The notes beneath the pieces are model-generated. The model saw nothing but the letters and a program-made list of their open reading frames with translations, was not told where the DNA came from and searched no databases. The translations under genes and the position numbers were made by a program. Shown here piece after piece: positions 1 to 64,000 of a stretch of 64,000 bases of DNA (positions are counted from its first letter, which is position 1; the number at the start of each line of letters is the position of its first letter). The stretch comes from Isoetes taiwanensis (Eukaryota > Streptophyta > Lycopodiopsida > Isoetales > Isoetaceae): contig JAJEKV010000147.1 of NCBI GenBank assembly GCA_021234155.1, positions 1,117,910-1,181,909 on the forward strand, given 5' to 3'.

Positions 1-2
1 AG

Positions 3-953
3 AATGCAGTATATAGGCTATATGAGGCATGCTCAGGCCGTATCACATCGTCAGGACAGCCGGTAATCAGTAGTATTGAAGTGCATCAGGGTTGCCCCCT
101 CTCCCCCACACTCTTTGGCCTATACATTGACCAGCTGGAAGATTGGCTCTCTGAGCATGGAGGTGCGGGCGCCCATCTCATGCATCACACAATCTGGCAA
201 CTCATATATGCTAACGATGTCAACCTCTTGGCCTATACTCCAAAGGACATGCAACATCACCTGGATGCTCTTGACACTTTCTGCCGATTCACTGGCATGA
301 GAGTTAACTTGGCCAAAACTAGGGTGCTGCTAGTTTCATCATCCCGTCAGCCAAGGGTTCTGTCATTCACTTACCAGGGACAAGATGTAGAGGTGGCTCC
401 GACCTACAAGTACTTAGGGATCGAGTTCTCTACTACCACCCATTGGGATGCTGCCATCAGGTTGCGGGTCACGGCAGGTTGGAAAGCACTATATGCCATG
501 CTAAACAATAGCCACAAGGCAGAGTTGTATGCCTGGGGCCACCAAGCACACTTGTTTCGGGCCTTGGTCGAGCCGGTCCTTTTGTATGGGGCAGAAGTGT
601 GGGGTATGGTGATATCCCTCAGCACCTGGAATGACCTCGGGCAGGTGCAGAAAGCCTTCTTGGAACGAGCCCTTGGGGTAAAATCCACGGTTTCATACCA
701 GATCCTACTCCATGAGACAGGTTTTCTACCCCTTCAACGGGCTGCATTGGAACGCCATATCATTTACTTCCAGAAGGTGGTCGCTATGGGTGATACATGT
801 TTGCCCAACCTTGCTTTGGCCATGGCGATGGGTCCCCAACGCCTGAAAGCCTGTTGGAAGGACAAGCAAACTCAGTGGTTCTCTTATTTGTGGTGTACTG
901 TGCAAAGCGGATCGCGTACATGTAAGGACAAAGAAAGATCACAAGGCCCTTAA
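3..953 (+). pseudogene. LINE family A reverse transcriptase fragment
   Basis: Reading is open from base 3 with no stop until TAA at 951-953. The thumb and palm motif QGCPLSPTLFGLYID is clear. The catalytic box reads YAND where the second copy of the family (minus strand, 29.4-29.7 kb) reads YADD, so one catalytic aspartate is replaced and this copy should be unable to polymerise. The downstream thumb segment with YKYLGIEF and LLYGAEVWG is typical of LINE RTs. After 953 the homologous C-terminal part continues in different frames to 1404 (matching SYLQEVMD of copy 2), so the coding region is broken by frameshifts. Confidence 0.85.
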
Positions 954-1441
954 AGCCGTACCTAGATGCTACTTTCCTTCATAAGCTCTAGGATGCGAGA
1001 TGCTCGGACGCGCTGCCGGGCATACTATCGCCAGCAAGTCAATCCTAGGCTCACGAGGCCCACACCGTGCTTATTTGCCCGGTTGCCCATGAAGAAGCGC
1101 GGACTTATAGCTTCCATTCGCGACAGGTGCACATCGCCCGCATTGAGATAGGGGACGTTGGGCTCGGGAAGCGAGAGCAAAGGCTTTGCCAGTGTTGCCA
1201 CCGAGGCCATTGAGGATGAATGTCATGCCCTCCGGATCCGCCCCAAAGATTTGCCCATATCAAAGAAAACGGTATGTTCAGTTACTAGTGCCTGGCCAAC
1301 CGTTGCATGAGTTATTGAATACGTCGTCAGTGGGTTTGCTGGGGTCATACCTCCAGGAGGTTATGGATGCACGGACTCAGTTGTGTCCTCCGGGACGGTA
1401 TTGAACTGTCCTATACAATTGTACAGCGTGCCAGCATACTT

Positions 1442-1506
1442 ATTACTGCTAAGGTTTTTCCCTCAAAAACCCTTCGGGGCGGGGGTTTTTTAATCCTGTC
1501 AGTAAT
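1442..1506 (+). repeat. Hairpin module copy A (UUCG tetraloop)
   Basis: An inverted repeat ATTACTG / CAGTAAT encloses a core that starts GGTTTTTCCCTC, continues AAAAACCC-TTCG-GGGCGGGGG and ends with a T6 run and AATCC. The apical loop is a C(UUCG)G tetraloop. It lies about 40 nt after the last family A reading frame, in the 3' untranslated region. The same core recurs at 2.95, 13.5 and 28.35 kb. Confidence 0.85.
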
Positions 1507-1605
1507 ACGCTTGCTGCTCTCTTTTTGTTTGGGTCCCATAGGCCAATTGGTCTCCGTGGATGCTAAAAAACCTATTCTATTCTATTCTATTCTATTCTAT
1601 TCTTA

Positions 1606-2409
1606 TTTGAGTAAGGCGGGTGACCGCTTATTGATCTGTTGATAAATAATTATGTCGGATAAATATAGCTGCATTAAAACATGGCAACCAAATCTAAGGA
1701 TCTTTAAGCTGCAGTTGGAAACATTGGGGATCTAGTAGCAGACCTGCGAAGAACAGTTAATGAGCCCATGTTTAATTTTTTCAAAATTTTAGCAGGTTAG
1801 CATTTGTTAATGTTAATTTTTGTTAGACTTATGTCATGCTATTAAGTTATTTATAAAGTTCAATATACTGTAGATGGATAGAATGAAGTTATTTGCTGAG
1901 AAAAAGGCAAGAGAGAGCAGGATGAGACTAGAGGAAGAGGCACATTGGATTCATTGCTATTGCAGCTGCCAGTGGATGTGATGTCTTCCAGAAACTGATG
2001 GGCAATCTCAACTTGTGTCATGAGTTTAATTTTCCTTATAAAACCAATGGTAGCTTTGGTATGCTGACCAAGGCTGTAGAAATTTGTTGTTTTATGATTT
2101 GCTACTTTAACCACCTCAATCATGACATTCTACTGGTAGAGTAATCTGTAATCAACATGTACCTTACGTGCATATTTGTGATACATTGGCTTGTATAAGG
2201 ATGCCCCTAACTAATGTATTTGTTATTGGGAGCAATTTACATCGTTTAAAAAGAGAGAAAAAAATTAAATGTGGATTTTATATCATTTCCGGTTTGAGTA
2301 TTAGTAGTAGGGAGCTTCCGGTTGTATTTTGTAAATTCCGAATGGGTTCAGGACTTGTAGGAAAATTTCCTGACAAGGTCTGAAAGTTTCCCCAACACTG
2401 GACAATATC
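1606..2409. other. Non-coding stretch, nothing recognised
   Basis: AT-rich sequence between the family A tail and the family B tail. Short reading frames on both strands show no motif I recognise. No repeat partner was seen elsewhere in the window. Confidence 0.4.
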
Positions 2410-2600
2410 GAATAGAATAGAATAGAATAGAATAGAATAGAATAGAATAGAATAGAATAGAATAGAATAGAATAGAATAGAATAGACATTAACGTCCCTT
2501 GTGCCCTCAGGCCCCTGGACTTGTGTAGCATGGGCGAGCTCCCTGAAAGGGCGCTACTAGCACATCACACTGTTATGATGTAGCCTTTTCTGAAGGCTGA
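2410..2600 (-). mobile_element. LINE family B, heavily 5'-truncated 3' end
   Basis: On the minus strand a short stretch homologous to the end of the 16-kb family B LINE (ctacacaagtccaggggcc, then gacgttaatgt) leads into a (TTCTA)n tail of about 15 units, which reads AATAG repeats at 2410-2486 on the plus strand. The peptide starting MLHKS parallels MLHKSGGLTA at the end of the 16.6-kb copy. Only the final 100-200 bp are present, as expected from abortive target-primed reverse transcription. The 5' limit is uncertain. Confidence 0.75.
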
Positions 2601-2941
2601 CTTTTTTCTATTATTACCAGCATCCCGCTTTACTTCGGCTTCGTGGCCGTGCAGTGATGCTTCGCTATCAACAACTTTGAGCTGTACACATTGTGGATTC
2701 CACTGTCCCACCTTTAATAGTGGGTCAAATTATGAATCCTTAGTTTTTGGTGCACCAGAACTCGAATGTGGAAATAGAACACCAGCCGGCGGGTTGTACC
2801 CGCTCTATCCTGGTGGTCGGTCGGAGGCCCCTCACTGTCCCGACACTTAGTTCCTTTCTTTTTTTACAATTATTCTGCCTAGTCTTGGTGCCCAAAGTGG
2901 TGCCCAGCGGCAACAGAGTCGCGCTGACCTGGACTACATTA

Positions 2942-3021
2942 GTGACGCCGATTACTATCAGGATTAAAAAACCCCGCCCCGAAGGGTTTTCGGGGAAAAA
3001 CCTTAATAGTAATAGGCTCAC
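2942..3021 (-). repeat. Hairpin module copy B (UUCG tetraloop)
   Basis: Read on the minus strand, the core is GGTTTTTCCCCG, AAAACCC-TTCG-GGGCGGGG, a T6 run and AATCC. It is enclosed by ATTACTAT / ATAGTAAT, and the arms extend outward as GTGAGCC against GGCGTCAC. These arms differ from those of copies A, C and D but are still complementary to each other. No LINE protein sequence was seen next to this copy. Confidence 0.8.
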
Positions 3022-4760
3022 TAATGCCCAAAATTATTATCAGATCCTTTTTCCATCGTTTTGGATTTTGGATTTCCGATGCCACATCCTTTTTCCATCT
3101 GGTGGATTTTGGATTCCCATGCTGCCGTTCATTTATAGCATCCATCCTTATAGCCTGCTGCCACCGCCATCGCCTGCCCCCCAATACACTGTATATTATC
3201 TTGCTTTATTCTGAGCTTCACTGAATTGAATCAGGATTTCTAACTGGCACATCGCGCATGACTGGCTTTTATTATATTTTTGTCTTAATTAACTGTATGC
3301 AGGCAAAGCGAGCCGAAATAACTTGCCGAAACCCCCTTCGTCGATTAGAGAATAGCTCGATTTGTGGCTGCGAGAACCTTGCTAGCTCGTCCTCCAATTC
3401 TTATGTTGCAGTAAGCTATCTTGGATCTGTTATTTTTTCGCATGCATTTCCTCGACTTATTTAACACACCGAATCACCGAATCTCTTGTGTCGACACTGG
3501 CCTTGAAATGTATATACATACAAAATCCTCTATCACACAAATCCGGCAGCTCCTAGCATCTAGTGCCATTGTTAATGCCTTGAAGTAAGGAGGGGAGCAA
3601 GCACTATGAAATGGGCCTTTGATCCGGAAAAGATTTGCTCTTACAAAAAGTCTCGTTTTCCAAACCTGTATCTTACCCAATGAAGCCATTAGAATCCACA
3701 AATCTCTCTGGTTGAGAGAGATTTATCAAAGAAAGAGCCCAGCAAATCCACGAAGTTAACAATATGAAAACATTAGAGAGTACGAAGGAAAATCATTACA
3801 GAATAGGAAATTACAGAAATTTCGTGGGCTAAAACCGTATGTTCTTCCTGCACTACATCTCTGTTTTGCATAAAATACCAGCCAAGATGGGAGACGCAAC
3901 CCAAAGGCGACCACAACCACTACCAAAGCCTGAAGTTTCAACAAAATCCCTTTCTCAAAGCCGATAGTGCTGTCTCGGATTTGTTCCTTCCTCAAATCTC
4001 CTTTATGCCGACTGCATCAGCGTCCTGTGCTCTGTTTGCCAGGTGTTGCAGCTAAACTATGCTTCAACCTAGAATATCATCCCTGTGGAGATCTGAAAAA
4101 CTGAAAATGAAGCTGAAAAACTCCAGAAGATTAAAGGCTCCAGAAAAATTACAGATGCATCGCATAGAAACATATGGAATGGATTATACAAAATGTGATT
4201 AACTAAGCTTATCCTTTTGGCCTTGCCGCCTTGCCGCATACGCCTTGCCGCCTTTAATATAGATATGGCTTTTAATATCCACAGAGACCAAATTGATCCA
4301 GCCCCTCCCCACAAAAATTACGAAGCATAATGTCATGTTCTGGCTCAAATTGCGACACCTATCTACCATCTTGGCAATTCCACGATGTGATAAAAGGGGC
4401 ATAATTTGACCCAAACATGCATTACTAATAGCATACCACATCTACTTAAGATATTTTGGCGGTGGGTGTTCCTTTTTGCCAAATTTTAACGCGCTCTTCG
4501 TTGGGAAGAAATTTGGCCATAGGGCATAGCATGTAGCAGAGTTCAAGGGTCAAGCAACTCTCTCCTTTAATATTGGTATTTTTCAACTCGTTGAAAAATG
4601 TTATTCTTTGCAACATTTAAGTATTAAATGATAAATCCAACACACAGGGCACATGGTCTTCGAATGTACTTTACTCCGGACAAAGTAGGGCCTCCATTAT
4701 ACTTCTACTTGCAAACCCACATGCCTCCCACGCCCTCCTACTCATCGAGGCCTCGCACTT
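3022..4760. other. Non-coding stretch with small local repeats
   Basis: There is an imperfect tandem at about 3050-3120 (cctttttccatc twice, each followed by ggattttggatt). Short CCTTGCCG repeats lie at about 4220-4250. Several minus-strand frames of 70-80 codons at 3.47-4.44 kb have no recognisable domain and are probably chance. Confidence 0.4.
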
Positions 4761-4803
4761 GCCACGACGGCCGAGTAGTATAAGTCTTAACAATGACTAT
4801 CAC

Positions 4804-5063
4804 GTAATAAATCTTCGTCACTACAAATACATCATAATCCTATGCATGCCACCTAATTATCAACATACAATCATTGCCAACCATGTTTACACTTTTTTAT
4901 TCCCATCTCATATGTATGTGTCTAACTACCATATTATAAATCTTCGTCACTACAAATACATCATAGTCCTATGCATGTCACCTAATTATCAACATACAAT
5001 CAGAGCCAACCATGTTTACACTTTTTTATTCCCATCTCATATGTATGTGTCTAACTACCATAT
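4804..5063 (+). repeat. 128-bp tandem duplication
   Basis: Two adjacent copies each run from ataaatcttcgtcactac to tgtctaactaccatatt, with only a few differences. The unit is distantly related to the block at 5519-5642 and 10519-10660 (shared words ccatgccacctaat and ttttttat). The whole neighbourhood of E1 is therefore one diverged repeat array. Confidence 0.85.
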
Positions 5064-5157
5064 TGCATAAGTGCACCATGGAAAGGATTTGAGCACATAG
5101 ACAATTGAAGGGCTGAATACATTTGGGTGATCGACAAGGGAATCATAAAAGGAAATC

Positions 5158-5183
5158 CATTGCCATTGCCATTGCCATTGCCA
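5158..5183 (+). repeat. (TTGCCA)n microsatellite
   Basis: Four consecutive TTGCCA hexamers. Confidence 0.9.
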
Positions 5184-5518
5184 AAATCTTGTATGGAAAG
5201 AAATTGAAAAGATATGCACTCTTTGTTAAGTAATAAGAACGATGGCCAAAACAAAGTTGAGGAGTCAATATTGGTGCTTTCAATCCATGTCTTTATAACA
5301 TTATTTCCACATATGCCACACATGACCTTGTGCCTTAGCCTTAATTACGACAAAGGAAGGCCTCCTTTGTACTTCTACTTGCAAACTCACACCTCTTTTA
5401 TTGTCCCTTCTCACAATGAGAGGAACAATGTTTTGTATTGTTCCTTCTCATAATGTTGTCGTTTTGGAAAGGCCCACTATTAACAATAGAGCATGCCACG
5501 TGCTTCTTCCATTAAACA

Positions 5519-5642
5519 TGGTTGCTTGCTTTATTACCTTCAAGATCCTAATGATGACAGCCACATGATAATTGATACCTCGTAATCCTCTCCATGCCAC
5601 CTAATGTTACTACCTAATTCTAGACACGCAATTCTGCTCAAC
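5519..5642 (+). repeat. Repeat R, left copy (flank of E1)
   Basis: About 124 bp from the ctttattaccttcaagatcc region to ctgctcaac. It matches 10519-10635 closely. It ends exactly where element E1 begins. Confidence 0.8.
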
Positions 5643-5782
5643 TTTTTGGGTTGCCCCTAGGGGGGCAAACCCTTGTTTATGTGGGTATGTGGGCATATCC
5701 AGGTATATGCCGGCATATGCTTAGCATATGCTGGTGACTGCTCCAAACTGGCTGCTGCCTGTAAACTCTCGGTCATCCGGCC
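5643..5782 (+). repeat. E1 leader (140-bp conserved 5' end)
   Basis: This 140-bp block is nearly identical to 46983-47122 on the minus strand (6 substitutions and 2 single-base indels by eye). It contains the palindrome GGGTTGCCCC-TA-GGGGGGCAAACCC and several overlapping GCATATGC words. It ends one base before the start codon of the SYP1 retrocopy, so it may have served as its 5' leader or promoter. Confidence 0.85.
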
Positions 5783-6638
5783 ATGAATTATGTGAATCTG
5801 AAGCGAGATGTGATGCGAGATTTGGAGAAGGGCGCAACCGAAATGGGAAGCTTGGACAAGAATCTGGCGAGTTTCTTTGATGAAATTTCCTATGTCAAGA
5901 CCGAGATGGAGAAGATCCGGCAGCTTTTGGCAAGCAAACGATGAATCCAAGACAGTACATCGCGCTGCAGCGATGAAGGCAGTTAGGGATAGGATGGATC
6001 GGGATGTGGAGGAAGTTTTACGCCTTGCAAGGTCGATTAAGGGGAAGCTTGAAGAGCTCGACAGGGCAAATATGGAAAATAGAAAAAGGCATGGTTATGA
6101 AGAGTGCACAGTTACCGTGAACGAAAGAAAAAAACTGCAGGATCTGATGGGGGAGTTTCAGAAACTGAGAGAAAAAATGATGGGCGAATACAGAGAAACG
6201 ATCAAGAGGCGTTATTTTACCATTACAGGCCAGCAGGCTAATGAACGAACTATTGAGGATATCATCGAAACTGGGGAGAGTGAGAATTTTTTGCAACAGG
6301 CCATTCAGGCACAGGGCAAAGGAAATGTGATTGAAACGTTAGGGAAATCCAAGAAAGGCATGATGCCGTTAAGGAAATTGAGAAAGCTTGTTGGAATTGC
6401 ATCAGAATTTTTTTTTAATGTGGCAGTTTTGGTTGAAGCACAGGGTGAGCAGCTGCATGATATTAAACAGCATGTTTCTAAAGCTTGCAATTATGTGGAG
6501 AAGGGGAGCAAGCAGCTCCATTGTGCAAAACAACATCAAAGATGTACTTGCAAATGCATGTGTATTGGAGTTAATTTGATGCTTGTTATGATCATCATGG
6601 TTGTTGTTCCGGTTGTTACAAGCATGAAAAAAGCTTGA
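5783..6638 (+). pseudogene. SYP1-like: Processed pseudogene of a SYP1-type Qa-SNARE syntaxin
   Basis: An intronless copy of a plasma-membrane syntaxin. From ATG at 5783 the Habc region reads in one frame (LEKGATEMGSLDKNL, FFDEISYVKTEMEKIR), then shifts near 5935 to ESKTVHRAAAMKAVRDRMD. The SNARE motif is split over three frames: EIQERHDAVKEIEK near 6345, LLELHQNFF near 6385, then NVAVLVEAQGEQLHDIKQHVSKACNYVEKGSKQL. A C-terminal membrane anchor ends VVPVVTSMKKA at 6638. The length matches a full syntaxin of about 290-300 residues, minus a small deletion around 6110. At least four frameshifts mean it cannot make a functional SNARE. Absence of introns suggests capture from mRNA. It starts directly behind the E1 leader. 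Confidence 0.85.
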
Positions 6639-6639
6639 T

Positions 6640-7050
6640 TGCTTGGATTTTGCCTCTGAATTCTGGAATTTTCCGTCCGTTGCTACTTATATAGATGCAG
6701 TTGATATACTTATCAGAGCTTTAGGATCCTTTTTAAAAGAAGAAGAAAGCACAAGCTACCACTCATCCTTTGACAAGTACAGAGTTGTTTCTATTAGTAC
6801 ATTTTTAGTAATATACATCTTGTTATGTTATTTTCAAAGACCGATTAACTAGCTGCCATCCTGAGTTCTTGGGCTCTGATCATGATCAATCCAAAAATAT
6901 AAGAGCCAATCTCAGTACCGCAGACATATTTTGTGATGGCTGTAGATTTTCCCCTTTTATCACGGCTCGAGACAATGGAAAGCAGGGAGCTCAAGAAACA
7001 TTGTGTATTCGAGTTGGCTCAAATCTGCTGATAGATATGGCTCCGGTTCT
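6640..7050 (+). other. E1 interior, unidentified
   Basis: Frames at 6643-6852 and 6869-7069 are open for about 70 codons each but show no motif I recognise. They may be 3' sequence of the syntaxin transcript or other captured DNA. Confidence 0.3.
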
Positions 7051-7155
7051 ATTCCTAGAGTTAAAGTGATGCATACATCACGAGATTTCCTTGGCCAAGT
7101 TTACATTCCTGAAATATACTGGCTATTGATGGTTCTTTGTGTGCTAGTTACGGCT
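7051..7155 (+). pseudogene. HAK/KUP potassium transporter fragment
   Basis: About 35 residues, [20 protein letters not shown] followed by [14 protein letters not shown]. They match the conserved segment of plant HAK/KUP/KT K+ transporters (PRVKVVHTS, GQIYIPEINW). In intact proteins the next residues lead to GNAYG. Here the match stops abruptly, so only a fragment was captured or survives. It sits between the syntaxin retrocopy and the PILS exon inside E1. Confidence 0.65.
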
Positions 7156-7409
7156 TGGTGCTATCAATTTCACAAAATGAGTATGTGGACATATTACCAG
7201 CTAAGGCACGAAAACAGCTTAGTAAGGTATTTCTTTTGCTGGACATTTGGTTTGCCATGTGCAGTTGGTGTCCACTGTGTTTTTGCCTTGCTTAATATTC
7301 ATACAGCTTGGATCAGCAGTCACATTTCAGAAAATACTTGAATGGTAACCTTCAGTTTAGAGCTCAGGCACACGACTTTCTATATCTTAGAATTTTCCTC
7401 TTTATGCAG

Positions 7410-7526
7410 GTGGTTTATTCTGGTTAACATTGTGCTTGGTGCAGTCCTAGGTTGTACCTTGTGGCTCATTGTCGCACTTATTATTCGCCCTCCAAAGGAA
7501 TTTTTCAAAAGACTATGCTTCAAAAG
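7410..7526 (+). pseudogene. Isolated PIN-LIKES (PILS) exon with splice sites
   Basis: The 39-codon segment has the signature WFILVNIVLGAVLGC and IVALIIRPPKEFFK. It aligns with WWFVPINVLLSNAIGC and IVALICRPPPQF of the full PILS gene at 54.4 kb. It is preceded by TTTATGCAG and followed by GTAAGG, a credible acceptor and donor, so this exon was captured as genomic DNA. PILS proteins are ER-located auxin carriers with 8-10 membrane helices. Neighbouring PILS exons were not seen, so this is a relic. Confidence 0.7.
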
Positions 7527-7859
7527 GTAAGGAACTCCTGTTTTGTTAAAAACTGTTGGTGGACATCAACCTGGTCACTAAAACAATTAGCCTTGAATAT
7601 TAAAACTTCCAAAAAGATACCATATCTAATTTCAATGATGACATTACATTTTGATGCGGACTGTGAATGGCATTTTCCCCATATGTAGGCTCTTAAACAT
7701 ATGTGATGTATCATGCAAATCTTTGAACAGTATAAGCTTAGTGAGGGTGCTTGGCAGTTCAGAGCAATGTAATTGGAAGGCATAGAACCATACAACAGAT
7801 CATTTGCATGCATGCTTCATGGTTATGCTTGTCTTGCTGATTTTTTGGAATGCTGATGG

Positions 7860-9060
7860 ATACATGCCTACAGGTTGCATAGTGAAGTTGTGGCGGACAT
7901 TGTGACGGCAAGTGCGGTAGTGGCCTAGACACAAAGGTTGCCTTTGATAGAATGGCTAAGAAATTTGTGGTCACATGGAATGCCATGATTGCTGCATATG
8001 TCTAGACTAAAGAAGATGAGGAAGCTATGAAGCTGTTGCAAGAAAGGCAAACTAAAGACTGGAGGAAGGGAAAAAGTTGCATGCTTTTTCTTTAAGTTGC
8101 AATTTGGTGATGAATGTAGCTACTGACGCTGCCCTTGTTGACATGCATGGAAGATGATGTTACCTGAAGGAGGCACTAGGAATATTCAAGGGGACGTCTG
8201 ACCGCAACGTAACTTCGTGTACAATAATAATTGCATTTTTCGTGTAACAGGTGTGTGAAGGTAGCATTTTGGGTTTTTAAGCTATAAAATGTGATGCCAA
8301 ATCATCCCACATTTTTAGTGATTTTGCGTAAGTATGTTGAGATGGCAGATGTCAATCCAAGTAAATGGACACTTCAAAGGTAGCAAATTTAAGCTAAACG
8401 TTGTCATTGTTAGTGGATGTATAGCAAATGCGGTATTCCAAATGATGCCCAAGTTCTCATGTTACCAAAATAGTTAAATGTAATGTAGTTTCTATGGTAG
8501 TTGCCTCTGCTGAGAATATTTTCTAGCAGATGTAATTAGAGGGAATTGTACCGAATGCAATCACTATGACGAGTGCTCTTGAAGTATGTGCCACTTTAGT
8601 GGCATCAACAAAGTGGAAACGGATTCATGTTCAAGTGTTGCATAGTCTGTTAGACTTAAATCTTGATGAATCTTGATGTAACCAATGGTGTGATAAATAG
8701 GTATGCCAAGTGTGGCAATGGTAAAGATCCATGAAAAGCATTTCCTCATCCTTGGACATGTAATTTTGTTTGTTGGAATCTTATGATTGGGCATAATGCT
8801 AGAATGTAATATGGAGGAAGCACTTTGACCTTTTTGCGTTTTATTAAGGTACGATATGATATCAAATGGTATGATGCCAAATGCAGTTACTTATCTCAAC
8901 TTTCTCATCTCAACTTTCTTGTTGTACGGATTCTTACCAGCTTTGTGCCTTGGCATAGCCAAAGATTGTTAACTTTGCATTAGCAGCTCTAAAGACTTGT
9001 TGGAAGCCAGATCATCTCCAACAAAGTAAAGAGGAATGGAGTATGCGATGTAGAGTCCAT
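7860..9060 (+). pseudogene. Decayed PPR-protein gene fragment
   Basis: Pentatricopeptide repeat protein debris spread over all frames. Recognisable pieces are MAKKFVVTWNAMIAAYV then EDEEAMKLL (7950-8050), LKEALGIFKGTSDRNVTS near 8165-8215, EGIVPNAITMTSALEVCATL near 8540-8600, a VTNGVINRYAKCGNG match near 8680, and SNGMMPNAVTYL near 8860. This is the spacing and vocabulary of plant PLS-class PPR proteins that bind organellar RNA. Stops and frameshifts are frequent, so it is clearly dead. It forms the middle of E1. Confidence 0.75.
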
Positions 9061-9611
9061 CGTTGTTTTTGTTTCAAAGGTCTACCATGCGTATCCATTA
9101 AAGCATGATCCGAGAAATTTACTATCAAAGACAACTGAACATGTCTCTCACTGTCTTGCAGATCGAGTATGCAAAGGCTTTTTGGAACATTCTTTTCTAC
9201 TTGTATCTTTCCCAGTCATTTTAAACTTCCAATTCAGAGACATAGAAAAATAACTGTCAAATTTAAGTGGGGCGAGGCTGTTGCAAATGGCAATCTCGGT
9301 TAGGCCAGAGGCAAATATATCTTCCAATTTTATAAATGAGCTAATATCAGGGACATTTGACTCAATGGAGGGATGGTGGCTTGTTATGTATACTTTTTTC
9401 TTGGTTTTGATATGCCCATCATCACTCATACATGTCAAATCTTAATTTCAGAGACTCGGCGATCCCGTTTTACGACCTTTCCTTCAAGTAACTTAGTCTC
9501 CCTACTTGTAGTAATTATAAGATGTGAAGTTGACTCACCTCACTGTTTTAGAGTTTCAATGATAAGGATGTGATACAATTTGGCCTTTTCCTATATCTTC
9601 ATCGTGTCATT

Positions 9612-9665
9612 TTGTGACCTCTACCAGATCATGAAGCACCCACTTGACTTTGGGAATATGACTTC
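9612..9665 (+). pseudogene. Possible bromodomain fragment
   Basis: Seventeen residues, DLYQIMKHPLDFGNMTS, resemble the bromodomain stretch YFxIIKHPMDLGTV. A stop follows at once. The match is short and could be chance. Confidence 0.3.
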
Positions 9666-10350
9666 CTACTAATATATTCTTGTCATGCTAAAATTTAATT
9701 ACAAGTACAAGAACAGGCTCAGTAAGATATGAGTGAAATTTTCAGGACACATTTGAAACAGAGATTTGTATTCAATCAGCTTTGCTGCCTCCAAATGCAT
9801 GGTAAATTCATGGTTTCTCGCATTTCAATATCATGCATTATCCTCCTTATATTTACAGTCCTGAGCAGTGATAATATGCACCAAATGAAGAGCAAAGTTT
9901 TGATTTAATTCTTTTGTCAAACTTTCCTAGTGGTATAAAAGGGAAGGGAGCTTTAGGTTGTATGTTGTTCATGTGGAACTTTAGAACCTTTCTAAATGGC
10001 TATATATTGATTTGAACCTAGTTTTACATCTTATTACAAAACCATTGCTATACAAAGTAATCAAAAGTGCTTTTCACTAGTTTTATGAAAAACTATATCT
10101 AATCTCAAAGCTAACATTTCCTCAACAATCTAACCTAATCTCTAATTCTAAAACAGCCCAAGCCTGCTGTTGCGCCTTTTTGCTAGTTTTTGGTAGAAGA
10201 CTAGCATAGGAGTAATCTGGATAACTATATGATATAGAGCTAGGTACGAATTTGATAGGTTCGAGATTTTACTCTAATTGTAGAAATGGTATTTAACCTT
10301 AAACAGACAATGAAAGCAGTTGTAATGCCACTGATATGTTTGAGTCCAGC

Positions 10351-10504
10351 TTTTTGGGTTGCCCCTGGAAAACCCTCATCCATGTGGGTTTGTGGCATAT
10401 TCCAAGTATATGTCAGTATATGCTCGAAAACATGACTTTGAAGTGTGATTTAAGCCATTTCACTCTCGGGTCACGGAGGGCAACCCTTCGTGCGCAGCAC
10501 CTTG
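10351..10504 (+). mobile_element. Short element E3 at the right end of E1
   Basis: Starts TTTTTGGGTTGCCCCTGG like the leader, follows it loosely for about 85 bp (CATGTGGGTTTGTGG, GTATATG), then passes into the 3' terminus shared with E2 (hairpin and GCGCAGCACCTTG). It therefore looks like a complete 154-bp minimal element, or an internal leader duplicate, whose right end is also the right end of E1. Confidence 0.6.
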
Positions 10505-10518
10505 TTTATATAGCGTCT

Positions 10519-10660
10519 TTGTTTTATTACCTTCAAGATCCTAATGATGACAGCCACACGATAATTGATATGTCGTAATCCTCTCCATGCCACCTAATGT
10601 TACTACCTAATTATAGACATGCAATTCTGCTCAACTTTTTTATATATTGTCTATGTGTCT
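10519..10660 (+). repeat. Repeat R, right copy with empty E1 target site
   Basis: Direct repeat of 5519-5642. It continues through CTGCTCAAC, a T6 run, then ATATATTGTCTATG, and thus preserves a paralogous uninterrupted target of E1. Confidence 0.8.
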
Positions 10661-12550
10661 GACATATTTGTTGTAATTTATTACATTTACTTTTTAAAAA
10701 CCCCTTCAATGAAATTGTACTTATGATGGATTCATGTGAATCGACCCTTATGTGCCCCAGTTGAGCAAATTTTGTGCCATGTGCAATATATGGTTTTTTC
10801 CATGGTTTTTAACTTTAACAAGTATTAGACTTGGTGAAGGTGATGCAATAGTGAGGTCCATTCAAATTATTCTATCTTGATCATTTCTTCTTGATAGAAG
10901 ATGTGTATTTGTTTGATAAGAAAGGCTTATAAAGCGAGTTTCTTATCTGTCGTAATGTGTAATTAACATCAAAGGATACTCAATACATATCTTTGCGTTC
11001 GTCTCTCTTTTGAAGTTTAATTCCCTCTTATGTGACGTGATGGAAGGTATGGGACAAGAAAAGTAATGCTAAGATATCAAATGCTATACCTATCTAATTG
11101 GATGCATGAATGTTGCACAGGACAAAATTAATTCTTCAGTTCTTTTGCCACATATCCAAGTTCTTTTGTCATTGTTTGGTTGGTTGACTAGGGCAAGTAG
11201 AGACGGCCATTTGGAAACCATAATGCTACTTATGTCCATGCAATTTAACCAACTATAGTCTTGTAAGAAATCCTAACTTCAAATTCCATATGTTTGTGAC
11301 ATATAAGAAAAGCAAAACCTGCACATAGAACTAAGAATCACATGCGTAAATTGTATTTTCACTGCAGACTAGAGAGACTTTAACGTCAACTAGTTGAATT
11401 CTGATGGTACTTCATAGGCTTGTTGATCCTAAACCTGGCACTGATCAATTTCAGTAGACTCTACATGGTTAGAACATCCAGGTTGCTTAAGGCAACCAAT
11501 CTTGGTGCAAACTTTACAAAAAAAATATCAATTAGTTTAGGATTCCTAAAGCAAAATGAGGCAGTTGCACTCAGATCTGAATATCTCGAGCTGTATTGAG
11601 CTTTTTCAAATGATTGTTGAAGGATGAATCAGAGAAAAATTATATGTGAGTTGTGGGAAAAAATTTGGCTCAAATTGGGTCTGGGATGACTGATAAAATC
11701 GGGTTCAAAATTGGCAAAAAATTTGGCTAGTGCAATTCCCTGATACAAAAAAAAGTTTGCATACGCAAATGATGATATCTCAAGTTTTACTATTTATTTT
11801 TGAATGATGTTTGAAACGACTATCAGGGAAAAGTTGTAGAAACATGGGGAAAAAGATTTCGCCTGACATTGAACTGGGATGATGAAGAAAAACAAGTTCA
11901 AAATGGATCAAAATTTCTGTCAGTGAACTGTCATAGAAAAACAACAAGCATTTTTTTTTATCTCGAGTTTTATAAGGATCTTTTCCATGACTTCAATTGG
12001 AACAGATGTGGATAGGTCCGAAGATCATGTGCAAAAAATAAAATTTTGGTTTGGATCACTAGAAATATCTTTATAATAATGTTTTGGAAGTAAAAAATTG
12101 CAAAAGTAGTGACATATCAACTATTCAAACTTGACAGGGAATTTTCAATGATATATCCATCAAATAATCATAATCATACTATGCACACGCTATTCAAGTC
12201 ATAAGAGCAGTAAAAAATCTTGGAACAAATAATTTATGGAAGAATTTTAGCCATGAAACATTATCTATCGCTAAGGGATTTTATTAAAAGGTTTTTGGAG
12301 TGATGCAATCATGACTTCAGGTGTTGGTGAAGCAAATTTTAAGCATGTTTTAAAAGATCTGGACGATTCTTAGCATATTAGAGTTGAGGCAGGAAATTTT
12401 TGGGCTGGTCTGATAGTTTTTCATTCGCCCATATGGCATATGAGTCCACATAAGCATTTTTAACTTGCCTGATGATGTGGCTGATGACTCATGGATGATG
12501 GCAAAAAACATGGATGATGTAGAAATTATAGAGAAATAACAATTTTTTAA
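10661..12550. other. Non-coding stretch, nothing recognised
   Basis: About 1.9 kb of AT-rich sequence without a convincing reading frame on either strand. Between 11560 and 12060 three loosely similar sentences recur (aaaaaTTTGGCTC..., ATCTCRAGTTTTA, GATGAYTGATAAAA), suggesting an old diverged repeat. Confidence 0.4.
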
Positions 12551-12555
12551 AGGAA

Positions 12556-12690
12556 AAAACTACAAAATATCATTATGTTTCGACATATTTCACCACATAC
12601 CCCTAACTTTTCATAAATTTACCAAATAGCCTTGATTAACACATTTGCACATGTAGAAATTCGTATATCACTAAATGCCCCTGTGTTTTT
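12556..12690 (+). repeat. Dispersed repeat (inverted partner at 30.4-30.6 kb)
   Basis: The order of words CTACAAAAT, ATGTTTCGA, ATATTTCACCACATA, CCCTAACTTT, ATAAATT and AAATGCCC matches the minus strand of 30415-30600. It is a dispersed element of unknown class, bounded here by the start of the direct repeat at 12690. Confidence 0.65.
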
Positions 12691-13757
12691 TATGCCATCG
12701 ATCCGAGCCCTCGGATCGACATTCTAGAAGGAGCGAGCATGCATGTCTTGCATGCATGCATGCCTTCTCTGGGAGATCGCTATATTAGGCGGGGTTCTTC
12801 ATCAACGTCTCATCGACGCTTCCTCTTCTCTCTCAGCAGTACCCTATTCTCTATTTCTTGAAACCATGCGGGGGAGGGGCTTCTCCTTGCTTGGATTGAC
12901 CAGTTTGGCGTTTCTTTCATGCTGTGGCATGTCCTTTCTCGGCCTTGCCTCTTCTTTAGCCATAATCTTTTGACCTTCGTCCTCGATCCCGTTTTGATAT
13001 GGAAGTTCTCTTCTATTCGGGAGGTTTTTGTCGTTTTCATGCGAGCTCCTTCTAGAATGCCATCGATCCAAGCCCTCGGATCGACATTCTAGAAGAAGCG
13101 AGCATGCATGTCTTGCATACATGCATGCCTTCTCTGGGAGATCGCTATATTAGGCAATGTCTCATCGGCGCTTCCTCTTCTCTCTCAGCAGTACCCTATT
13201 CTCTATTTCTTGAAACCCACCCTCCCCCCTTAATTGTTTAATGTATTTGTCGCCTGGCACGCGTGACCAGCCCCTCTATTTGAAGAGGTTTTTATTTTGT
13301 TGTCGCGTGGCACGCGTGATCAGCCCCTCCACTTTGGGAGGTTTGTTTTGTCACATTTGTTCTCGTGTTGGTGTTGTGCAGGTACAGGTTGGCAAGCGGC
13401 GGCGGCTTCGACTTCTCCATTCGTGGGTTTTTTGGGAGCGAATTCTCAGCCTTACGTTTGTCCAAGCCCCTTGCCGAGGGCTTATCACTGGGGTTTTTCC
13501 TCGAAAACCCGAAAGGGCGGGGTTTTTTAATCCCGGTGATAAGCCTTCGGTAGGTACACAAACAAACATCTATTAGCATTGTATTTCATGGGGTCCAAGT
13601 TGTATAATTGGACGTTCCCTTTATTTTTCTTCATGGGTAGTTCGCATATGTGCGGCTACCCACTATCCACCATTGTAGAAAATCTGCTGAGATGAATGAG
13701 AAGCCTATCTAGGGAGGTTTTTGTCGTTTTCATGCGAGCTCCTTCTAGAATATTTCA
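12690..13757 (+). repeat. Direct repeat block with nested duplications
   Basis: The unit beginning TGCCATCGATCC at 12690 recurs at 13059, and both copies run through the same ~165 bp (CTCTCAGCAGTACCC, CTATTTCTTGAAACC). The phrase GGGAGGTTTTTGTCG to CTCCTTCTAGAAT ends both units (13020-13058 and 13711-13750). Unit 2 contains about 490 bp of other DNA, including a 53-bp tandem at 13248-13350 (GGCACGCGTGAYCAGCCCCT twice) and hairpin copy C. At 13050-13094 TTCTAGAATG...TCGATCC pairs with GGATCGACATTCTAGAA. Confidence 0.75.
13474..13550 (+). repeat. Hairpin module copy C (GAAA tetraloop)
   Basis: The core is GGTTTTTCCTCG, AAAACCC-GAAA-GGGCGGGG, a T6 run and AATCC, enclosed by arms CCGAGGGCTTATCAC and GTGATAAGCCTTCGG that pair over 14 of 15 positions. 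The apical tetraloop is GAAA instead of the TTCG seen in the other three copies. It lies inside the 12.7-13.7 kb repeat block, away from any LINE coding sequence. Confidence 0.85.
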
Positions 13758-13839
13758 TACAAAGCCCTTTTGCAGCGAATCATTTTTGGCTCCTGTAGAA
13801 AAACGACGTGCTTTTTGGAAAATTCCTCCAACAACGATG

Positions 13840-13948
13840 AAAACAGTGATCTTCCATTAGCGATTTTGGCCATCAATTTCCATCAGCGATTTTGCGATTT
13901 TGCCCATCGATTTTCATCAGCAATTTTGCGATTTTGCGATTTTTGCCC
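13840..13948 (+). repeat. Short imperfect repeats ahead of LINE B
   Basis: Repeated words CATCAGCGATTTTGCGATTTTG and CCCATCGATTTTCATCAGCAATTTTG give a local tandem structure directly before the truncated 5' end of the LINE. Confidence 0.6.
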
Positions 13949-16591
13949 ACGGGAGCAGCATAGTAGACTATGTGATAGCAAATGAGGAAGCAATAAAGGA
14001 AATCGGAAAGATGGAATTAGGGGAATGGCCGATAGGAAGGAGGGAGGGACACAGACCCATATTGCTCAAGATAAATGTGACAAGGGGAAGAACAGATGAC
14101 GAGCAAGGAAGAGGTAAACAGGCCGAGATAACAATTAAATTCAGAGAAAACAGAGTGGGAACATTCATAAAAACGGTACAAAAGGAAATAAAAGCGAAGG
14201 AATGGGGAGAGGGAATGAAGGACAGAGGGAATGATATGAACGACATCTTGGAGGAAGCAGCTAGAGTGGCATTCGGGAGAAGAGAAAGAGGAAGGAGGGC
14301 CATAGCATTTCGAAGGTCAGTATGGTTTGATGAAGGGTGCATGGAACAACGAAGGAAAGCCAAACATGCAAAAGGAACTGAGGCATACCAAGAGGAACGC
14401 AGAATGCGTGAAAATTCTGAAAAGAAAGAGAACCCAGGACCTGAAAAACCATCAATGGGGATTGGCCGAAGACCTGAAAAGGAGACCTAAGGTATTCTGG
14501 AACAATATGAAAAGAGGCTCAAAAGCAAAAGCGGATACATCAAAAGGGGAGGAGGGGAGAAGAACGGAAATAGAAATAGACTGGACAAGATACCTAGAAC
14601 GGTTGTACAAAACAGGAGCTGCACCAATCATGGACCCAGAAGGTAGACACAAACCCCCTTTCTCCAAGGAAGAAGTGACATGGGCACTAAACAAAATGGC
14701 AAACAACAAAGCTCCGGATCTATATGGGCTAACAGCGGAGATCTTTCAAGCGCGCGGGAACGAGATAATAGGGATTATAATGTAAATATTCAATGAGGTA
14801 GTACATTTGGGTCTTAGGAAAGATGGCGGTTTAACAAGGTAATCCCGGCCCACAAAGGAGGAAACAAGGAGGAACCGAGCAATTACATGACTATTATGGT
14901 CAGCTCAAGATTCGCGAAATGGTTCGGGAAAACCGGATCAAAAATCGAAAACGCGGGCGAAGCGGGGAAGCTCGAGCACAAGGTCGTGCGAGGTTTCGAC
15001 GGAGTATTCGACTACGGACCATTTGGTGACTCTAAGGATAATGATAGAGCAGACAAAGGAGAATAACAAGATCATATGCTGCTTCGTGGACTTTAAAAAA
15101 GCCTTCGACACAGTGCCTAGGGATAAACTTCTACTTAGGCTAATAGGACTAAGAGCACCAGAAGGGTTAGTAGGATCAATCGCAAGGCTATACCAAAAGG
15201 TGTATGCCAAAACAGCGGAGGGAGGAGAAGCCATAGAATGCGATACAGGAGTTAAACAAGGCTGTCCACTATCACCCACACTATTTGGGATATACATAGA
15301 TGCTCTACAGGAATTTGTCAGGGAAAGACAGGGAGATAGTGAAGCACCAATGATAGGGAAAACAAAAGTCCCAATAATGCTATATGCAGATGATTTAGGT
15401 ATGATGGCGACCAAAGCCAAAGGGATGCACATAATGCTAGAGATACTAGAGGAATTTTGTGAGGAGACATAACTGACAGTCAACCTGGGAAAAACAAAAA
15501 TAGTGACCTTCGGGACAAAGATAAAATACAGGCCATTTAGATAGAAGGGGGAGGAACTAGAGGAAGCCACGAGTGTGGTATGGTGTATCCGGGGTACGAC
15601 ACACATGGGGGGAGATGGTCAAAAGGAGCAGATACCAGATTCCAAGCAGCAATAGGCAATTATTACATCATGATGAATTATTGCAACAACAACAGGATCA
15701 CCAATTGGGAAATCAAAGCATACATATTCAGCACGATAGTAGCATCAACACGGTTTATGCGGATGTGAGACATGGGGACCGGGCACTGTCGGAAAAGAAA
15801 TGGGAAAAACAAGAAGGCATCTTGAGGCAATGGCACGGACGAGAATTTCGGTGAAGACAGGTACATCATTGGCAACAATCTTATATGAGACGGGGGAAAA
15901 GCCAATGGAAGTGAGGGCCTGGGAAAGAACAGTTAGGTACCTAATAAAGGATAATAGCTATGGGAAAGAGGACAAACTGTCATCACTAGCGATAGATGAA
16001 TCAGCAAAACATCACATAACAGCGGGCAAGGGATGGTTTAACGAATTGGCGAAATGGACAGCAAATATGGGGATGCAACTAAGTCAGATTATACAAGCAG
16101 ACGGATGGGACGAAGAATGGACAGGCAGAGCAATGAGAAACTGGCTGGCACGGCACACAGGGCCCAAGGCAGACTGGCTATTGGAAACCTTCAATCCAGG
16201 GGGACAGATAGGGCATATCACATACAAAAGCAGCATGTTGAATAAGAGTAACAGGGGAACGCTGGCCAGATTCAGGATGGGAAGCCACGACCTCCGAATT
16301 GAGAAAGATAGATGGAGGAAAATAGATAGAGCAGAGCGAATATGCCGAGTATGTGACTCAGGAAAAATAGAAGACGAAGAGCACATGGTAAAGGAGCATT
16401 TGTGTTCAAAACTGTTTATAACGATGCATTTGTGTATGGCCAAGAAGCCAGCTATAAGCACGATGCGGGTAATATATAAAGAACAAGTGAAGCCCGCTAG
16501 ATGGCTACATAAAACCTATGCGTCTGTTTGCTGGCAGCACCCTATGGGAGCTCGCAGGATGCTACATAAGTCCGGGGGCCTCACGGCCTGA
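13948..16591 (+). pseudogene. LINE family B ORF2 relic (EN end, RT, zinc motif)
   Basis: Visible parts in order: an endonuclease tail; the RT N-terminal stretch FSKEEVTWALNKMANNKAP at about 14660-14720; RT motif CFVDFKKAFDTVPR at about 15075; VKQGCPLSPTLFGIYIDAL near 15250; catalytic LYADDLGMM near 15380, intact; and a C-terminal CRVCDSGKIEDEEHMVKEHLC box near 16350 of the CxxC...H...C type. A TAA after EEFCEET (15470) and at least three frame changes break it. Family A shares the phrase QGCPLSPTLFG and the tail type, so the two families are related. Confidence 0.85.
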
Positions 16592-16625
16592 GCGACGTTA
16601 ATGTATATTCTATTCTATTCTATTT
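13948..16625 (+). mobile_element. LINE family B copy (5'-truncated)
   Basis: Non-LTR retrotransposon. It starts in the last part of the endonuclease (GSSIVDYVIAN, EGHRPILLKI), then connector, RT and a C-terminal zinc-binding region, and ends in a (TTCTA)n-like tail at 16603-16625. The tail and the preceding gacgttaatgt match the stub at 2.4 kb. The coding region is scattered over several frames (13948-14490, 14327-14785, 15023-15472, 15800-16591), so the copy is inactive. The LTR element at 16660 begins just 35 bp after the tail. Confidence 0.85.
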
Positions 16626-16654
16626 TGTCCATTGATTTATAACAATGATTTTCC

Positions 16655-16659
16655 AATAT
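16655..16659 (+). repeat. Target duplication AATAT (left) of the LTR element
   Basis: AATAT directly before the 5' LTR. The same pentamer follows the 3' LTR at 28051-28055. Confidence 0.85.
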
Positions 16660-17163
16660 TGTTAACCACCTAGTGGTTAACATTGTGCATGCACTCAGAG
16701 CACTGGGCCCTTAACCTAATGGTCGCAGGTTCAAGTCCCGCTATGCCCACCCTTTCTTCTTTCTTCCTTTCTTTCTTTCTTTGCGAGCCTAGCCTGGCCT
16801 CCTCTCGCATTCCATTCATTCCCTCTCATTCTGGACTAGTTACGGAATTAGGTGCATGCAATGTTAGGTGTCAGTGGTGGCAGACTGACACTTGGCATGA
16901 TTAGGTTAACATAAGTGTAGGGATTAGATTTAGTTAGATGTACGGCTCAGATTTGCGGTCTACACTATATTAGACCGGAGCCTCTTCATTTGTACTCAGG
17001 TTTATCTCGAATTTGGAGAGCCTCACTTGGCCACGTTTCCCTCATTCTTTGTACATTTTTCTTTGTTTTGTTCTTGTTTTGTGATCATGAGCATGGCAGC
17101 CTTGTAGCATCCGGCAGTCATGGACTGCTGCTGCAGGGTGTATGTCAAGAACTCAAACTAACA
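16660..17163 (+). repeat. 5' LTR (504 bp, with extra insert)
   Basis: Matches the 3' LTR from about 16849 onward almost base for base. Near its start it carries about 150 bp (16693-16847) absent from the 3' LTR. The insert replaces the dinucleotide AT between TTGTGCATGCAC and ATTAGGTGCATGCA. Confidence 0.85.
16694..16790 (+). mobile_element. tRNA-Lys-like SINE fragment inside the 5' LTR
   Basis: AGAGCACTGGGCCCTTAACC followed by GGTCGCAGGTTCAAGTCC resembles the 3' two-thirds of a tRNA-Lys with CTT in the anticodon position and a good B box (16728-16738). The acceptor-like TATGCCCACC is followed by a (TTTC)n tail. The A-box side is degenerate and the 5' acceptor strand is missing, so it is not a functional tRNA. 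A tRNA-derived SINE is the likely source. Confidence 0.55.
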
Positions 17164-17164
17164 C

Positions 17165-17182
17165 TGGCGCCGTTATGCCGGG
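17165..17182 (+). promoter_or_regulatory. Primer binding site (tRNA-Asp-like)
   Basis: TGGCGCCGTTATGCCGGG lies one base after the 5' LTR. It equals the widespread plant tRNA-Asp PBS apart from an extra AT. Confidence 0.75.
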
Positions 17183-17793
17183 TTCGCTCGTGATCACTTT
17201 CTTCACCCTTGCTGTTTGCTGTTGTCTTGCTGCTCCCATTCTTCCCTGTTTTGATGACTTCTTGTATGCTATTCTTCCCCTGTTAGGTTTCCTTAGTTTG
17301 CCCAATCAAGTCGATTTGTGTATCCGCTTGGAGGCCTTTGTTTTTCCAAACAGCTGATGATTCTGCCAGCTGATCAAATTTAATTTCGTAAATATGTTCT
17401 CAAGACTCTGTTTTTCACGTGCAGCAAGTACAGTTTGCAGTTTCAGGATTTCTGGAGTGGTGACAGCACTCCTCTCTTCAAGATTTTCATAAAAAATAAA
17501 AGTTTGCTTCTTTTTTATCTTCTATCTGCTGGAACATTGTAAAGATATCATGATTCTTTTCCGTTTTATCAGAAATTTGTGCCTTTTGCACACCCCATTC
17601 GAAAAAACAAAAAAAACTCTGTCTCACATTACCTGGAGCGCCTCACAGCATATGGAGAATCTTACTTTGTATCTGCCCATCTTAAGCTTTCCAAGAGGTT
17701 TCTGTTTCAGATTACTTCGCTGAGGGCCAGCACTAGGCTAGCCCCCTTTGAGCCCATCCATTTGAGTTACCTGATTCGAGTTCCCTCCTGCTT

Positions 17794-17807
17794 ATTATGA
17801 CTTTCTT
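17794..17807 (+). repeat. Left target duplication of the L1-type LINE
   Basis: ATTATGACTTTCTT, repeated at 25849-25862 directly after the poly-A tail. Confidence 0.9.
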
Positions 17808-18013
17808 GATCAGATTTGGTAGGAAAATGTCGCGTGCGCCATATTTCTTGATTTTTTTGTCTCTTCCCTCCTTTTCTGTTACAAATATTTTCTTGATAAA
17901 AATTCGAGCCTACAACTCGATCTGAGCCATCTCTGATCGAATTTTCTGGGTGATCTATCAGCTGGCCCTGTAGAGGGTCAGCAAATTTGTGTTCTCCTCG
18001 ATCCTAGCTCTGT

Positions 18014-18310
18014 ATGGATACTAAAATTTTCTCAATTGTCAAACAGGGGGACAGATTTACATGTGGTTTTCTATGTGGCTCCTCTTCTGAACTGTGGAAT
18101 TCTTTAATTGTTAATCAGTGGTTTCCAGATCATCTCTTTCAGAAAGAATACACTTTTATCCCAAGTTGCACAGAATTTGAAGTTCAAATGCTCGACTCCT
18201 GGTTGGAAGAATTCATTGGTAATAAGCATATCTCTGCCACAGGTATATTTAGAGTCAATTGTGAATGGACAGAAGAAAAGATAATGGTGAAAGTTTATTC
18301 CGAGCAATAA
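18014..18310 (+). CDS. Small upstream ORF of the LINE (98 aa)
   Basis: Open frame in the 5' leader, starting MDTKIFSIVKQGDRFT, rich in aromatic and acidic residues with several cysteines. I recognise no domain. It precedes ORF1 by 165 bp in a different frame. It could be a genuine ORF0 of this LINE lineage, a captured exon or chance; other family members are needed to decide. Confidence 0.35.
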   Translation: MDTKIFSIVKQGDRFTCGFLCGSSSELWNSLIVNQWFPDHLFQKEYTFIPSCTEFEVQMLDSWLEEFIGNKHISATGIFRVNCEWTEEKIMVKVYSEQ

Positions 18311-18474
18311 ACTGTTCATTTCTTTGCCTTGGTTGCAAGCTTTGGCAATTTTTGGTTTTCTGGCCCTCTAGTTGGTAGTTTGCTTCTTAGCTCTCATTTC
18401 TTTCTTCCTCTATTAGTCCTCTCTGCAATTTATTCATCCTTTCTGCCTCCTTTGTTGTTTCCTCCTGTAATTTT

Positions 18475-19779
18475 TTGAATTTAATGGCTTCGGTCGAAAT
18501 TTCAAAAAAAGAGAAAAATACCTCAGCAAAAACCCTAAAGTTCAACTCCATCCCTCTTCTGCACCAATTTATGCTCCTGGCCGCCAGCGATCGAGCCGAT
18601 CTTCTTTCCCAGTTGAGTAATTTTCATGAAAATCCCTCTTCCTTTATTAAATTTGGGGATTTTTCTGACTCTAGCAGCTTACTTAAAGGAATGTATCACC
18701 TTGATCGCTCCACTCCCATATGGGATGATCTCTCGAAGGATCCTGGATACAATGGCGTCCCAGCCCTTGATGCAAATGGCATCCCCATTCGTAATGAACC
18801 TCAAAGGCCAATTGTTGAAGTGATCACTGATCAAGATCTCGCAAGAAATTTGGATCGAATGAAAGCTGATACCCCGCCCTCTGTTCATCTGTTCAAAGGT
18901 ATTAAGCTTCATTCCGCTGTCATTGCTTCAAGAATTCAGTCATTGCAAAACTCTGCTGTAGTGGTTAGGGTAGACAAAGTTGGGTTGAAAATTGAGAGAT
19001 TGTGGGACCAGCTTTTAAAGCTTCACAAAGGGATTATCATTAACTCCATTTTCTGGTTAAACTTTCCCTACATCATGATAGAGTGTGGTTCCTCTAGAAC
19101 TGCCAATTTCTTTCTCAAGACTGGTCGACTCACCTGTGATACATTCCAGTTAAACTTTCTTAAATGGAGTCCTACTCTCTCTCTTCCTGATTTCGATAAG
19201 CTATGTGTTGCTCATGTGCAAATGGATGACCTCAGCCCAATTTATTGGCATGAAGAGTGTTTTTCACAAATCTTCAATTCTATTGGAACTTACATTGCAA
19301 CAGAATTCTCTTCCTTCAAACCACCGAGATGCTATGTTCAAATTGACTTTTCTAAGCCCATTCCAACAGCCATTCCATTCATTGACTTTTTTGGATCTAA
19401 AGCATCTATTCAATTAAGGTGGGTAGGTCTACCAAATCTCTGCCAAGCTTGCAACTCTAGGCATTTTGCTTGTTCTAAGTGCTCAATATCAATAGTAAAG
19501 GAACAGGGAAATTACACAGACCTCATGAATAGATACTCAGCCCAGGTCTCTGACATTCAAACTCAACATTTGGTGATTCAAGACAAGAAGACGGCAGACT
19601 TAAACAACTCTTGGAAAGTCAATGTCAATGGTAGTCAGAAGAGAATTCAAAAAAAAAAAAGGCAATGGCTCAAGGAAAACTGGCATCAAATAGTGATCAA
19701 TCTCAAGCTCATAATTCTTCATCAGGTTACTCTGGTTACTCATCTCTGTCTCAGCCTTCAGGTAAAATTAAAATATTAA
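18475..19779 (+). pseudogene. LINE ORF1, N-terminal part (DUF4283-type RNA-binding)
   Basis: The central region (WLNFPYIMIECGSSRTANFF, then IYWHEECFSQIFNSIGTYI and PRCYVQIDFSKPIPTAIPF) fits the DUF4283 domain of plant L1 ORF1 proteins. It is followed by LRWVGLPNLCQACNSRHFAC, a variant zinc knuckle with CxxC, H and CxxC. Such proteins coat LINE RNA. The useful frame ends at a run of 12 A (19649-19660). Beyond it this frame continues only 40 codons, while the real continuation lies one frame back, starting near 19661. A change of homopolymer length has broken ORF1, unless slippage restores the frame. Confidence 0.8.
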
Positions 19780-21203
19780 ACAGGGGCAATATGGTCCCCT
19801 TCATCAACAAGCCTCTCCCTATTGAGAACTTTAAGTTGAAAGGACCAGTTCAGGTGGCCAGAGCCTATCAAGACAGATCACTTGCAAAGGGGAAGGCTCC
19901 ACTGGTTCCAAGCACAGATGATTTGCATAATACTTTGAACTCCATCTTGGAATTCAGTAAAGATATCTTGCCTCACAATAATAAAGGGATTGTCATACAC
20001 TCAAGTTCTGGTCCATATTCAAAGGTTAAAGGCAAGCACAGTGGAAATCCAGTTTACAAAGATAAGACTGGCAATGACAAAAACACAGCAAATGCTATAT
20101 CCATTGGAAATGAGATTTCATTAATTATAGATAAGGAAAGTCCAGAAGAATGTTATGTGCAGAACAAAGAAACTGAGCACCTTAGCTCAAAAGCTAAGGA
20201 AAGTGAGAATATTAAGCAAAATATTGAGCAGAACAGGGAAAATGAGCAACTAGGCACAAAATTATGTTTGACTTCTGACTTGCAAGCTCCACCAACACAG
20301 GATATATCTTCATCAACACATCAAGATATTTTGACCAACTCAACCAAGGAAACTTCTTCAAAGGTCTATTGTTCAAATAGTTTCAATATTCTTACTGATT
20401 TATCTGAGGATTTCTGTGCAGACACATTGGAGCCAATTACCTTTGTCCCTTCATCCATTGAACCTCCTCCCTCAATCATTCATGAACCGGACCTAACTGA
20501 CCTAATTGACCTATCTTCACACACAAATCCTTTGCCTCTTTCCCCTGATAACTTTGGTGGCCTATCCCCAGTAATTGCAGACCAGATAGCAGAGCTTCAA
20601 AAGGATTTGAATTTATATGATTTGGTCATCAAGGACTCTCAGGACATCTCCCAGGAAACCAGTGGTCTCAGAACTCATAACATTTTGGAGATGGACTGTA
20701 TGGTCAACAGTATAGGGAATTGTAGGAATACAGATACAGTGAGGAATAATATTCATGATTCAGATCTGATCATAAGTACAGTTGCTCAGCTCAACAAGTC
20801 TGTGCAAGATAAAGTTCTACAAGATCAAGCACTGAAAGCATCTCAAGTGGACTTGGAGCAACTCTCTTCCAGGCAAGATCCCAAAACTCTAAACCCAGAA
20901 AATTTAATCTCTAATTCTTTATTAAATTATAAATGTTGTAATTCTAAATTCTGGGAATGTGCTCACTCCTTAGTGGATCCAAATAATGATAAAGAAAACA
21001 CAGCTCCTATTGCTTTTACTGAAGTTAACTGGGAAGATGATTCTTTTCTTCATAAATCTGAGGGAATTAATGCTGACTCGTCAAATTCCATTTTGCCTGA
21101 GAAACATAAAAAGGGGAAAAAGGTTAAACATAAGAAAGGCCACATCCTATCTGAAACCCCTGCAGCCAACACTAGGCAGAAGAAAAAACTAAGGAACCAC
21201 TGA
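19665..21203 (+). pseudogene. LINE ORF1, C-terminal part (512 aa, low complexity)
   Basis: A hydrophilic region rich in Ser, Asn, Asp and Lys, with no fold I recognise, ending in a very basic tail (KHKKGKKVKHKKGH ... RQKKKLRNH). It continues ORF1 after the poly-A frameshift. Together the parts would exceed 900 residues, much longer than the 400-600 aa usual for plant L1 ORF1, so the long linker is a lineage feature. It stops 33 bp before ORF2. Confidence 0.7.
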
Positions 21204-21236
21204 TCTTAGCTGGTTTTTTCTTTTTATTGCTCTCTC

Positions 21237-24200
21237 ATGAAGATCTTGTCCTGGAATCTAAGGGGTATAAAAGGCCCTCTTAAAAGAAGAAGAGCCATTG
21301 CCCAAATTAGACAGTATAATGCTAACATTGTCATGCTTCAGGAACTGAGGTTACCCCAATTTGAATGTTCCAATTTGGCTGATTGGATATCTCCAGGCTG
21401 TGCATCTATATGGATTGAAGCTACAGGTACCTCGGGGGGATTATGTATTATCTGGAAAAACCTCAAACATACTTCAATTTACAATAGCCCCTGCAACTCT
21501 TGGCAGGCTGTTACTTTCTCCTCTTCTGAGAATAATTTTGGCATTATTAATATTTATGCATCCACAGACTCAAGAATTAGAGAATCTATGTGGTCAAATA
21601 TAGACAGTTGGCTATCCAATCATGGCAATTCAACTTGGATTTTGGGGGGAGATTTTAATAATACCCCATCCTGGGATCTCAAGGTGGGTAAACAACTCAA
21701 TCTTTCTTCCAGTGAAAAAATCTCCTGGGAAAATCTCATGGACAACCATCTCTTACATCATATCCCCTCCTCAACTGCTAAAATTACTTGGAGCAACAAA
21801 CAAAAGGGCAGTAATAGAGTCTTCTGTGCCTTAGACATGTTTTACATTACCAACTTAACTAATGGCTTTTGGGACAACTGTCTGGTTAAGAGTGATGAAT
21901 GTACTTCGATTTCTGATCACCAGCTTCAATTCTTATCCATAAAGCATGATAATCTGATTAAGAGACAAGGTAATGTTCCCTTCAAATTTAACTGTTCTCT
22001 TTTGAAATCTGAGGCCTTTTGTGCTGAATTCATTTCGTTTTATTCCAAACTTCCAAGGGTTGGCCTAAACAATCTTACATCTATGAGGGAATTCTATGCT
22101 AATATTAAAGCTGCTAAGGGGTGGATTAAGAGTTGGGCCAAAAATCACCAGGCTCAAAAGAATGCAGAGAAGAATAAATATCTGCAGGATATTAAAAATG
22201 TCAGATTGCAACTGCAGGTTGATCCATTCAATCCTAATTTACACCTTTTGGAGGGAAATCTGGAAAACTCCATTAAATCAATTGAGGAATTTGAAGCAAA
22301 GGGTGCTGCTATATCCTGTAAGCTCAAATATCATGCCAATCTGGACAAGGGAAACTCAAAGTTTTTTTTTAGAGTGGCTAGAAGCAAGCTCATGAAATCC
22401 AATATCTCTAAAGTTACCTCAGATGACAATACCATCCTTGACAATCACTCTGACATCTCCAGATTCTTCAACAATAAGTATGCTGAATTATTCTCCCAAC
22501 AATCTGTTGATTCTAACTCTATAAACAGGGCTAATATTTTTTATGATATGGTTAAGAATATTCCTTCTAGTCAACACTCAGATGAAATTGTATCCATGGA
22601 TTCCAATCTGTCTTTTCCTCCCAGTGTTGATGAGATTTTTAAAACCTTATCTTCTTTAGCCAAGGGGAAAAGCCCTGGACCGGATGGGTTTCCTTCTGAT
22701 TTTTATCTACACTTCTGGGATATTATCAAATGTGATTTTTCTAGAATGATTCATGGATTCTGGCTATCAAATCATCTCCACCCAGCTATCTCTGCTGGTC
22801 TTATTTCTCTAATTCCAAAAAAGGAGGATCCTACATCTTTTGCAGACTGGAGACCAATATCTCTGACCAACACTTCCTACAAAGTATGTGCTAAAACAAT
22901 TGCCAATAGGGTTAAGGGTCATCTCCAGAATGTTATTAGCCCTTCTCAATCTGCCTTTTTGCCAAATAGGTACATCCTTGACAATTACATTGCTGCTGTT
23001 GAAGGGTTACATTGGAGTAAGTATACCAGCCAAAATTGTGTTCTTTTGAAATTAGACTTCTCAAAAGCCTTTGACACTGTTCATTGGAAGTTTATCAGCT
23101 TTGCTCTGAACTATCTTGGATTCACTGATAAATTTATTAAATTGATTCTTGGATTGAACTCTCGATCTCAATCCTCTGTGCTGATAAATGGTTCCCCAAC
23201 CACTTTTTTCCCTTTGGCCAGAGGGGTAAGACAAGGTTGCCCTCTAGCCCCTTACATTTTTATTGCTGTGACTGAGGTTCTTTCTCGAGTGATTAATCAC
23301 CAGCAAAGTCTAGGGAAAATAAAGGGTCTAATTCTTCCAGATAATTCAACAAACTTGAATATCTTGCAATATGCAGATGACTCCTTTAGTTTCCTTCATA
23401 ATGATGTCTCTAATATCACTTCATATCTTGAAATTATTAGAGCCTTTAGTGCAGCCTCTGGGATCTCTCTCAACCTTAATAAGTGTAGCATCATAGGAGA
23501 GACAGGTCAACAATCTATATGTGGGATTAATTGCATTAATTCTACTCAGGCTTCTAAACTTTTGGGGTTACCTCTATCTCTGGACAATAATATCAAGGGC
23601 TTATGGAATCCTATCATTGCTAATATCAAGAGGAAGCTGAATTACTATGGCAGCTGTCTTTCCATGGCAGGCAGAACTTTAATTGCAAATAATGTTATTG
23701 CAAGCTCTCACATCTACTTTTCCTCTGCTTTGCTTGCACCTAAATCAATCTATTTGCAGCTTGAGAAGATTGTGAGAAATTTTATTTAAGGTAAGAAACA
23801 TCTTATAAATTGGAATTACCTTACTAATCCTAAATCCAAAGGTGGAATCGGGTGTAAAAATCTCTTCTTACAGGGCTCAGCATTAGTAGGCAAATATATT
23901 TAGAAAGCCCTTTTTCATAATAAAAATCCAGCTACTGTATTCATCAAGTATTGGTTGGATAAATGTAAATTCAAAGGTCACCCTTCTCTTGAGCACTTCT
24001 TTCCTTCATCTGCCTTCTTTCCAATCCAGCCTGCTCCAGATATCTCTCCAATCATGAGGAACATCATCATTGCCTGGAATAAAATATCTGGTTGCTTTGA
24101 TCATCAGAGTGTTTGCAAATTTAGCCTCCAAACCTCTATTTTCTGGAACTCTACTCTGTCAAATTCTAGAAGCACACCTCTTGCCTTCAAGCATCCTAGA

Positions 24201-25053
24201 ATATATAAAAAATGGAAATCTGCTGGAATTAATACCATTGGAGATCTTATCACTGATAATAGATGGACCTCTTGGACTGCTTTGAAAAGGAAGGTGAATG
24301 GTACTATATCTGATAAAAAGCTCTTTAGATCTATCAAAGTTGTCTTAGCTAACTTTAATCTAGGTACCAATAACCTTCCTAGGGACTGGATTAAATAAGC
24401 CTATCTACAAGGTCTCGGCAGTATACAGCCTGCTAGCTAATAATGGTAAACCTTCTAAGGCTAAGCACTATTGGAACATAAATGAGGAGCAAGATTCCAA
24501 ACTCTATAAGAATATCTGGCTTTCCCTATGCTCTCCTAAGATCTCCTACTTCATTTGGTTAATGGCAAACAAGAGTTTGCCTAATTTGGAATCTGTGGCT
24601 AAATTATATAATCCTAGCAGACTTAAAAAGGGTTTGGCCCCAATTTCTTCAACATGTGCTTTATGTCAAGAATCTGTGGAGACTATGATTCATATCTTTC
24701 ACTGTAGGAAATTGGAAGGTTTATGGGAATGGTGTGAGAATAAATTCAATGTTAAAAAACAAAATTCATTCATTGATTATTTTCTAACCAATGATGTTTT
24801 CTACAATACTATTCTTCACATTATTTTCTGGAATATTTGGAAGCACAGGAATAGGTGTCTATATGGGAATCATCAGATGTCTATTTTCTGGATTAAAATA
24901 AATATCATCCATGAATTGCAAAGTACTGCCACTGTCCAAAAAGGGCAGAATAATTCTCTCGATGGAAAATGGACTAACATTGGAAGATTTTATGGAAAAT
25001 TTAATTTATTTCAATTGCATTGTTCCAATACTAACAACAGCATTTTTTTATGA
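21237..25053 (+). pseudogene. LINE ORF2: endonuclease, RT and zf-RVT, with lesions
   Basis: APE-type endonuclease starts MKILSWNLRGIKGP, with QELRLP, GGDFNNTPS and SDHQLQF. RT carries KGKSPGPDGFPSDF, LIPKKEDP, LLKLDFSKAFDTVHW, GVRQGCPLAPYIF and catalytic QYADDSF, all intact. Stops lie at 23787 (TAA after RNFI) and 23901 (TAG after GKYI), both where plant L1 proteins usually have Trp. A frameshift near 24398 moves the C-terminal zf-RVT region into another frame (FIWLMANKSLP, CALCQESVETMIHIFHC, ending 25053). EN and RT look functional; the end is broken. Confidence 0.92.
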
Positions 25054-25511
25054 CTGTGCTAGAATATCTGGACTTCTGCAAGAGGGACTTGGACACTAGC
25101 TTTGATCTAAGTGAAGCCAACAGATATAAAGGTCAGATTAATACACAGGTCAATGCATTCCAAGATTTCTATTGGAAGTCTAAAATTCATGAGAGAATCT
25201 TCCCGAGGCTTGAAGACTTTGCTGTCTCAGAGATCCAGTGGGCTTATGAGTTTTGTAAAAGCACTTATCAGATGTACATTCTATTTTGGTTTTTGGAGAC
25301 TACTAGCAGGCACATGACAGAGAGGCAGTTTACATATTACAGAGAATGCTATTATCATCACAGGTGTAAGGCAGATGTATATGGGAATGTGCTGATTCTG
25401 ATGGCCACCTCTTGTGTTTCTGATCTTCTGGAATGCTTAGACTGGGGCAGGCACACCAATTTTATCTTGTCACCGACCTTTTCTGATCACTTTCCATTCC
25501 TTGACTCATAA
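25050..25511 (+). CDS. Third LINE ORF (153 aa) overlapping the ORF2 stop (ATGA)
   Basis: Starts ATG at 25050, so ATG and the ORF2 stop TGA share bases in ATGA, the classical stop-restart arrangement. The protein is intact, rich in Trp, Tyr, Phe and charged residues (FQDFYWKSKIHERIF, YRECYYHHRC), without a recognised domain. It lies inside the target duplications and ends about 340 bp before the poly-A tail, so it belongs to the element. Plant L1 LINEs normally end with ORF2 (some carry RNase H in that ORF). It may be an added accessory ORF or a captured host sequence. Confidence 0.55.
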   Translation: MTVLEYLDFCKRDLDTSFDLSEANRYKGQINTQVNAFQDFYWKSKIHERIFPRLEDFAVSEIQWAYEFCKSTYQMYILFWFLETTSRHMTERQFTYYRECYYHHRCKADVYGNVLILMATSCVSDLLECLDWGRHTNFILSPTFSDHFPFLDS

Positions 25512-25848
25512 AACCGCTCATCTTAGCTAATCTGCCTTGTGCAGACGTTTTTCACTTCTCTTTTTCAGGTAATTGGCAACTATGTGCTGTTCAACCCTTG
25601 CATACTTCAGTCATCAACAAAAACTGCTCGAGATCACTTCTGAAATCTAAAGTTTTTTTTGCTATATTTGGCTTATCATTTCAAGTTTCCAATTTTGGAC
25701 AGGCATTATAACTTTGTGCTAAGCCATTATATATTTTGCTTAATTCTGCTTTAGTATTTTGATCACTCATGGTCAAATACTTGAATTTCATGTACTTTCT
25801 AATCTATAATTAATGAAAAAAATCTCATTCCCTCAAAAAAAAAAAAAA

Positions 25849-25862
25849 ATTATGACTTTCTT
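25849..25862 (+). repeat. Right target duplication of the L1-type LINE
   Basis: ATTATGACTTTCTT after the poly-A tail. The first A could belong to the tail. Confidence 0.9.
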
Positions 25863-27701
25863 CTGCACTCTTAGAAGCCAGTTCCTGCAGATACACGAGT
25901 GTTATAAAGTTCTTTGGGCTCATGGATTATCACAGATACCAGTCGAGTTGGGGCAGAATCAAGCAAATATGACAGAGGACTTTTAAATCTATTGTATTAT
26001 TTTTCCAAGCTGGGTACCTGCACACAATCGATCAAGCAGTACAGAGCACTTGTTATCCTATCTTTTCAAGCTTTCATGCTGTTGCACAAAGATGGGCAGG
26101 GATGGCACAAGACAGCCAGTTGTTTCCAGAATCGTCATTTTTCCTCTATCTCAACTGGGCAGCAACGGCTATTTCATTTGATCCAGCTTTCACAAACCAG
26201 CGGCCTTCTTCACATTTCATCTGCACAAAGCACATACAGAAGGCAATCTCTTCACCAGCAATTTTATCTGGTCAAGTTTTTCAAGTATCTGGATCTCTTC
26301 AGTCTGCAACTTCCAATCATCCTTCTTATTAAGTTTTTCAAGAGGGCCAGCTCTGTGGCGAGCCCCCATCCATTATTCACCAGCAGAGTCTCGTCTGATT
26401 TGACACCTTCAGCTATCCTGCATCACCTACACTCAGTTAGCATATTATATCCCTCTGCTCCCGCCAGTACCGGTTGCAAATTCAATCAGCACATTTATCA
26501 GCGAATTCTTGAAGCATCAGGTCGGTCTTCTTCCAGCTGTTTAATCTGCATATCTGCAAACAAGCAAACATTTCATCAGTCACCACGGGATTCAATTCGA
26601 AAATCTTTGGGCGTTAGATATTTTATCTCTCCAAGCTCTGCAGCCCAGATTCAAGGCCATTCAAGCTCTCTCAGGCGATGTCCAAGCAGATTTAGACGCT
26701 CAGATTCCGGCACTCTATCAGGGCCTTGCCTCCCTTTTTCAGCAATTTCTATCATCAATCCTACTATATCCAGGACCTGCATTCTATTTTCGTACTTTCC
26801 ATTCGCAGAACTCCAGAAATTTTGGCCGCATTTACAGCAAATCCGGCCGCCATACCTGTATTGCAATAGTTTTCTCCATCTGACTCACGCTAGGGTTGCA
26901 GCTCACGCTCTGCTAGGGTTTCTTTTCCAATGGCTATGATTTGGCTGCCTAAAATCTATGGCCCAGATACAATATTGTTTTTAGGGCTCACTCTGGCTCA
27001 CGGGAGTCCACACCAATCTTTTCCAGTTTCCATGCCACGGTCCACGCCAGGGGCACGCTACTTTTTGCTGGCTGATAACCACCCACGGCCACCTACTCCT
27101 CACGGCCAAGCCACGCTCTGTTTTACAAAACCCACGCTCTGTTCCCAAAACCCACGCTTTGTTTTCAAAGACCCACTCTACTTCATGGCTTGCCACGCTC
27201 TTCTTGCCCCCACGCCTTATGACGCCACGCTCCAGAGGCCATGCTTTGTTTATGTCCACACTTGCTTCACGCCTGATTGCACGCTCACGCCCACGAGCCA
27301 TCCTCAAGCTCAAGCTCATGTCACGCACGCAGCATTCACGCTCAAACAATTTTTATGCTCAACCTTTATGGCTGATATTGGGGAGGCATTTTTGGTGTTT
27401 ACCTTTTAAAGACCCCCTTCCTTTTTTTTTAAGTGGAATTTTGGGCATTTATTTTAAATGTGACTTACCCATGATATAAGGGGATGGTCTTTATGTTTTT
27501 GCCCAAGATCTATGTTCTACATCGACATTCCTTCGGATCCTAGTCATCAATGCCTTCATGAAGATCTTTCGGCGACACAACAAACCATTACCAGTACCAT
27601 CATTTTCGCCCCTAAATTTTTGGCACCATGTTGTAATTGTCAGACTTGTCTTATAAAAGTCTGTACATGTTTTCGTGCTAAAAACTTTTAGGGGGAGGCA
27701 G
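25863..27701 (+). other. Right internal part of the LTR element
   Basis: Continuation of the LTR element interior after the nested LINE. It has one long frame (25914-26939, 341 codons) without a recognisable domain. It also holds CCACGCTCTGTTTTxAAAACC-like short tandem repeats at 27110-27175 and the polypurine tract at the right end. Confidence 0.6.
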
Positions 27702-28050
27702 TGTTAACCACCTTGTGCATGCACATATTAGGTGCATGCACATGTTAGGTGTCAGTGGTGGCAGACTGACACTTGGCATGATTAGGTTAACATAAGTGTA
27801 GGGATTAGATTTAGTTAGATGTACGGCTCAGATTTGCGGTCTACACTATATTAGACCGGAGCCTCTTCATTTGTACTCAGGTTTATCTCAAATTTGGAGA
27901 GCCTCACTTGGCCACGTTTCCCTCATTCTTTGTACATTTTTCTTTGTCTTGTTCTTGTTCTTGTTTTGTGATCATGAGCATGGCATCCTTGTAGCATCCG
28001 GCAGTCATGGACTGCTGCTGCAGGGTGTATGCCAAGAACTCAAACTAACA
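27702..28050 (+). repeat. 3' LTR (349 bp)
   Basis: TGTTAACC...CTAACA, nearly identical to the 5' LTR from GTTAGGTGTCAG onward. One visible length difference is an extra TTGTTC in the CTTTG-rich stretch. Confidence 0.9.
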
Positions 28051-28055
28051 AATAT
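28051..28055 (+). repeat. Target duplication AATAT (right)
   Basis: Partner of 16655-16659. Confidence 0.85.
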
Positions 28056-28179
28056 CGACTTCCATCATTGAAGATTGCCCATCGATTTCCATCAGAGAAG
28101 ATTGTGAACGATTGAGAGCAGAGCAATTGTTTAATGATTTGAGAGCAGATTGATTATGAACAATTTGCAATAGATGGAC

Positions 28180-28232
28180 GAATGCACAGACAGACGGACG
28201 GATGGACAGGCGGACAGACAGACGGACATTAT
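28180..28232 (+). repeat. (GACA/GACG)n minisatellite
   Basis: Run of GACA, GACG, GATG and GGCG units just beyond the 3' tail of the minus-strand LINE A. Confidence 0.85.
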
Positions 28233-28343
28233 ATTTATGAATGATAGAGAGATAGAAAGAAAGAAAGAAAGAAAGAATGAATGATTTCTATTGTCCACTG
28301 AGACCAATCGGCCTATGGGACCCAGAAGGAGCGTAGCAAACTT

Positions 28344-28407
28344 ATTACTGTCTGGGTTAAAAAACCCTGCCCCGAAGGGTTTTCGAGGGAAAAACCATGG
28401 CAGTAAT
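28344..28407 (-). repeat. Hairpin module copy D (UUCG tetraloop)
   Basis: On the minus strand ATTACTG and CAGTAAT enclose GGTTTTTCCCTCG, AAAACCC-TTCG-GGGCAGGG, T6 and AACCC. It sits 60 nt after the LINE A stop codon in the LINE sense, as copy A does. Confidence 0.85.
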
Positions 28408-28466
28408 CAGAATGTTGTCAAACTGTACAAGTATACATCATCATGAAATAAATGTATATATACATG

Positions 28467-30290
28467 TCAAGTGTGTGCCCGAGGACATAGCTGATCTCGC
28501 ATGTCCATAACCTCCTGAAGGTATGATCCCAGCACCCATACGGAAGCCGTGCTCAATGTCACATGTAGCGGCTGGCCAGACCTGATCAACTCAGCATAGC
28601 GCGTCCGGATTTGATCATATGCTAGGCAGCTTTGAAGGGTATGAGATTCATCCTCAATGACTCCCATTTGGCAGCATTGACAGAGCCTGTCCTGGCATGG
28701 CTCACCAATCCATCTGCCCGTCTCAATTCGAAGATGGTGTGCCCCTGTGCGAATGGAGGCAATGAGTCTGCGCCTTTTCATGAGCAAGTGGGTACGCAAG
28801 TAGCATTACATGCCTCGTTCTAATGTGGGATTTATGTGGCGCTGGTAGTATGCTGTCTTGACCTGTTCAAGGGCACTGGTATCCCAAAGCTTGCTGAGGA
28901 AGTAAGCGTCAAGATATTGCCTCAAGCTATGGCGATCTGCCTCTGTTTGCACATGTATGCATCTGTGCTCCTGCACATTCCATTGAGCTCTCTTTTCCCT
29001 CCAGCAGGCCTTGAGGCGATGCGGCCCCATTGCCATGATATAAGCTAGGTTAGGAAGACGAGCATCGTCCATATTGACCACCTTCTGAAAATAGACAATG
29101 TAGCGATCAAGGGCCGCCCTCTGAAGAGGCAAGAATCCCGAGCAGTAGAATTTGATATGGAACTGTGGACTTCACCTCTAGCGCTCATACCAAGAAGGCT
29201 TTCTGCACCTGCTAATCATTCAAGTAGCGAGGGATACTACTGGGCCCCATACTTCAATTCCGTATAAAAAAACAAGCTCTACAAAGACCTTGAACAGGTG
29301 TGACTGATGGGCCCAATCATACAACTCTGCTCTATGACTAATGTTTTGTATTGCATATAGTGCCTTCAATCTTGCTGTCACTCGTAGCCGTATGGATGTG
29401 TCGTAGTGCATAGTAGAAGGAAACTCCACTCCCAAATATTTGTATGTAGATGCCACTTCCACATTCTGCCCTCGGTAACTGAAGGAGGGGATCCTCGGCT
29501 GACGTGAGGATGATATGAGAACCACCTTAGTCTTGGCCAGGTTGATGTGCATATCAGTCGCTTGGCAGAATGTGTCCAGGGCATGGAGACGTCGTTGCAT
29601 GTCTGCTGTGTGTAAGCTAGGAGGTTCACATCATCAGCATATATTAACTGCCTGATGATCTGGTGCAGAAGGTGAACTCCGTCGCCCCCATTATCAGCAA
29701 GCCAGCTCTCCAATTGATCAATGTAAAGCCCAAACAATGTTAAGGAGAGAGGGCATCCCTGATGAACCCCGATACTACTATCAAATGGTTGGCTTGACGA
29801 CTACAACCGACCCGAACATCTTTCATATAGCTTGTACTCTGCATTCTGCAAATCTACAGGAACCCCCAGCTGTCGCAATCTTGCCCATAGTTTTTTCCGA
29901 GGCACAGTGTCAAACGCCTTCGCAAAATCCACGAAGCAACAATATAGATCCTGATGGCGGTTCTTGTTGTCTTCAACCAGAGTTCGCAACGTGAAGATGT
30001 GGTCAATGATTGAGTGCCGGGGTTTAAATCCTGCCTGGGTGAGGGCCCGCACCTCTGCTGCCTCTGCCCAGCCCGTCGACTGCTGCTCAAGAATCTCAGC
30101 AAGCCCATGATTGTTCGGTAATTGGCTGGGCAGTGCGGGTCACCTGCCTTATAGATGGGAACAACTCTGCTATTGGTCCACTACAGTGGGAAGCCTTCCT
30201 GTAATGCCTTATTGAACAAGGCGGTCAGCACCAGTACTATGGATGGCCCTGCCCACTTAAGCAATTCTGCCTGCATACCATCCACAAGCA
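28467..30290 (-). pseudogene. LINE family A RT and C-terminal domain, frameshifted
   Basis: Read on the minus strand: VVPIYKAGDP and NYRTIMGLL (RT motif 1, about 30100-30160), CFVDFAKAFDTVPRKKL (about 29920), RT core with LFGLYIDQLESWL and intact LIYADDVNLLAY (about 29640-29730), YKYLGVEFPSTMHYD, then the C-terminal CQCCQMGVIEDESHTLQSC zinc-type box and SYLQEVMDMRDQLC ending at 28467. Several frame changes and stops (for instance near 30170 and 29770) inactivate it. It shows the YADD that copy 1 has lost. Confidence 0.88.
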
Positions 30291-30300
30291 GAATGATAGG

Positions 30301-31690
30301 AGGGCGACTTAATTTCAATCATTCAGAGCAGAGTAGCCACATCAATTTTTACCAATCTAGTTCATAGCATCCTTTTTGCATAGAGATTGTGAATGATCGA
30401 TCTCAAGGGCATTCTGGAAATTTAAAAGAAATATAAGGGCATTTGAGGAATTAATGAAAATATTAAGGGCATTTGAAAAATGCAAAATACAATGTATATT
30501 GACCAAGGGCATTTGATGAATTTATAGAAAGTTAGGGATATGTGGTGAAATATATCGAAACATATGAGCATTTTGTAGTAAATAGAGAAAAATGGAGTTT
30601 CCAAATGTTGAAGTTATATGATTCCAAGGCATTTGATTCCAGCTTGTAGAATCCAAAGTAGTTGTAACAAACCTATTTCTCCTGCCATATCCATCGGACT
30701 CTAGCAGTCTTTGCAATAAAATCAAGCACCTACTCAAAATAAGCTATTCAAATGGCCAATGATTACAAGAGTTCCAGAAACAAAACAACAACAAGAACAA
30801 TGATCAATTCAATCTTCTTTGCCAGATTTGGGCAAAAAAAATGTTTAAATCATCTTCAGAAGGATTCTTGCCAGATTCAAGGCACATACCAGAGGCATCC
30901 AAAAAGATTAAGGTAAAAGGATAGGAACAAACCTGAGAAGTCCTCCTATCCAAGTCCCTATGCCACGATATGCCCAGACATGCACTTCCATTGCCAAAAA
31001 AGTGCCCCCAACCCATCCAGCCGGAATGCAGACTCTATGCATTTACCTTAAAAATGTTTTTTTCCCAAAAAAACCAAATATAGAAACTTTCTAGCCCATA
31101 CAATACCATTGTAAACCGGGGCCCTTTTGTCCTTGAGAAAAAATGAAGGCACTTTATATTCTCTGGTGAATTATACTTGGTTTTAGACCATTGAAACCCA
31201 TTTTGGCATATCGTAACAGCCAATCCCGTGCATACAACGTGAGTTTTTTCCTTTTGATTTTTCTTGTAATTCCTTTCCTGTTAGCAAAATCCTCCAAAAT
31301 AGTGATTTTGCCCTACCTCTAGTAATTTATCTCTTATGAATGTGTGCTCTGGCCCTACTCAGAATTGCTAATGGAGGCAAAACCGTCACAATTATGCCAT
31401 GATTTGCTAACAAGGTTTTTGCTCAACGGTAGATGGGCCAGTTGCAAGATGCATTTCCAAAGCTTTGTCCTACTAAAGATAGAGATCAAGAATCTTCCAA
31501 GGCATAGACTTTAGCTTTTTCTAGCACCAAGGACTTTGTAGCTGAGTTGGAAGGATGCCTTGCCTTGAAGCATCTTATCAAGTACAAAGAATGGAACAGG
31601 GGGTTCTATACACAATTGGAGATTTGAAGAAAGATGGAGGGTGGAAAATCTAACAAAAAGTAACTCCCTTTTTAAGTGACTCAGCTATAA
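30301..31690. other. Non-coding stretch with one dispersed repeat
   Basis: 30415-30600 is the inverted partner of 12556-12690. It contains a short internal periodicity of AAGGGCATTTGA words (four occurrences, 30400-30520). The rest shows no gene I can support. Confidence 0.5.
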
Positions 31691-33024
31691 ATAGAAGAAT
31701 TTTTCATGATGCTCTCTTGGCTGACAGTGATGGCCCAAGAAAGATTACAACCAATTGGAGCTGTCCATATGACCCATAATGCCCATGATCTGACAATATG
31801 TAAAGCTTTGCATTTTAAGACTGACCATTCTACTGGATATCTACCTAGAAAGATGTTGTTGGTCCCCAATGTAGTGTTGAATATATCCATGCATCAAAAC
31901 CATACAACTTGCAGGTCAGTGCACTCTACTAAGCATTATTTAAGAGATTTCTTCATCAATCTCTTGCACAATAGACATAGAGGACTCACGTCAGATTTGA
32001 ATTTAAATACCCTTATGTTTACCATAAGAACCCTATGAATCACTTGCCATAAAATGAATTCACTCGAGGAGGGAGAAGTTTTATCCACATACCTCTCCAA
32101 ATTTCCTTCAACTTTGTGTCTGTGACTAGCACATTCCATTGAGCTGGTAATGATAAAGTATCTTTTATTTTCAGATGCTTATAAGATGATTTCACAAATG
32201 ATCCCACCTGTAAAGATTGTTCGAGAACCCAAGGTTTCCTACATTGTCTTGTCATTATTTTGAAGGCCAAATTTCTGCTTGAATACCATCCATTCTGCTG
32301 ATTGACTGCCTTCATACCACATTGCACATGAACCCATGCCACATCTGATTCATCTTCTCACCACTATGATGTCAGCTAAAAGGGCTAAAGTACCATTCTT
32401 ATTGTGGTAGCTGACTGCAATCCACCATGGTGTAGCAGGACTGGCTGCACAATTATTGATATTCAATGTGAAAATCTTTTTCACCACATCCATGTGGAAA
32501 TGAGACCTCTCAAGGACAATAAGGCCTCAGAATTTGGTTTCAAGCCATAAAAGAAAGACAATGGAAGAGATACTTGTCTGCAGGAGAAATATATGGCCTG
32601 CATTATGAGTTGACTTCGTTTCCTCTTCTAGAATATTCCACATGAATTTAGCTGCTAGTATTTTGCTTTGTAGGGTTAAATCAATCATTGTATATTCCCC
32701 CCTTTTCTTTATCTACCACCATGCTATTTTCACTAGTGCTCCTTCCTTGTTGCCTCCCCACACAAAGTTCCTAATTGTCCCTTCCATTTCTTTTACTTTC
32801 TCTGGTGGGGCTATGAGGAGGGGTGAGACATAGATAAGTGCGCTGCACAACACATGCTTCGCTACTACTATCCTGCGAGCCAGTGATAGTTTTGCGACTT
32901 TCCACCAATTCAGATGCTTCTGTAATTCTAATGTCATCTCATTCCATACTTTTGTTGAGGGTACATTAATTCCCCCTGGGATTCCAAGAAGATTAGAATG
33001 CTCTCCATCTTTTATGATTTCCAC
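31690..33024 (-). pseudogene. L1-type LINE relic (RT thumb to C-terminus)
   Basis: On the minus strand the RT connection reads LLGIPGGINVPSTKVWNEM, WWKVAKLSLARRIVVAKHVL, IRNFVWGGNKEGALVKIAWW (33024-32713). More decayed pieces follow at 32342-32040 (WRGMWIKLLPPRVNSF) and 32139-31936 with a CLLC of the zf-RVT box. This is the same region as 23.5-24.9 kb of the nested LINE, but from a different subfamily. Endonuclease and RT core are missing; its 5' edge abuts the Harbinger sequence near 33000. Confidence 0.75.
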
Positions 33025-34048
33025 GAGAGGCCATCCTCTTCCAAAGCTCTAGTGGATTCAACGAAACGCCTTTTACTCGATGTATGTTGTAGCAGGCTAC
33101 TTGTGCTATATCAGTATTTGCTAGTTGGCGTCTTTTGAGTAACTTGGCATATCTGTTCGTTAGCTTTTCATTCTCAATACTTCTTTGCATCTCCTCTGTA
33201 GCCTCATCAATCCAAGAAGCGTCAAAGGAATCCTGGTGTCTAATACAAATATTATGAAGGACTAGACATGCCGATATCGTATATGGAACATTATGCAATA
33301 ACATATCCACTCTCTTCATCAAAATTCTAAACCTTGCCTTCAACTGGCCAAATGTGCCTTCAACAGACATCCGAGTAGAAGATTGGACATAATTCCAATT
33401 TGATTGCATATCAATCAAGCCATTCTTATGTCCCTTGTAAATTGGCAGCATCCAAGGCCTGGGTGGATAAGCTGCATCGCCGACGATGCAATACTTTCCC
33501 AACTTGCTATACGCTGGTCTGCTTTTGACTGTTGAAATAGCTTCCAATCATGGATACTACCAGCCCATCCGACATCATAATCCCACAACATAACAATCCG
33601 ATGAAACTATAGCTTGAAGGAGTAGTGAGTGAAAACCTTTCCTGTTAAAGTAATCCTGAGGATTGTCACTTGGAGCAATAATTGGTAGATGGCATCCATC
33701 AACTGCTCCAACAACGAAAGGAATGCCTCTCATTTTCTCAAAATCCCTTGTAAGCTGTTCCATTCTCTTAAGTGAGGGCCATGTAATACACAACGGTTCT
33801 AAGTGTTCTTTAACAGCACCACAAAATTCAACAACTGCCCGCTGTGAGGTTGTTTCACCTACCCCATAAGAATCACTTATGTCTCTCAAGGTGTTCCCTG
33901 TTGCTAATCTTGACAAAGCAATACATACCTTCTTCTCCACTAGCACAGCAAGGCACATCCTTGTATCCTCACGTTTTAAAACTGGTCCCAAAGCTTCACA
34001 AATATATCGAAATGTGGCTCTAGAAACTCTTACCCATCTTTTAAACAT
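32993..34048 (-). pseudogene. PIF/Harbinger transposase (DDE_Tnp_4), two frameshifts
   Basis: The N-terminal part (34048-33575) has a helix-turn-helix-like region (LRDISDSYGVGETTSQRAV) and the first catalytic Asp in VVGAVDGCHLPI. The next segment, YDVGWAGSIHDWKLFQQS, lies in another frame near 33575-33530. The C-terminal part (33547-32993) has the second Asp in IVGDAAYPPRPWMLPIY and the Glu in VEGTFGQLKARFRIL, then LVLHNICIRHQD. All three DDE residues are present, but two frameshifts split the protein. The N-terminus is incomplete; terminal inverted repeats and the MYB-like partner ORF were not found. Confidence 0.88.
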
Positions 34049-34063
34049 CTGATTGCTGTATGA

Positions 34064-35340
34064 TCCCTACAAAGTATGGACCTTAAACAAAAATAAAGAG
34101 GTCTAGTATGGACCTTAAACAAAAATAAAAAATACTCGTGACTTCCTAAGGCAGGAGATATCCTGCCTACAAAGTATGCATGTAAGGCAAAAGTTTTGCC
34201 CAACGGATGTGTGGTGAGTTGGTATAGGCCTAGTAATGCCAAAATAAATGTGCATTTGGTCAGGGGTTCAAACCTCGCCAATGTATATTTATCTTTGGGA
34301 GTTGGTTACTGGGGTTATACGATGATGATTCCCGACGTGGTAGAACTTAAAAGCCTATACGTGTCCTCCACTTTGACGATTTCCGACGTGGTAGAACTTA
34401 AAAGCTTATACGTGTCCTCCACTTTGGCTGCCGCAAGGCAGTGGGATATAGCTAATCTGAACAAGATTAGTCTAGTATGGACCTTAAACAAAAATAAAAA
34501 ATACTCGTGACTTCCTAAGGCAGGAGATATCCTGCCTACAAAGTGTGCATGTAAGGCAAAAATTTTGCCCAACGGATGTGTGATGAGTTGGTATAGGCCT
34601 AGTAATGCCAAAATAAATGTGTATTTGGTCAGGGGTTCAAACCTTGCCAATGTATGTTTATCTTTGGGAGTTGGTTACTGGGGTTATACGATGATGATCC
34701 TCGACGTGGTAGAACTTAAAAGCCTATACGTGTCCTCCACTTTGGCTGCCGCAAGGCAGTGGGATATAGCTAGCTAATCTGTACAAGATTAGTCTAGTAT
34801 GGACCTTAAACAAAAATAAAAAATACTCGTGACTTCTTAAGGCAGGAGATATCCTGCCTACAAAGTATGCATGTAAGGCAAAAGTTTTGCCCAACGGATG
34901 TGTGGTGAGTTGGTATAGGCCTAGTAATGCCAAAATAAATGTGTATTTGGTAGGGGTTCAAACCTCGCCAATGTATGTTTATCTTTGGGAGTTGGTTACT
35001 GGGGTTATACGATGATGATTCCCGACGTGGTAGAACTTAAAAGCCTATACGTGTCCTCCACTTTTGCGCTGGCAAGGCGGATTGGATATAGCTAGCTAAT
35101 CTGTACAAGATTAGTCTAGTATGGACCTTAAACAAAAATAAAAAATACTCAGTTTACCCAACGAATGTGTGATGAGTTGGTATAGGCCTAGTAATGTCAA
35201 AATAAATGTGCATTTGGTCAGGGGTTCAAACCTTGCCAATGTATGTTTATCTTTAGGAGTTGGTTACTGAGGTTATACGATGATGATCTCCGACGTGGTA
35301 GAACTTAAAAGCCTATACGTGTCCTCCACTTACAAAGCCT
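34064..35340 (+). repeat. Tandem array of tRNA-like SINE units (period 322 bp)
   Basis: Units start TCTAGTATGGACCTTAAAC at 34102, 34471, 34793 and 35115, with a partial start at 34064. Spacing is 369, 322 and 322 bp; unit 1 is longer because CGACGTGGTAGAACTT to TCCACTTTG is internally duplicated. Every unit contains TGTGGTGAGTTGGTATAGG (A-box-like) and GGGGTTCAAACC (B-box-like) about 45 nt apart, as in tRNA-derived SINEs. Unit 4 is truncated inside both ends. Any reading frames follow the repeat and are not genes. Confidence 0.8.
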
Positions 35341-35439
35341 ATACAAAGTATGAACAAAGTAAGGTCCATGAAGAGATCGGGCCTCTTGTAAGCCCAAATG
35401 TTGACGTCTCTATCCATTCTGCCATCAAGTCCTTCAATC

Positions 35440-35515
35440 AAAATTTGAGAATCCTGCATCCAAGAATGTAAAAAAATTTGAGAATCCTGCATCCAAGAAT
35501 GTAAAATGTAAAGCG
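35440..35515 (+). repeat. Short tandem duplication
   Basis: AATTTGAGAATCCTGCATCC followed by AAGAATGTAAAA occurs twice in succession, about 35 bp apart. A second small duplication, GAGGGAAAACGAATTTGTG, lies at 35607-35645. Confidence 0.8.
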
Positions 35516-36044
35516 GTTGCAGCTGCAATAGAAGTATCATCCAGGAATGTTCTGAACCAGTAGTATATGAAAGCTGCAATTGCAATAATATGTTTTCTCT
35601 CCATTTCTGAGGGAAAACGAATTTGTGAGGGAAAACGAATTTGTGTGCAAAGAGAGATGAAAAAATAAAGGCATCCACGGTGGTGTTCGTGACGTATTAT
35701 GGTGTTGCCGCTTAGTGGAATTATACGGTAGCATATTTGCCGACAATTTTGCATTTCCGCCCGAAAAAAAAAAGCCACGTAATTGCTAAAGCTGCCGTTT
35801 AATGGAACGAGAATGTAAAAAAAAAAAAGACAACACAGGTGCCACGTCATTATGATTCGCCCGCACGAACCCAAAGATTTTCTCGAGAGAATCACGTTGG
35901 AGGCCCGGTAAACACCCGGGGAGCCAATGAAATGTGCGGAAATGGAATATCCACTTTAGGTTTGGTTGCCAGCTTGGAATGAAAACATTATTTGATCCAG
36001 CAGCTGTATCCCAGTTGATCCCAATCTTCTCTGTAAACTTCTGC

Positions 36045-39000
36045 ATGGAGGCTCCATCTTCGTGTGTTGCCGCCTCGGGGATTTTCTCTGGATATGCTTC
36101 GTCATCGCGCTGGAGCTGCAGAAGATGTTGTTCTCTTAGAACCAGGGCAATGGATTCCGTCTCTGCATCTATTACGAGTCCGTCTATGCGGCCTCCGTCT
36201 TTGGTTCAGTCAGATCTCGTGCTCATGCGTCATGGTAAGCCAGCTTTGTAATTTGCATTTTGTAGTTTAACAGGAATAGATTTTTCTACTTAAGAGCGAA
36301 GCATTACACCTTGTGAAACCTACATTTAGTTTTGTTGGCATTCGCTTCATTAACAATTGACTTATCAATAATGGATTGGGATCTCATAACGGAAAAAGGT
36401 GTTGATAAGACAACGGATTATGAAAGTCTGACCTATAATTTCTACATGCATATAAATCCTAGAGCTATAGACAGCACGGAGCAGCTGTGGCAGCAGAGGA
36501 ATCTATGTGTTATAGAAGACAAAAAGTATAATGATGACAATTATGAATAATAATATTGCTAACAAAAGAACAATAACGTTGAGTTCTATGGGCCTTCTAA
36601 GTGCGCATGCAATGAAAATCACTGGCCAGTAAGTGGGCAAGAACTAAACTGGACAAGATTGTTAATTTCATGTTTCTGGAAACAGCATTTCGTTACTGTA
36701 TGCAATCATTTTTCCAGTTAACGATATATTCTTAATGTGACTTTGCAGGTGAGAGCATGTGGAACGAGCTGAAGCTTTTTACTGGGTATGGGTATGTGTA
36801 TTATTTAACCCTAGGTCTTCTTGTATTGACTGCTTTCTTTCAGGGATGTTGACATACCCTTAACCGAAAAGGGCTTACAAGAAGCATTGGCAGGGGGACG
36901 TGCTATTAGCGAAATTGATTTTGACATAATTTTTACAAGCCGACTGGTTCGGTCGAAGCAAACTGCTCTCATCGCAATGACCCAGGTTTGCCTTTCATAT
37001 CTAAGTACTTGAAAGTCTTCAAAGTGGACTTTTCGTCTAGGGCATACGAGTTACATTTATCCTCGAGGTGATAATGAGCTAGGAAGGGACATTGTTGTAG
37101 TGGTGCTCCAAAGCCTCTATTTGCTGTTTCTGTTACAGGATGCTGGTTATAGTGCTCTTGTATTCTTCTCTTTGGAAAGCAGAGTAAATTCAAGCGAGTT
37201 CCAGTTCTTATCCGAGGTGGTTTTTATGGGAAAGGAAAAACTGGTGACGACAATCGGTTGAAGCTACGAGAAGCTGCAGCTCGAGCCTTGGAACATGCTT
37301 CTTGCCAAATGGTTCCTGTATATGCAGATCCTGCTCTTAATGAGCGCAGTTACGGTGATTTGCAGGTCTGTTATTGAAGTGGTTTGACAATTTCTTTTCT
37401 AAGGGAGTAGCTCAAATATCCTCTAGAAAATTTTCTTCTTACCAAATGTGAATTGCATCTGGAGAGAGCTATCTATGACAACATAACATAGAAGTCGATT
37501 ACATATAATATTGGGCGGTTAACAGTAGAGCCTCTGTCCATTTATAAAGATTACTATTTCTTGAAAGAACCTGTCTTTTATACATCATATGCTTGAAAGC
37601 ATGGACTATCATGTTTTCGCCAACTGGACTGACTCTAATAATAATCATTTTGGAACTTAAAGATGCGCTTTAATATTTACCCTGAAGTTGGCTATATGTA
37701 GTACTGAAGATAGTAAAATTAAGCTGCATTGTCTAGCAGCATAGTCCACAAATTACATGCATGGTTTGAAGGTCTAGCACGTGGTTTAGTAATGTAGTAG
37801 TGTAATGCCGCCTTTGCATGGGTGATTGAAGGTTGAACATGAGTTTTGAGTAGAGCATTTTATCAAAATGAAGCTGATGGAAGTTTTATTCACAATACAT
37901 TATCCCGTTTAGCAATCTTTGTTATTATGGCTAGTTTCATCTTATTTTGGCATTGGATTATTTAATCAAGTAAAAGAATACATGCAGGGATTGAGCAAGG
38001 AGGTGGCAATACAGGAATTTGGAGCTGCCACAGTGACGAAATGGCGCAGAAGCTTTGATACAAGGCCGCCAAATGGAGAGAGCTTGCAGGTATTGAGGCT
38101 TTCATGAACTGCAATTTTAATGAAAATCAAGGACTATTGCCCTTGAACAAAATTATATTTTGATAATTTTTCCCTTTTAACTGATACCCCAGTTCTACAT
38201 TGTATTGCAACCATTTGCAACAATGCAATGTTCCCTTTCATACTCAAATTAAGCGCCAGTCATGTTAGCGTTGTTTCTGTATGGACAGAAGAAGTGGGAT
38301 GATCACTTGTAAATAGTCAAGTATTATGTTAAAAATGAAAGGAACAGACTCGTGCATGGACGACGTTTATATGAATGAGTGTAGAGGAGAGAACATAGAA
38401 TTTTTCTTGCCTCATGCAGTAAGATGGAGCTTCAGATGGAATCCGTTGACTTCTTTGGAGTGTGGCATACAAATTAAGTAGGGCTTGATTGTTAAGCGAT
38501 TGCTACCATTATTCATTACTGTCTTTGTACAATTAGGACACAGCAAGACGTGCTATTTGCTTCTTCCAGTCGACAATAGTGCCCATCCTCAAGGAAAAAC
38601 GAAGGGTCCTAATAGTAGCTCATGGAAATGTTTTACGCTGTCTCATTTCTCACATTGCTGGCCTGACAGAGGAAGAAATGTTGCGTCTTCAGGTGATAAC
38701 CCAAACCTACCCATTTTTACCATTTCAAATTGATTATTTGTAACTTGAAGTTCCAACCACAAGGGGTCAGGTTCAAATCTACTCTAGGACTTAACAGCTA
38801 TAAGCTAACTTAGGATGCTTAATGTTGTATGCAATAGCAATTGATGGAAGTAGGTTGGGCTGGCTTTTCTTCCTTTTTAGTATCTGACTCGTGTATCCGC
38901 TTTTTCAGATAGTGACTGCATTACCATATGCTTATGCGTTTGATGGGGCAGTATTTGCTGAGTGTTGTGTCCTACCTCCTCTCGATGGTTCTGATGATAA

Positions 39001-39055
39001 TCCTCTTGGCATACCATCAGGTTTAACAAAGGGTGAAATAGACTCTCTAATTTGA
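36045..39055 (+). CDS. Phosphoglycerate-mutase-like protein, seven exons, probably plastid-targeted
   Basis: Exons 36045-36234, 36749-36785, 36844-36985, 37183-37365, 37988-38089, 38537-38692 and 38909-39055 join in frame to 318 codons, all with GT-AG borders. Histidine-phosphatase fold of 2,3-bisphosphoglycerate-dependent phosphoglycerate mutases: catalytic LVLMRHGESMWN split over exons 1-2, DVDIPLTEKG, TSRLVRSKQTA, the acid/base ALNERSYGDLQG, PPNGESL and the second His in LIVAHGNVLRCLI. The first 50 residues (MEAPSSCVAASGIFSGY, rich in Ser, Ala and Arg) look like a transit peptide. An in-frame ATG at 35934 would lengthen the N-terminus. It would interconvert 3- and 2-phosphoglycerate. It is the only intact intron-bearing host gene here. 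Confidence 0.9.
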
Positions 39056-39736
39056 TTTGTAATGCTAGAGATTCTTCTTTGCAAAGAATCAAATCAAGAG
39101 CGAAGGCATGCACTTTTTATTTTGTTGACATTCTATTTCTTGGTGTTTTTAAGTAGGTAGCAAATTCACTTTGGGCTTTGTTTTTGTCAAGCAAGAACAG
39201 CTTGGGACTTGATCACGGTTCAAGGTTCAAGGTGAACTTGAATGAGTTTTAGTTACGTAAATTGCCGTAAAATGGTTGTTAAAAGTGAGGTGGATTTATG
39301 AGAGACAAAAAGGAGTGAGCAGAAAGCTGTACTAAAACACTCAAAGGGACTAGGCCATATTGTTAACGAGGTGTTGCGGCAGAGGGTTAAGGGTTGCAGG
39401 ACAAGTCCCTTCTACAAGTCCTTTCGTTTGTTGTTGGACGAAGTCCTTTGGTTTTTTGTTGGACAAGATGGTGTGGAAGTTGTTTAGTGGAAGGGAAAGA
39501 AGGAAATCGTTTATGTCAAAGCAAGATGGAGTCTTTTCCTCGTGCAAGTAACATGCAAAAGAACAATCTACAAGTTTTTGTCCATCAATCTAGGCTCCCA
39601 TTGGGAGGAATTCACGGCGCACACGATGATCAATCTAAATACAAGAGCACATTTTGTCGTAAGCTCCAGATTACTGAAACTATGTGTTTTACAAAACTAG
39701 TTATGCATTTTAGTTGAGGTTTGCATCTGCAACATA

Positions 39737-39829
39737 GGAAGTGTATTAGATTGATTTTCAAATATGATCGAGCCCCTAGGATTCTAGGAAGTGTATTAGA
39801 TTGATTTTCAAATATGATCGAGCCCCTAG
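39737..39829 (+). repeat. 50-bp tandem duplication
   Basis: GGAAGTGTATTAGATTG through ATCGAGCCCCTAG is present twice without visible differences, separated by GATTCTA. Confidence 0.9.
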
Positions 39830-39936
39830 CAGTTAACAAAAATCAGCACAAGCTCCAGCGGAGAAATAAACAAGAGTAAAATCCAAGAATCGGATATGCC
39901 ATCCAAGAAATATAGAGTAACATAAAGAATAGTAGA

Positions 39937-40638
39937 ACCAACAGGAATCAAATAGAACCAGCCAGGAAATATATAGAACAGAGTGAAATATAAAGATATC
40001 TCTGGCCCAAAATAGAAGATCTATTGCTGTAAACTATGCCTCTACACTTGAAGCCTAGCAAAGCAAAAAAGGGGACCGCATTACTAAATAGCTCTGTTTT
40101 TCTTGAGCTTGCAAGCGAGCAAGCACTTAGGCTACCAGATAACAGACCCATGCAAGCACTTATGCTACCGGATCTGCTTCCGGCAAACCCATGCAAGCAT
40201 GTAGGGCATGCAAATGCTAGCTAGATACCTACGGAAGCCGAAACAAATCGCCATACTTGGATGCACAAATAGGGGTTAAGCTAGATGCAAAAAAAAGGAG
40301 TTAAGAAAAGGGCAAAAATAGCACATCACAGCTACAAATGGATAGGCACGCGGCTCTCACAGTGCTTCAGATCTACCAGCACTTATTGTTTAGTGCTCTG
40401 GATCCATCGCAAATAGCTCGAACCAGACTGTCGGGCACAAAAATCTCTCCCCACGGGGACATGGACATTGGGACCGCATTCCGGTGTGGACCAGTGCATT
40501 ATGAGGGCATGGACATTGGGCCCGCATTCCGGTGTGGACCGATTGCACCGGTCCACACCGAAATGCGGTCCCAATGTCCATGCCCCCGCGATCGATCCAC
40601 ACCAGAATGCGGTCCCAATGTCCATGCCCCCATACATC
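39937..40638 (+). repeat. 700-bp dispersed repeat, copy 1, with F-F-R-R palindrome
   Basis: Begins AACCAACAGGAATC and ends CCCATACATC, nearly identical to 48979-49687 in the same orientation. Its last 175 bp hold four copies of a ~38-bp word, CATGGACATTGGGACCGCAT then TCCGGTGTGGACC: two forward (40455-40492, 40505-40541) and two reverse (40548-40585, 40592-40630). No coding domain. The ends lack an LTR signature, so the class is unknown. Confidence 0.85.
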
Positions 40639-40639
40639 C

Positions 40640-41857
40640 ATATTATTGATTATGGCGCATGCCGCACTGACATATTTCAAGCTGAGTACATTTTTTTTGA
40701 AGGATGAGGAATTTCTGGCAGGATGTAGACAAACATGGTTCACTTCTTTCTCTCGGCACAAGGGCATGGCAGGTATTGTTGATGCTCTCGCTACTGTGAA
40801 GTCTTTTGCTAAAGGTTGGGGTCGTGAGCAGGCTTCTGCTAACCGGAGCCTTCAATTGGCTCTTTATCAACAACTTGAGGCATGTAGGTCTATTGCCCCG
40901 TCAGATGGTCATGTGGAGAAGCAAATTTTGTGTAGCATTAGGAAGATGGAATCTGAACAGGTGCACTTTGCTCGCATTAAAGCTGGGTTGCAATGGTTCA
41001 AGGAGGGAGACCGGTGCACAGGTTTTTTCTTCAGAGCTGCCAAAACAAGAAGGCTAGCTGCATCTCTTCAGTCTCTGCAGATTCAGGATGTGCTTGTTGT
41101 TTCAGATCCAACTGAGCTTAGAAACTTTTTGCATAATCACTTTTCTACTTTCTTCACTGCTCGACATCTTCCCTTTCAGTCAAATTTTCAAGAGGTTTTC
41201 CTTGCTAAGATTCATCCTATAGTCACCAATGAGCAATAGGGCCGCTTTAGAGGCTGAGATCATCCAAAATGATTTAGCTGAGGCTATACTTTCTTTCAAG
41301 AGGGGCAAGCGTCCGGGTCTTGATGGCATTCCGATGGAATGTTTCCAGGAGTATTGGGATTGACTCGGTGCAGATGTGTATGATGCTTTCCAGGATTTTA
41401 AAAGACAGAGGCGCCTGGACAAAATCCTCAACTCTGGTTGTATCTCCCTTATTCCAAAATGTAAGGATCCCTCTTCCATTTCAGATTGGCGTCCCATTAC
41501 CGTATTGTCCTCATTGTACAAGATCTTTGCTAAAGCTTTTGCTCAGAAGCTTTGTGGCGTGCTTACTGAGTCTATCTCTTCCACACAGTCAGGTTTTTTG
41601 CCTCACCGGTGTATCTTGAATAATGTGGCAGAATGCATAGTTATCCCATTGTATACTTGAAACTGGACTTTGCAAAAGCATATGACAGTGTTGACTGGAG
41701 TTTCCTGGAGCAGTGCCTCCTACATCTTGGTTTTGGTGCCCAGTTCGCAACAGACGTTATGGAACTTCATTATTCTGCTCATTTTTCAGTTCTTTTTCAA
41801 GGGGCACCATCGACATTTTTTCAGGTGGGACCTGGCATTCGCCAGGGCTGTCCTTTG
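40640..41857 (+). pseudogene. L1-type LINE fragment, 3'-truncated by Copia LTR
   Basis: Starts between endonuclease and RT (LQWFKEGDRCTGFFFRAAKT), with a TAG at 41237 after IVTNEQ. It continues with SFKRGKRPGLDGIPMECF, ISLIPKCKDPSSISDWRPIT, TQSGFLPHRCILNN, LKLDFAKAYDSVDWSF and IRQGCPL, where it stops abruptly at 41855 as a Copia LTR begins. The YADD part is absent. A LINE that lacks its 3' end was cut by a later insertion rather than by abortive reverse transcription. Confidence 0.85.
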
Positions 41858-42150
41858 TGAAGGGAAATATTACAATATTCATTGATATTGAATAAACCAT
41901 GGTTCACTGTAGCATCTTTACCTCGATAGCCCAAGCAGACTTATGATTCATCAAACATCTTCCGATCAAGTCCGAAATCCTTGTTACAACATATTCAGAT
42001 TTATGTGCAGCTAATCGGCACATTCTATTTTGTTTTCATTTAGCTGGGATCCGGTGATTCGACCGAGTCCCACTTTCAATGGCACCGCTATCCATTCGTT
42101 TGCTTTCCATGTTTAAACCATTGATAGATATAAGTTCAATCAATTTCAAT
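41858..42150 (-). repeat. Putative Copia 3' LTR (minus strand)
   Basis: The sequence interrupts the LINE exactly at TGTGAAGGGAAATATT. In minus orientation it ends AATATTTCCCTTCACA. Near 42146-42170 the minus strand has a purine tract AAGGAAGGGAATTGAAA followed by TGATTGAAC, a plausible polypurine tract and LTR start. It is separated from the Copia pol relic only by element E2. No second LTR copy was found, so it is inferred from context. Confidence 0.55.
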
Positions 42151-42216
42151 TCCCTTCCTTAACCTTAGATCCATATAGGTTGCATAACATTTCACTTGTT
42201 TATATGCTCTAAAAAA

Positions 42217-45200
42217 CAAGGTGCTGCGCACGGAGGATTGCCCTTCAGTTTCTTGAGGTGAAGTGGCCCAAACCAAACCGTGAAGTCATTTAAATTAAAG
42301 TAGTCCCCTACCATGCTCTTACAATTAGTTTGTAGGTCTCCTACATTCATGTACAAGCCCGTCCACAAGTGCCCCTCGATTGAATTGTGTATGCAACTGA
42401 CTAGTTTAATGTTGTAGAAATGTTTGTATGTACCTGTTTTATGTCTTGCAGACACAATCATAGCACTTCCTAATACTCACAATATTTTAAGCTATAGGCG
42501 TTCATCTATAACATCGATGAACGAGTCACAACATACAATAAACAATCTTTCGGGCGCTGTTCCACTTGAAAGACATTGAGAGAAGTTATATTGTTATTCT
42601 GATCTTATTTCAATCATTTTCTGTCTATTAGTATCACCATTGTGTTGTGAAATCCAGGTGCCCAAAAAGTGTGCACCCAATGTTGCCACGCTTGATAGAA
42701 TTGTGTATCATGTTATAGCAGCGTCGTCATAGCAATGTGATGCTTTTTTTATATTATTTGTGTAGGTACATTTCACGTATTATTTATGTTGAAGTCTTAT
42801 AGTAAGTAGATGTATTATGTTTGGTGCATCGCCAAGAGCTACAAAAAGACATATTGGTCTCTTTATACAAAAAATATAATAACCTTGCAACGAATGAGTA
42901 GGAAAATGTAGCTCTGGGTCCAAAAAGATAACCTAAATTGTCAGGATCCTCAAGATGAACATCCTAGAAAAATGTTTGGAAAAAGAGGAGCGCATCTATT
43001 AGATGCCTTTGTACCCTCCTCTAGTAACACCCAAGGGAGCATCTAGTAACAGATGTCAAACTTTATTTGTCATATTTAGCAAATATTTGTCATCAAATTC
43101 TTTATAGTGGTTATTTTATTTCTTAAAGGATGGACATTTATCATCCCACATATAACAACTCCTTTACCATCTCATCATCTCATATATAAAATTCATAAAT
43201 ATTCAATGATGGTAAGATAAAGTTTTCAAAGACCAATGTTTTTTTTTTTTTTTTTTTTTTTTTGTAGTAAGAGTGCGGACTAAAAGACACCATTTTATTG
43301 CTTTTTTCTTTCACAAAGGGAAGACTAGTAGTGCATCCCTATTATGTCGAAATCATTGTCCTACTTATCCATGTGGAAATCCTAGACCTAAAAATACATT
43401 TCCTATTAGCTGGCTGGTTTTCTCCTCCATAGCAAAGAGAGACCAATACCCTCCTTGCACATCCACAATTTTTATGTTTTCGGTCTCATAAACCATATGG
43501 ATTTTCCAATGCTTCTGGTCTCATAGACACTATGGGTCTTCCATAATCATTAATAAATCTTAGGCGTTCTGTGGTGCTACGGTCACTTACAGTCATTCTA
43601 TTTGATACCAATTTGATACCAATATAGTGCTCAAGCACATTGGGTCTTCTAGAAATGTTTGCCATAAGTCCGTTCGCAACTTGAAAGAACTACACTGTTG
43701 ACTGGTTGATGATCAGGATTGGAGCCTCAAGTTAGTGAGAATGTTGTTTCAGGTGTATTATTAGATGTGTTGGAAATATGAAGAATAAATTTATGTGCTG
43801 AAATGGACGAGTTGCTGATCTTAACACTGATCTTAACACGTATAGGTTTACTAGGATATAAGTTACATCGGCTGAGGTGGACAGAAAGCCATCTTTCACT
43901 TTCTGGTATTGGGAATGTGTACAGTTAAGGGCAAAAGACTTTCATGAGCAGCCTTCAACTTATTGACACTTTTTCCAAGGAAATAATGCATCATACCATG
44001 GATGCATTCATCGTACCATAACGCACCTTGTCTTGCCAACCTCTTTCCAAAGGAATGCATAGATGTCATGTACTGTTTCTGTTTTATGGACAAAAACGGA
44101 GACTTGTGGCACTTCGCTATGATGACTTGATTTTAATACGAATCAAAATTTCTCAACCGTCTAAATGTTTAAGCAGAGAACACGGAATGGGGAGTTTGCC
44201 CTCAAATAAATTTATGCCTATCTAGCTGAACAAGACATCTAAAGGAAACATGAAAATCTACCAATTCTTTGGGAGCATGCCAGCAAGGAATTTTCTGCTT
44301 ATTAGATGAGCAGGGCATCTTGAGATAGCTGAGTCCGCTCTATATACACAGCAAAATGATCTCGTCGAAAGGAGAAAATGAACTCTAGAGGCTATATTTT
44401 TGGGAAAGTAGTGGCCACTTGCAGCTTATCTCCTGAATTGTAGTCCTATAAAGCCTTTAGGCTTCAAAGAATCCAACATCATTTAGGGTGTTTTAGGTGA
44501 AAAATCATGGATATGGCACTAAAGAGTGTTCGCTTGTGTTCCTCATATAAAGTTGACCAACGCAGCATGCAGATTGCCATAAGGCCTATTGTATGATCTC
44601 TATGGTCGTGAACCAGATGTCCATTGCGAAAAATGTGCTTCTTTGGTGACAGACTGCTGTTTGATCATTTTTGGCTTAAGGAATATTTCCTAGTGAAGCA
44701 GCAGCCAGTTGACTTTGATGAAGAGAGTGGTGATGGTCCTTGGACCTCCTTGGGGCAAGCCTGGAATCTAAGCTGCTGAGGAGGTTGCGTGTAACATCAC
44801 TTGCTTCACCCTTCCTAACTCCCAAGTTCTACAAGAGAATTCCAGGTAGTTAACTTGTCCGTAAACATGTCAATTTGGCATTGGATCAAATAGGTATATG
44901 AGACCAATTTCAACAAGCTAATGAAAATAGGAAGTGAAGTTTTTCCTCCTGCAACAAGACTGGCTAAAGTCCACCAATGATGGCCATGGCAGCACTTCAT
45001 GGTATTCAACATTTCCAGATTAAAGGAGAAAGAAAAACGTCTTAGTAAGTTGCAATCTCGCACGGGGAAAGTGCTGAATATGCAGAATAAACATTATGTA
45101 CTAAACATGTATTTAATTAGTTAATGAGGACTTCCACTTAGTAGCTTTTAGCTCTCTGACCCAAAAATACCAATTATATTGGCCATTATTTGTTGGCTTC

Positions 45201-45950
45201 TGAAGAAGTTTATGAGGAACAGGTCAGTCGTGAAAACACAACCCCACCCCAGGGGGTCTTGACATAAGCCATACACAATATAGATGACTCCATGACATTC
45301 AGCAGAAGTATGAGACCAATGTGGCAAGTGCATGAATGGTCATGGCTATGTAGCTGCCAGTACTTCTATGTCTAAATGTGATCACACTACGGCGCATATT
45401 GGCTAAAGAAAATTGATAATCAGGCCTCCGTTTAACCCCTTTAAAAGAAGCTCATCTACTAGATGCATGCCAGTAATTGGGTCACATGAACAAGTAATCT
45501 GATAGTAGAATGTACTCCCATTGCCTTTGTAGGACATGAAGCTTCACGCTACAATTTTGCATGTAGATGCTTGTTTTTCCTGAAGATAAAGATCATAATA
45601 GTTGTTTTGCATGGCAAAAGAACATCAAGATAATTGGCTCAAGATCAATGAATCCTTCTGATTTGGAATTACTCTATTGGAAGCCCTGTGCAATTTGATA
45701 GCCTGTTATTCTCCAGTACAGACCCATAAATGCATCAAGTTGCAGCATACAACCATAAATTTACATCTAAAATGCAAACGAAATTGATAATTAATATTAC
45801 AATGCTCTCTTCAACTCCATAAAAGATAATGACCAGCATGTAAGGCAACAGGGAAGCCCTCTTTTTCAAAATCAAATATACTTGCTGATAGTTAAACATA
45901 GTTCAAGACAACATAAATATTGTCAGCTGAAGGATAATTGTTCAGTTTTC
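42217..45950. other. E2 interior without recognised genes
   Basis: About 3.7 kb. Open stretches such as RLLFDHFWLKEYFLVKQQ (plus strand, near 44660) look protein-like but I cannot name them. A 25-T run at 43239-43263 with AATAAA upstream in the minus sense suggests an inserted polyadenylated transcript end. A small hairpin CGTTCATC...GATGAACG lies near 42498. Confidence 0.35.
43239..43299 (-). other. Poly-A tail with AATAAA signal (minus strand)
   Basis: A 25-nt T run on the plus strand is a poly-A run on the minus strand. AATAAA lies 31 nt before it (43294-43299). This is the signature of a reverse-transcribed mRNA or LINE 3' end. The source transcript upstream (above 43300) is not recognised. 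Confidence 0.5.
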
Positions 45951-45953
45951 AGG

Positions 45954-46708
45954 CTACAACAAAAAAGGCAATACAGCCTTTCTTTGTTTGGGGTAGTCAG
46001 GAAATTTTTTTAAATACCAGCGGTGCTTAGACAGAGCTCTTGGGATGAGATTTGCAGCAGTGATCAAGAAGAAGCCAAGTCCGGCAAAGGATTAGGTTAA
46101 AATGGCCCAGCCAAACCATTCCAGAATTTCCCCAAACTAATTAGGGCAACTGACATACCTGAATAAGTATCCTCTTGGCACAGTATAGGACCGTTCCGAC
46201 GGATACCTCCTTAAAGAAATTAGCACAGAATCAGACCATATATTGATGGTCATTTCCAACAAAAAAAAATGCCTGTTCCAAAAAGGAATCTCCAACTCTG
46301 AAGCCAATCTTCATTATATGAACCATAATGAGATATCCATCCAGCTTGAATATATGAATTATATAAATTGAACATGAAGGCAGAAAGAACAGTTACCACG
46401 GGTATTTCCTTGCCTTCAGATCTCATTCTGAAGGGGTACACCAGAGTTCTATGAATGTGATGAATCTGAAACAGACGGAAAATGAGAATGGGGACAAGCT
46501 TAGAAGAATGCTGGCCTGTTGAAAAGAAGATGAAACTGCCCCAAAGCGTAGGGCTTTCTATAAGAACCCAACCATCTCTATCTGCCATTGAAGGTCCCCA
46601 AGAAGACGAAGAATGCCGCCCGTAAGGAGCTGTGACTTTGTTGAGAAGGGGAAAAAATATCAGCGCCATCAGATACTCGCTCCATAGGAATGCCCAATAC
46701 CTGTCCAT
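45954..46708 (-). pseudogene. DET2: Processed pseudogene of DET2 steroid 5-alpha-reductase
   Basis: A contiguous, intron-free copy. From ATG (46708): TAPYGRHSSSSWGP, ESPTLWGSFIF, HIHRTLVYPFRMRSEGK, NSYIQAGWISHYGSYNED, a 1-nt deletion in a T9 run at 46261-46269, TINIWSDSVLISLRR, YTVPRGYLFRYVSCPN, TAG stop, FGEILEWFGWAILT, TAA stop, SFAGLGFFLITAANLIPRAL, KHRWYLKKFPDYPKQRKAV, stop at 45954. The length of about 251 codons equals the family (about 260 aa). DET2 reduces steroid 4-ene bonds in brassinosteroid synthesis in the ER. Two stops and a frameshift abolish function. It sits 274 bp behind the E2 leader. Confidence 0.9.
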
Positions 46709-46982
46709 TACAGACTGCTTCTACTCCGGCGTCTCCGACTAGGGCTAAAAAATAAGGCTATATTTTCGTCTGCTCACAGCATGATGCTCATCTGCTGCAT
46801 CTAGCATTCTGGACTGCGGCCTGGAGCATCTAGGGCATCTTAAGACAACTTGCTACAAAACAATAACTCCTCCATCTGTATTAACCGAGGAAGAGGTTTC
46901 TCTTGAAAGCCAGAGGAAAATGCTATGCTTGGAAGAAGAAGAAGGGTCGAGCTGCGCCATAACCACGCCTGCAAAGGAATGG

Positions 46983-47122
46983 GGCTGGATGACCGAGAGT
47001 TTATAGGCAGCAGCCTGTTTGGAGCAGTCACCAGCATATGCTAGGCATATGCTGGCATATACCTGGATATGCCCACATACCCACATAAACGAGGGTTTGC
47101 CCCCTAGGGGGCAACCCAAAAA
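46983..47122 (-). repeat. E2 leader (140-bp conserved 5' end)
   Basis: Minus-strand counterpart of 5643-5782. The palindrome reads GGGTTGCCCCC-TAGGGGGCAAACCC. Similarity stops right after GGTCATCCAGCC, the same place as in E1. Confidence 0.85.
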
Positions 47123-47244
47123 CCATGGTCGTCTAAGTTCTCCTGCTTATGCTTATGTAATTTACTTTTTCCTTTCACAATATGTTGTAACTTCCTTTCA
47201 CAATATGGCATGATTAGTTTTCTATACCCTTGCTTCATTCCTCC

Positions 47245-48978
47245 TTGATGCCATATTGGCTTCCTGTAGAAATTGCTAGCTCCTGTCTGAATTTGTGGAA
47301 CTTATACCCAGGTACTGCCTTAGTAAGAATATCTGCAGGCTGATCCTTTACTGACCATATCTCGTATGAATCCTTTACTGACCATATCTCGTATGAAATG
47401 CATATATAGCTCAATATGTTTAGTTATATTCTTTCATGCTTTCATTCTTTCATTCTTTCATGCCAAATTTACTCAACATACCTTGAATGTTCTTTGTTTG
47501 TGTAAGCTTCAAACTCTTGTTCCTTCTGTTTCTGCATACTTCAATCCCTAAAAAACATTTTAGTTCCCCAAGATCACTCATGTCAAATCTGTCTGCAAGA
47601 ATCTTCTTACATTTTTCCAAACAGTTTATTCCTTTTGCTGCCATTATGCAGTCATCCACGTACAAAGCCATAACGCAATAATCATCACCATGATTTAACA
47701 TGTATAAATTACCATCACTTTTCAGTTTTCTAAATCCATTCTTCCTCAAGGATGCATCAATGCACATATACCACTGACGTGGTGATTGTTTTAAATTGTA
47801 CACTGCCCTCTTCAACCTCCAGACTTTGCTTTCATCCACTTCAAACCCAGGAGGTTGTTTCATAAAAATTTCCTCCTCTAATGGTGCATTTAAAAATGCC
47901 GTTTTTACATCCACGTGATGTAATTCCATGTCATAAGCATTTGCCATTGCAAGAAGAACCCTAATACTGGTTAGCTTAACTAATGGAGAGAAAATTTCTT
48001 CATAATCCAATCCTTTTTTCTGTGAAAAACCTTATGCAATCAGCCGAGCTTCGTACCTAACCATTTATTTCCCACAATATTCTTATTTGTGGGCATATCG
48101 ACAACTTCAAAGGTTTGAGTCTTCTCAAACGAGCTCATCTCCTCCCGCATTGCCTCCTTCCACTTATCATTATTTGCTGCTCTCATGGCTTCTTCATAAC
48201 CGATTGGCACTTGTGGTTCCAAGGCTGCCATGATGAAATTTATTTCTTCCTCCTCAAATCTTTTACTTTTCCCTTCTAAAGTTCTCCCATATTCATTTGC
48301 ATCAAACGTTATTTTTTCCTCTTCATGATTTGCTGTTCATCAAGTTGAGGTTCTTGAATACTTGCATGCTCCAATTGTTCACTGCCCGTTCTATCAGGTT
48401 TTTCATCGTCCTCTAAACTATTCCTGTTCAGCTCATCATCCTCTATGATTTCACTTAACTTTGTTTCTTGTCCTTTATTCTTGTTGTTGTCCTTTTGTTC
48501 ACCTTTTCTGCTATCATTCTCCAGTCCTAATTTTCTGTCCTTATACACTGATAGTTCATCAAATATTACATCTCGGCTTATGATCACAGTTCGTCTATTT
48601 GGATCATACATTCTGTACCCTTTTGCCTCATTGTCATATCCAACCAAGTAGCATTGCACGGCCCTGTCATCCAATTTGCTTCTGGTTTCCTTTGGCACAT
48701 GAGCAAATGCGGTGCAACCATACACTCTAAGCCTGTCATATGATGGCTTCTTACCGTTCCATAACTCTTGAGGCACTGCTCCCTTAATACTTCTTGTTGG
48801 CAACTTATTTTGTATGTATACTGCTGTTCTAACTTCTTCCTGCCATAGATAGTTAGGAAGTCCTGTGTGCTTAAGCATGGCATGCACAGCATTTAATATT
48901 GTTTTGTTCTTCCGTTCCGCTACTCCCTTTTGCTGTGGAGTGTGACTATAGGTAAGTCGCCTTTTAATTCCTTTAACC
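47245..48978 (-). pseudogene. Ty1/Copia pol relic (integrase end, RT, RNase H end)
   Basis: Minus strand. The integrase C-terminal part reads YSHTPQQKGVAERKNKTI, LPTRSIKGAVPQELW and GCTAFAHVPKETRSKLD (48980-48309). RT begins EEAMRAANNDKWKEAMREEM near 48190, is broken near 48030, and continues VKLTSIRVLLAMANAYDMEL, VDVKTAFLNAPLEEEIFM, and catalytic LYVDDCIMA, intact. After 47450 a CATT-like microsatellite and a deletion remove most of RNase H. Its end (KHIELYMHFIRDMV, then PADILTKAVPGYKFHKF with frame changes and a 26-bp tandem duplication at 47341-47396) stops near 47245. Gag, protease and the integrase core are missing; the 700-bp repeat begins at the break (48979). Confidence 0.88.
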
Positions 48979-49687
48979 AACAGGAATCAAATAGAACCAG
49001 CCAGCAAAATATATAGAGTAGAGTGAAATATAAAGATATCTCTGGCCTAAAATAGAAGATCTATTGCTGTAAACTATGCATCTACACTTGAAGCCTAGCA
49101 AAGCAAAAAAGGGGACCGCATTACTAAATAGCTCTGTTTTTCTTGAGCTTGCAAGCGAGCAAGCACTTAGGCTACCGAATAACAGACCCATGCAAGCACT
49201 TATGCTACCGGATCTGCTTCCGGCAAACCCATGCAAGCATGTAGGGCATGCAAATGCCAGCCAGATACCTACGGAAGCCGAAACAAATCGCCATACCTGG
49301 ATGCACAAATAGGGGTTAAACTAGATGCAAAAAGAAGGAGTTAAGAAAAAGGCAAAAACAGCACATCACAGCTACAAATGGATAGGTTGCGGCTCTCACA
49401 GTGCTTCAGATCTACCAGCACTTATTGTTTAGTGCTCTAGATCCATCGCAAATAGCTCGAACCAGACTGCCGGACGCAAAAATCTCTCCCCATTTCCATG
49501 TTATGGGGACATGGACATTGGGACCGCATTCCGGTGTGGACCAGTGCATTATGAGGGCATGGACATTGGGATCGCATTCCGGTGTGGACCGACCGCACCG
49601 GTCCACACCGAAATGCGGTCCCAATATCCATGCCCGCGCGATCGGTCCACACCGGAATGCGGTCCCAATGTCCATGCCCCCATACAT
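48979..49687 (+). repeat. 700-bp dispersed repeat, copy 2, with F-F-R-R palindrome
   Basis: Direct repeat of 39937-40638 with a few dozen small differences. Its left edge cuts the Copia integrase. The palindromic words lie at 49505-49542 and 49554-49591 (forward) and 49598-49635 and 49642-49680 (reverse). Confidence 0.85.
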
Positions 49688-51680
49688 CTTGTCTATAGCA
49701 ACATACAAAAAGGCCAACTATAGCCACATGTGGAAGCAACACCTTTTACGTCAAGCATCAACAATATCAAGTATCAACATCCTAATATCAAGTATAAGGT
49801 CCTAATAATGTGGTTGCATGGTTAACGCCAGGCATGCTTATACATTTTTTTTTGTATACGATATAGCTATGTTTAAATGATTCATTAGCACTAAAGTAAG
49901 GACCCCACTTCTCTTAACGTAATGTGCCAAAGTCGTAACAAGAATAAGAATGAGATCATGCTAGATCTATGAATTCACAAAACGAGGCTTGTCTAACATG
50001 ATCAATCAGATGTACTTTTAGCTTTTAACTGTGTGAACGTATACGTGTGATCTACAATCACTAGGGCCACATGTCTCACGTGAAATTAAAAAATAAGCAA
50101 TTGTGTATAATGATGAAGAGAGCATAGTAGCTACAATTGACAATAATGCAATTCCTATTGAAGAATATGCTTTTTCCAAACACTAACTTGTTTATATAAC
50201 AATTTTTTAGAGAAATCGATGGACATGCCTATTCATTGTGATGGGAGGAGATCATGGCTGTATAGTATATACTCCCTTGACAATAATGCAAATTTCTACT
50301 TATAGAATATGTTGTTTCAAAGAATAACATGTATAATAAGACAATTAAATATATGTATAGCACCTTGTCAATGGATATGACTTACTCCCCTACCTTATAT
50401 AGATATGTCCTTTCGGTGTGTCCTTATCGTCTAAGTGCAACTTTTTGTTATTTTTCAAACTTAACCATTGGATGCCAATAAAATACATTCCAATAACTTA
50501 TCATTGGATGACGTGGAATACTTAATTTACATTGGAATGCTCTCATGCCGCAGCAAGGTCCACGAGCCATGCTACCCAGGGCGCCCTTGTAAACTAGCAT
50601 TACTAGTGCCCAGCTTAACCAAATCACAGGGTTGAAGCAAGAATAAATGCGGCCTCAAGTGTCCAGATTAACCAAATCACAGGGTTGAAGCGAGAATAAA
50701 TGCGGTGATTCAAGACCAAACACAGAGTCAGATTAGATGGAAAATATGGCATGTCCAGTCCAAATCTATAGCTTCTGAGCGATGCAAAGCTTCATAAAGC
50801 TTGGCCATTAGCATATCATCTGTTCACCAAATCCAGATACATTCGTAGATGTAGTAGGTGCCAAATACAGCCGTAGAGGACAAACCTAGATGCAGTAGAT
50901 GGCAAATCTGGCCGTCACCTCCATGCCCTGCACAAAACACGAAGGCATATATCACCCGACAAATACAACCAGATCCGGCAGAGGACTTCAAGCATTCTCA
51001 GTTTCATAACCACAAATAGAAGCTCAGGTGTATTGAAACTTCCTAAAAATACCATGCCCGCAAAGCCCAACAAATAAAAAAAAAAACACCCAACCTTTAA
51101 AAAAAGATTGCAAATCGTCTATTGCAAACCTTATCCATCCAAGTTGGGACACCTGAGTAGGCAGCCAACCATGTTAGTGGCACACCATGCCTCTGAACTC
51201 GCCATCAGACACCCCTTCTTAATACAACATCGGCTCGAGTATAGAACAATTAAAGTCACATGACATTGCATTTTGGTGCATGATCTACTGGTAAAAGATT
51301 AAACCACCACATTGGAGATCACAGTTGGCCGTATATAATTCAAAATCAAATGGAGCTACTCTAGATTGGCTTCCTGTGATGTATGTAGTTTATATTTGAC
51401 TTGATATTGCATGATTATGATGCAAAAATTATGTGTAAAAATCACATGATATCGAGAAAAATCAATGGACATGCTCATAGGTGATGGAGGAAATCATGGT
51501 CGCACAGATGGTATAGGTGATGGAGGTCGTGCAAATGGTAGATTTAACAATATCGAATCAAATGACCCATCAGATGTAGATGGAAGTGACCCATTAGGGT
51601 GCGAAGTGACACTAACGTAATATAGTACATTGTAACCTAAATCCTATATGAGCTGTGTAATTTGTGGCTTTTGTTGTGAT
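49688..51680. other. Non-coding stretch
   Basis: No supported gene. A ~42-bp unit TTAACCAAATCACAGGGTTG to AATAAATGCGG is tandemly repeated at 50613-50704 with a 12-bp spacer. AT-rich elsewhere. Confidence 0.5.
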
Positions 51681-51682
51681 GT

Positions 51683-51792
51683 GGAAGGGGAAGGGGGAGG
51701 GCATTCTTGCCAGCCCCTTGACCTGTAGAATTTGGGAGCGCCGGATTCTGCAAGTCAGGGGGCTGGCAAGAATGCCCTCCCCCTTCCTGTTC
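51683..51792 (+). repeat. 110-nt foldback hairpin 1 (MITE- or pre-miRNA-like)
   Basis: Arms 51683-51731 and 51744-51792 are inverted complements at 44 of 49 positions, with a 12-nt loop. The arm includes GGGCATTCTTGCCAGCCCC. The opposite arm reads GGGGGCTGGCAAGAATGCCC. Almost perfect pairing with a few scattered mismatches fits either a young foldback MITE or a miRNA precursor. Confidence 0.8.
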
Positions 51793-52065
51793 CATGACGT
51801 CAAAGCAAGATGTTAACTGGATTCTACAGGTTTTTCATAGTGATTTGCCATTCTTGATTAGAATGGATGCAGAAACTGCCGGAAGGTAGACCCACTTGCC
51901 TTGATGTTTAGCATGCGACAATGACACTTCGTTACATACATGTCAAGAAAAGTGGAGGAGCTTTCTTGCAGATTCTTCAACTATTCTTGATCATAAACAC
52001 AACTTGCCTTGAGGAAAGTGGCAAAATCATGTTATCTTTTCTTGACGCCGTAGAATTGAATGGGG

Positions 52066-52205
52066 CGAGCCATTTTTGCTGCCCCCATAACGTGAAGAAT
52101 TCATGCGCTATACTCTCAGATTATCCATGCACTATACTTCCGAGTTCTGATCTCGAAGTGTAGCGTATAGATTCTGCAAGTCACGGGGGCAGCAAGAATG
52201 GCCTT
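52066..52205 (+). repeat. Foldback hairpin 2, related to hairpin 1
   Basis: GCCATTTTTGCTGCCCCCAT pairs with GGGGGCAGCAAGAATGGCC, continuing into ATGCGCTATAC against GTAGCGTATAG. The words ATTCTTGC, GCCCC and CTTGCAGAAT are shared with hairpin 1, so both stem from one family. Confidence 0.75.
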
Positions 52206-53550
52206 TTCCAATCCGTTCTACATTACGTAATATAAATACGTATAGGGGTAGAGAGGCCTTTCTGGCAACTCGGGTGGCCAGGAGTTTGTGTTTGGAAAGG
52301 GGACTAGGTGCATGTGCACCTATGTATAGCGTATTATGGGTGGACTTGGCGCGTAGCTAATGCTAACCTGCTTCTATGGGTTTAGGGACCCAGTATAATT
52401 AGAAAGCATCTTATTATCAACAAAATTATATTTTACAAGAAATTTATCGCGGCGGCCAAGGCCGCCGCGAACATTTCTTTGGCCCAACTCGTGGCAAAGT
52501 AGTTTTGTATTAAGTCGAAAGGATCTTACTTATGGATTTGCGAAACTGAACTAAATGTATCTAAGTTGGAGAACTCTAACCTTCAATTTTTTTCTCAAAA
52601 AGCTCAAAAGCAATGCAAACGCATCTCAACTGATCTATGCAATTGCATCCTTATCAACATTTTGCCAATGGACATTATAGAAAACACCTGTAGAAAAATG
52701 TAGTGTTACACGCTTCTACAAAGTCCTGGCTAAATATTTATATGTGATAGCTGTTTGCGCGAGAAAACATGAAAAGAATTTAAGATAAATGCAGTGTTAC
52801 ATGCTTCTCCATAGTCTTGGGTAAAAAACTAGATATGATAGTTGTTTGAGCGAGAAAACATGAAAACAATCCAAGATATGGTATCTAGCTTGTAGATTTT
52901 CGCACATTTTGCACATGCGGCATGACACTCTTGCTCTTAGTCCAATTCAAGTCTTCTTTTGGGAAGCGCAGCAAACTGTATTCAAATCGATTCGACTTGC
53001 TATTAAAATCAATACAATATATAGTACTTTTGTAGTTTGTTGCAGCATGAACTGGACCAAATTATTGTAGAAAGATCAGATTGTATTTGAGCTCTTGAAG
53101 GCGCAAGAACTATTTCCGATTGAAAGATCTGTATTTTCTAATAGCATATTTTTTTTAAATGTAATTGAAATGTTAAATACCAAAATGGGACGATTGAAAT
53201 CATAGGTCCACTTGGCTGGACTGGGTTGGTTGGGCTAAAACTAAGGGAGAAACCCCCTTCTGCGCATCGTAACAGAGACAGGGAAGCCGGACTGGAAACC
53301 CTTTATGCTGAGGGTCATGGCAAGGCCCTCTTAATCGATAAAGTATCAATGAAGAAAGCATACAGTTATGAATCTCGCTTCTTGTCTCGCTTCTTGTCTG
53401 TTGTTGAAGCAACTTGCTGAATGCGGCGACCCTGGAATGCGGCGAGCTATGGCACCTTGGATCAAGATCACCCAGTTTTTTTAATTATTTCAACAAGCCC
53501 AGTTTCGGATCTGCCGTTTCTATGGGGTGAGCTCAGATTTGGTTCAGAAT
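52206..53550. other. Non-coding stretch with GC palindrome
   Basis: At 52447-52470 an 11-bp arm TCGCGGCGGCC repeats as its complement across an AA loop, within AT-rich DNA. Two related ~80-bp stretches at about 52690-52790 and 52790-52870 (AAAAxxTAGATATGATAG, TGTTTGxGCGAGAAAACATG) form a diverged tandem. No gene seen. Confidence 0.55.
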
Positions 53551-54167
53551 ATGGTTAGCCCTCTTGATTTTTCTAGCAGGTATAGCAGTTATTTTGTGGA
53601 CAGTTTTAGGCTGGGTTATGGTTGGTAAGGCAGGAACACCGCAACAAGATGTTGAACCAAATCTACAGAAAACTAGTTCCGGCTGTGTGGAAATCTTGGC
53701 CCCTGTCGTTTCTCAGCCTTTGCTGCTTGACAATTCCGGTGTCAAATCCTCGCCAGTTCTAGCTTCAGCCTCGGGGGATTCATCTGTAGATATGGTGGAT
53801 GAAGAAACTAGATGTGTGAAAACTGGCCCTGTTTTTGGCAAGAAGGAGAGCGCCAATAAGAGGCAGAAAAGCCCTGTGTCTGAAGAGATGGCAGATTGTG
53901 CTAAGGAGATGGGTTTTGTGAACCAGCAGGACTTAATTGATAAATTCAAGTTAATACAGCGGATCCGAAGGCGCCCAACAGGGATACGGATTCAGAATGT
54001 AGCCCGTCTTCCATGCAGATCCTTTCGTCCAATGCTTCCGGAAGTTTAAAAGTACTTAAAGCTGTGCATATCTCCCTCGGATTTTGCCGCAATGCAGTGT
54101 TCAGATTTGAGCCAAGCGTATTTGAAGAAACGACAGCGGCAGTGAAAGAAGCAATATGTCGCTGAGG
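53551..54167 (+). pseudogene. Unidentified protein-like region, frameshifted
   Basis: An ATG at 53551 opens MVSPLDFSSRYSSYFVDSFR, then the frame changes near 53620. A 140-codon open stretch follows (TPQQDVEPNLQKTSSG, SSVDMVDEETRCVKTGP, KRQKSPVSEEMADCAKEMG), ending at 54049. A third frame carries LKVLKAVHISLGFCRNAVF to KEAICR with stop near 54167. Composition is protein-like, with a KRQK basic patch, but I recognise no family. It may be another decayed retrocopy, upstream of the PILS gene. Confidence 0.4.
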
Positions 54168-54415
54168 CAGCCGGGCGATTGAAGCGAAGACACACGGCGG
54201 TGGATGTAAAAAAAACATTAAACATAGTTTATTGACGACGGGGAGAAAATAGATTTTTTTTTGAGGCGGACGGAAAAAATGAGAATGCTTTATATATGTT
54301 TAGATAAATGGTTTTTTATTCAACAAATTAGTTGTCTTTCTGAAATACACGAATATAATGTTTGTTCCATCCTTTTTGCCCAATACATTCTTCCCTCCAA
54401 GCTTGCAATCTGGCG

Positions 54416-55738
54416 ATGGCTATGGCTTCCATTTTTCAATCTCTTGCCTCCGTGCATATAGAGCAAAACATTTTAGGACCAATTGCACCTGTGCTTAAAA
54501 TCCTTTCCATGTGCGCAGTCGGATCAATTCTGGCGCATCCGAAAGTCAGAGTAATGAATCACGACGCTTGTAAGATTCTTAGCAAATTAGTGTTTGCCCT
54601 GTTTCTTCCATGCCTTATATTTACAGAGCTTGGAAAATCTGTGACGTTAAAGGAAATGGCGGTATGGTGGTTTGTACCTATAAATGTTCTGCTTAGCAAT
54701 GCAATAGGCTGTTTCTTTGGCTGGATTGTAGCTCTAATATGCAGGCCGCCGCCTCAGTTTTGCAGGCTTACGATTGTATTAACAGGGATAGGAAATACTG
54801 GAAATATTCCTCTGGCTATGGTTGCATCAATCTGCCATGGCTGGAACCCTTTTGGAGATAAATGCAACCAGCGTGGAGTTGCATATATTTCTTTTGGACA
54901 GTGGGTTGCTGTTATTATAGTTTATGTTTTTGTGTATCATATGTTAGAACCCCCAAGAGAATTCTATGAATTGGTATCAGAAGATGGAATTGTAGAAGAA
55001 ACAGAGGAATCTAGTTCATACATGAATTTGCCCCCATTGTTAGAGGCAGAATGGCCTGGGGTAAAAGATGCACAGACAGAGCATACAAAAACTCCCTTTT
55101 TGTATAGAATATTCAGGCAAGGATCATTTATGGATTCTTTTAGATCTGAGCCAGAAAATGAGAAAGTAGGATGTATGGCAGCACCAAGAGTGGCAAGGAA
55201 AATAAGGATAATGGCAGAGAGGACACCTCTGCATCATATATTCCAGCCTCCAACTGTGGCATCTCTGCTAGCAATTATTTTAGGTTCAATATCTGCAACA
55301 AGGGCTATGCTTTTTACAGAGGACGCACCATTTGAATTTGTGATGGACAGTCTGACAATACTTGGAGATGCAATGGTGCCATGCATTATGCTGGTGCTGG
55401 GAGGAATGCTTGCAGGGGGACCAGGTTCTTCAGAGCTTGGGCTGAGAACTACAATTGGAATATGTGTCACAAGATTGGTTATTTTGCCTCTGGTAGGAAT
55501 TGGTGTGGTGGCTGCTGCAGCAAAGCTTGGATTTTTAATTGAAGGTGGTGGTATGTATCGATTTGTTCTATTGCTTCAACACAGCATGCCTAGTTCAATA
55601 TTATGTGGTGCTATGACCAGTTTGCGTGGCTATGGCGAGAAAGAAGCTTCCTCTGTTCTATTCTGGCAACATATTTTTGCTGTTGCAACCGTAGCTGCCT
55701 ATGCCACCATTTATTTTAAGGTAGTTTTTTGGATCTAA
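54416..55738 (+). CDS. PILS: PIN-LIKES (PILS) auxin carrier, intact and intronless (retrogene)
   Basis: Open for 440 codons from MAMASIFQSLAS (54416); an in-frame ATG at 54362 adds 18 residues. PILS/membrane transport protein (PF03547) layout: about five N-terminal helices with AHPKVRVMNHDACKILSKLV, LFLPCLIFTELGKSVT, WWFVPINVLLSNAIGCFFGW, RPPPQF and GIGNTGNIPLAMV; a cytosolic loop (residues ~190-280); then FQPPTVASLLAI, GDAMVPCIMLVLGGMLAGGP, QHSMPSSILCGAMTSLRG and a final helix. PILS proteins gate auxin at the ER. No stop or frameshift occurs, and no intron, although the PILS exon in E1 has splice sites within the same region. A processed retrogene, possibly functional, is the best reading. 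Confidence 0.88.
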   Translation: MAMASIFQSLASVHIEQNILGPIAPVLKILSMCAVGSILAHPKVRVMNHDACKILSKLVFALFLPCLIFTELGKSVTLKEMAVWWFVPINVLLSNAIGCFFGWIVALICRPPPQFCRLTIVLTGIGNTGNIPLAMVASICHGWNPFGDKCNQRGVAYISFGQWVAVIIVYVFVYHMLEPPREFYELVSEDGIVEETEESSSYMNLPPLLEAEWPGVKDAQTEHTKTPFLYRIFRQGSFMDSFRSEPENEKVGCMAAPRVARKIRIMAERTPLHHIFQPPTVASLLAIILGSISATRAMLFTEDAPFEFVMDSLTILGDAMVPCIMLVLGGMLAGGPGSSELGLRTTIGICVTRLVILPLVGIGVVAAAAKLGFLIEGGGMYRFVLLLQHSMPSSILCGAMTSLRGYGEKEASSVLFWQHIFAVATVAAYATIYFKVVFWI

Positions 55739-56215
55739 ATGGGCAGCACCTACAAAACCACCATTATCAAATGTTACTCCTTAAATAGAGAGACAATGCA
55801 GGGCTACGTTGACAATTGGCAAGAAGAAGATTAAAGGCCGTATATTCACTTCATCACACCTGCATAATTAATTATATTAGAAAAAAGTTTGATGCCATAA
55901 AAGGCTGGCCCTCCAATGTTATCTTAGTTCTCTGCTTGTAAAAACTTGTACTATATTTTTAATATCTTTATAACCTGACACGTTATCATAGCAAGAATTG
56001 TTGCAGTAAACAATATGTTCACATGCTATGTTGGAACTTGGAACACTCTTTCTAACTACGAACCCGAGCCCAACATTTGCTGGACTATGAAGGCCTCATT
56101 ATTAGCATTGTTAAAATGTTGTGTTTGCAATTGCTTGAGATTTTTATCCAAAATAGTAGGCTAATTGTGTCAAGTAAGAAGTTCTTTGTAGGTATGGTGC
56201 AGCCCACAGGCTAGG
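55739..56215. other. 3' flank of PILS, nothing else recognised
   Basis: AT-rich sequence with an AATTAATTATATTAG stretch. It has no further gene and no clear poly-A run marking the end of the retrocopy. Confidence 0.4.
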
Positions 56216-56221
56216 GTTTTG

Positions 56222-56345
56222 GTGCTGCTTTAGTCTGCGATATCTCCATCCTCGGGTGTCGGTTTCGTGCAATTCTTGGTGCGTTGCTTCAGTCTACGAT
56301 ATCTCCTTCCTCGGATGTCGGTTTCGTGCGATTCTTAGTGCTTGG
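56222..56345 (+). repeat. ~62-bp tandem duplication
   Basis: TCTGCGATATCTCCATCCTC ... TGTCGGTTTCGTGCAATTCTT and TCTACGATATCTCCTTCCTC ... TGTCGGTTTCGTGCGATTCTT are adjacent copies. A pyrimidine-rich, proline/serine-coding stretch follows to 56705 and is probably not a gene. Confidence 0.8.
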
Positions 56346-56729
56346 GAAGCTTGCGCGGTGAGCTTTCCGAAGGTGTATGGCATCAGAATGTTTTTTTGCT
56401 GCTTCAGTTCCGGAATTGGGATCATCTATTTCGGCCTCCATAGTCACCACCGCCGGTATGCATTTTTGCTCGCAATTTTCTGTCTCTTTGGCCTCTCCAG
56501 TGCTACCTCCTAATTCTCGTCTCAATCCACTTGCATATGCCCCTGTCTCTATGGATTTGCAATTCCCTCCTCTCTCTATGGCATGTACTTCTTCTGCTTC
56601 TGCCTCTCTACCTCCTCCCTCTGCCCCTGCCCCAACTCCTTCATCTCTTGCTCCCCCATCCTCTTCAGGCCTCTTACTGTCTCCTACTCTTCCCTCTGCT
56701 CCCTAGTCGGCTCCTAACACTGTTGCTCA

Positions 56730-57833
56730 AGTCTCACAAACGTGCTTCAGTGATTAGATTAAGCGAGACATGACATCTGGTGTGCGTTCTACTCGTGTTG
56801 CTGCGATGTCCCTTATAATGGAAAATAACAAAAGATGGGTGTCTGAATATATGAAAGAGAACCGACGTTTATGAATATTCTTGATCCTATGTATGAACCC
56901 TTGCAATATCCATTATTTTTGCCACATAGTACTCTGGGATGGGGTCCCAACAATGAACATGGCATTATGCATTTACAATGGTATAAAACTCGTCTGTTAC
57001 ATGAGAATAGGTTCTTACAGCTAGGTCGTTTATGCAGAGAGTATTTAGTTGATATGGATTCAAGGATTGACAGACGTGCGATTAAATTATTTCAAAACGA
57101 CTATGTTTCGAAACAGAAGAATTCAATATGATGAAGATTACTCGGAATGCGAAAATAATGATTAGAACGTTGTTATATTGCCTGCATCATTTTTGGATTG
57201 CCAGAGGTGGTGTTTTGTACAAGTTGTTGATGCCTTGTCACTTTCTAGATCAAAGGGTCGTCCTACTTTATTTATCACCATAACGGCAAATACAGATTGG
57301 CCAGAAATAAGGGATGCCCTTAAACCAGGGCAAAAATGCCTCTAATATACCTATGGCTGTTTTTCGTTGCTTCCATGGAAAGTTACAACGATTGAAGGAG
57401 TTATTATATGTATCATATATGATAACAGTTGTGGAGTTCTAAAAACGAGGCCTACCCCACTCGCATTGATGAAATAATATCTGCTGAGCCATCGAGCGAT
57501 CCGATTATTTGGGGTTTAGTCCAAAAATTCATGATACATAGACATTCTGGTAGATGCTCTTCACGTAATTCTCCTTGCTGCTACAACTATCCAAAATCGA
57601 TCAATTCAATGACACACCTTGACTCAAAGGGATACGTGCAATATAGAAGGTGGAGTGTGGATGACATGTGGATTGTTCCATATAATGCATTCTTACTCCA
57701 GGAACTCGATTGCCATTCTATGGTTGATATTGCATATAATGTACATGTTGTTTCTTACCTATATGGCTATATATACAAGGGTTTTGATACTGCAAATTTT
57801 AAAATAACCCAAGAGAGACATACAGCTGGGTAA
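56730..57833 (+). pseudogene. Helitron Rep (helicase-like N-terminal) relic
   Basis: Rolling-circle transposase debris. 56871-57131 has MYEPLQYPLFLPHSTLGWG and the tail LGRLCREYLVDMDSRIDRR, typical of the Helitron-like N domain. 57200-57420 is shifted but shows SKGRPTLFITITANTDWPEI and KPGQKC. At about 57448-57466 KRGLPHSH gives the HUH motif, followed at once by a stop; another frame continues RIDEIISAEPSSDPIIWG, GYVQYRRWSVDDMWIVPYNAFLL and YLYGYIYKGFDT to 57833. The helicase half is absent. It shows that autonomous Helitrons existed here, relevant to E1 and E2. Confidence 0.85.
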
Positions 57834-58101
57834 AAGAAAGCTAGGGTGTCTTACATTTGGCCAAATGTAGAGTAAGAGATGTATCACATTTCAAATACAT
57901 AACTGTTTTTTCAATATGTACATAATAGCTATATTAAGGAATCTTTTTTTTTTCGGAATTACTTGCCACGTCGATTAAAACGCAATCATGAAGCAGATTT
58001 CAATTCCCGCCACTCTAACCACTCCAAGAAACGCCTGAACGTTAGGAGAATTTCCCACTTTCTGGCTAAAACTTCGCCCAGCTCCAGGATTTCTCTCCTT
58101 C

Positions 58102-58752
58102 TTGCCAGAATTCCTCCAGCTAACCCTAAACTACGCAAGAACCATGATGAACAACGAAGGAACAGAAATGGCGCAAGAAGATTGCAATGTCGGGAATGTG
58201 ACAAAGAAAATGAAGCGTAAGATTGATGAAATTTGTAAATTTATATATGATCAGGTTCAAGATTTACGTCCTGTGCAAAGGAGAGCTTTAGCAGTGAAAA
58301 TTGTTCGGGATGAAAGGCTGCACTTCTTTTTTGAACCTGCCATTGGAAATCCAGCGCAAGCAATTGTGAAGGATACTATGCTACAAAATATCCGTGAAGG
58401 TCTGCAGGAAGTGAAACAAGCAAATAGCAATGATAAATTAGCAGCTAAGCATTCCCTGTTATCAATGATTGTTGGTGAGAATGGAAAACTCAAGCAAAAA
58501 GGAGTAGCCTCCAGAATTCTTCAAGTGCAAGCAAGAAACCTCACAAAAGCTGCAATTAGAAGAAAGCGGATGTCATTATCAGGTGCTAATATGTGGGCAC
58601 TGGCAGGAAGGCAACCCAGGGCAGACATGCTTCCGGAATCAATCAAACAGTTGGTAAATGAGTTTTGGTTAACCCACACAAAAACTTCTCCAAAGTACAG
58701 GGATGTCAGGAAGAAAAGGACACTTCCAATCCAGTTCTTGGACATGCCCTAG
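58102..58752 (+). CDS. Unknown protein, possibly transposon-derived (216 aa)
   Basis: Open from ATG 58102; the more likely start is MMNNEGTEMAQED at 58141. Basic and helical, with KKMKRKIDEICKFIYDQVQDL and NEFWLTHTKTSPKYRDVRKKR near the end. The latter resembles a phrase, fW...T..SP..rDV, that I associate with transposon-encoded proteins next to Ulp1 genes, but I cannot name the family. It ends with TAG at 58750. The opposite strand downstream carries FCP1-like and Ulp1-like genes, so the three could be parts of one large DNA transposon. Confidence 0.45.
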   Translation: MPEFLQLTLNYARTMMNNEGTEMAQEDCNVGNVTKKMKRKIDEICKFIYDQVQDLRPVQRRALAVKIVRDERLHFFFEPAIGNPAQAIVKDTMLQNIREGLQEVKQANSNDKLAAKHSLLSMIVGENGKLKQKGVASRILQVQARNLTKAAIRRKRMSLSGANMWALAGRQPRADMLPESIKQLVNEFWLTHTKTSPKYRDVRKKRTLPIQFLDMP

Positions 58753-59174
58753 GTCAGTTTTAAGTCTTTTAATCCTCTTTTTTGCAAGCTTAGCATAAGG
58801 CAGAAAATGTGTTATAAGTCAGGCTGTGTTTTTATAGTCTTGATTTTTGTAGTTCCAAGCACAATGTATATCAGAAAGTACAAAATGTTCATCAATTGTT
58901 GCATGAAGAAGTTAAACTAGTCTGTGAACTTGTTCTGTTATAAAGGATATCAATAGCTTTTCTTTTGATTCATGAAACAAAGCAGAAAGTGGAACATGTA
59001 TGGAGACAAAAACTCTTGTATTACATATCACAAGATATACAACCTGGTCATATCAGATATGATGCCAATATATACAAGTCTGTTGTTCATGTTTTATATT
59101 AACATTAAATTACATTCAAAATCTGGTCACAGCCGATGTGAAGCCAGTACATACTATTCTGCTATTTCAATATG

Positions 59175-59858
59175 TTACTTTCTTGCAGCTTGTCCATAGC
59201 CTGGACATGCCATCTCTGTCCTTGTAGCCCTCTGAAAGCATTTGCCTCGAGGCAAATTTGTTGTTAGTACATCGGTTGGATTGCGTAAAGGATTCTGCTT
59301 CACATACTGTTGCAGGTCTGGTGCTATCAACAAACCCTCTAGCCATGGTTTCAGAAGTGTCAAGAGACCTGTGTCTTCAACATCACTTTCCTGCCATGAA
59401 GGTAAGCATATGCAATTTTCGTTGGGATTGAAGAGCATCTTGTACTCGGAGTCGTCTACTATTAGTGTGTTGCTGTCATTCCTGCGGATACTTCTCGTAT
59501 ATAAACTCAATTGGCCTCGGATACAAAGGTTTGTCTTCTAAGTCGCAATCCCGAAAGGCGACTCCAAAGCGGTGGCTTCCATCAAAGGTGAACCTTAAGT
59601 CCCTTATCAAGGCGTCATTGTGAAGATTTTATCCACTACTCTTGATAGGTTCCATGGAGCTATTGATGACCATATTCCTACTTCAAAGTGTTCAAATACA
59701 AATTCCAGGAATTGGTCTAGGTGGGGCCTTAAAAACAACACTTTCTTGCCTATTATGTCATAATTTCCAACTAGCTGATCATCTGATACCAAAGTCCTAT
59801 GTATTTGTTTTGCCAAAACATTATTGATATCAAACACTATCAACCTTTTTTCAGACAC
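59175..59858 (-). pseudogene. FCP1/NIF-like phosphatase (HAD fold) relic
   Basis: The N-terminal piece (59858-59610) reads KRLIVFDINNVLAKQ, LFLRPHLDQFLEFVFEHF and VGIWSSIAPWNLSRVVDKIF. The FCP1-type DxD motif is DIN, so the second aspartate is missing. The middle (59600-59520) is in another frame: FGVAFRDCDLEDKPLYPRPI. The C-terminal piece (59510-59175) has NTLIVDDSEYKMLFNP, LLTLLKPWLEGLL and LQQYVKQNPLRNP, the usual end of this domain. Frame changes and the lost catalytic residue suggest a pseudophosphatase or dead gene. Same strand as the Ulp1 gene and 167 bp downstream of it. Confidence 0.7.
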
Positions 59859-60024
59859 CGATATGAAAGAACATGCAATTTATCAATAAAGTATGGTGGA
59901 GTTGAATAAAAAGAGATTTTATTCATTAAAATTCAATGGAAAAATGTGTATTTTATAATCAAATAGTGTTTAGCATTGACAATAATAGGCTATTTCTCAG
60001 CCATATTTATTAGTACCAGGTGGT

Positions 60025-61926
60025 CTAATGGTTTCGGGTGCGATGTGAATGAAGTAGTGCTCGGATGAGAACATCACGACGATCCTCCGCATACTTTGGC
60101 AAGAACCAGTTTTCGGGTAATCTGCAAATGTGACAACAATACTTACATAATAAGTATTAAAAACCATTTGTTTGCAAGACAAAAGACATGAGACACTCAC
60201 ATTGGTAGTTTTACCACACACGATTGTGTCTACAAACTTCTGCATATAAGCTGCAACATAGAGGCCACATGAATCCCCATCTTTCTGTTGTGGACACTTA
60301 TGAATCTTCACAACTGGTGAAGGATTTTGTCCATGCTTCAAAAAAGTGGGACACTCGACACAACCGCGTGCCATAGTGAGGATGTGGAGCCTGCAAAAGA
60401 CCAGATCTATTTTGTAGCAAATGAATGAAAGAAGCTGCTAACATGGTATCCAATCTACTCAATATTAATAAAAGGAGATGTGAAATACAAAATACCTCTT
60501 AAGTGCAAGCATGTCAACGTCAATGTCCTCGGCAGAATTGAAGATCTGAATGTTGATGGTGTTCTTACTCTTAGTAAGTGCCATGTTGAAGATGGCCAAA
60601 GTGTGATGTTCAGTAACTCTACATAGCATTGGAATCATGATCCATCTGCACTTCAGCCAATTTATCCCTGTAAGAGCTACCTTTACAATATCTCTTCCAC
60701 GCTCGGAGGCTGCCATAGATTTATCTTTTTCGCTTGCCTTGCAGTATGCCACAAATTCCATGAAGCTGTCCGGTGGGAAGAACCAGACGTCTGCCTTCTT
60801 ATCATCTGGAGCACAGAGCTGCAGGTACCTATAACAAGTTGAAAAGAATAAAATTACTAACTTGACTTACACATACAAATGAATAAGTTCAAAGTCCAGT
60901 ACCTGGCATACATATCCACATGCCGGTTGGAAAATTTTCCCACATCCATGTCCAGCACATCTTGTTCAAATAAATAACACTCCACTTCAGGCAAAGATCC
61001 TGGAAAAATCCTTGCCTTCTTGAGCTTCATCATTCGGTTGAGCAAGGCATCATATGGCCTATATTCAGAACTGCAGTCTGGGTTCAATGACCAATACATT
61101 TACACAAATCATCTACATTCGTCTACTACTATCCATATTACTTTAAAGTTTTTAACATGGATACTAGATGTAAAAAAAAATGTAAGATATGTAGATCAAG
61201 TTACCTGTAGAGATCATTCTTATACTCTGCTGATACTGTTTTCTCGGAGTCAGTATCCATTTCATTCCCTTCTTTTTTGGTTTCCTCACTCAGATTCTTA
61301 TTAGGTCCAGAATCCTCGTCTTCAACCTCTCCTGATTTCTCATTGTCATGAAATTCAGCCTCCTTTACTATGTCAGAAGCAAGATTTGACAAAAACTTAA
61401 GAGTATCCTGCTCTACATCTTGACGCTCGGAAGATTCCTCTTCATTAGGACCTGTAAACATAGGATGTCATGGACTTCTCAGCTGTTGTACAATGAAATA
61501 AAATGCTTTCTTACCTGTTTCTACTGCTTTAATTGTCTTCTTCTGTGGCTTTTTAGGCGTGGACTTCTTCTTTGGAGTCACATTTTCTGCTGCTGCCTTT
61601 ACTTTTGAAGATGTGGCCTTAGCCTGCTCCCTCAATCTCTCGAGTTCCTCGTCATAATCTGGAATGTCACCATGCAGACCTGAAGTGCCAGCCTCCTCAA
61701 CCTGTATCACCGCAGGAATAGTGATTTTGCTTTTTCCTTCAATCACTGCTTTCTTTCCCTCGGCTACATCTTGCACCTCAATTTTCTTTGGAACCTCCAA
61801 AACTGTGAAAACCGAACCAAGAATAAGAAATTGCTTCCTCTGACACAATGCAAAACAATTTGAAAACAAGCGCACCTGATCTGTGGTGTAATTTCTGCTC
61901 AGTTGTTTTTTTGGCACTTTGAAGCT
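60025..61926 (-). CDS. Ulp1-type SUMO protease-like gene (C48), multi-exon, 5' end missing
   Basis: Exons with GT-AG borders that join in frame: 61926-61876, 61802-61515, 61451-61205, 61070-60903, 60828-60496, 60390-~60220 and 60121-60025. The N-terminal part is acidic and Lys-rich (KKKSTPKKPQKKTIK). The protease domain has WFFPPDSFMEFVAYC, WLKCRWIMIPMLCRVTEHHTLAIFN (catalytic His), IQIFNSAEDID where Asp of the triad is Asn, and KDGDSCGLYVAAYMQKFV (catalytic Cys). It ends LPENWFLPKYAEDRRDVL. Two donors are possible for exon 6 (60220 or 60201); the first keeps the conserved end. Such Ulp1 genes are often cargo of Mutator-, KDZ- or EnSpm-like transposons. Upstream exons were not found. Confidence 0.75.
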
Positions 61927-61989
61927 CTGAAAATAAATCACATAACAGTCAGATATCAGTCTCAAACTAATCAGTCTCTAACTATTCTG

Positions 61990-62430
61990 TTGAACAATAG
62001 CAGTACATATTACTAGAACTGATCTACATTGAAGTACTTTGAGTACATACACATATAAACAACTATTTATCTAGATGGAATGTACATGTAATGTACATGA
62101 ATGTGCTCCAATGTATGCACATGTACACATCAGACATTACATAAAATACCTCTAAATGTTCTGCCACAAAACTCAGTACACAACTCCTAATTTTATGTAT
62201 TTAAGTTCTACATCTAGGACCCTACACTGTGAATGTACAACATGTATGTAAGAAACACATATATGTATGACATGCAAGCCATGGAACTATAAGTATAAAA
62301 TAACCAGTACACTCCTACATGCTGTAGCAAAACCTTAAGTGCAGCAATCTACATGTAAATGGATTCTACATGTAAATGGATTCTACATTGCAGTAATCCT
62401 GGGTGCAAATCATGAAATACTGCTTACCTC
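61990..62430. other. Non-coding spacer with ACATGTA repeats
   Basis: Rich in TGTACATG-like words. ACATGTAAATGGATTCT is tandemly repeated at 62348-62386. No gene seen. Confidence 0.5.
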
Positions 62431-64000
62431 CAGTGTACACACCCAGGTATCGCTCAGCCAGAAGAATCCCTAGGGGAACTTTTTGGTGAAGAGATTAAAT
62501 CTCTAGAGCGTGTAAAAATGCCGGATTTCTATGGCAAGGATGTAACACCTGAGCAGGCTATGCGGTGGTTCAATCAAATTAAGCTGTATTTTGCAGCTAC
62601 GAAGAAAGGTGAAAATGCCCGACTAATGTATGCCACCCTAAAGTTAAAGAGACCGGCAGCGCTGCATGGTGGGACATTCACACCGAGAATGGTCAGAAGC
62701 TGTGTACTTGGAGGGAATTTTGTCATTTATTCCGACAGGAGTATGCACCTCATTATGACCGGCGACATGCGCTCATACAGCTGAAGGAGCTCACTCAGAC
62801 AGGATCTCTGTGGGATTATGTGACGGAGCTGACGGCACTCTTTTCACGATTACCCGAGATTACTGCAGGGATGCGCGTGGATCATTTTATAAATGGTCTA
62901 CGGGATGCTAGCATTCGCACGCATTTGCTGCAGGCTGAACCTGCTGACTTTGAGTTAGCTGTTGAGATGGCCAGAAAACTGGTGGATAGGGAAGAATCCA
63001 AGAAGGCTCAGAACTTTGCTAATTGGAAGGCAAAGAGGGCCGGGGGAAAATCCCAGGGATCTGCTCCCTCTAAGAAGCAGAAGAATGATTCTAAGGATAA
63101 GGCCACCGGGGGCAAGGCCAAGGAAGGTGACGCCAAAACGGATAAGCCTAAGGGGTGTTATCGTTGTGGGGTGGTCGACACTTTGCCCGAGAATGTACAA
63201 AGCCTCGCAAGAAAGTTTTGGCCAGCACTGCAAAGGTAAATGATAAGCCGGAGGTAAAGGCATTATCAGTTATCGCTCAAGAAGAGATGGTAAGCCCTAC
63301 TCCACGCTCTTATGCGGTTGTTTTGGTTGATTCTGGAAGCACTCATAACTTTATTTCTGCATATCTAGCACATGATCTAGGGCTGGAAGTGAACGAGGTG
63401 GCTCCATACGTGATCGAGTCTGAGGCCGGGCCACAAACTCAGTGTCACAATGAGCAAGCACGGGGTGTTTATTTGGAGTTGTTGGACAAAGAACCCCGGG
63501 TTGTAACATCTATGTCCATAGATCTAGACATCGCTCAGTTAAAGCGATATGATGTCATTCTAGGCATGAAATGATTAAAGCAAGTTGAGCCACAGATTCT
63601 TTGGCCAACACACACCTTAGTTTTCAATTTACCGTCAAATGGAGTAGTTAGGGTTCAAGGTTTACCACATGTAGAGCCTAGTAAGCTCATGTCAGCCGCT
63701 CAGGATAAAAAACATTTTCAAAGTTAATACAAATGTTTTTTCTTTGATGTACTTGAGAAAAGATGATTTGCTTATCAAATCGTGTAACTCGTTGATGGTT
63801 AACACCGGAGTAAACTCTGAGGTAGACCAAAGACTAAAAGATCTTTTGCATACCTTCAAGGATGTTTTTCCGGAAGAGTTACCTGAGGGACCACCACCCT
63901 CGCGGGGTGTCGAGCACGAAATTGAGCTTGAACCCGGGATCAAGCCCATGGCACGTGCTCCCTACCGATTAAGTCCTCTAAAACTTGAAGAGGTTAAAAA
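62431..64000 (+). mobile_element. Ty3/Gypsy retrotransposon, gag to start of RT (leaves window)
   Basis: Gag is readable from about 62431 (HPGIAQPEESLGELFG, MPDFYGKDVTPEQAMRWFNQ), then with frame changes WWDIHTENGQKLCTWREF, SLWDYVTELTALFSRLPEI and DREESKKAQNFANWKAKRAG. The zinc knuckle CYRCG...RHFARECTK is split by a frameshift near 63170. A retropepsin-like protease has VLVDSGSTHNFISAYLAHDL. RT starts DVFPEELPEGPPPSRGVEHE and APYRLSPLKLEEVKK at the window edge. A TGA at 63572 replaces the Trp usual in GMxWL. No 5' LTR is visible, so the left end is truncated or disrupted. Confidence 0.88.
62820..63574 (+). pseudogene. Gypsy gag-protease reading frames (frameshifted)
   Basis: Gag capsid frame 62820-63239 (TELTALFSRLPEITAGMRVD onward, with a Lys-rich linker) overlaps the zinc-knuckle/protease frame 63155-63574. 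The latter has the aspartic protease motif DSGSTHNF and ends at TGA where the family has Trp (GMK-stop-LK). The overlap at 63155-63239 marks a +1 or -1 lesion inside the zinc knuckle, between CYRCG and GRHFAREC. Confidence 0.8.

What the first reader, a model, noticed from the sequence alone, without database searches (positions are those of the whole stretch)
1442..28407. Hairpin module with swapped tetraloop and copy-specific complementary arms
Four copies (1442-1506, 2942-3021 minus, 13474-13550, 28344-28407 minus) share a core with the apical loop TTCG in three and GAAA in one, both known ultrastable RNA tetraloops closed by CCC/GGG. The outer arms differ in sequence between copies (ATTACTG, ATTACTAT, GGCTTATCAC) but each is complementary to its partner. 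Compensatory change plus tetraloop exchange is what selection on RNA structure looks like. Within the core AAAACCC can pair either with the upstream GGTTTT or with the downstream GGGGTTTTT, so two exclusive folds exist.
Basis: partly seen in the sequence, partly recalled or inferred. Interest (0 to 1): 0.88.

Follow-up and report, generated by a model that had tools for sequence, protein, structure and literature searches.

The report
Transposon RNA hairpin with U-rich clamp
Thousands of mobile elements of several kinds in one plant genome carry the same small RNA hairpin, which looks like a clamp that could grip the RNA's poly(A) tail and so protect the transposon RNA from decay.

Summary
In detail: four hairpin modules at the stated places, UUCG loops in three and GAAA in one, arms differing but complementary. 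They are parts of transposons: two lie near the 3' end of related LINEs, one in a SINE-like element, one in a non-coding repeat. The genome, consistent with Isoetes taiwanensis, has 10,443 exact matches to the U-tract pattern (reversed control 6). Four families whose homology stops at the module carry it, each with its own outer arms. The arms covary. The apex covaries too (two C-G to U-A double changes in one subfamily; UUCG to GAAA in two families). Among family arms, G-U outnumbers A-C 11 to 1, pointing to RNA of the sense strand. I propose an ENE-type RNA-stability element, a variant with a conserved A4 bulge and UNCG/GNRA cap. Triplex formation is inferred, not tested, and energy alone does not always favour this fold. 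The alternative folds are real energetically; whether they act as a switch is open.

The parts
1429..1521 (+). Copy 1 (LINE subfamily B): hairpin with arms; core 1453-1493, U5 1455-1459, A-bulge 1465-1468, UUCG loop 1473-1476, U6 1486-1491
2936..3026 (-). Copy 2 (SINE-like family A): hairpin; core 2964-3002, U5 2996-3000, A4 2987-2990, UUCG 2980-2983, U6 2966-2971; outer stem CATTAGTG/CACTAATG
13468..13558 (+). Copy 3 (family C): hairpin with GAAA loop; core 13492-13530, U5 13494-13498, A4 13504-13507, GAAA 13511-13514, U6 13523-13528
28329..28420 (-). Copy 4 (LINE subfamily E): hairpin; core 28357-28396, U5 28390-28394, A4 28380-28383, UUCG 28373-28376, U6 28359-28364
81..953 (+). Reverse transcriptase ORF of the LINE that carries copy 1 (Pfam RVT_1, E 6.8e-13)
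1564..1603 (+). 3' end of the copy-1 LINE: A6 tract followed by (CTATT)n microsatellite tail
29220..29600 (-). ORF fragment of the LINE that carries copy 4; no Pfam match of its own, placed by 70-83% DNA identity of stretches just downstream of it (28980-29212) to the copy-1 LINE
28246..28281 (-). (TTCT)n tail of the copy-4 LINE
2410..3125 (-). SINE-like family A element with copy 2; tail (TATTC)n 2410-2486; the 5' end is uncertain (homology among 37 copies usually stops about 70-135 nt upstream of the core, but runs further in some pairs)
12692..13751 (+). Family C repeat with copy 3: two related units sharing start (12692-12865 / 13057-13217) and end (13019-13058 / 13712-13751); TATA-like stretch by reading

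Best explanation
The module is an RNA element carried by transposons on their sense strand, most likely a poly(A)-binding clamp of the ENE type (element for nuclear expression). Long arms with one bulged A hold up a G-C clamp (GG/CC). Above it five U's face six U's plus AA. A second G-C clamp (CCYCG/CGGGG, 5-6 bp), an A4 bulge and a CCC[UUCG or GAAA]GGG cap close the hairpin. I infer that the poly(A) tail, or in LINEs the short A-tract just before the tail, enters the U-loop and forms U.A-U triples. That would block deadenylation and decay, so that more transposon RNA survives to be reverse-transcribed. Shown here: a common fold available to all families, its covariation, and its occurrence in transposon families with unrelated flanks. 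Supported but not proven: the sense strand and the open U-loop. Inferred: triple helix, tail binding, stabilisation.
For: (1) The same open fold (clamp, U5/U6AA loop, 5-6 bp, A4 bulge, 3 bp, tetraloop) lies 0.7-5.1 kcal/mol above the optimum in A, B, D, E, F, G, C1 and C2, before any triplex energy. With the 5-G core, commonest among C(UUCG)G cores, put on LINE flanks (a composite) it equals the optimum in B and D and lies 1.4 (F) and 3.3 (E) above it. In family H it is the optimum. (2) Covariation; at 108 arm pairs of 9 families 88 Watson-Crick, 11 G-U, 1 A-C. Subfamily G changes one upper-stem pair and the loop-closing pair from C-G to U-A; its core has 1,744 exact matches, control 0. UUCG to GAAA occurs in families C and H. 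(3) Homology between families stops at core plus arms: about -14 to +58 between LINE and A, at most -28 to +60 for C; none outside it for H in the 171 nt held. (4) For the Arabidopsis Evade ENE, the U's and the G-C pairs next to them were needed for the triplex, and deleting the ENE cut RNA stability and new insertions (PMC12501189; sections read).
Against: Nothing shows a triplex, a poly(A) tail on these RNAs, or an effect on stability. LINE tails are (TATTC)n, (TTCC)n and the like, not poly(A); the encoded A-tract is short, and family C has none within 120 nt (longest run on average 2.7). In A the module lies about 480 nt upstream of the tail. Energy alone does not favour the open fold in LINE consensuses with the 4-G core: P(upper stem) is 0.01 in B, 0.02 in E, 0.27 in D, 0.26 in F, against 0.60 in A and 0.99 in C1 and C2. 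RNAalifold on the 31 copies chose another core pairing, AAAACCC with GGGUUUU. In the apical helices single copies show 11 A-C against 2 G-U mispairs, opposite to the arms (G-U to A-C 44:22 inner, 28:14 outer). Sense-strand fold energy is not better than antisense in copies 1 and 4. A4 is kept in 94 of 100 listed copies, which a plain U-loop clamp does not explain. Rfam has no match at gathering score, nor on the module up to E = 10.
Confidence: 0.6

Rival explanations
1. It is a recognition hairpin for the LINE reverse transcriptase: a 3' stem-loop that marks the RNA for target-primed reverse transcription, borrowed by the other elements.
For: In LINE subfamilies the module sits about 75 nt before the tail, and the stretch between is more alike across subfamilies (76%) than the coding region (63%). 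LINE and SINE-like copies share the inner ATTACT arms.
Against: Family A takes its 3' end from a different LINE (the 13900-16624 type: its last about 62 codons match 15 of 37 A copies at +312 to +519). The one copy of that LINE seen here ends about 15 nt after its ORF and has no module within it: the window holds only four strong model hits. A's module is about 480 nt from its tail. None of the seven C copies showed a LINE-type pentanucleotide tail. Such a hairpin need not conserve U-tracts and clamps.
Confidence: 0.2
2. It is a binding site for a host or element protein (or a substrate of the small-RNA machinery); the U-loop, A4 bulge and capped loop are protein contacts and no triplex forms.
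For: Conservation of A4 and of the capped loop goes beyond what a U-loop clamp needs. Stems are long and stable, above all in copies 2 and 3.
Against: Loop identity is exchangeable (UUCG, GAAA), so the loop letters are not read. I know of no such protein. U-tracts facing each other between G-C clamps match ENE anatomy more specifically.
Confidence: 0.12
3. The module is a transcription terminator or pause signal: G-C hairpin followed by U6 (T-run for polymerase III).
For: CGGGG followed by T6 on the sense strand looks like an intrinsic terminator; T-runs stop polymerase III (general knowledge).
Against: A terminator explains neither the facing 5' U5 nor the long covarying arms. In family A it would cut the RNA some 480 nt before the 3' end that the element needs for reverse transcription.
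Confidence: 0.04
4. It is a DNA-level feature: an inverted repeat of a small mobile element, or an insertion into existing palindromes.
For: The module is a long inverted repeat flanked by unrelated sequence in different families.
Against: In family A arms go with the element's flank (37 of 37 and 34 of 37 copies). 11 G-U against 1 A-C among family arms points to RNA of one strand. The core is not palindromic.
Confidence: 0.03

Closest known systems
ENE of Evade/Copia93, an Arabidopsis LTR retrotransposon (PMC12501189: outline, abstract with introduction, first results section and discussion read)
   Same: Fold-back in the 3' UTR of a retrotransposon RNA, U-rich internal loops, G-C pairs next to them; proposed role protection of the RNA
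   Different: Evade has four U-rich tracts and is an LTR element. Here one U-loop with two tracts, a conserved A4 bulge and UNCG/GNRA cap, in LINEs and in SINE-like and unclassified elements; no triplex test here
ENEs found by Tycowski, Shu and Steitz 2016 in transposon RNAs of plants and fungi (paper not held; known from what PMC12501189 and PMC10078130 say of it, and from recall)
   Same: Transposon RNAs, plant hosts, U-rich internal loop
   Different: About 200 distinct motifs, said by PMC12501189 to be strongly associated with LTR retrotransposons. I could not check whether any of theirs is this module or lies in a LINE
Double ENE (dENE) of transposons (named in a passage of PMC10078130; anatomy recalled)
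   Same: U-rich internal loop, proposed poly(A) binding
   Different: Only one U-rich internal loop here
LINE 3' stem-loops that guide reverse transcription (recalled)
   Same: Hairpin close to a microsatellite tail in the LINE subfamilies
   Different: Also present far from the tail and in elements with other 3' ends

Membership tests
ENE | Hairpin whose stem is interrupted by a U-rich internal loop with U-tracts on both strands | tested here: met
   U5 facing U6AA in A-G and C families, U4 facing U5CAU in H; the fold was computed for all and its arm helices covary. It is the computed optimum only in H and, with UU:AA or UU:AU pairs added or as a tie, in A, C1, C2 and the composite LINE cores
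ENE | G-C pairs directly on both sides of the U-loop | tested here: met
   GG/CC below and CC/GG above; pairs 27:71, 28:70 and 35:60 are G-C in 28, 27 and 31 of 31 rows; requirement taken from PMC12501189. Caveat: most copies were collected by patterns that fix these letters; the pattern fixes only CC of the lower clamp and lists the same core
ENE | Lies near the 3' end of a transcript with a poly(A) tail or A-rich tract | tested here: inconclusive
   LINEs: about 75 nt before the tail; of 52 LINE copies 35 had the motif searched for, 33 of these with A4-A7 and 34 at +67 to +74. A: about 480 nt before the tail. C: no A-tract within 120 nt. No RNA data
ENE | Forms a U.A-U triple helix with poly(A) | not testable with these tools
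   needs melting or structure work
ENE | Raises RNA level or half-life | not testable with these tools
   needs reporter assays
double ENE (dENE) | Two U-rich internal loops in one stem (recalled) | tested here: not met
   one U-rich internal loop in the folds computed
Any Rfam 15 family | Match at gathering score | tested here: not met
   0 matches in the window; none on the module up to E = 10
LINE 3' recognition stem-loop | Shared by LINE and the SINE that uses its machinery, at the common 3' end | tested here: not met
   family A shares its 3' end with another LINE whose one copy seen here lacks the module; for the LINE subfamilies alone the question stays open

The most novel reading that the evidence does not exclude
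A self-gated ENE that spread between unrelated transposons. The A4 bulge, kept across the families, is an internal stand-in for the poly(A) tail. Without a tail, A4 (with CC) pairs with the U5 tract and the U6 side folds on itself. When a tail is present it wins the U-loop and the element opens into the triplex. The RNA would thus sense its own tail, and this switch was exchanged as a module among LINEs, a SINE-like element and two other repeats.
Probability: 0.12. Interest if true: 0.85.

Novelty: new variant of a known kind. Interest (0 to 1): 0.62.

Why it matters
If it is an ENE, poly(A)-clamping RNA elements are not mainly a matter of LTR retrotransposons: they lie in LINEs and SINE-like elements at about 10,000 sites in one genome, probably a lycophyte's. 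The module would be a rare case of a defined RNA structure shared by several transposon kinds with no other common sequence. It offers natural variants of both tracts, clamp and cap for testing which parts of an ENE matter, and a test of whether retrotransposons escape deadenylation by the same trick across land plants.

Tried and rejected
Rejected: insertion into palindromes (arms go with flanks); DNA inverted repeat (G-U over A-C among family arms); apical fold CCYCGAA/UUCGGGG (possible in UUCG families only, lost in the GAAA families, and it does not explain the paired changes in subfamily G); double ENE (one U-loop only). An H-type pseudoknot of GGUUUU/AAAACC with CCUCG/CGGGG was considered on paper and dropped, because the U6 strand would leave at the wrong end for a triplex.

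Led nowhere: plasmid search (two weak chance hits); Rfam at both thresholds; protein search with the LINE RT (7 distant hits, no organism shown); Tycowski 2012 and 2016 are not held. The encoded A-tract is not a general partner (family C).

Bias to remember: the 96 copies (from 88 loci and the window) and the 31-row alignment come from copies found with a strict pattern that fixed the U-tracts and AAAACCC and left out the 5-G core and subfamily G, so the 100% identity of the U-tracts is by construction. Subfamilies were set by me from arms, two rows moved by hand. Patterns fix arm letters, so they show the core given the arms, not the constancy of arms. Of the 100 listed rows I put 28, picked by hand and mostly variants, through the script: 24 of 28 keep both U-tracts by a loose test, and several G-type rows folded to the A4:U5 form. 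The rest were read by eye, as were the rows. The alignment gap near column 37 misaligns the upper stem.
Full report
What is there. The window lies in a 1.66-Gb genome of 1,110 sequences. Its size, number of sequences and a scaffold of 17.40 Mb fit the published Isoetes taiwanensis assembly (1658.30 Mb, N50 17.40 Mb, 204 + 909 sequences; passages of PMC8566536); this naming is an inference. The four modules are at the stated places. On the reported strand copies 1-3 fold as arms, a U-rich internal loop, a short G-C stem, an A-bulge and a CCC[UUCG or GAAA]GGG cap; copy 4's optimum differs in the core. Shuffle z-scores are -2.26, -6.17, -6.91, -2.25 for this strand and -2.38, -5.50, -2.76, -2.84 for the other, so energy alone does not settle the strand of copies 1 and 4.

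Carriers. Copies 1 and 4 lie near the 3' end of related LINEs (RT ORF 81-953, Pfam RVT_1; copy 4's LINE by DNA identity of 70-83% in stretches of 159 and 69 nt), about 75 nt before a microsatellite tail. Copy 2 lies in a family of which 37 copies were examined. Their homology usually stops 70-135 nt upstream of the core, but in some pairs runs to about -290, -600 or -1500, so the 5' end is uncertain. In 15 of 37 copies a stretch at +312 to +519 matches the C-terminal codons of another LINE, the one at 13900-16624 in this window, and the two share the kind of tail. I call it SINE-like for that make-up. Copy 3 lies in a repeat of two related units (12692-13751), with no ORF over 200 codons found near the seven copies examined, class not settled. 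A fourth carrier, family H, was found outside the window: ten exact copies of a LINE-type upper stem with a GAAA loop, all ten in one sequence context with its own arms.

Unrelated flanks, shared module. All-against-all comparison of 96 copies shows long homology within the LINE superfamily (over 1.4 kb), within A and within C. Between them it is confined to core plus arms: about -14 to +58, counted from the core start, between LINE and A; for C mostly about -4 to +50, but up to -28 to +60 with some copies (LINE B and C share GCTTAT[T/C]ACT in the arm). A few longer distances I take to be other repeats in the same fetched stretches; that was not checked one by one. Family H shares nothing outside the module with the window or L001-L102, within the 171 nt held.

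Numbers, each with its reversed control. Strict core: 119, control 0. Only U-tracts and adjoining clamp letters fixed: 10,443, control 6. Inner arms fixed and core free: 4,044, control 2. C-family clamp and arm letters fixed, rest free: 1,674, control 0. Subfamily G core: 1,744, control 0. LINE-type stem with GAAA: 10, control 0. In the listed first rows nearly all hold the module by reading; the exceptions are C49:31754, a chance match, and C79:435422, a strongly diverged copy. No subfamily with other letters in the U-loop surfaced among the rows listed.

Covariation. On 31 copies chosen for diversity out of 96, 83.2% of cells pair against 75.7% in shuffles, 69 cells have changes on both sides against 30.8, and the covariation score is 0.289 against 0.170; none of 500 shuffles reaches these three. 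Further pair types: 41 against 35.6 (11 of 500 reach it). Pairs with a change on both sides: 14 against 12.0 (62 of 500), not unusual. Slid structures score 0.07-0.12. All double changes lie in the arms; the two apical helices have none in this set. At family level (9 sequences: C3 is a single copy, C2 two, G copied from one locus; register set by hand) 12 arm pairs each give 88 Watson-Crick, 11 G-U, 1 A-C and 8 others of 108. Among the 31 copies the ratio of G-U to A-C is 44:22 in inner arms and 28:14 in outer arms, but 2:11 in the apical helices; the last speaks against selection on the apex in single copies, or reflects decay of G-C pairs. Outer arms differ between families yet stay complementary: CATTAGTG/CACTAATG in A, CAGCA/TGCTG in LINE B, CTAGTA/TACTAG in G, GCCGAA/TTCGGC and GCCGAG/CTCGGC in two C subfamilies, CTTGG..CTAGT/ACTAG..CCAAG in H. 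Subfamily G differs from the 5-G LINE core at four apical positions that make exactly two C-G to U-A double changes in the open fold, one in the upper stem and one closing the loop.

The fold and its rivals. The open fold was computed with U5, U6 and A4 kept unpaired. It lies above the optimum by 1.4 (A), 2.5 (B), 0.7 (D), 5.1 (E), 1.5 (F), 1.6 (G), 2.1 (C1), 2.1 (C2) and 5.2 (C3) kcal/mol. The optimum is the same fold with UU:AA pairs added in A, C1 and C2, and another fold in the rest. With the 5-G core, which adds a base pair, it ties with the optimum in B and D (composite). In H it is the optimum, and there the letters that let UU pair with AA are gone (CAUCC instead of AAUCC). RNAalifold prefers AAAACCC with GGGUUUU on the 31 copies, in columns that hardly vary. 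I therefore hold that the open fold is the one available to all families and best supported by changes between them, that closed folds exist beside it in several, and that a switch is possible but unproven.

Mechanism. U-tracts facing each other between G-C clamps are the anatomy of ENEs. For the Arabidopsis element Evade, changing U's in the loop or the adjoining G-C pairs abolished the triplex step in melting, and deleting the ENE lowered RNA stability and new insertions (PMC12501189). By analogy this module would hold the poly(A) tail as U.A-U triples, or the short A-tract before LINE tails (A4-A7 in 33 of the 35 copies, out of 52 LINE copies, in which the searched motif was found). In A, A-runs lie downstream too, hardly longer than upstream (longest run 5.7 against 4.8 on average); C has none within 120 nt. 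None of this was measured. The A4 bulge is kept in 94 of 100 copies listed by a search that did not fix it. ENE anatomy does not ask for it as far as I know, so a further role is likely.

Prior art. A search for ENE with triple helix and non-LTR found 0 papers. ENE spelled out with transposable element found 4 papers, of which PMC12501189 alone is about a retrotransposon by title. A search for triple helix, LINE retrotransposon, poly A tail, Selaginella, Isoetes and element for nuclear expression, at least three terms, found 0. The library lacks the 2016 survey, so I cannot say that this module is absent from it.

Verdict. A real RNA structure under selection in its arms, shared by several transposon families with unrelated flanks, best read as an ENE-type clamp of a new sub-type; biochemical proof is outstanding.

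Noticed in passing
window 13900-16624 (+): LINE whose ORF ends about 15 nt before its (TATTC)n-type tail; its C-terminal codons match the 3' part of the SINE-like family A
   Followed up: partly
window 16690-16747 (+): tRNA-like stretch with GGTTCAAGTCC (B-box-like, by reading) right behind the LINE tail, perhaps a second SINE; no tRNA search was run
   Followed up: no
window 12692-13751: Family C carries TTCTAGAA palindromes near its unit ends, resembling heat-shock elements by recall, and a TATA-like box; unit order differs in copy L004
   Followed up: partly
window 40350-40638 and 49389-49688: Hairpin-rich repeats with inverted copies; at 40503-40587 a match to Rfam mir-5595 below gathering score on both strands
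   Followed up: no
window 34101-35361: Tandem units with a conserved CGACGTGGTAGAACTTAAAAGCCTATACGTGTCCTCCACTT-like stretch
   Followed up: no
window 51682-51794: 50-nt inverted repeat, 90% complementary, 13 nt between the arms
   Followed up: no
window 54362-55738 (+): ORF of 458 aa that looks like an auxin efflux carrier-like membrane protein by reading; not searched
   Followed up: no
L103-L112: Family H: module with U4/U5 tracts and GAAA loop in a repeat of unknown class
   Followed up: partly

Follow-up and report, generated by a model that had tools for sequence, protein, structure and literature searches.

Two elements, E1 on the forward and E2 on the reverse strand, lie in the window (the whole 64-kb stretch of DNA that was analysed). 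The initial annotation had proposed both, with lengths of 4862 and 4906 bp, a common 140-bp leader and a common 3' end, and all of this was confirmed, as was the statement that the ends are shared and the insides are not. By chance, 0 pattern matches to both ends are expected within the 64-kb window. The following features were assigned:

5643-10504, +: E1, whole element, 4862 bp
5643-5782, +: family leader, E1 copy
5648-5672, +: 5' hairpin of E1 including the 5' ATIR GGGTTGCCC (z -2.38; 4/200 shuffles equally stable)
5779-6836, +: captured syntaxin (SYP1-type) piece; a relative on C971 without leader spans 5779 to 6836
6836-7155, +: captured K+-transporter piece; relatives on C1038, C1027 and C1026 (91-92%)
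7153-7699, +: captured PILS-type (Mem_trans) piece; relative on C1045 (about 90%)
7700-10324, +: E1-specific middle, missing among the matches listed for the sibling on C941; contains weak PPR-like sequence and the stretch 9131-9585
10325-10504, +: E1 3' module, common to C941, C7, L023 and L028; includes the mini element 10351-10504
10478-10504, +: 3' ATIR GGGCAACCC and terminal GTGCGCAGCACCTTG of E1
10519-10641, +: tandem copy of the E1 left flank with the empty target (T run 10636-10641)
42217-47122, -: E2, whole element, 4906 bp, within Copia-related sequence
42217-42659, -: E2 3' part; 42290-42659 has many genomic relatives (82-92%)
45163-46774, -: captured DET2-type (Steroid_dh) stretch; relative on C1103, leader absent from the adjoining DNA fetched
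46899-47117, -: E2 5' part, 93-94% like the first 213 bp of two short elements

The T run at 5643-5647 forms the left edge of E1, and two of these T are probably its own. E2 sits inside Copia-related sequence, as had been described. Overlooked in the initial annotation was a mini element, the last 154 bp of E1 (10351-10504), which has its own inner leader; its inner junction occurs exactly 192 times in the genome.

Ends and target sites

The leaders of E1 and E2 are 94% identical over 141 bp. At the 5' end a T run is followed by the GGGTTGCCCC hairpin and the leader; at the 3' end the inverted GGGCAACCC is followed by CGTGCGCAGCACCTTG. The ATIR pair GGGTTGCCC / GGGCAACCC matches at nine of nine positions in E1 and at eight of nine in E2, and 18 bp separate the 3' ATIR from the element end. 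The longest direct word common to both ends is 3 bp. The ends (TTGGG...CTTG) had been called non-canonical, correctly, as they have neither a 5' TC nor CTRR. The 5' hairpin of E2 (z -2.61; 4/200 shuffles equally stable) is comparable to that of E1. A subterminal 3' hairpin had been claimed for both elements; for E1 it lies weakly above shuffled sequences (29/200 fold as well), for E2 it is no stronger than these (111/200). The motif GTGC-GCA-GCAC was part of the 3' end pattern counted in the genome.

Insertion of E1 in a T run without other duplication was borne out by the paralogous empty site in the tandem flank copy, which reads T6 compared with 5 + 3 in the filled site. For E2, one of two diverged Copia relatives roughly agrees with the proposed T-run insertion. 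Empty relatives were fetched for three sites; all six read TTTTT, and the filled copy has seven T (5 + 2). A 2-bp TT duplication would explain the extra pair of T just as well. Targets are mostly T5 or longer. Long target duplications, which had been named as evidence against the proposed family, were absent from the empty and filled sites compared.

Cargo of the elements

The syntaxin, HAK/KUP and PILS pieces reported for E1 were recovered by Pfam profiles (Syntaxin 7.6e-35, SNARE 3.6e-8, K_trans 1.9e-9) and by tblastn with the window's own Mem_trans protein (4.7e-10), which placed PILS-type exons at 7244-7345 and 7411-7503. The gene pieces abut, and relatives of them survive without the leader. 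The PPR assignment held less firmly; it is suggested by a tblastn match (2.9e-5) to the PPR ORF of another element. The stretch 9131-9585 is related to C975. Gaps relative to the relatives at 7182, 7239 and 9256 had raised the idea of cDNA capture. This was rejected, because E1 retains non-coding sequence between two PILS-type exons and because C941 retains 46 bp that are absent from E1 at 7239.

For E2, the DET2 assignment was upheld by a Steroid_dh match (1e-8). Host-gene cargo backed by Pfam was present in only four of ten elements, namely E1, E2, C46a and C46b. An element on C27 with a PIF1 fragment was considered as an autonomous copy and rejected; the fragment comes without a Rep part and is read as captured.

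Copy number and boundaries in the genome

Genome-wide, the leader is matched exactly 3193 times and the 3' end 2821 times, each with 0 matches in the reversed-pattern control. The E2-type leader pattern gave four exact matches and is too narrow. A leader was located within 20 kb and in the correct order for 36 of 82 3' ends (controls 2 and 5); the other 46 had no exact leader inside this distance. Many of the pairs span more than 4 kb. Boundaries were sharp in a sample of 24 5' ends and 28 3' ends, with 276 of 276 pairs alike inside and 2 of 276 outside, and the interiors of the ten elements compared were mutually unrelated. Thus, the counts, the pairing controls and the flank comparisons agree with the predicted picture of many copies with sharp common ends and variable interiors.

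Loaded elements recur at separate sites, where the flanking sequences differ. A sibling of E1 on C941 keeps both ends and differs in the middle. E2 has a sibling on C1027 with both ends; C909 and C956 have only the 3' part in common with it.

RepHel genes are abundant in the genome, as found with the PF14214 profile and with a search for a second Rep clade, to which a degenerate Rep fragment within the window had led. The RepHel-encoding copy with both ends that the initial annotation had anticipated was not found: no RepHel lay between family ends in 20 upstream regions, 10 downstream regions (one partly N) and two larger regions, chosen from 1813 and 1482 candidates. Comparison of the RepHel upstream regions gave no clear element ends of their own, and the family ends were absent from two 9.6-kb loci of the second Rep clade. 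Weak motif matches in RepHel regions (at least three substitutions; one within an ORF) were taken as chance.

Relationship to known transposons

Canonical Helitrons have TC...CTRR ends and an A/T target, and those of maize capture genes. The gene-capturing maize elements resemble the family in having non-autonomous copies that share their ends and carry several captured pieces of genes. In contrast, neither the canonical ends nor the A/T target are found here.

E1 and E2 are most probably non-autonomous members of a large gene-capturing Helitron2-type (rolling-circle) family. The designation of the initial annotation, Helitron or Helentron-like, was supported and is sharpened to Helitron2-type, because the terminal features fit the available part of PMC3627910. 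There, Helitron2 elements, among which Helitron-1_CRe and Helitron-5_SMo are named, have a 5' hairpin including the 5' ATIR, ATIRs of 8-15 bp, a 3' ATIR about 20-30 bp from the end, a 3' hairpin, insertion after TTTT without target duplication and abundant non-autonomous copies. The family agrees with this portion of the description in the 5' hairpin with ATIR, the short asymmetric inverted repeats, the T-run target, the lack of a longer duplication and the abundant non-autonomous copies. It differs in the 3' ATIR, 18 bp from the end, in the target of mostly T5 or longer, and in having no RepHel partner in the regions examined. Helentrons and HINE/DINE-1, as far as covered by the available part of PMC4067079, are similar in the TT target, boundary T strings, palindromic subterminal repeats, high-copy non-autonomous members and occasional captured gene fragments. 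However, the 3' repeat of the family is nearer to the end, and no RepHel with an endonuclease domain, as Helentrons have, was seen in the regions examined.

A Replitron-like or other single-strand HUH transposon without helicase, making a 2-bp TT duplication, would account for the two extra T at filled sites and for the lack of a RepHel with family ends in the regions examined; Replitrons, with 2-8 bp duplications, are reported from lycophytes (available part of PMC10741241). The same part of that source describes them as 0.9-4 kb long, without inverted repeats and with direct terminal repeats of 5-11 bp. The family has an inverted repeat, a direct word of at most 3 bp and many pairs above 4 kb, and we regard this origin as very unlikely. 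A divergent canonical Helitron1 with drifted ends, moved by the abundant RepHels of the genome, is improbable as well: the E1 3' hairpin about 12 bp before CTTG is somewhat like a hairpin followed by CTRR, but 5' TC and CTRR are missing, the target is T/T instead of A/T, a 5' hairpin with ATIR is present, and the RepHel regions examined lack the family ends.

Read in the opposite direction, the elements end in five A within A runs, as a retroposon might. This reading is largely contradicted by the empty sites, since the duplication is at most two bases where empty relatives exist; moreover, the A stretch is nearly constant in length, both ends are sharp and they are inversely repeated. We hold it to be extremely unlikely. 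Pack-MULEs or other cut-and-paste transposons with gene pieces would also give many copies, gene fragments and variable interiors. Hallmarks of MULEs are long terminal inverted repeats and a target duplication of 8-11 bp. Neither was seen, the latter at the filled and empty sites inspected, which contradicts this origin and leaves it next to no probability.

For the preferred Helitron2-type family, RepHel acting in trans would cut both ends and copy the element by a rolling circle, and the 5' hairpin and the two ATIRs may mark the end point of copying. Cargo might enter through a template switch during copying or gap repair that leaves both ends in place, or alternatively by use of the 3' end of another copy. 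The sibling pair E1/C941, with both ends and a differing middle, and E2 with C909 and C956, with only the 3' part in common, provide material to separate end-bypass from gap-repair capture. More speculative, and in our view rather unlikely as a whole, is the following scenario: in most rounds of movement this lycophyte Helitron2-type family would keep its ends and copy its middle afresh from other templates, so that one-off host mosaics make up much of the about three thousand copies, and mobilisation in trans would come from the RepHel of an element with different ends.

The word 'Helitron' has 0 occurrences in the available part of the Isoetes taiwanensis genome paper, and it is plausible that the family is undescribed so far. 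On the best reading, it is the family that is new, the Helitron2 kind itself being already known. The results point to non-canonical Helitrons shuffling gene fragments on a large scale in an early-branching vascular plant, and with the end motifs a full census of the family is possible.

Shared ends and insertion sites

E1 (5643-10504, +) and E2 (42217-47122, -), the two elements of the window, were read directly. Each opens with a T run, after which come GGGTTGCCCC...GGGGGCAAACCC and the leader, the 5' stretch of the family. The leaders are 94% alike over the 141 bp compared, and the 3' terminus of both elements is GGGCAAYCCTYCGTGCGCAGCACCTTG. Within the window, matches to these end patterns had a chance expectation of 0. 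The initial annotation had proposed a family with shared ends. This was confirmed in the whole assembly (1110 contigs, 1,658,258,908 bases; the window is C960:1117910-1181909) by 3193 exact copies of the 5' pattern (1600 + 1593) and 2821 of the 3' pattern (1423 + 1398), with 0 for the reversed patterns as controls. For 24 sampled leaders, the 100 bp inside the boundary were alike in 276/276 pairs and the 100 bp outside in 2/276. For 28 sampled 3' ends, the inside was alike in 378/378 pairs and the outside in 0/378. The two leader pairs alike outside (loci L032/L040 and L029/L031) have a common insertion context within each pair.

The pairing of leader and 3' end, proposed there as a check, could be established for a part of the copies. 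Among the matches listed, 82 3' ends on contigs C1-C118 were compared with 100 leaders, and for 36 a same-strand leader lay up to 20 kb upstream, the pairs spanning 0.26 to 17.4 kb. The controls with the same 82 ends gave 2 (wrong order) and 5 (opposite strand). No exact leader within 20 kb was present for 46/82, only exact ends being counted.

Insertion into T runs without other duplication was borne out by empty sites. Before GGG, 5 T were counted at 21 of 31 ends, 4 T at one and longer runs at nine; after CTTG, 27 of 36 ends had 2 or 3 T, seven had more and two had fewer than 2. A few of these loci overlap, so some ends were counted twice. Joined flanks of 12 sites gave junction-spanning relatives for four (among 40 matches scored). 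For the elements C46a, C1b and C28b, all six fetched empty copies have T5 and the filled copy 5 + 2 T. The filled copy of C46b has 5 + 5 T; of its three empty copies, one has T8, one T7 and one a shorter run with an interruption. The empty paralogue of E1 has T6 versus 5 + 3 in E1. The empty relatives of E2 are two Copia copies, about 80% alike; one has T8 versus 5 + 6 in E2, and the other is too diverged for a T-run comparison. Therefore, about two T are gained per insertion. Either an element starting with TT enters TTT/TT, or TT is duplicated.

The last 154 bp of E1 form a mini element whose own leader follows GTCCAG. Its inner junction has 192 exact copies in the genome (88 + 104; control 0). 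This 3' module, common to C7, C941, L023 and L028, looks like one nested insertion which spread along with its host. At L001:1108-1160 a 3' end is directly followed by TTTA and a new leader; two copies are joined head to tail here, an arrangement that self-insertion or rolling-circle copying would leave. L032 (C1040:2137364-2138640) contains two short elements of 258 and 269 bp in opposite orientation within 1.3 kb, and the left one has the insertion context of L040 on C99.

Interiors and captured gene pieces

E1, E2 and eight elements of 8.6-14.2 kb, picked for length among the 36 pairs, were compared in all pairs. In the reported matches, common sequence was limited to at most about 170 bp (5') and 185 bp (3'), except that E1, C7, C27 and C28a also carry inner leaders; in C27 and C28a these may belong to nested copies. 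The description of differing interiors between the same ends applies to all ten. Pfam families were syntaxin and K_trans in E1, Steroid_dh in E2, PPR in C46a, HSP70 in C46b, Copia in C28b, which may be a later insertion, and a PIF1 helicase fragment in C27. Four of the ten elements carry pieces of ordinary plant genes with Pfam support. ORFs without any Pfam family made up 5/10 in the set including C46a, C28b and C27 and 9/10 in the set including C46b.

Gene pieces in E1 and E2 and their relatives in the genome

5779 to 6836, + strand: syntaxin piece of E1; C971 locus, 87% alike
6836-7155, + strand: K_trans piece of E1 (Pfam); relatives on C1038, C1027 and C1026, 91-92%, whole or part
7153-7699, + strand: PILS-type exon piece of E1 (tblastn); C1045 locus, about 90% alike
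46774-45163, - strand: DET2-type stretch of E2; match to C1103

Judged by these alignments, E1 has a leader and three abutting gene pieces. The C971 relative has no leader in the adjoining 0.5 kb. On C969, a leader-like start (78%, 241 bp) occurs with the syntaxin piece at 96%; a 3' end was sought within 350 bp only. A sibling of E1 on C941, about 6.6 kb long, matches at 97-99% from the first base of E1 to 7699, with one 140-bp gap and one 46-bp extra stretch, and at 95% over the last 180 bp, while the flanks differ. It continues in PILS-type sequence for about 270 bp beyond the point where E1 departs. Among the best 40 candidates scored, none placed the E1 middle in C941, of which 1.2 kb was left unfetched.

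For E2, the fetched flanks of the C1103 locus contained neither leader nor 3' end. C1027 carries a sibling that has both ends and is 93-98% alike; 14 kb of other sequence splits it, and about 290 bp are missing. C909 and C956 have the 3' part of E2 in common, and their similarity fades upstream. It follows that loaded elements moved as units, and that middles differ between constant ends. This would point to a template switch or to gap repair within the element rather than to simple read-through at the 3' end. The final 300 bp or so of C7 are those of 650-bp short elements, which also fits the use of another copy's 3' end.

Classification and neighbouring features

An inverted GGGCAACCC is located 18 bp from the 3' end. 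The folding of the 5' hairpins, including the asymmetric terminal inverted repeat (ATIR), was matched by only 4/200 shuffles for E1 and likewise for E2, which supports these hairpins. For the 3' hairpin, 29/200 (E1) and 111/200 (E2) shuffles folded as well, so that its support is at best weak in E1 and absent in E2. The 5' hairpin with ATIR, the inverted repeat near the 3' end and the T-run insertion match Helitron2 as described in PMC3627910; the terminal features and T-run insertion also resemble those of Helentrons in PMC4067079 and PMC5148889. Neither the canonical Helitron features nor the Replitron features tested were found in the family.

A copy with family ends that also encodes RepHel, the Rep and helicase protein of Helitrons, had been named in the initial annotation as something to look for and was not detected at the loci covered, a small share of the candidates. 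The PF14214 profile gave 1813 of these (150 listed). Neither family end was present in the 3 kb upstream of 20 chosen ones, nor about +2.8 to +6.4 kb downstream of 10 RepHel candidates (L097 partly N). A second Rep clade with 1482 protein candidates (150 listed) includes a 1643-aa open RepHel (Helitron_like_N 1.1e-32, PIF1 1.4e-44); two fetched loci of this clade had no convincing family ends. In the window, 56847-57833 holds decayed pieces of Rep from a divergent Helitron clade, which match other RepHels by tblastn with values down to 2e-19. The genome contains at least 40 relatives of them at the DNA level, and 150 of the 1482 protein candidates were listed.

No description of such a family in Isoetes was found in titles and abstract starts of the open-licence papers listed. 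A Helitron2 in a lycophyte would probably be no novelty as such, since we take Helitron-5_SMo to be from Selaginella. This element is named among Helitron2 in PMC3627910.

Furthermore, a long open frame at 54359-55738 encodes a PIN/PILS-type membrane transporter (Mem_trans 5.4e-87), the same gene type as the PILS-type piece captured in E1. At 59607-60866 (-), a piece resembling NIF phosphatase (3.2e-8) occurs with a weak match to Ulp1 protease (8e-4, under the curated cut-off); these are perhaps remains of other mobile elements.
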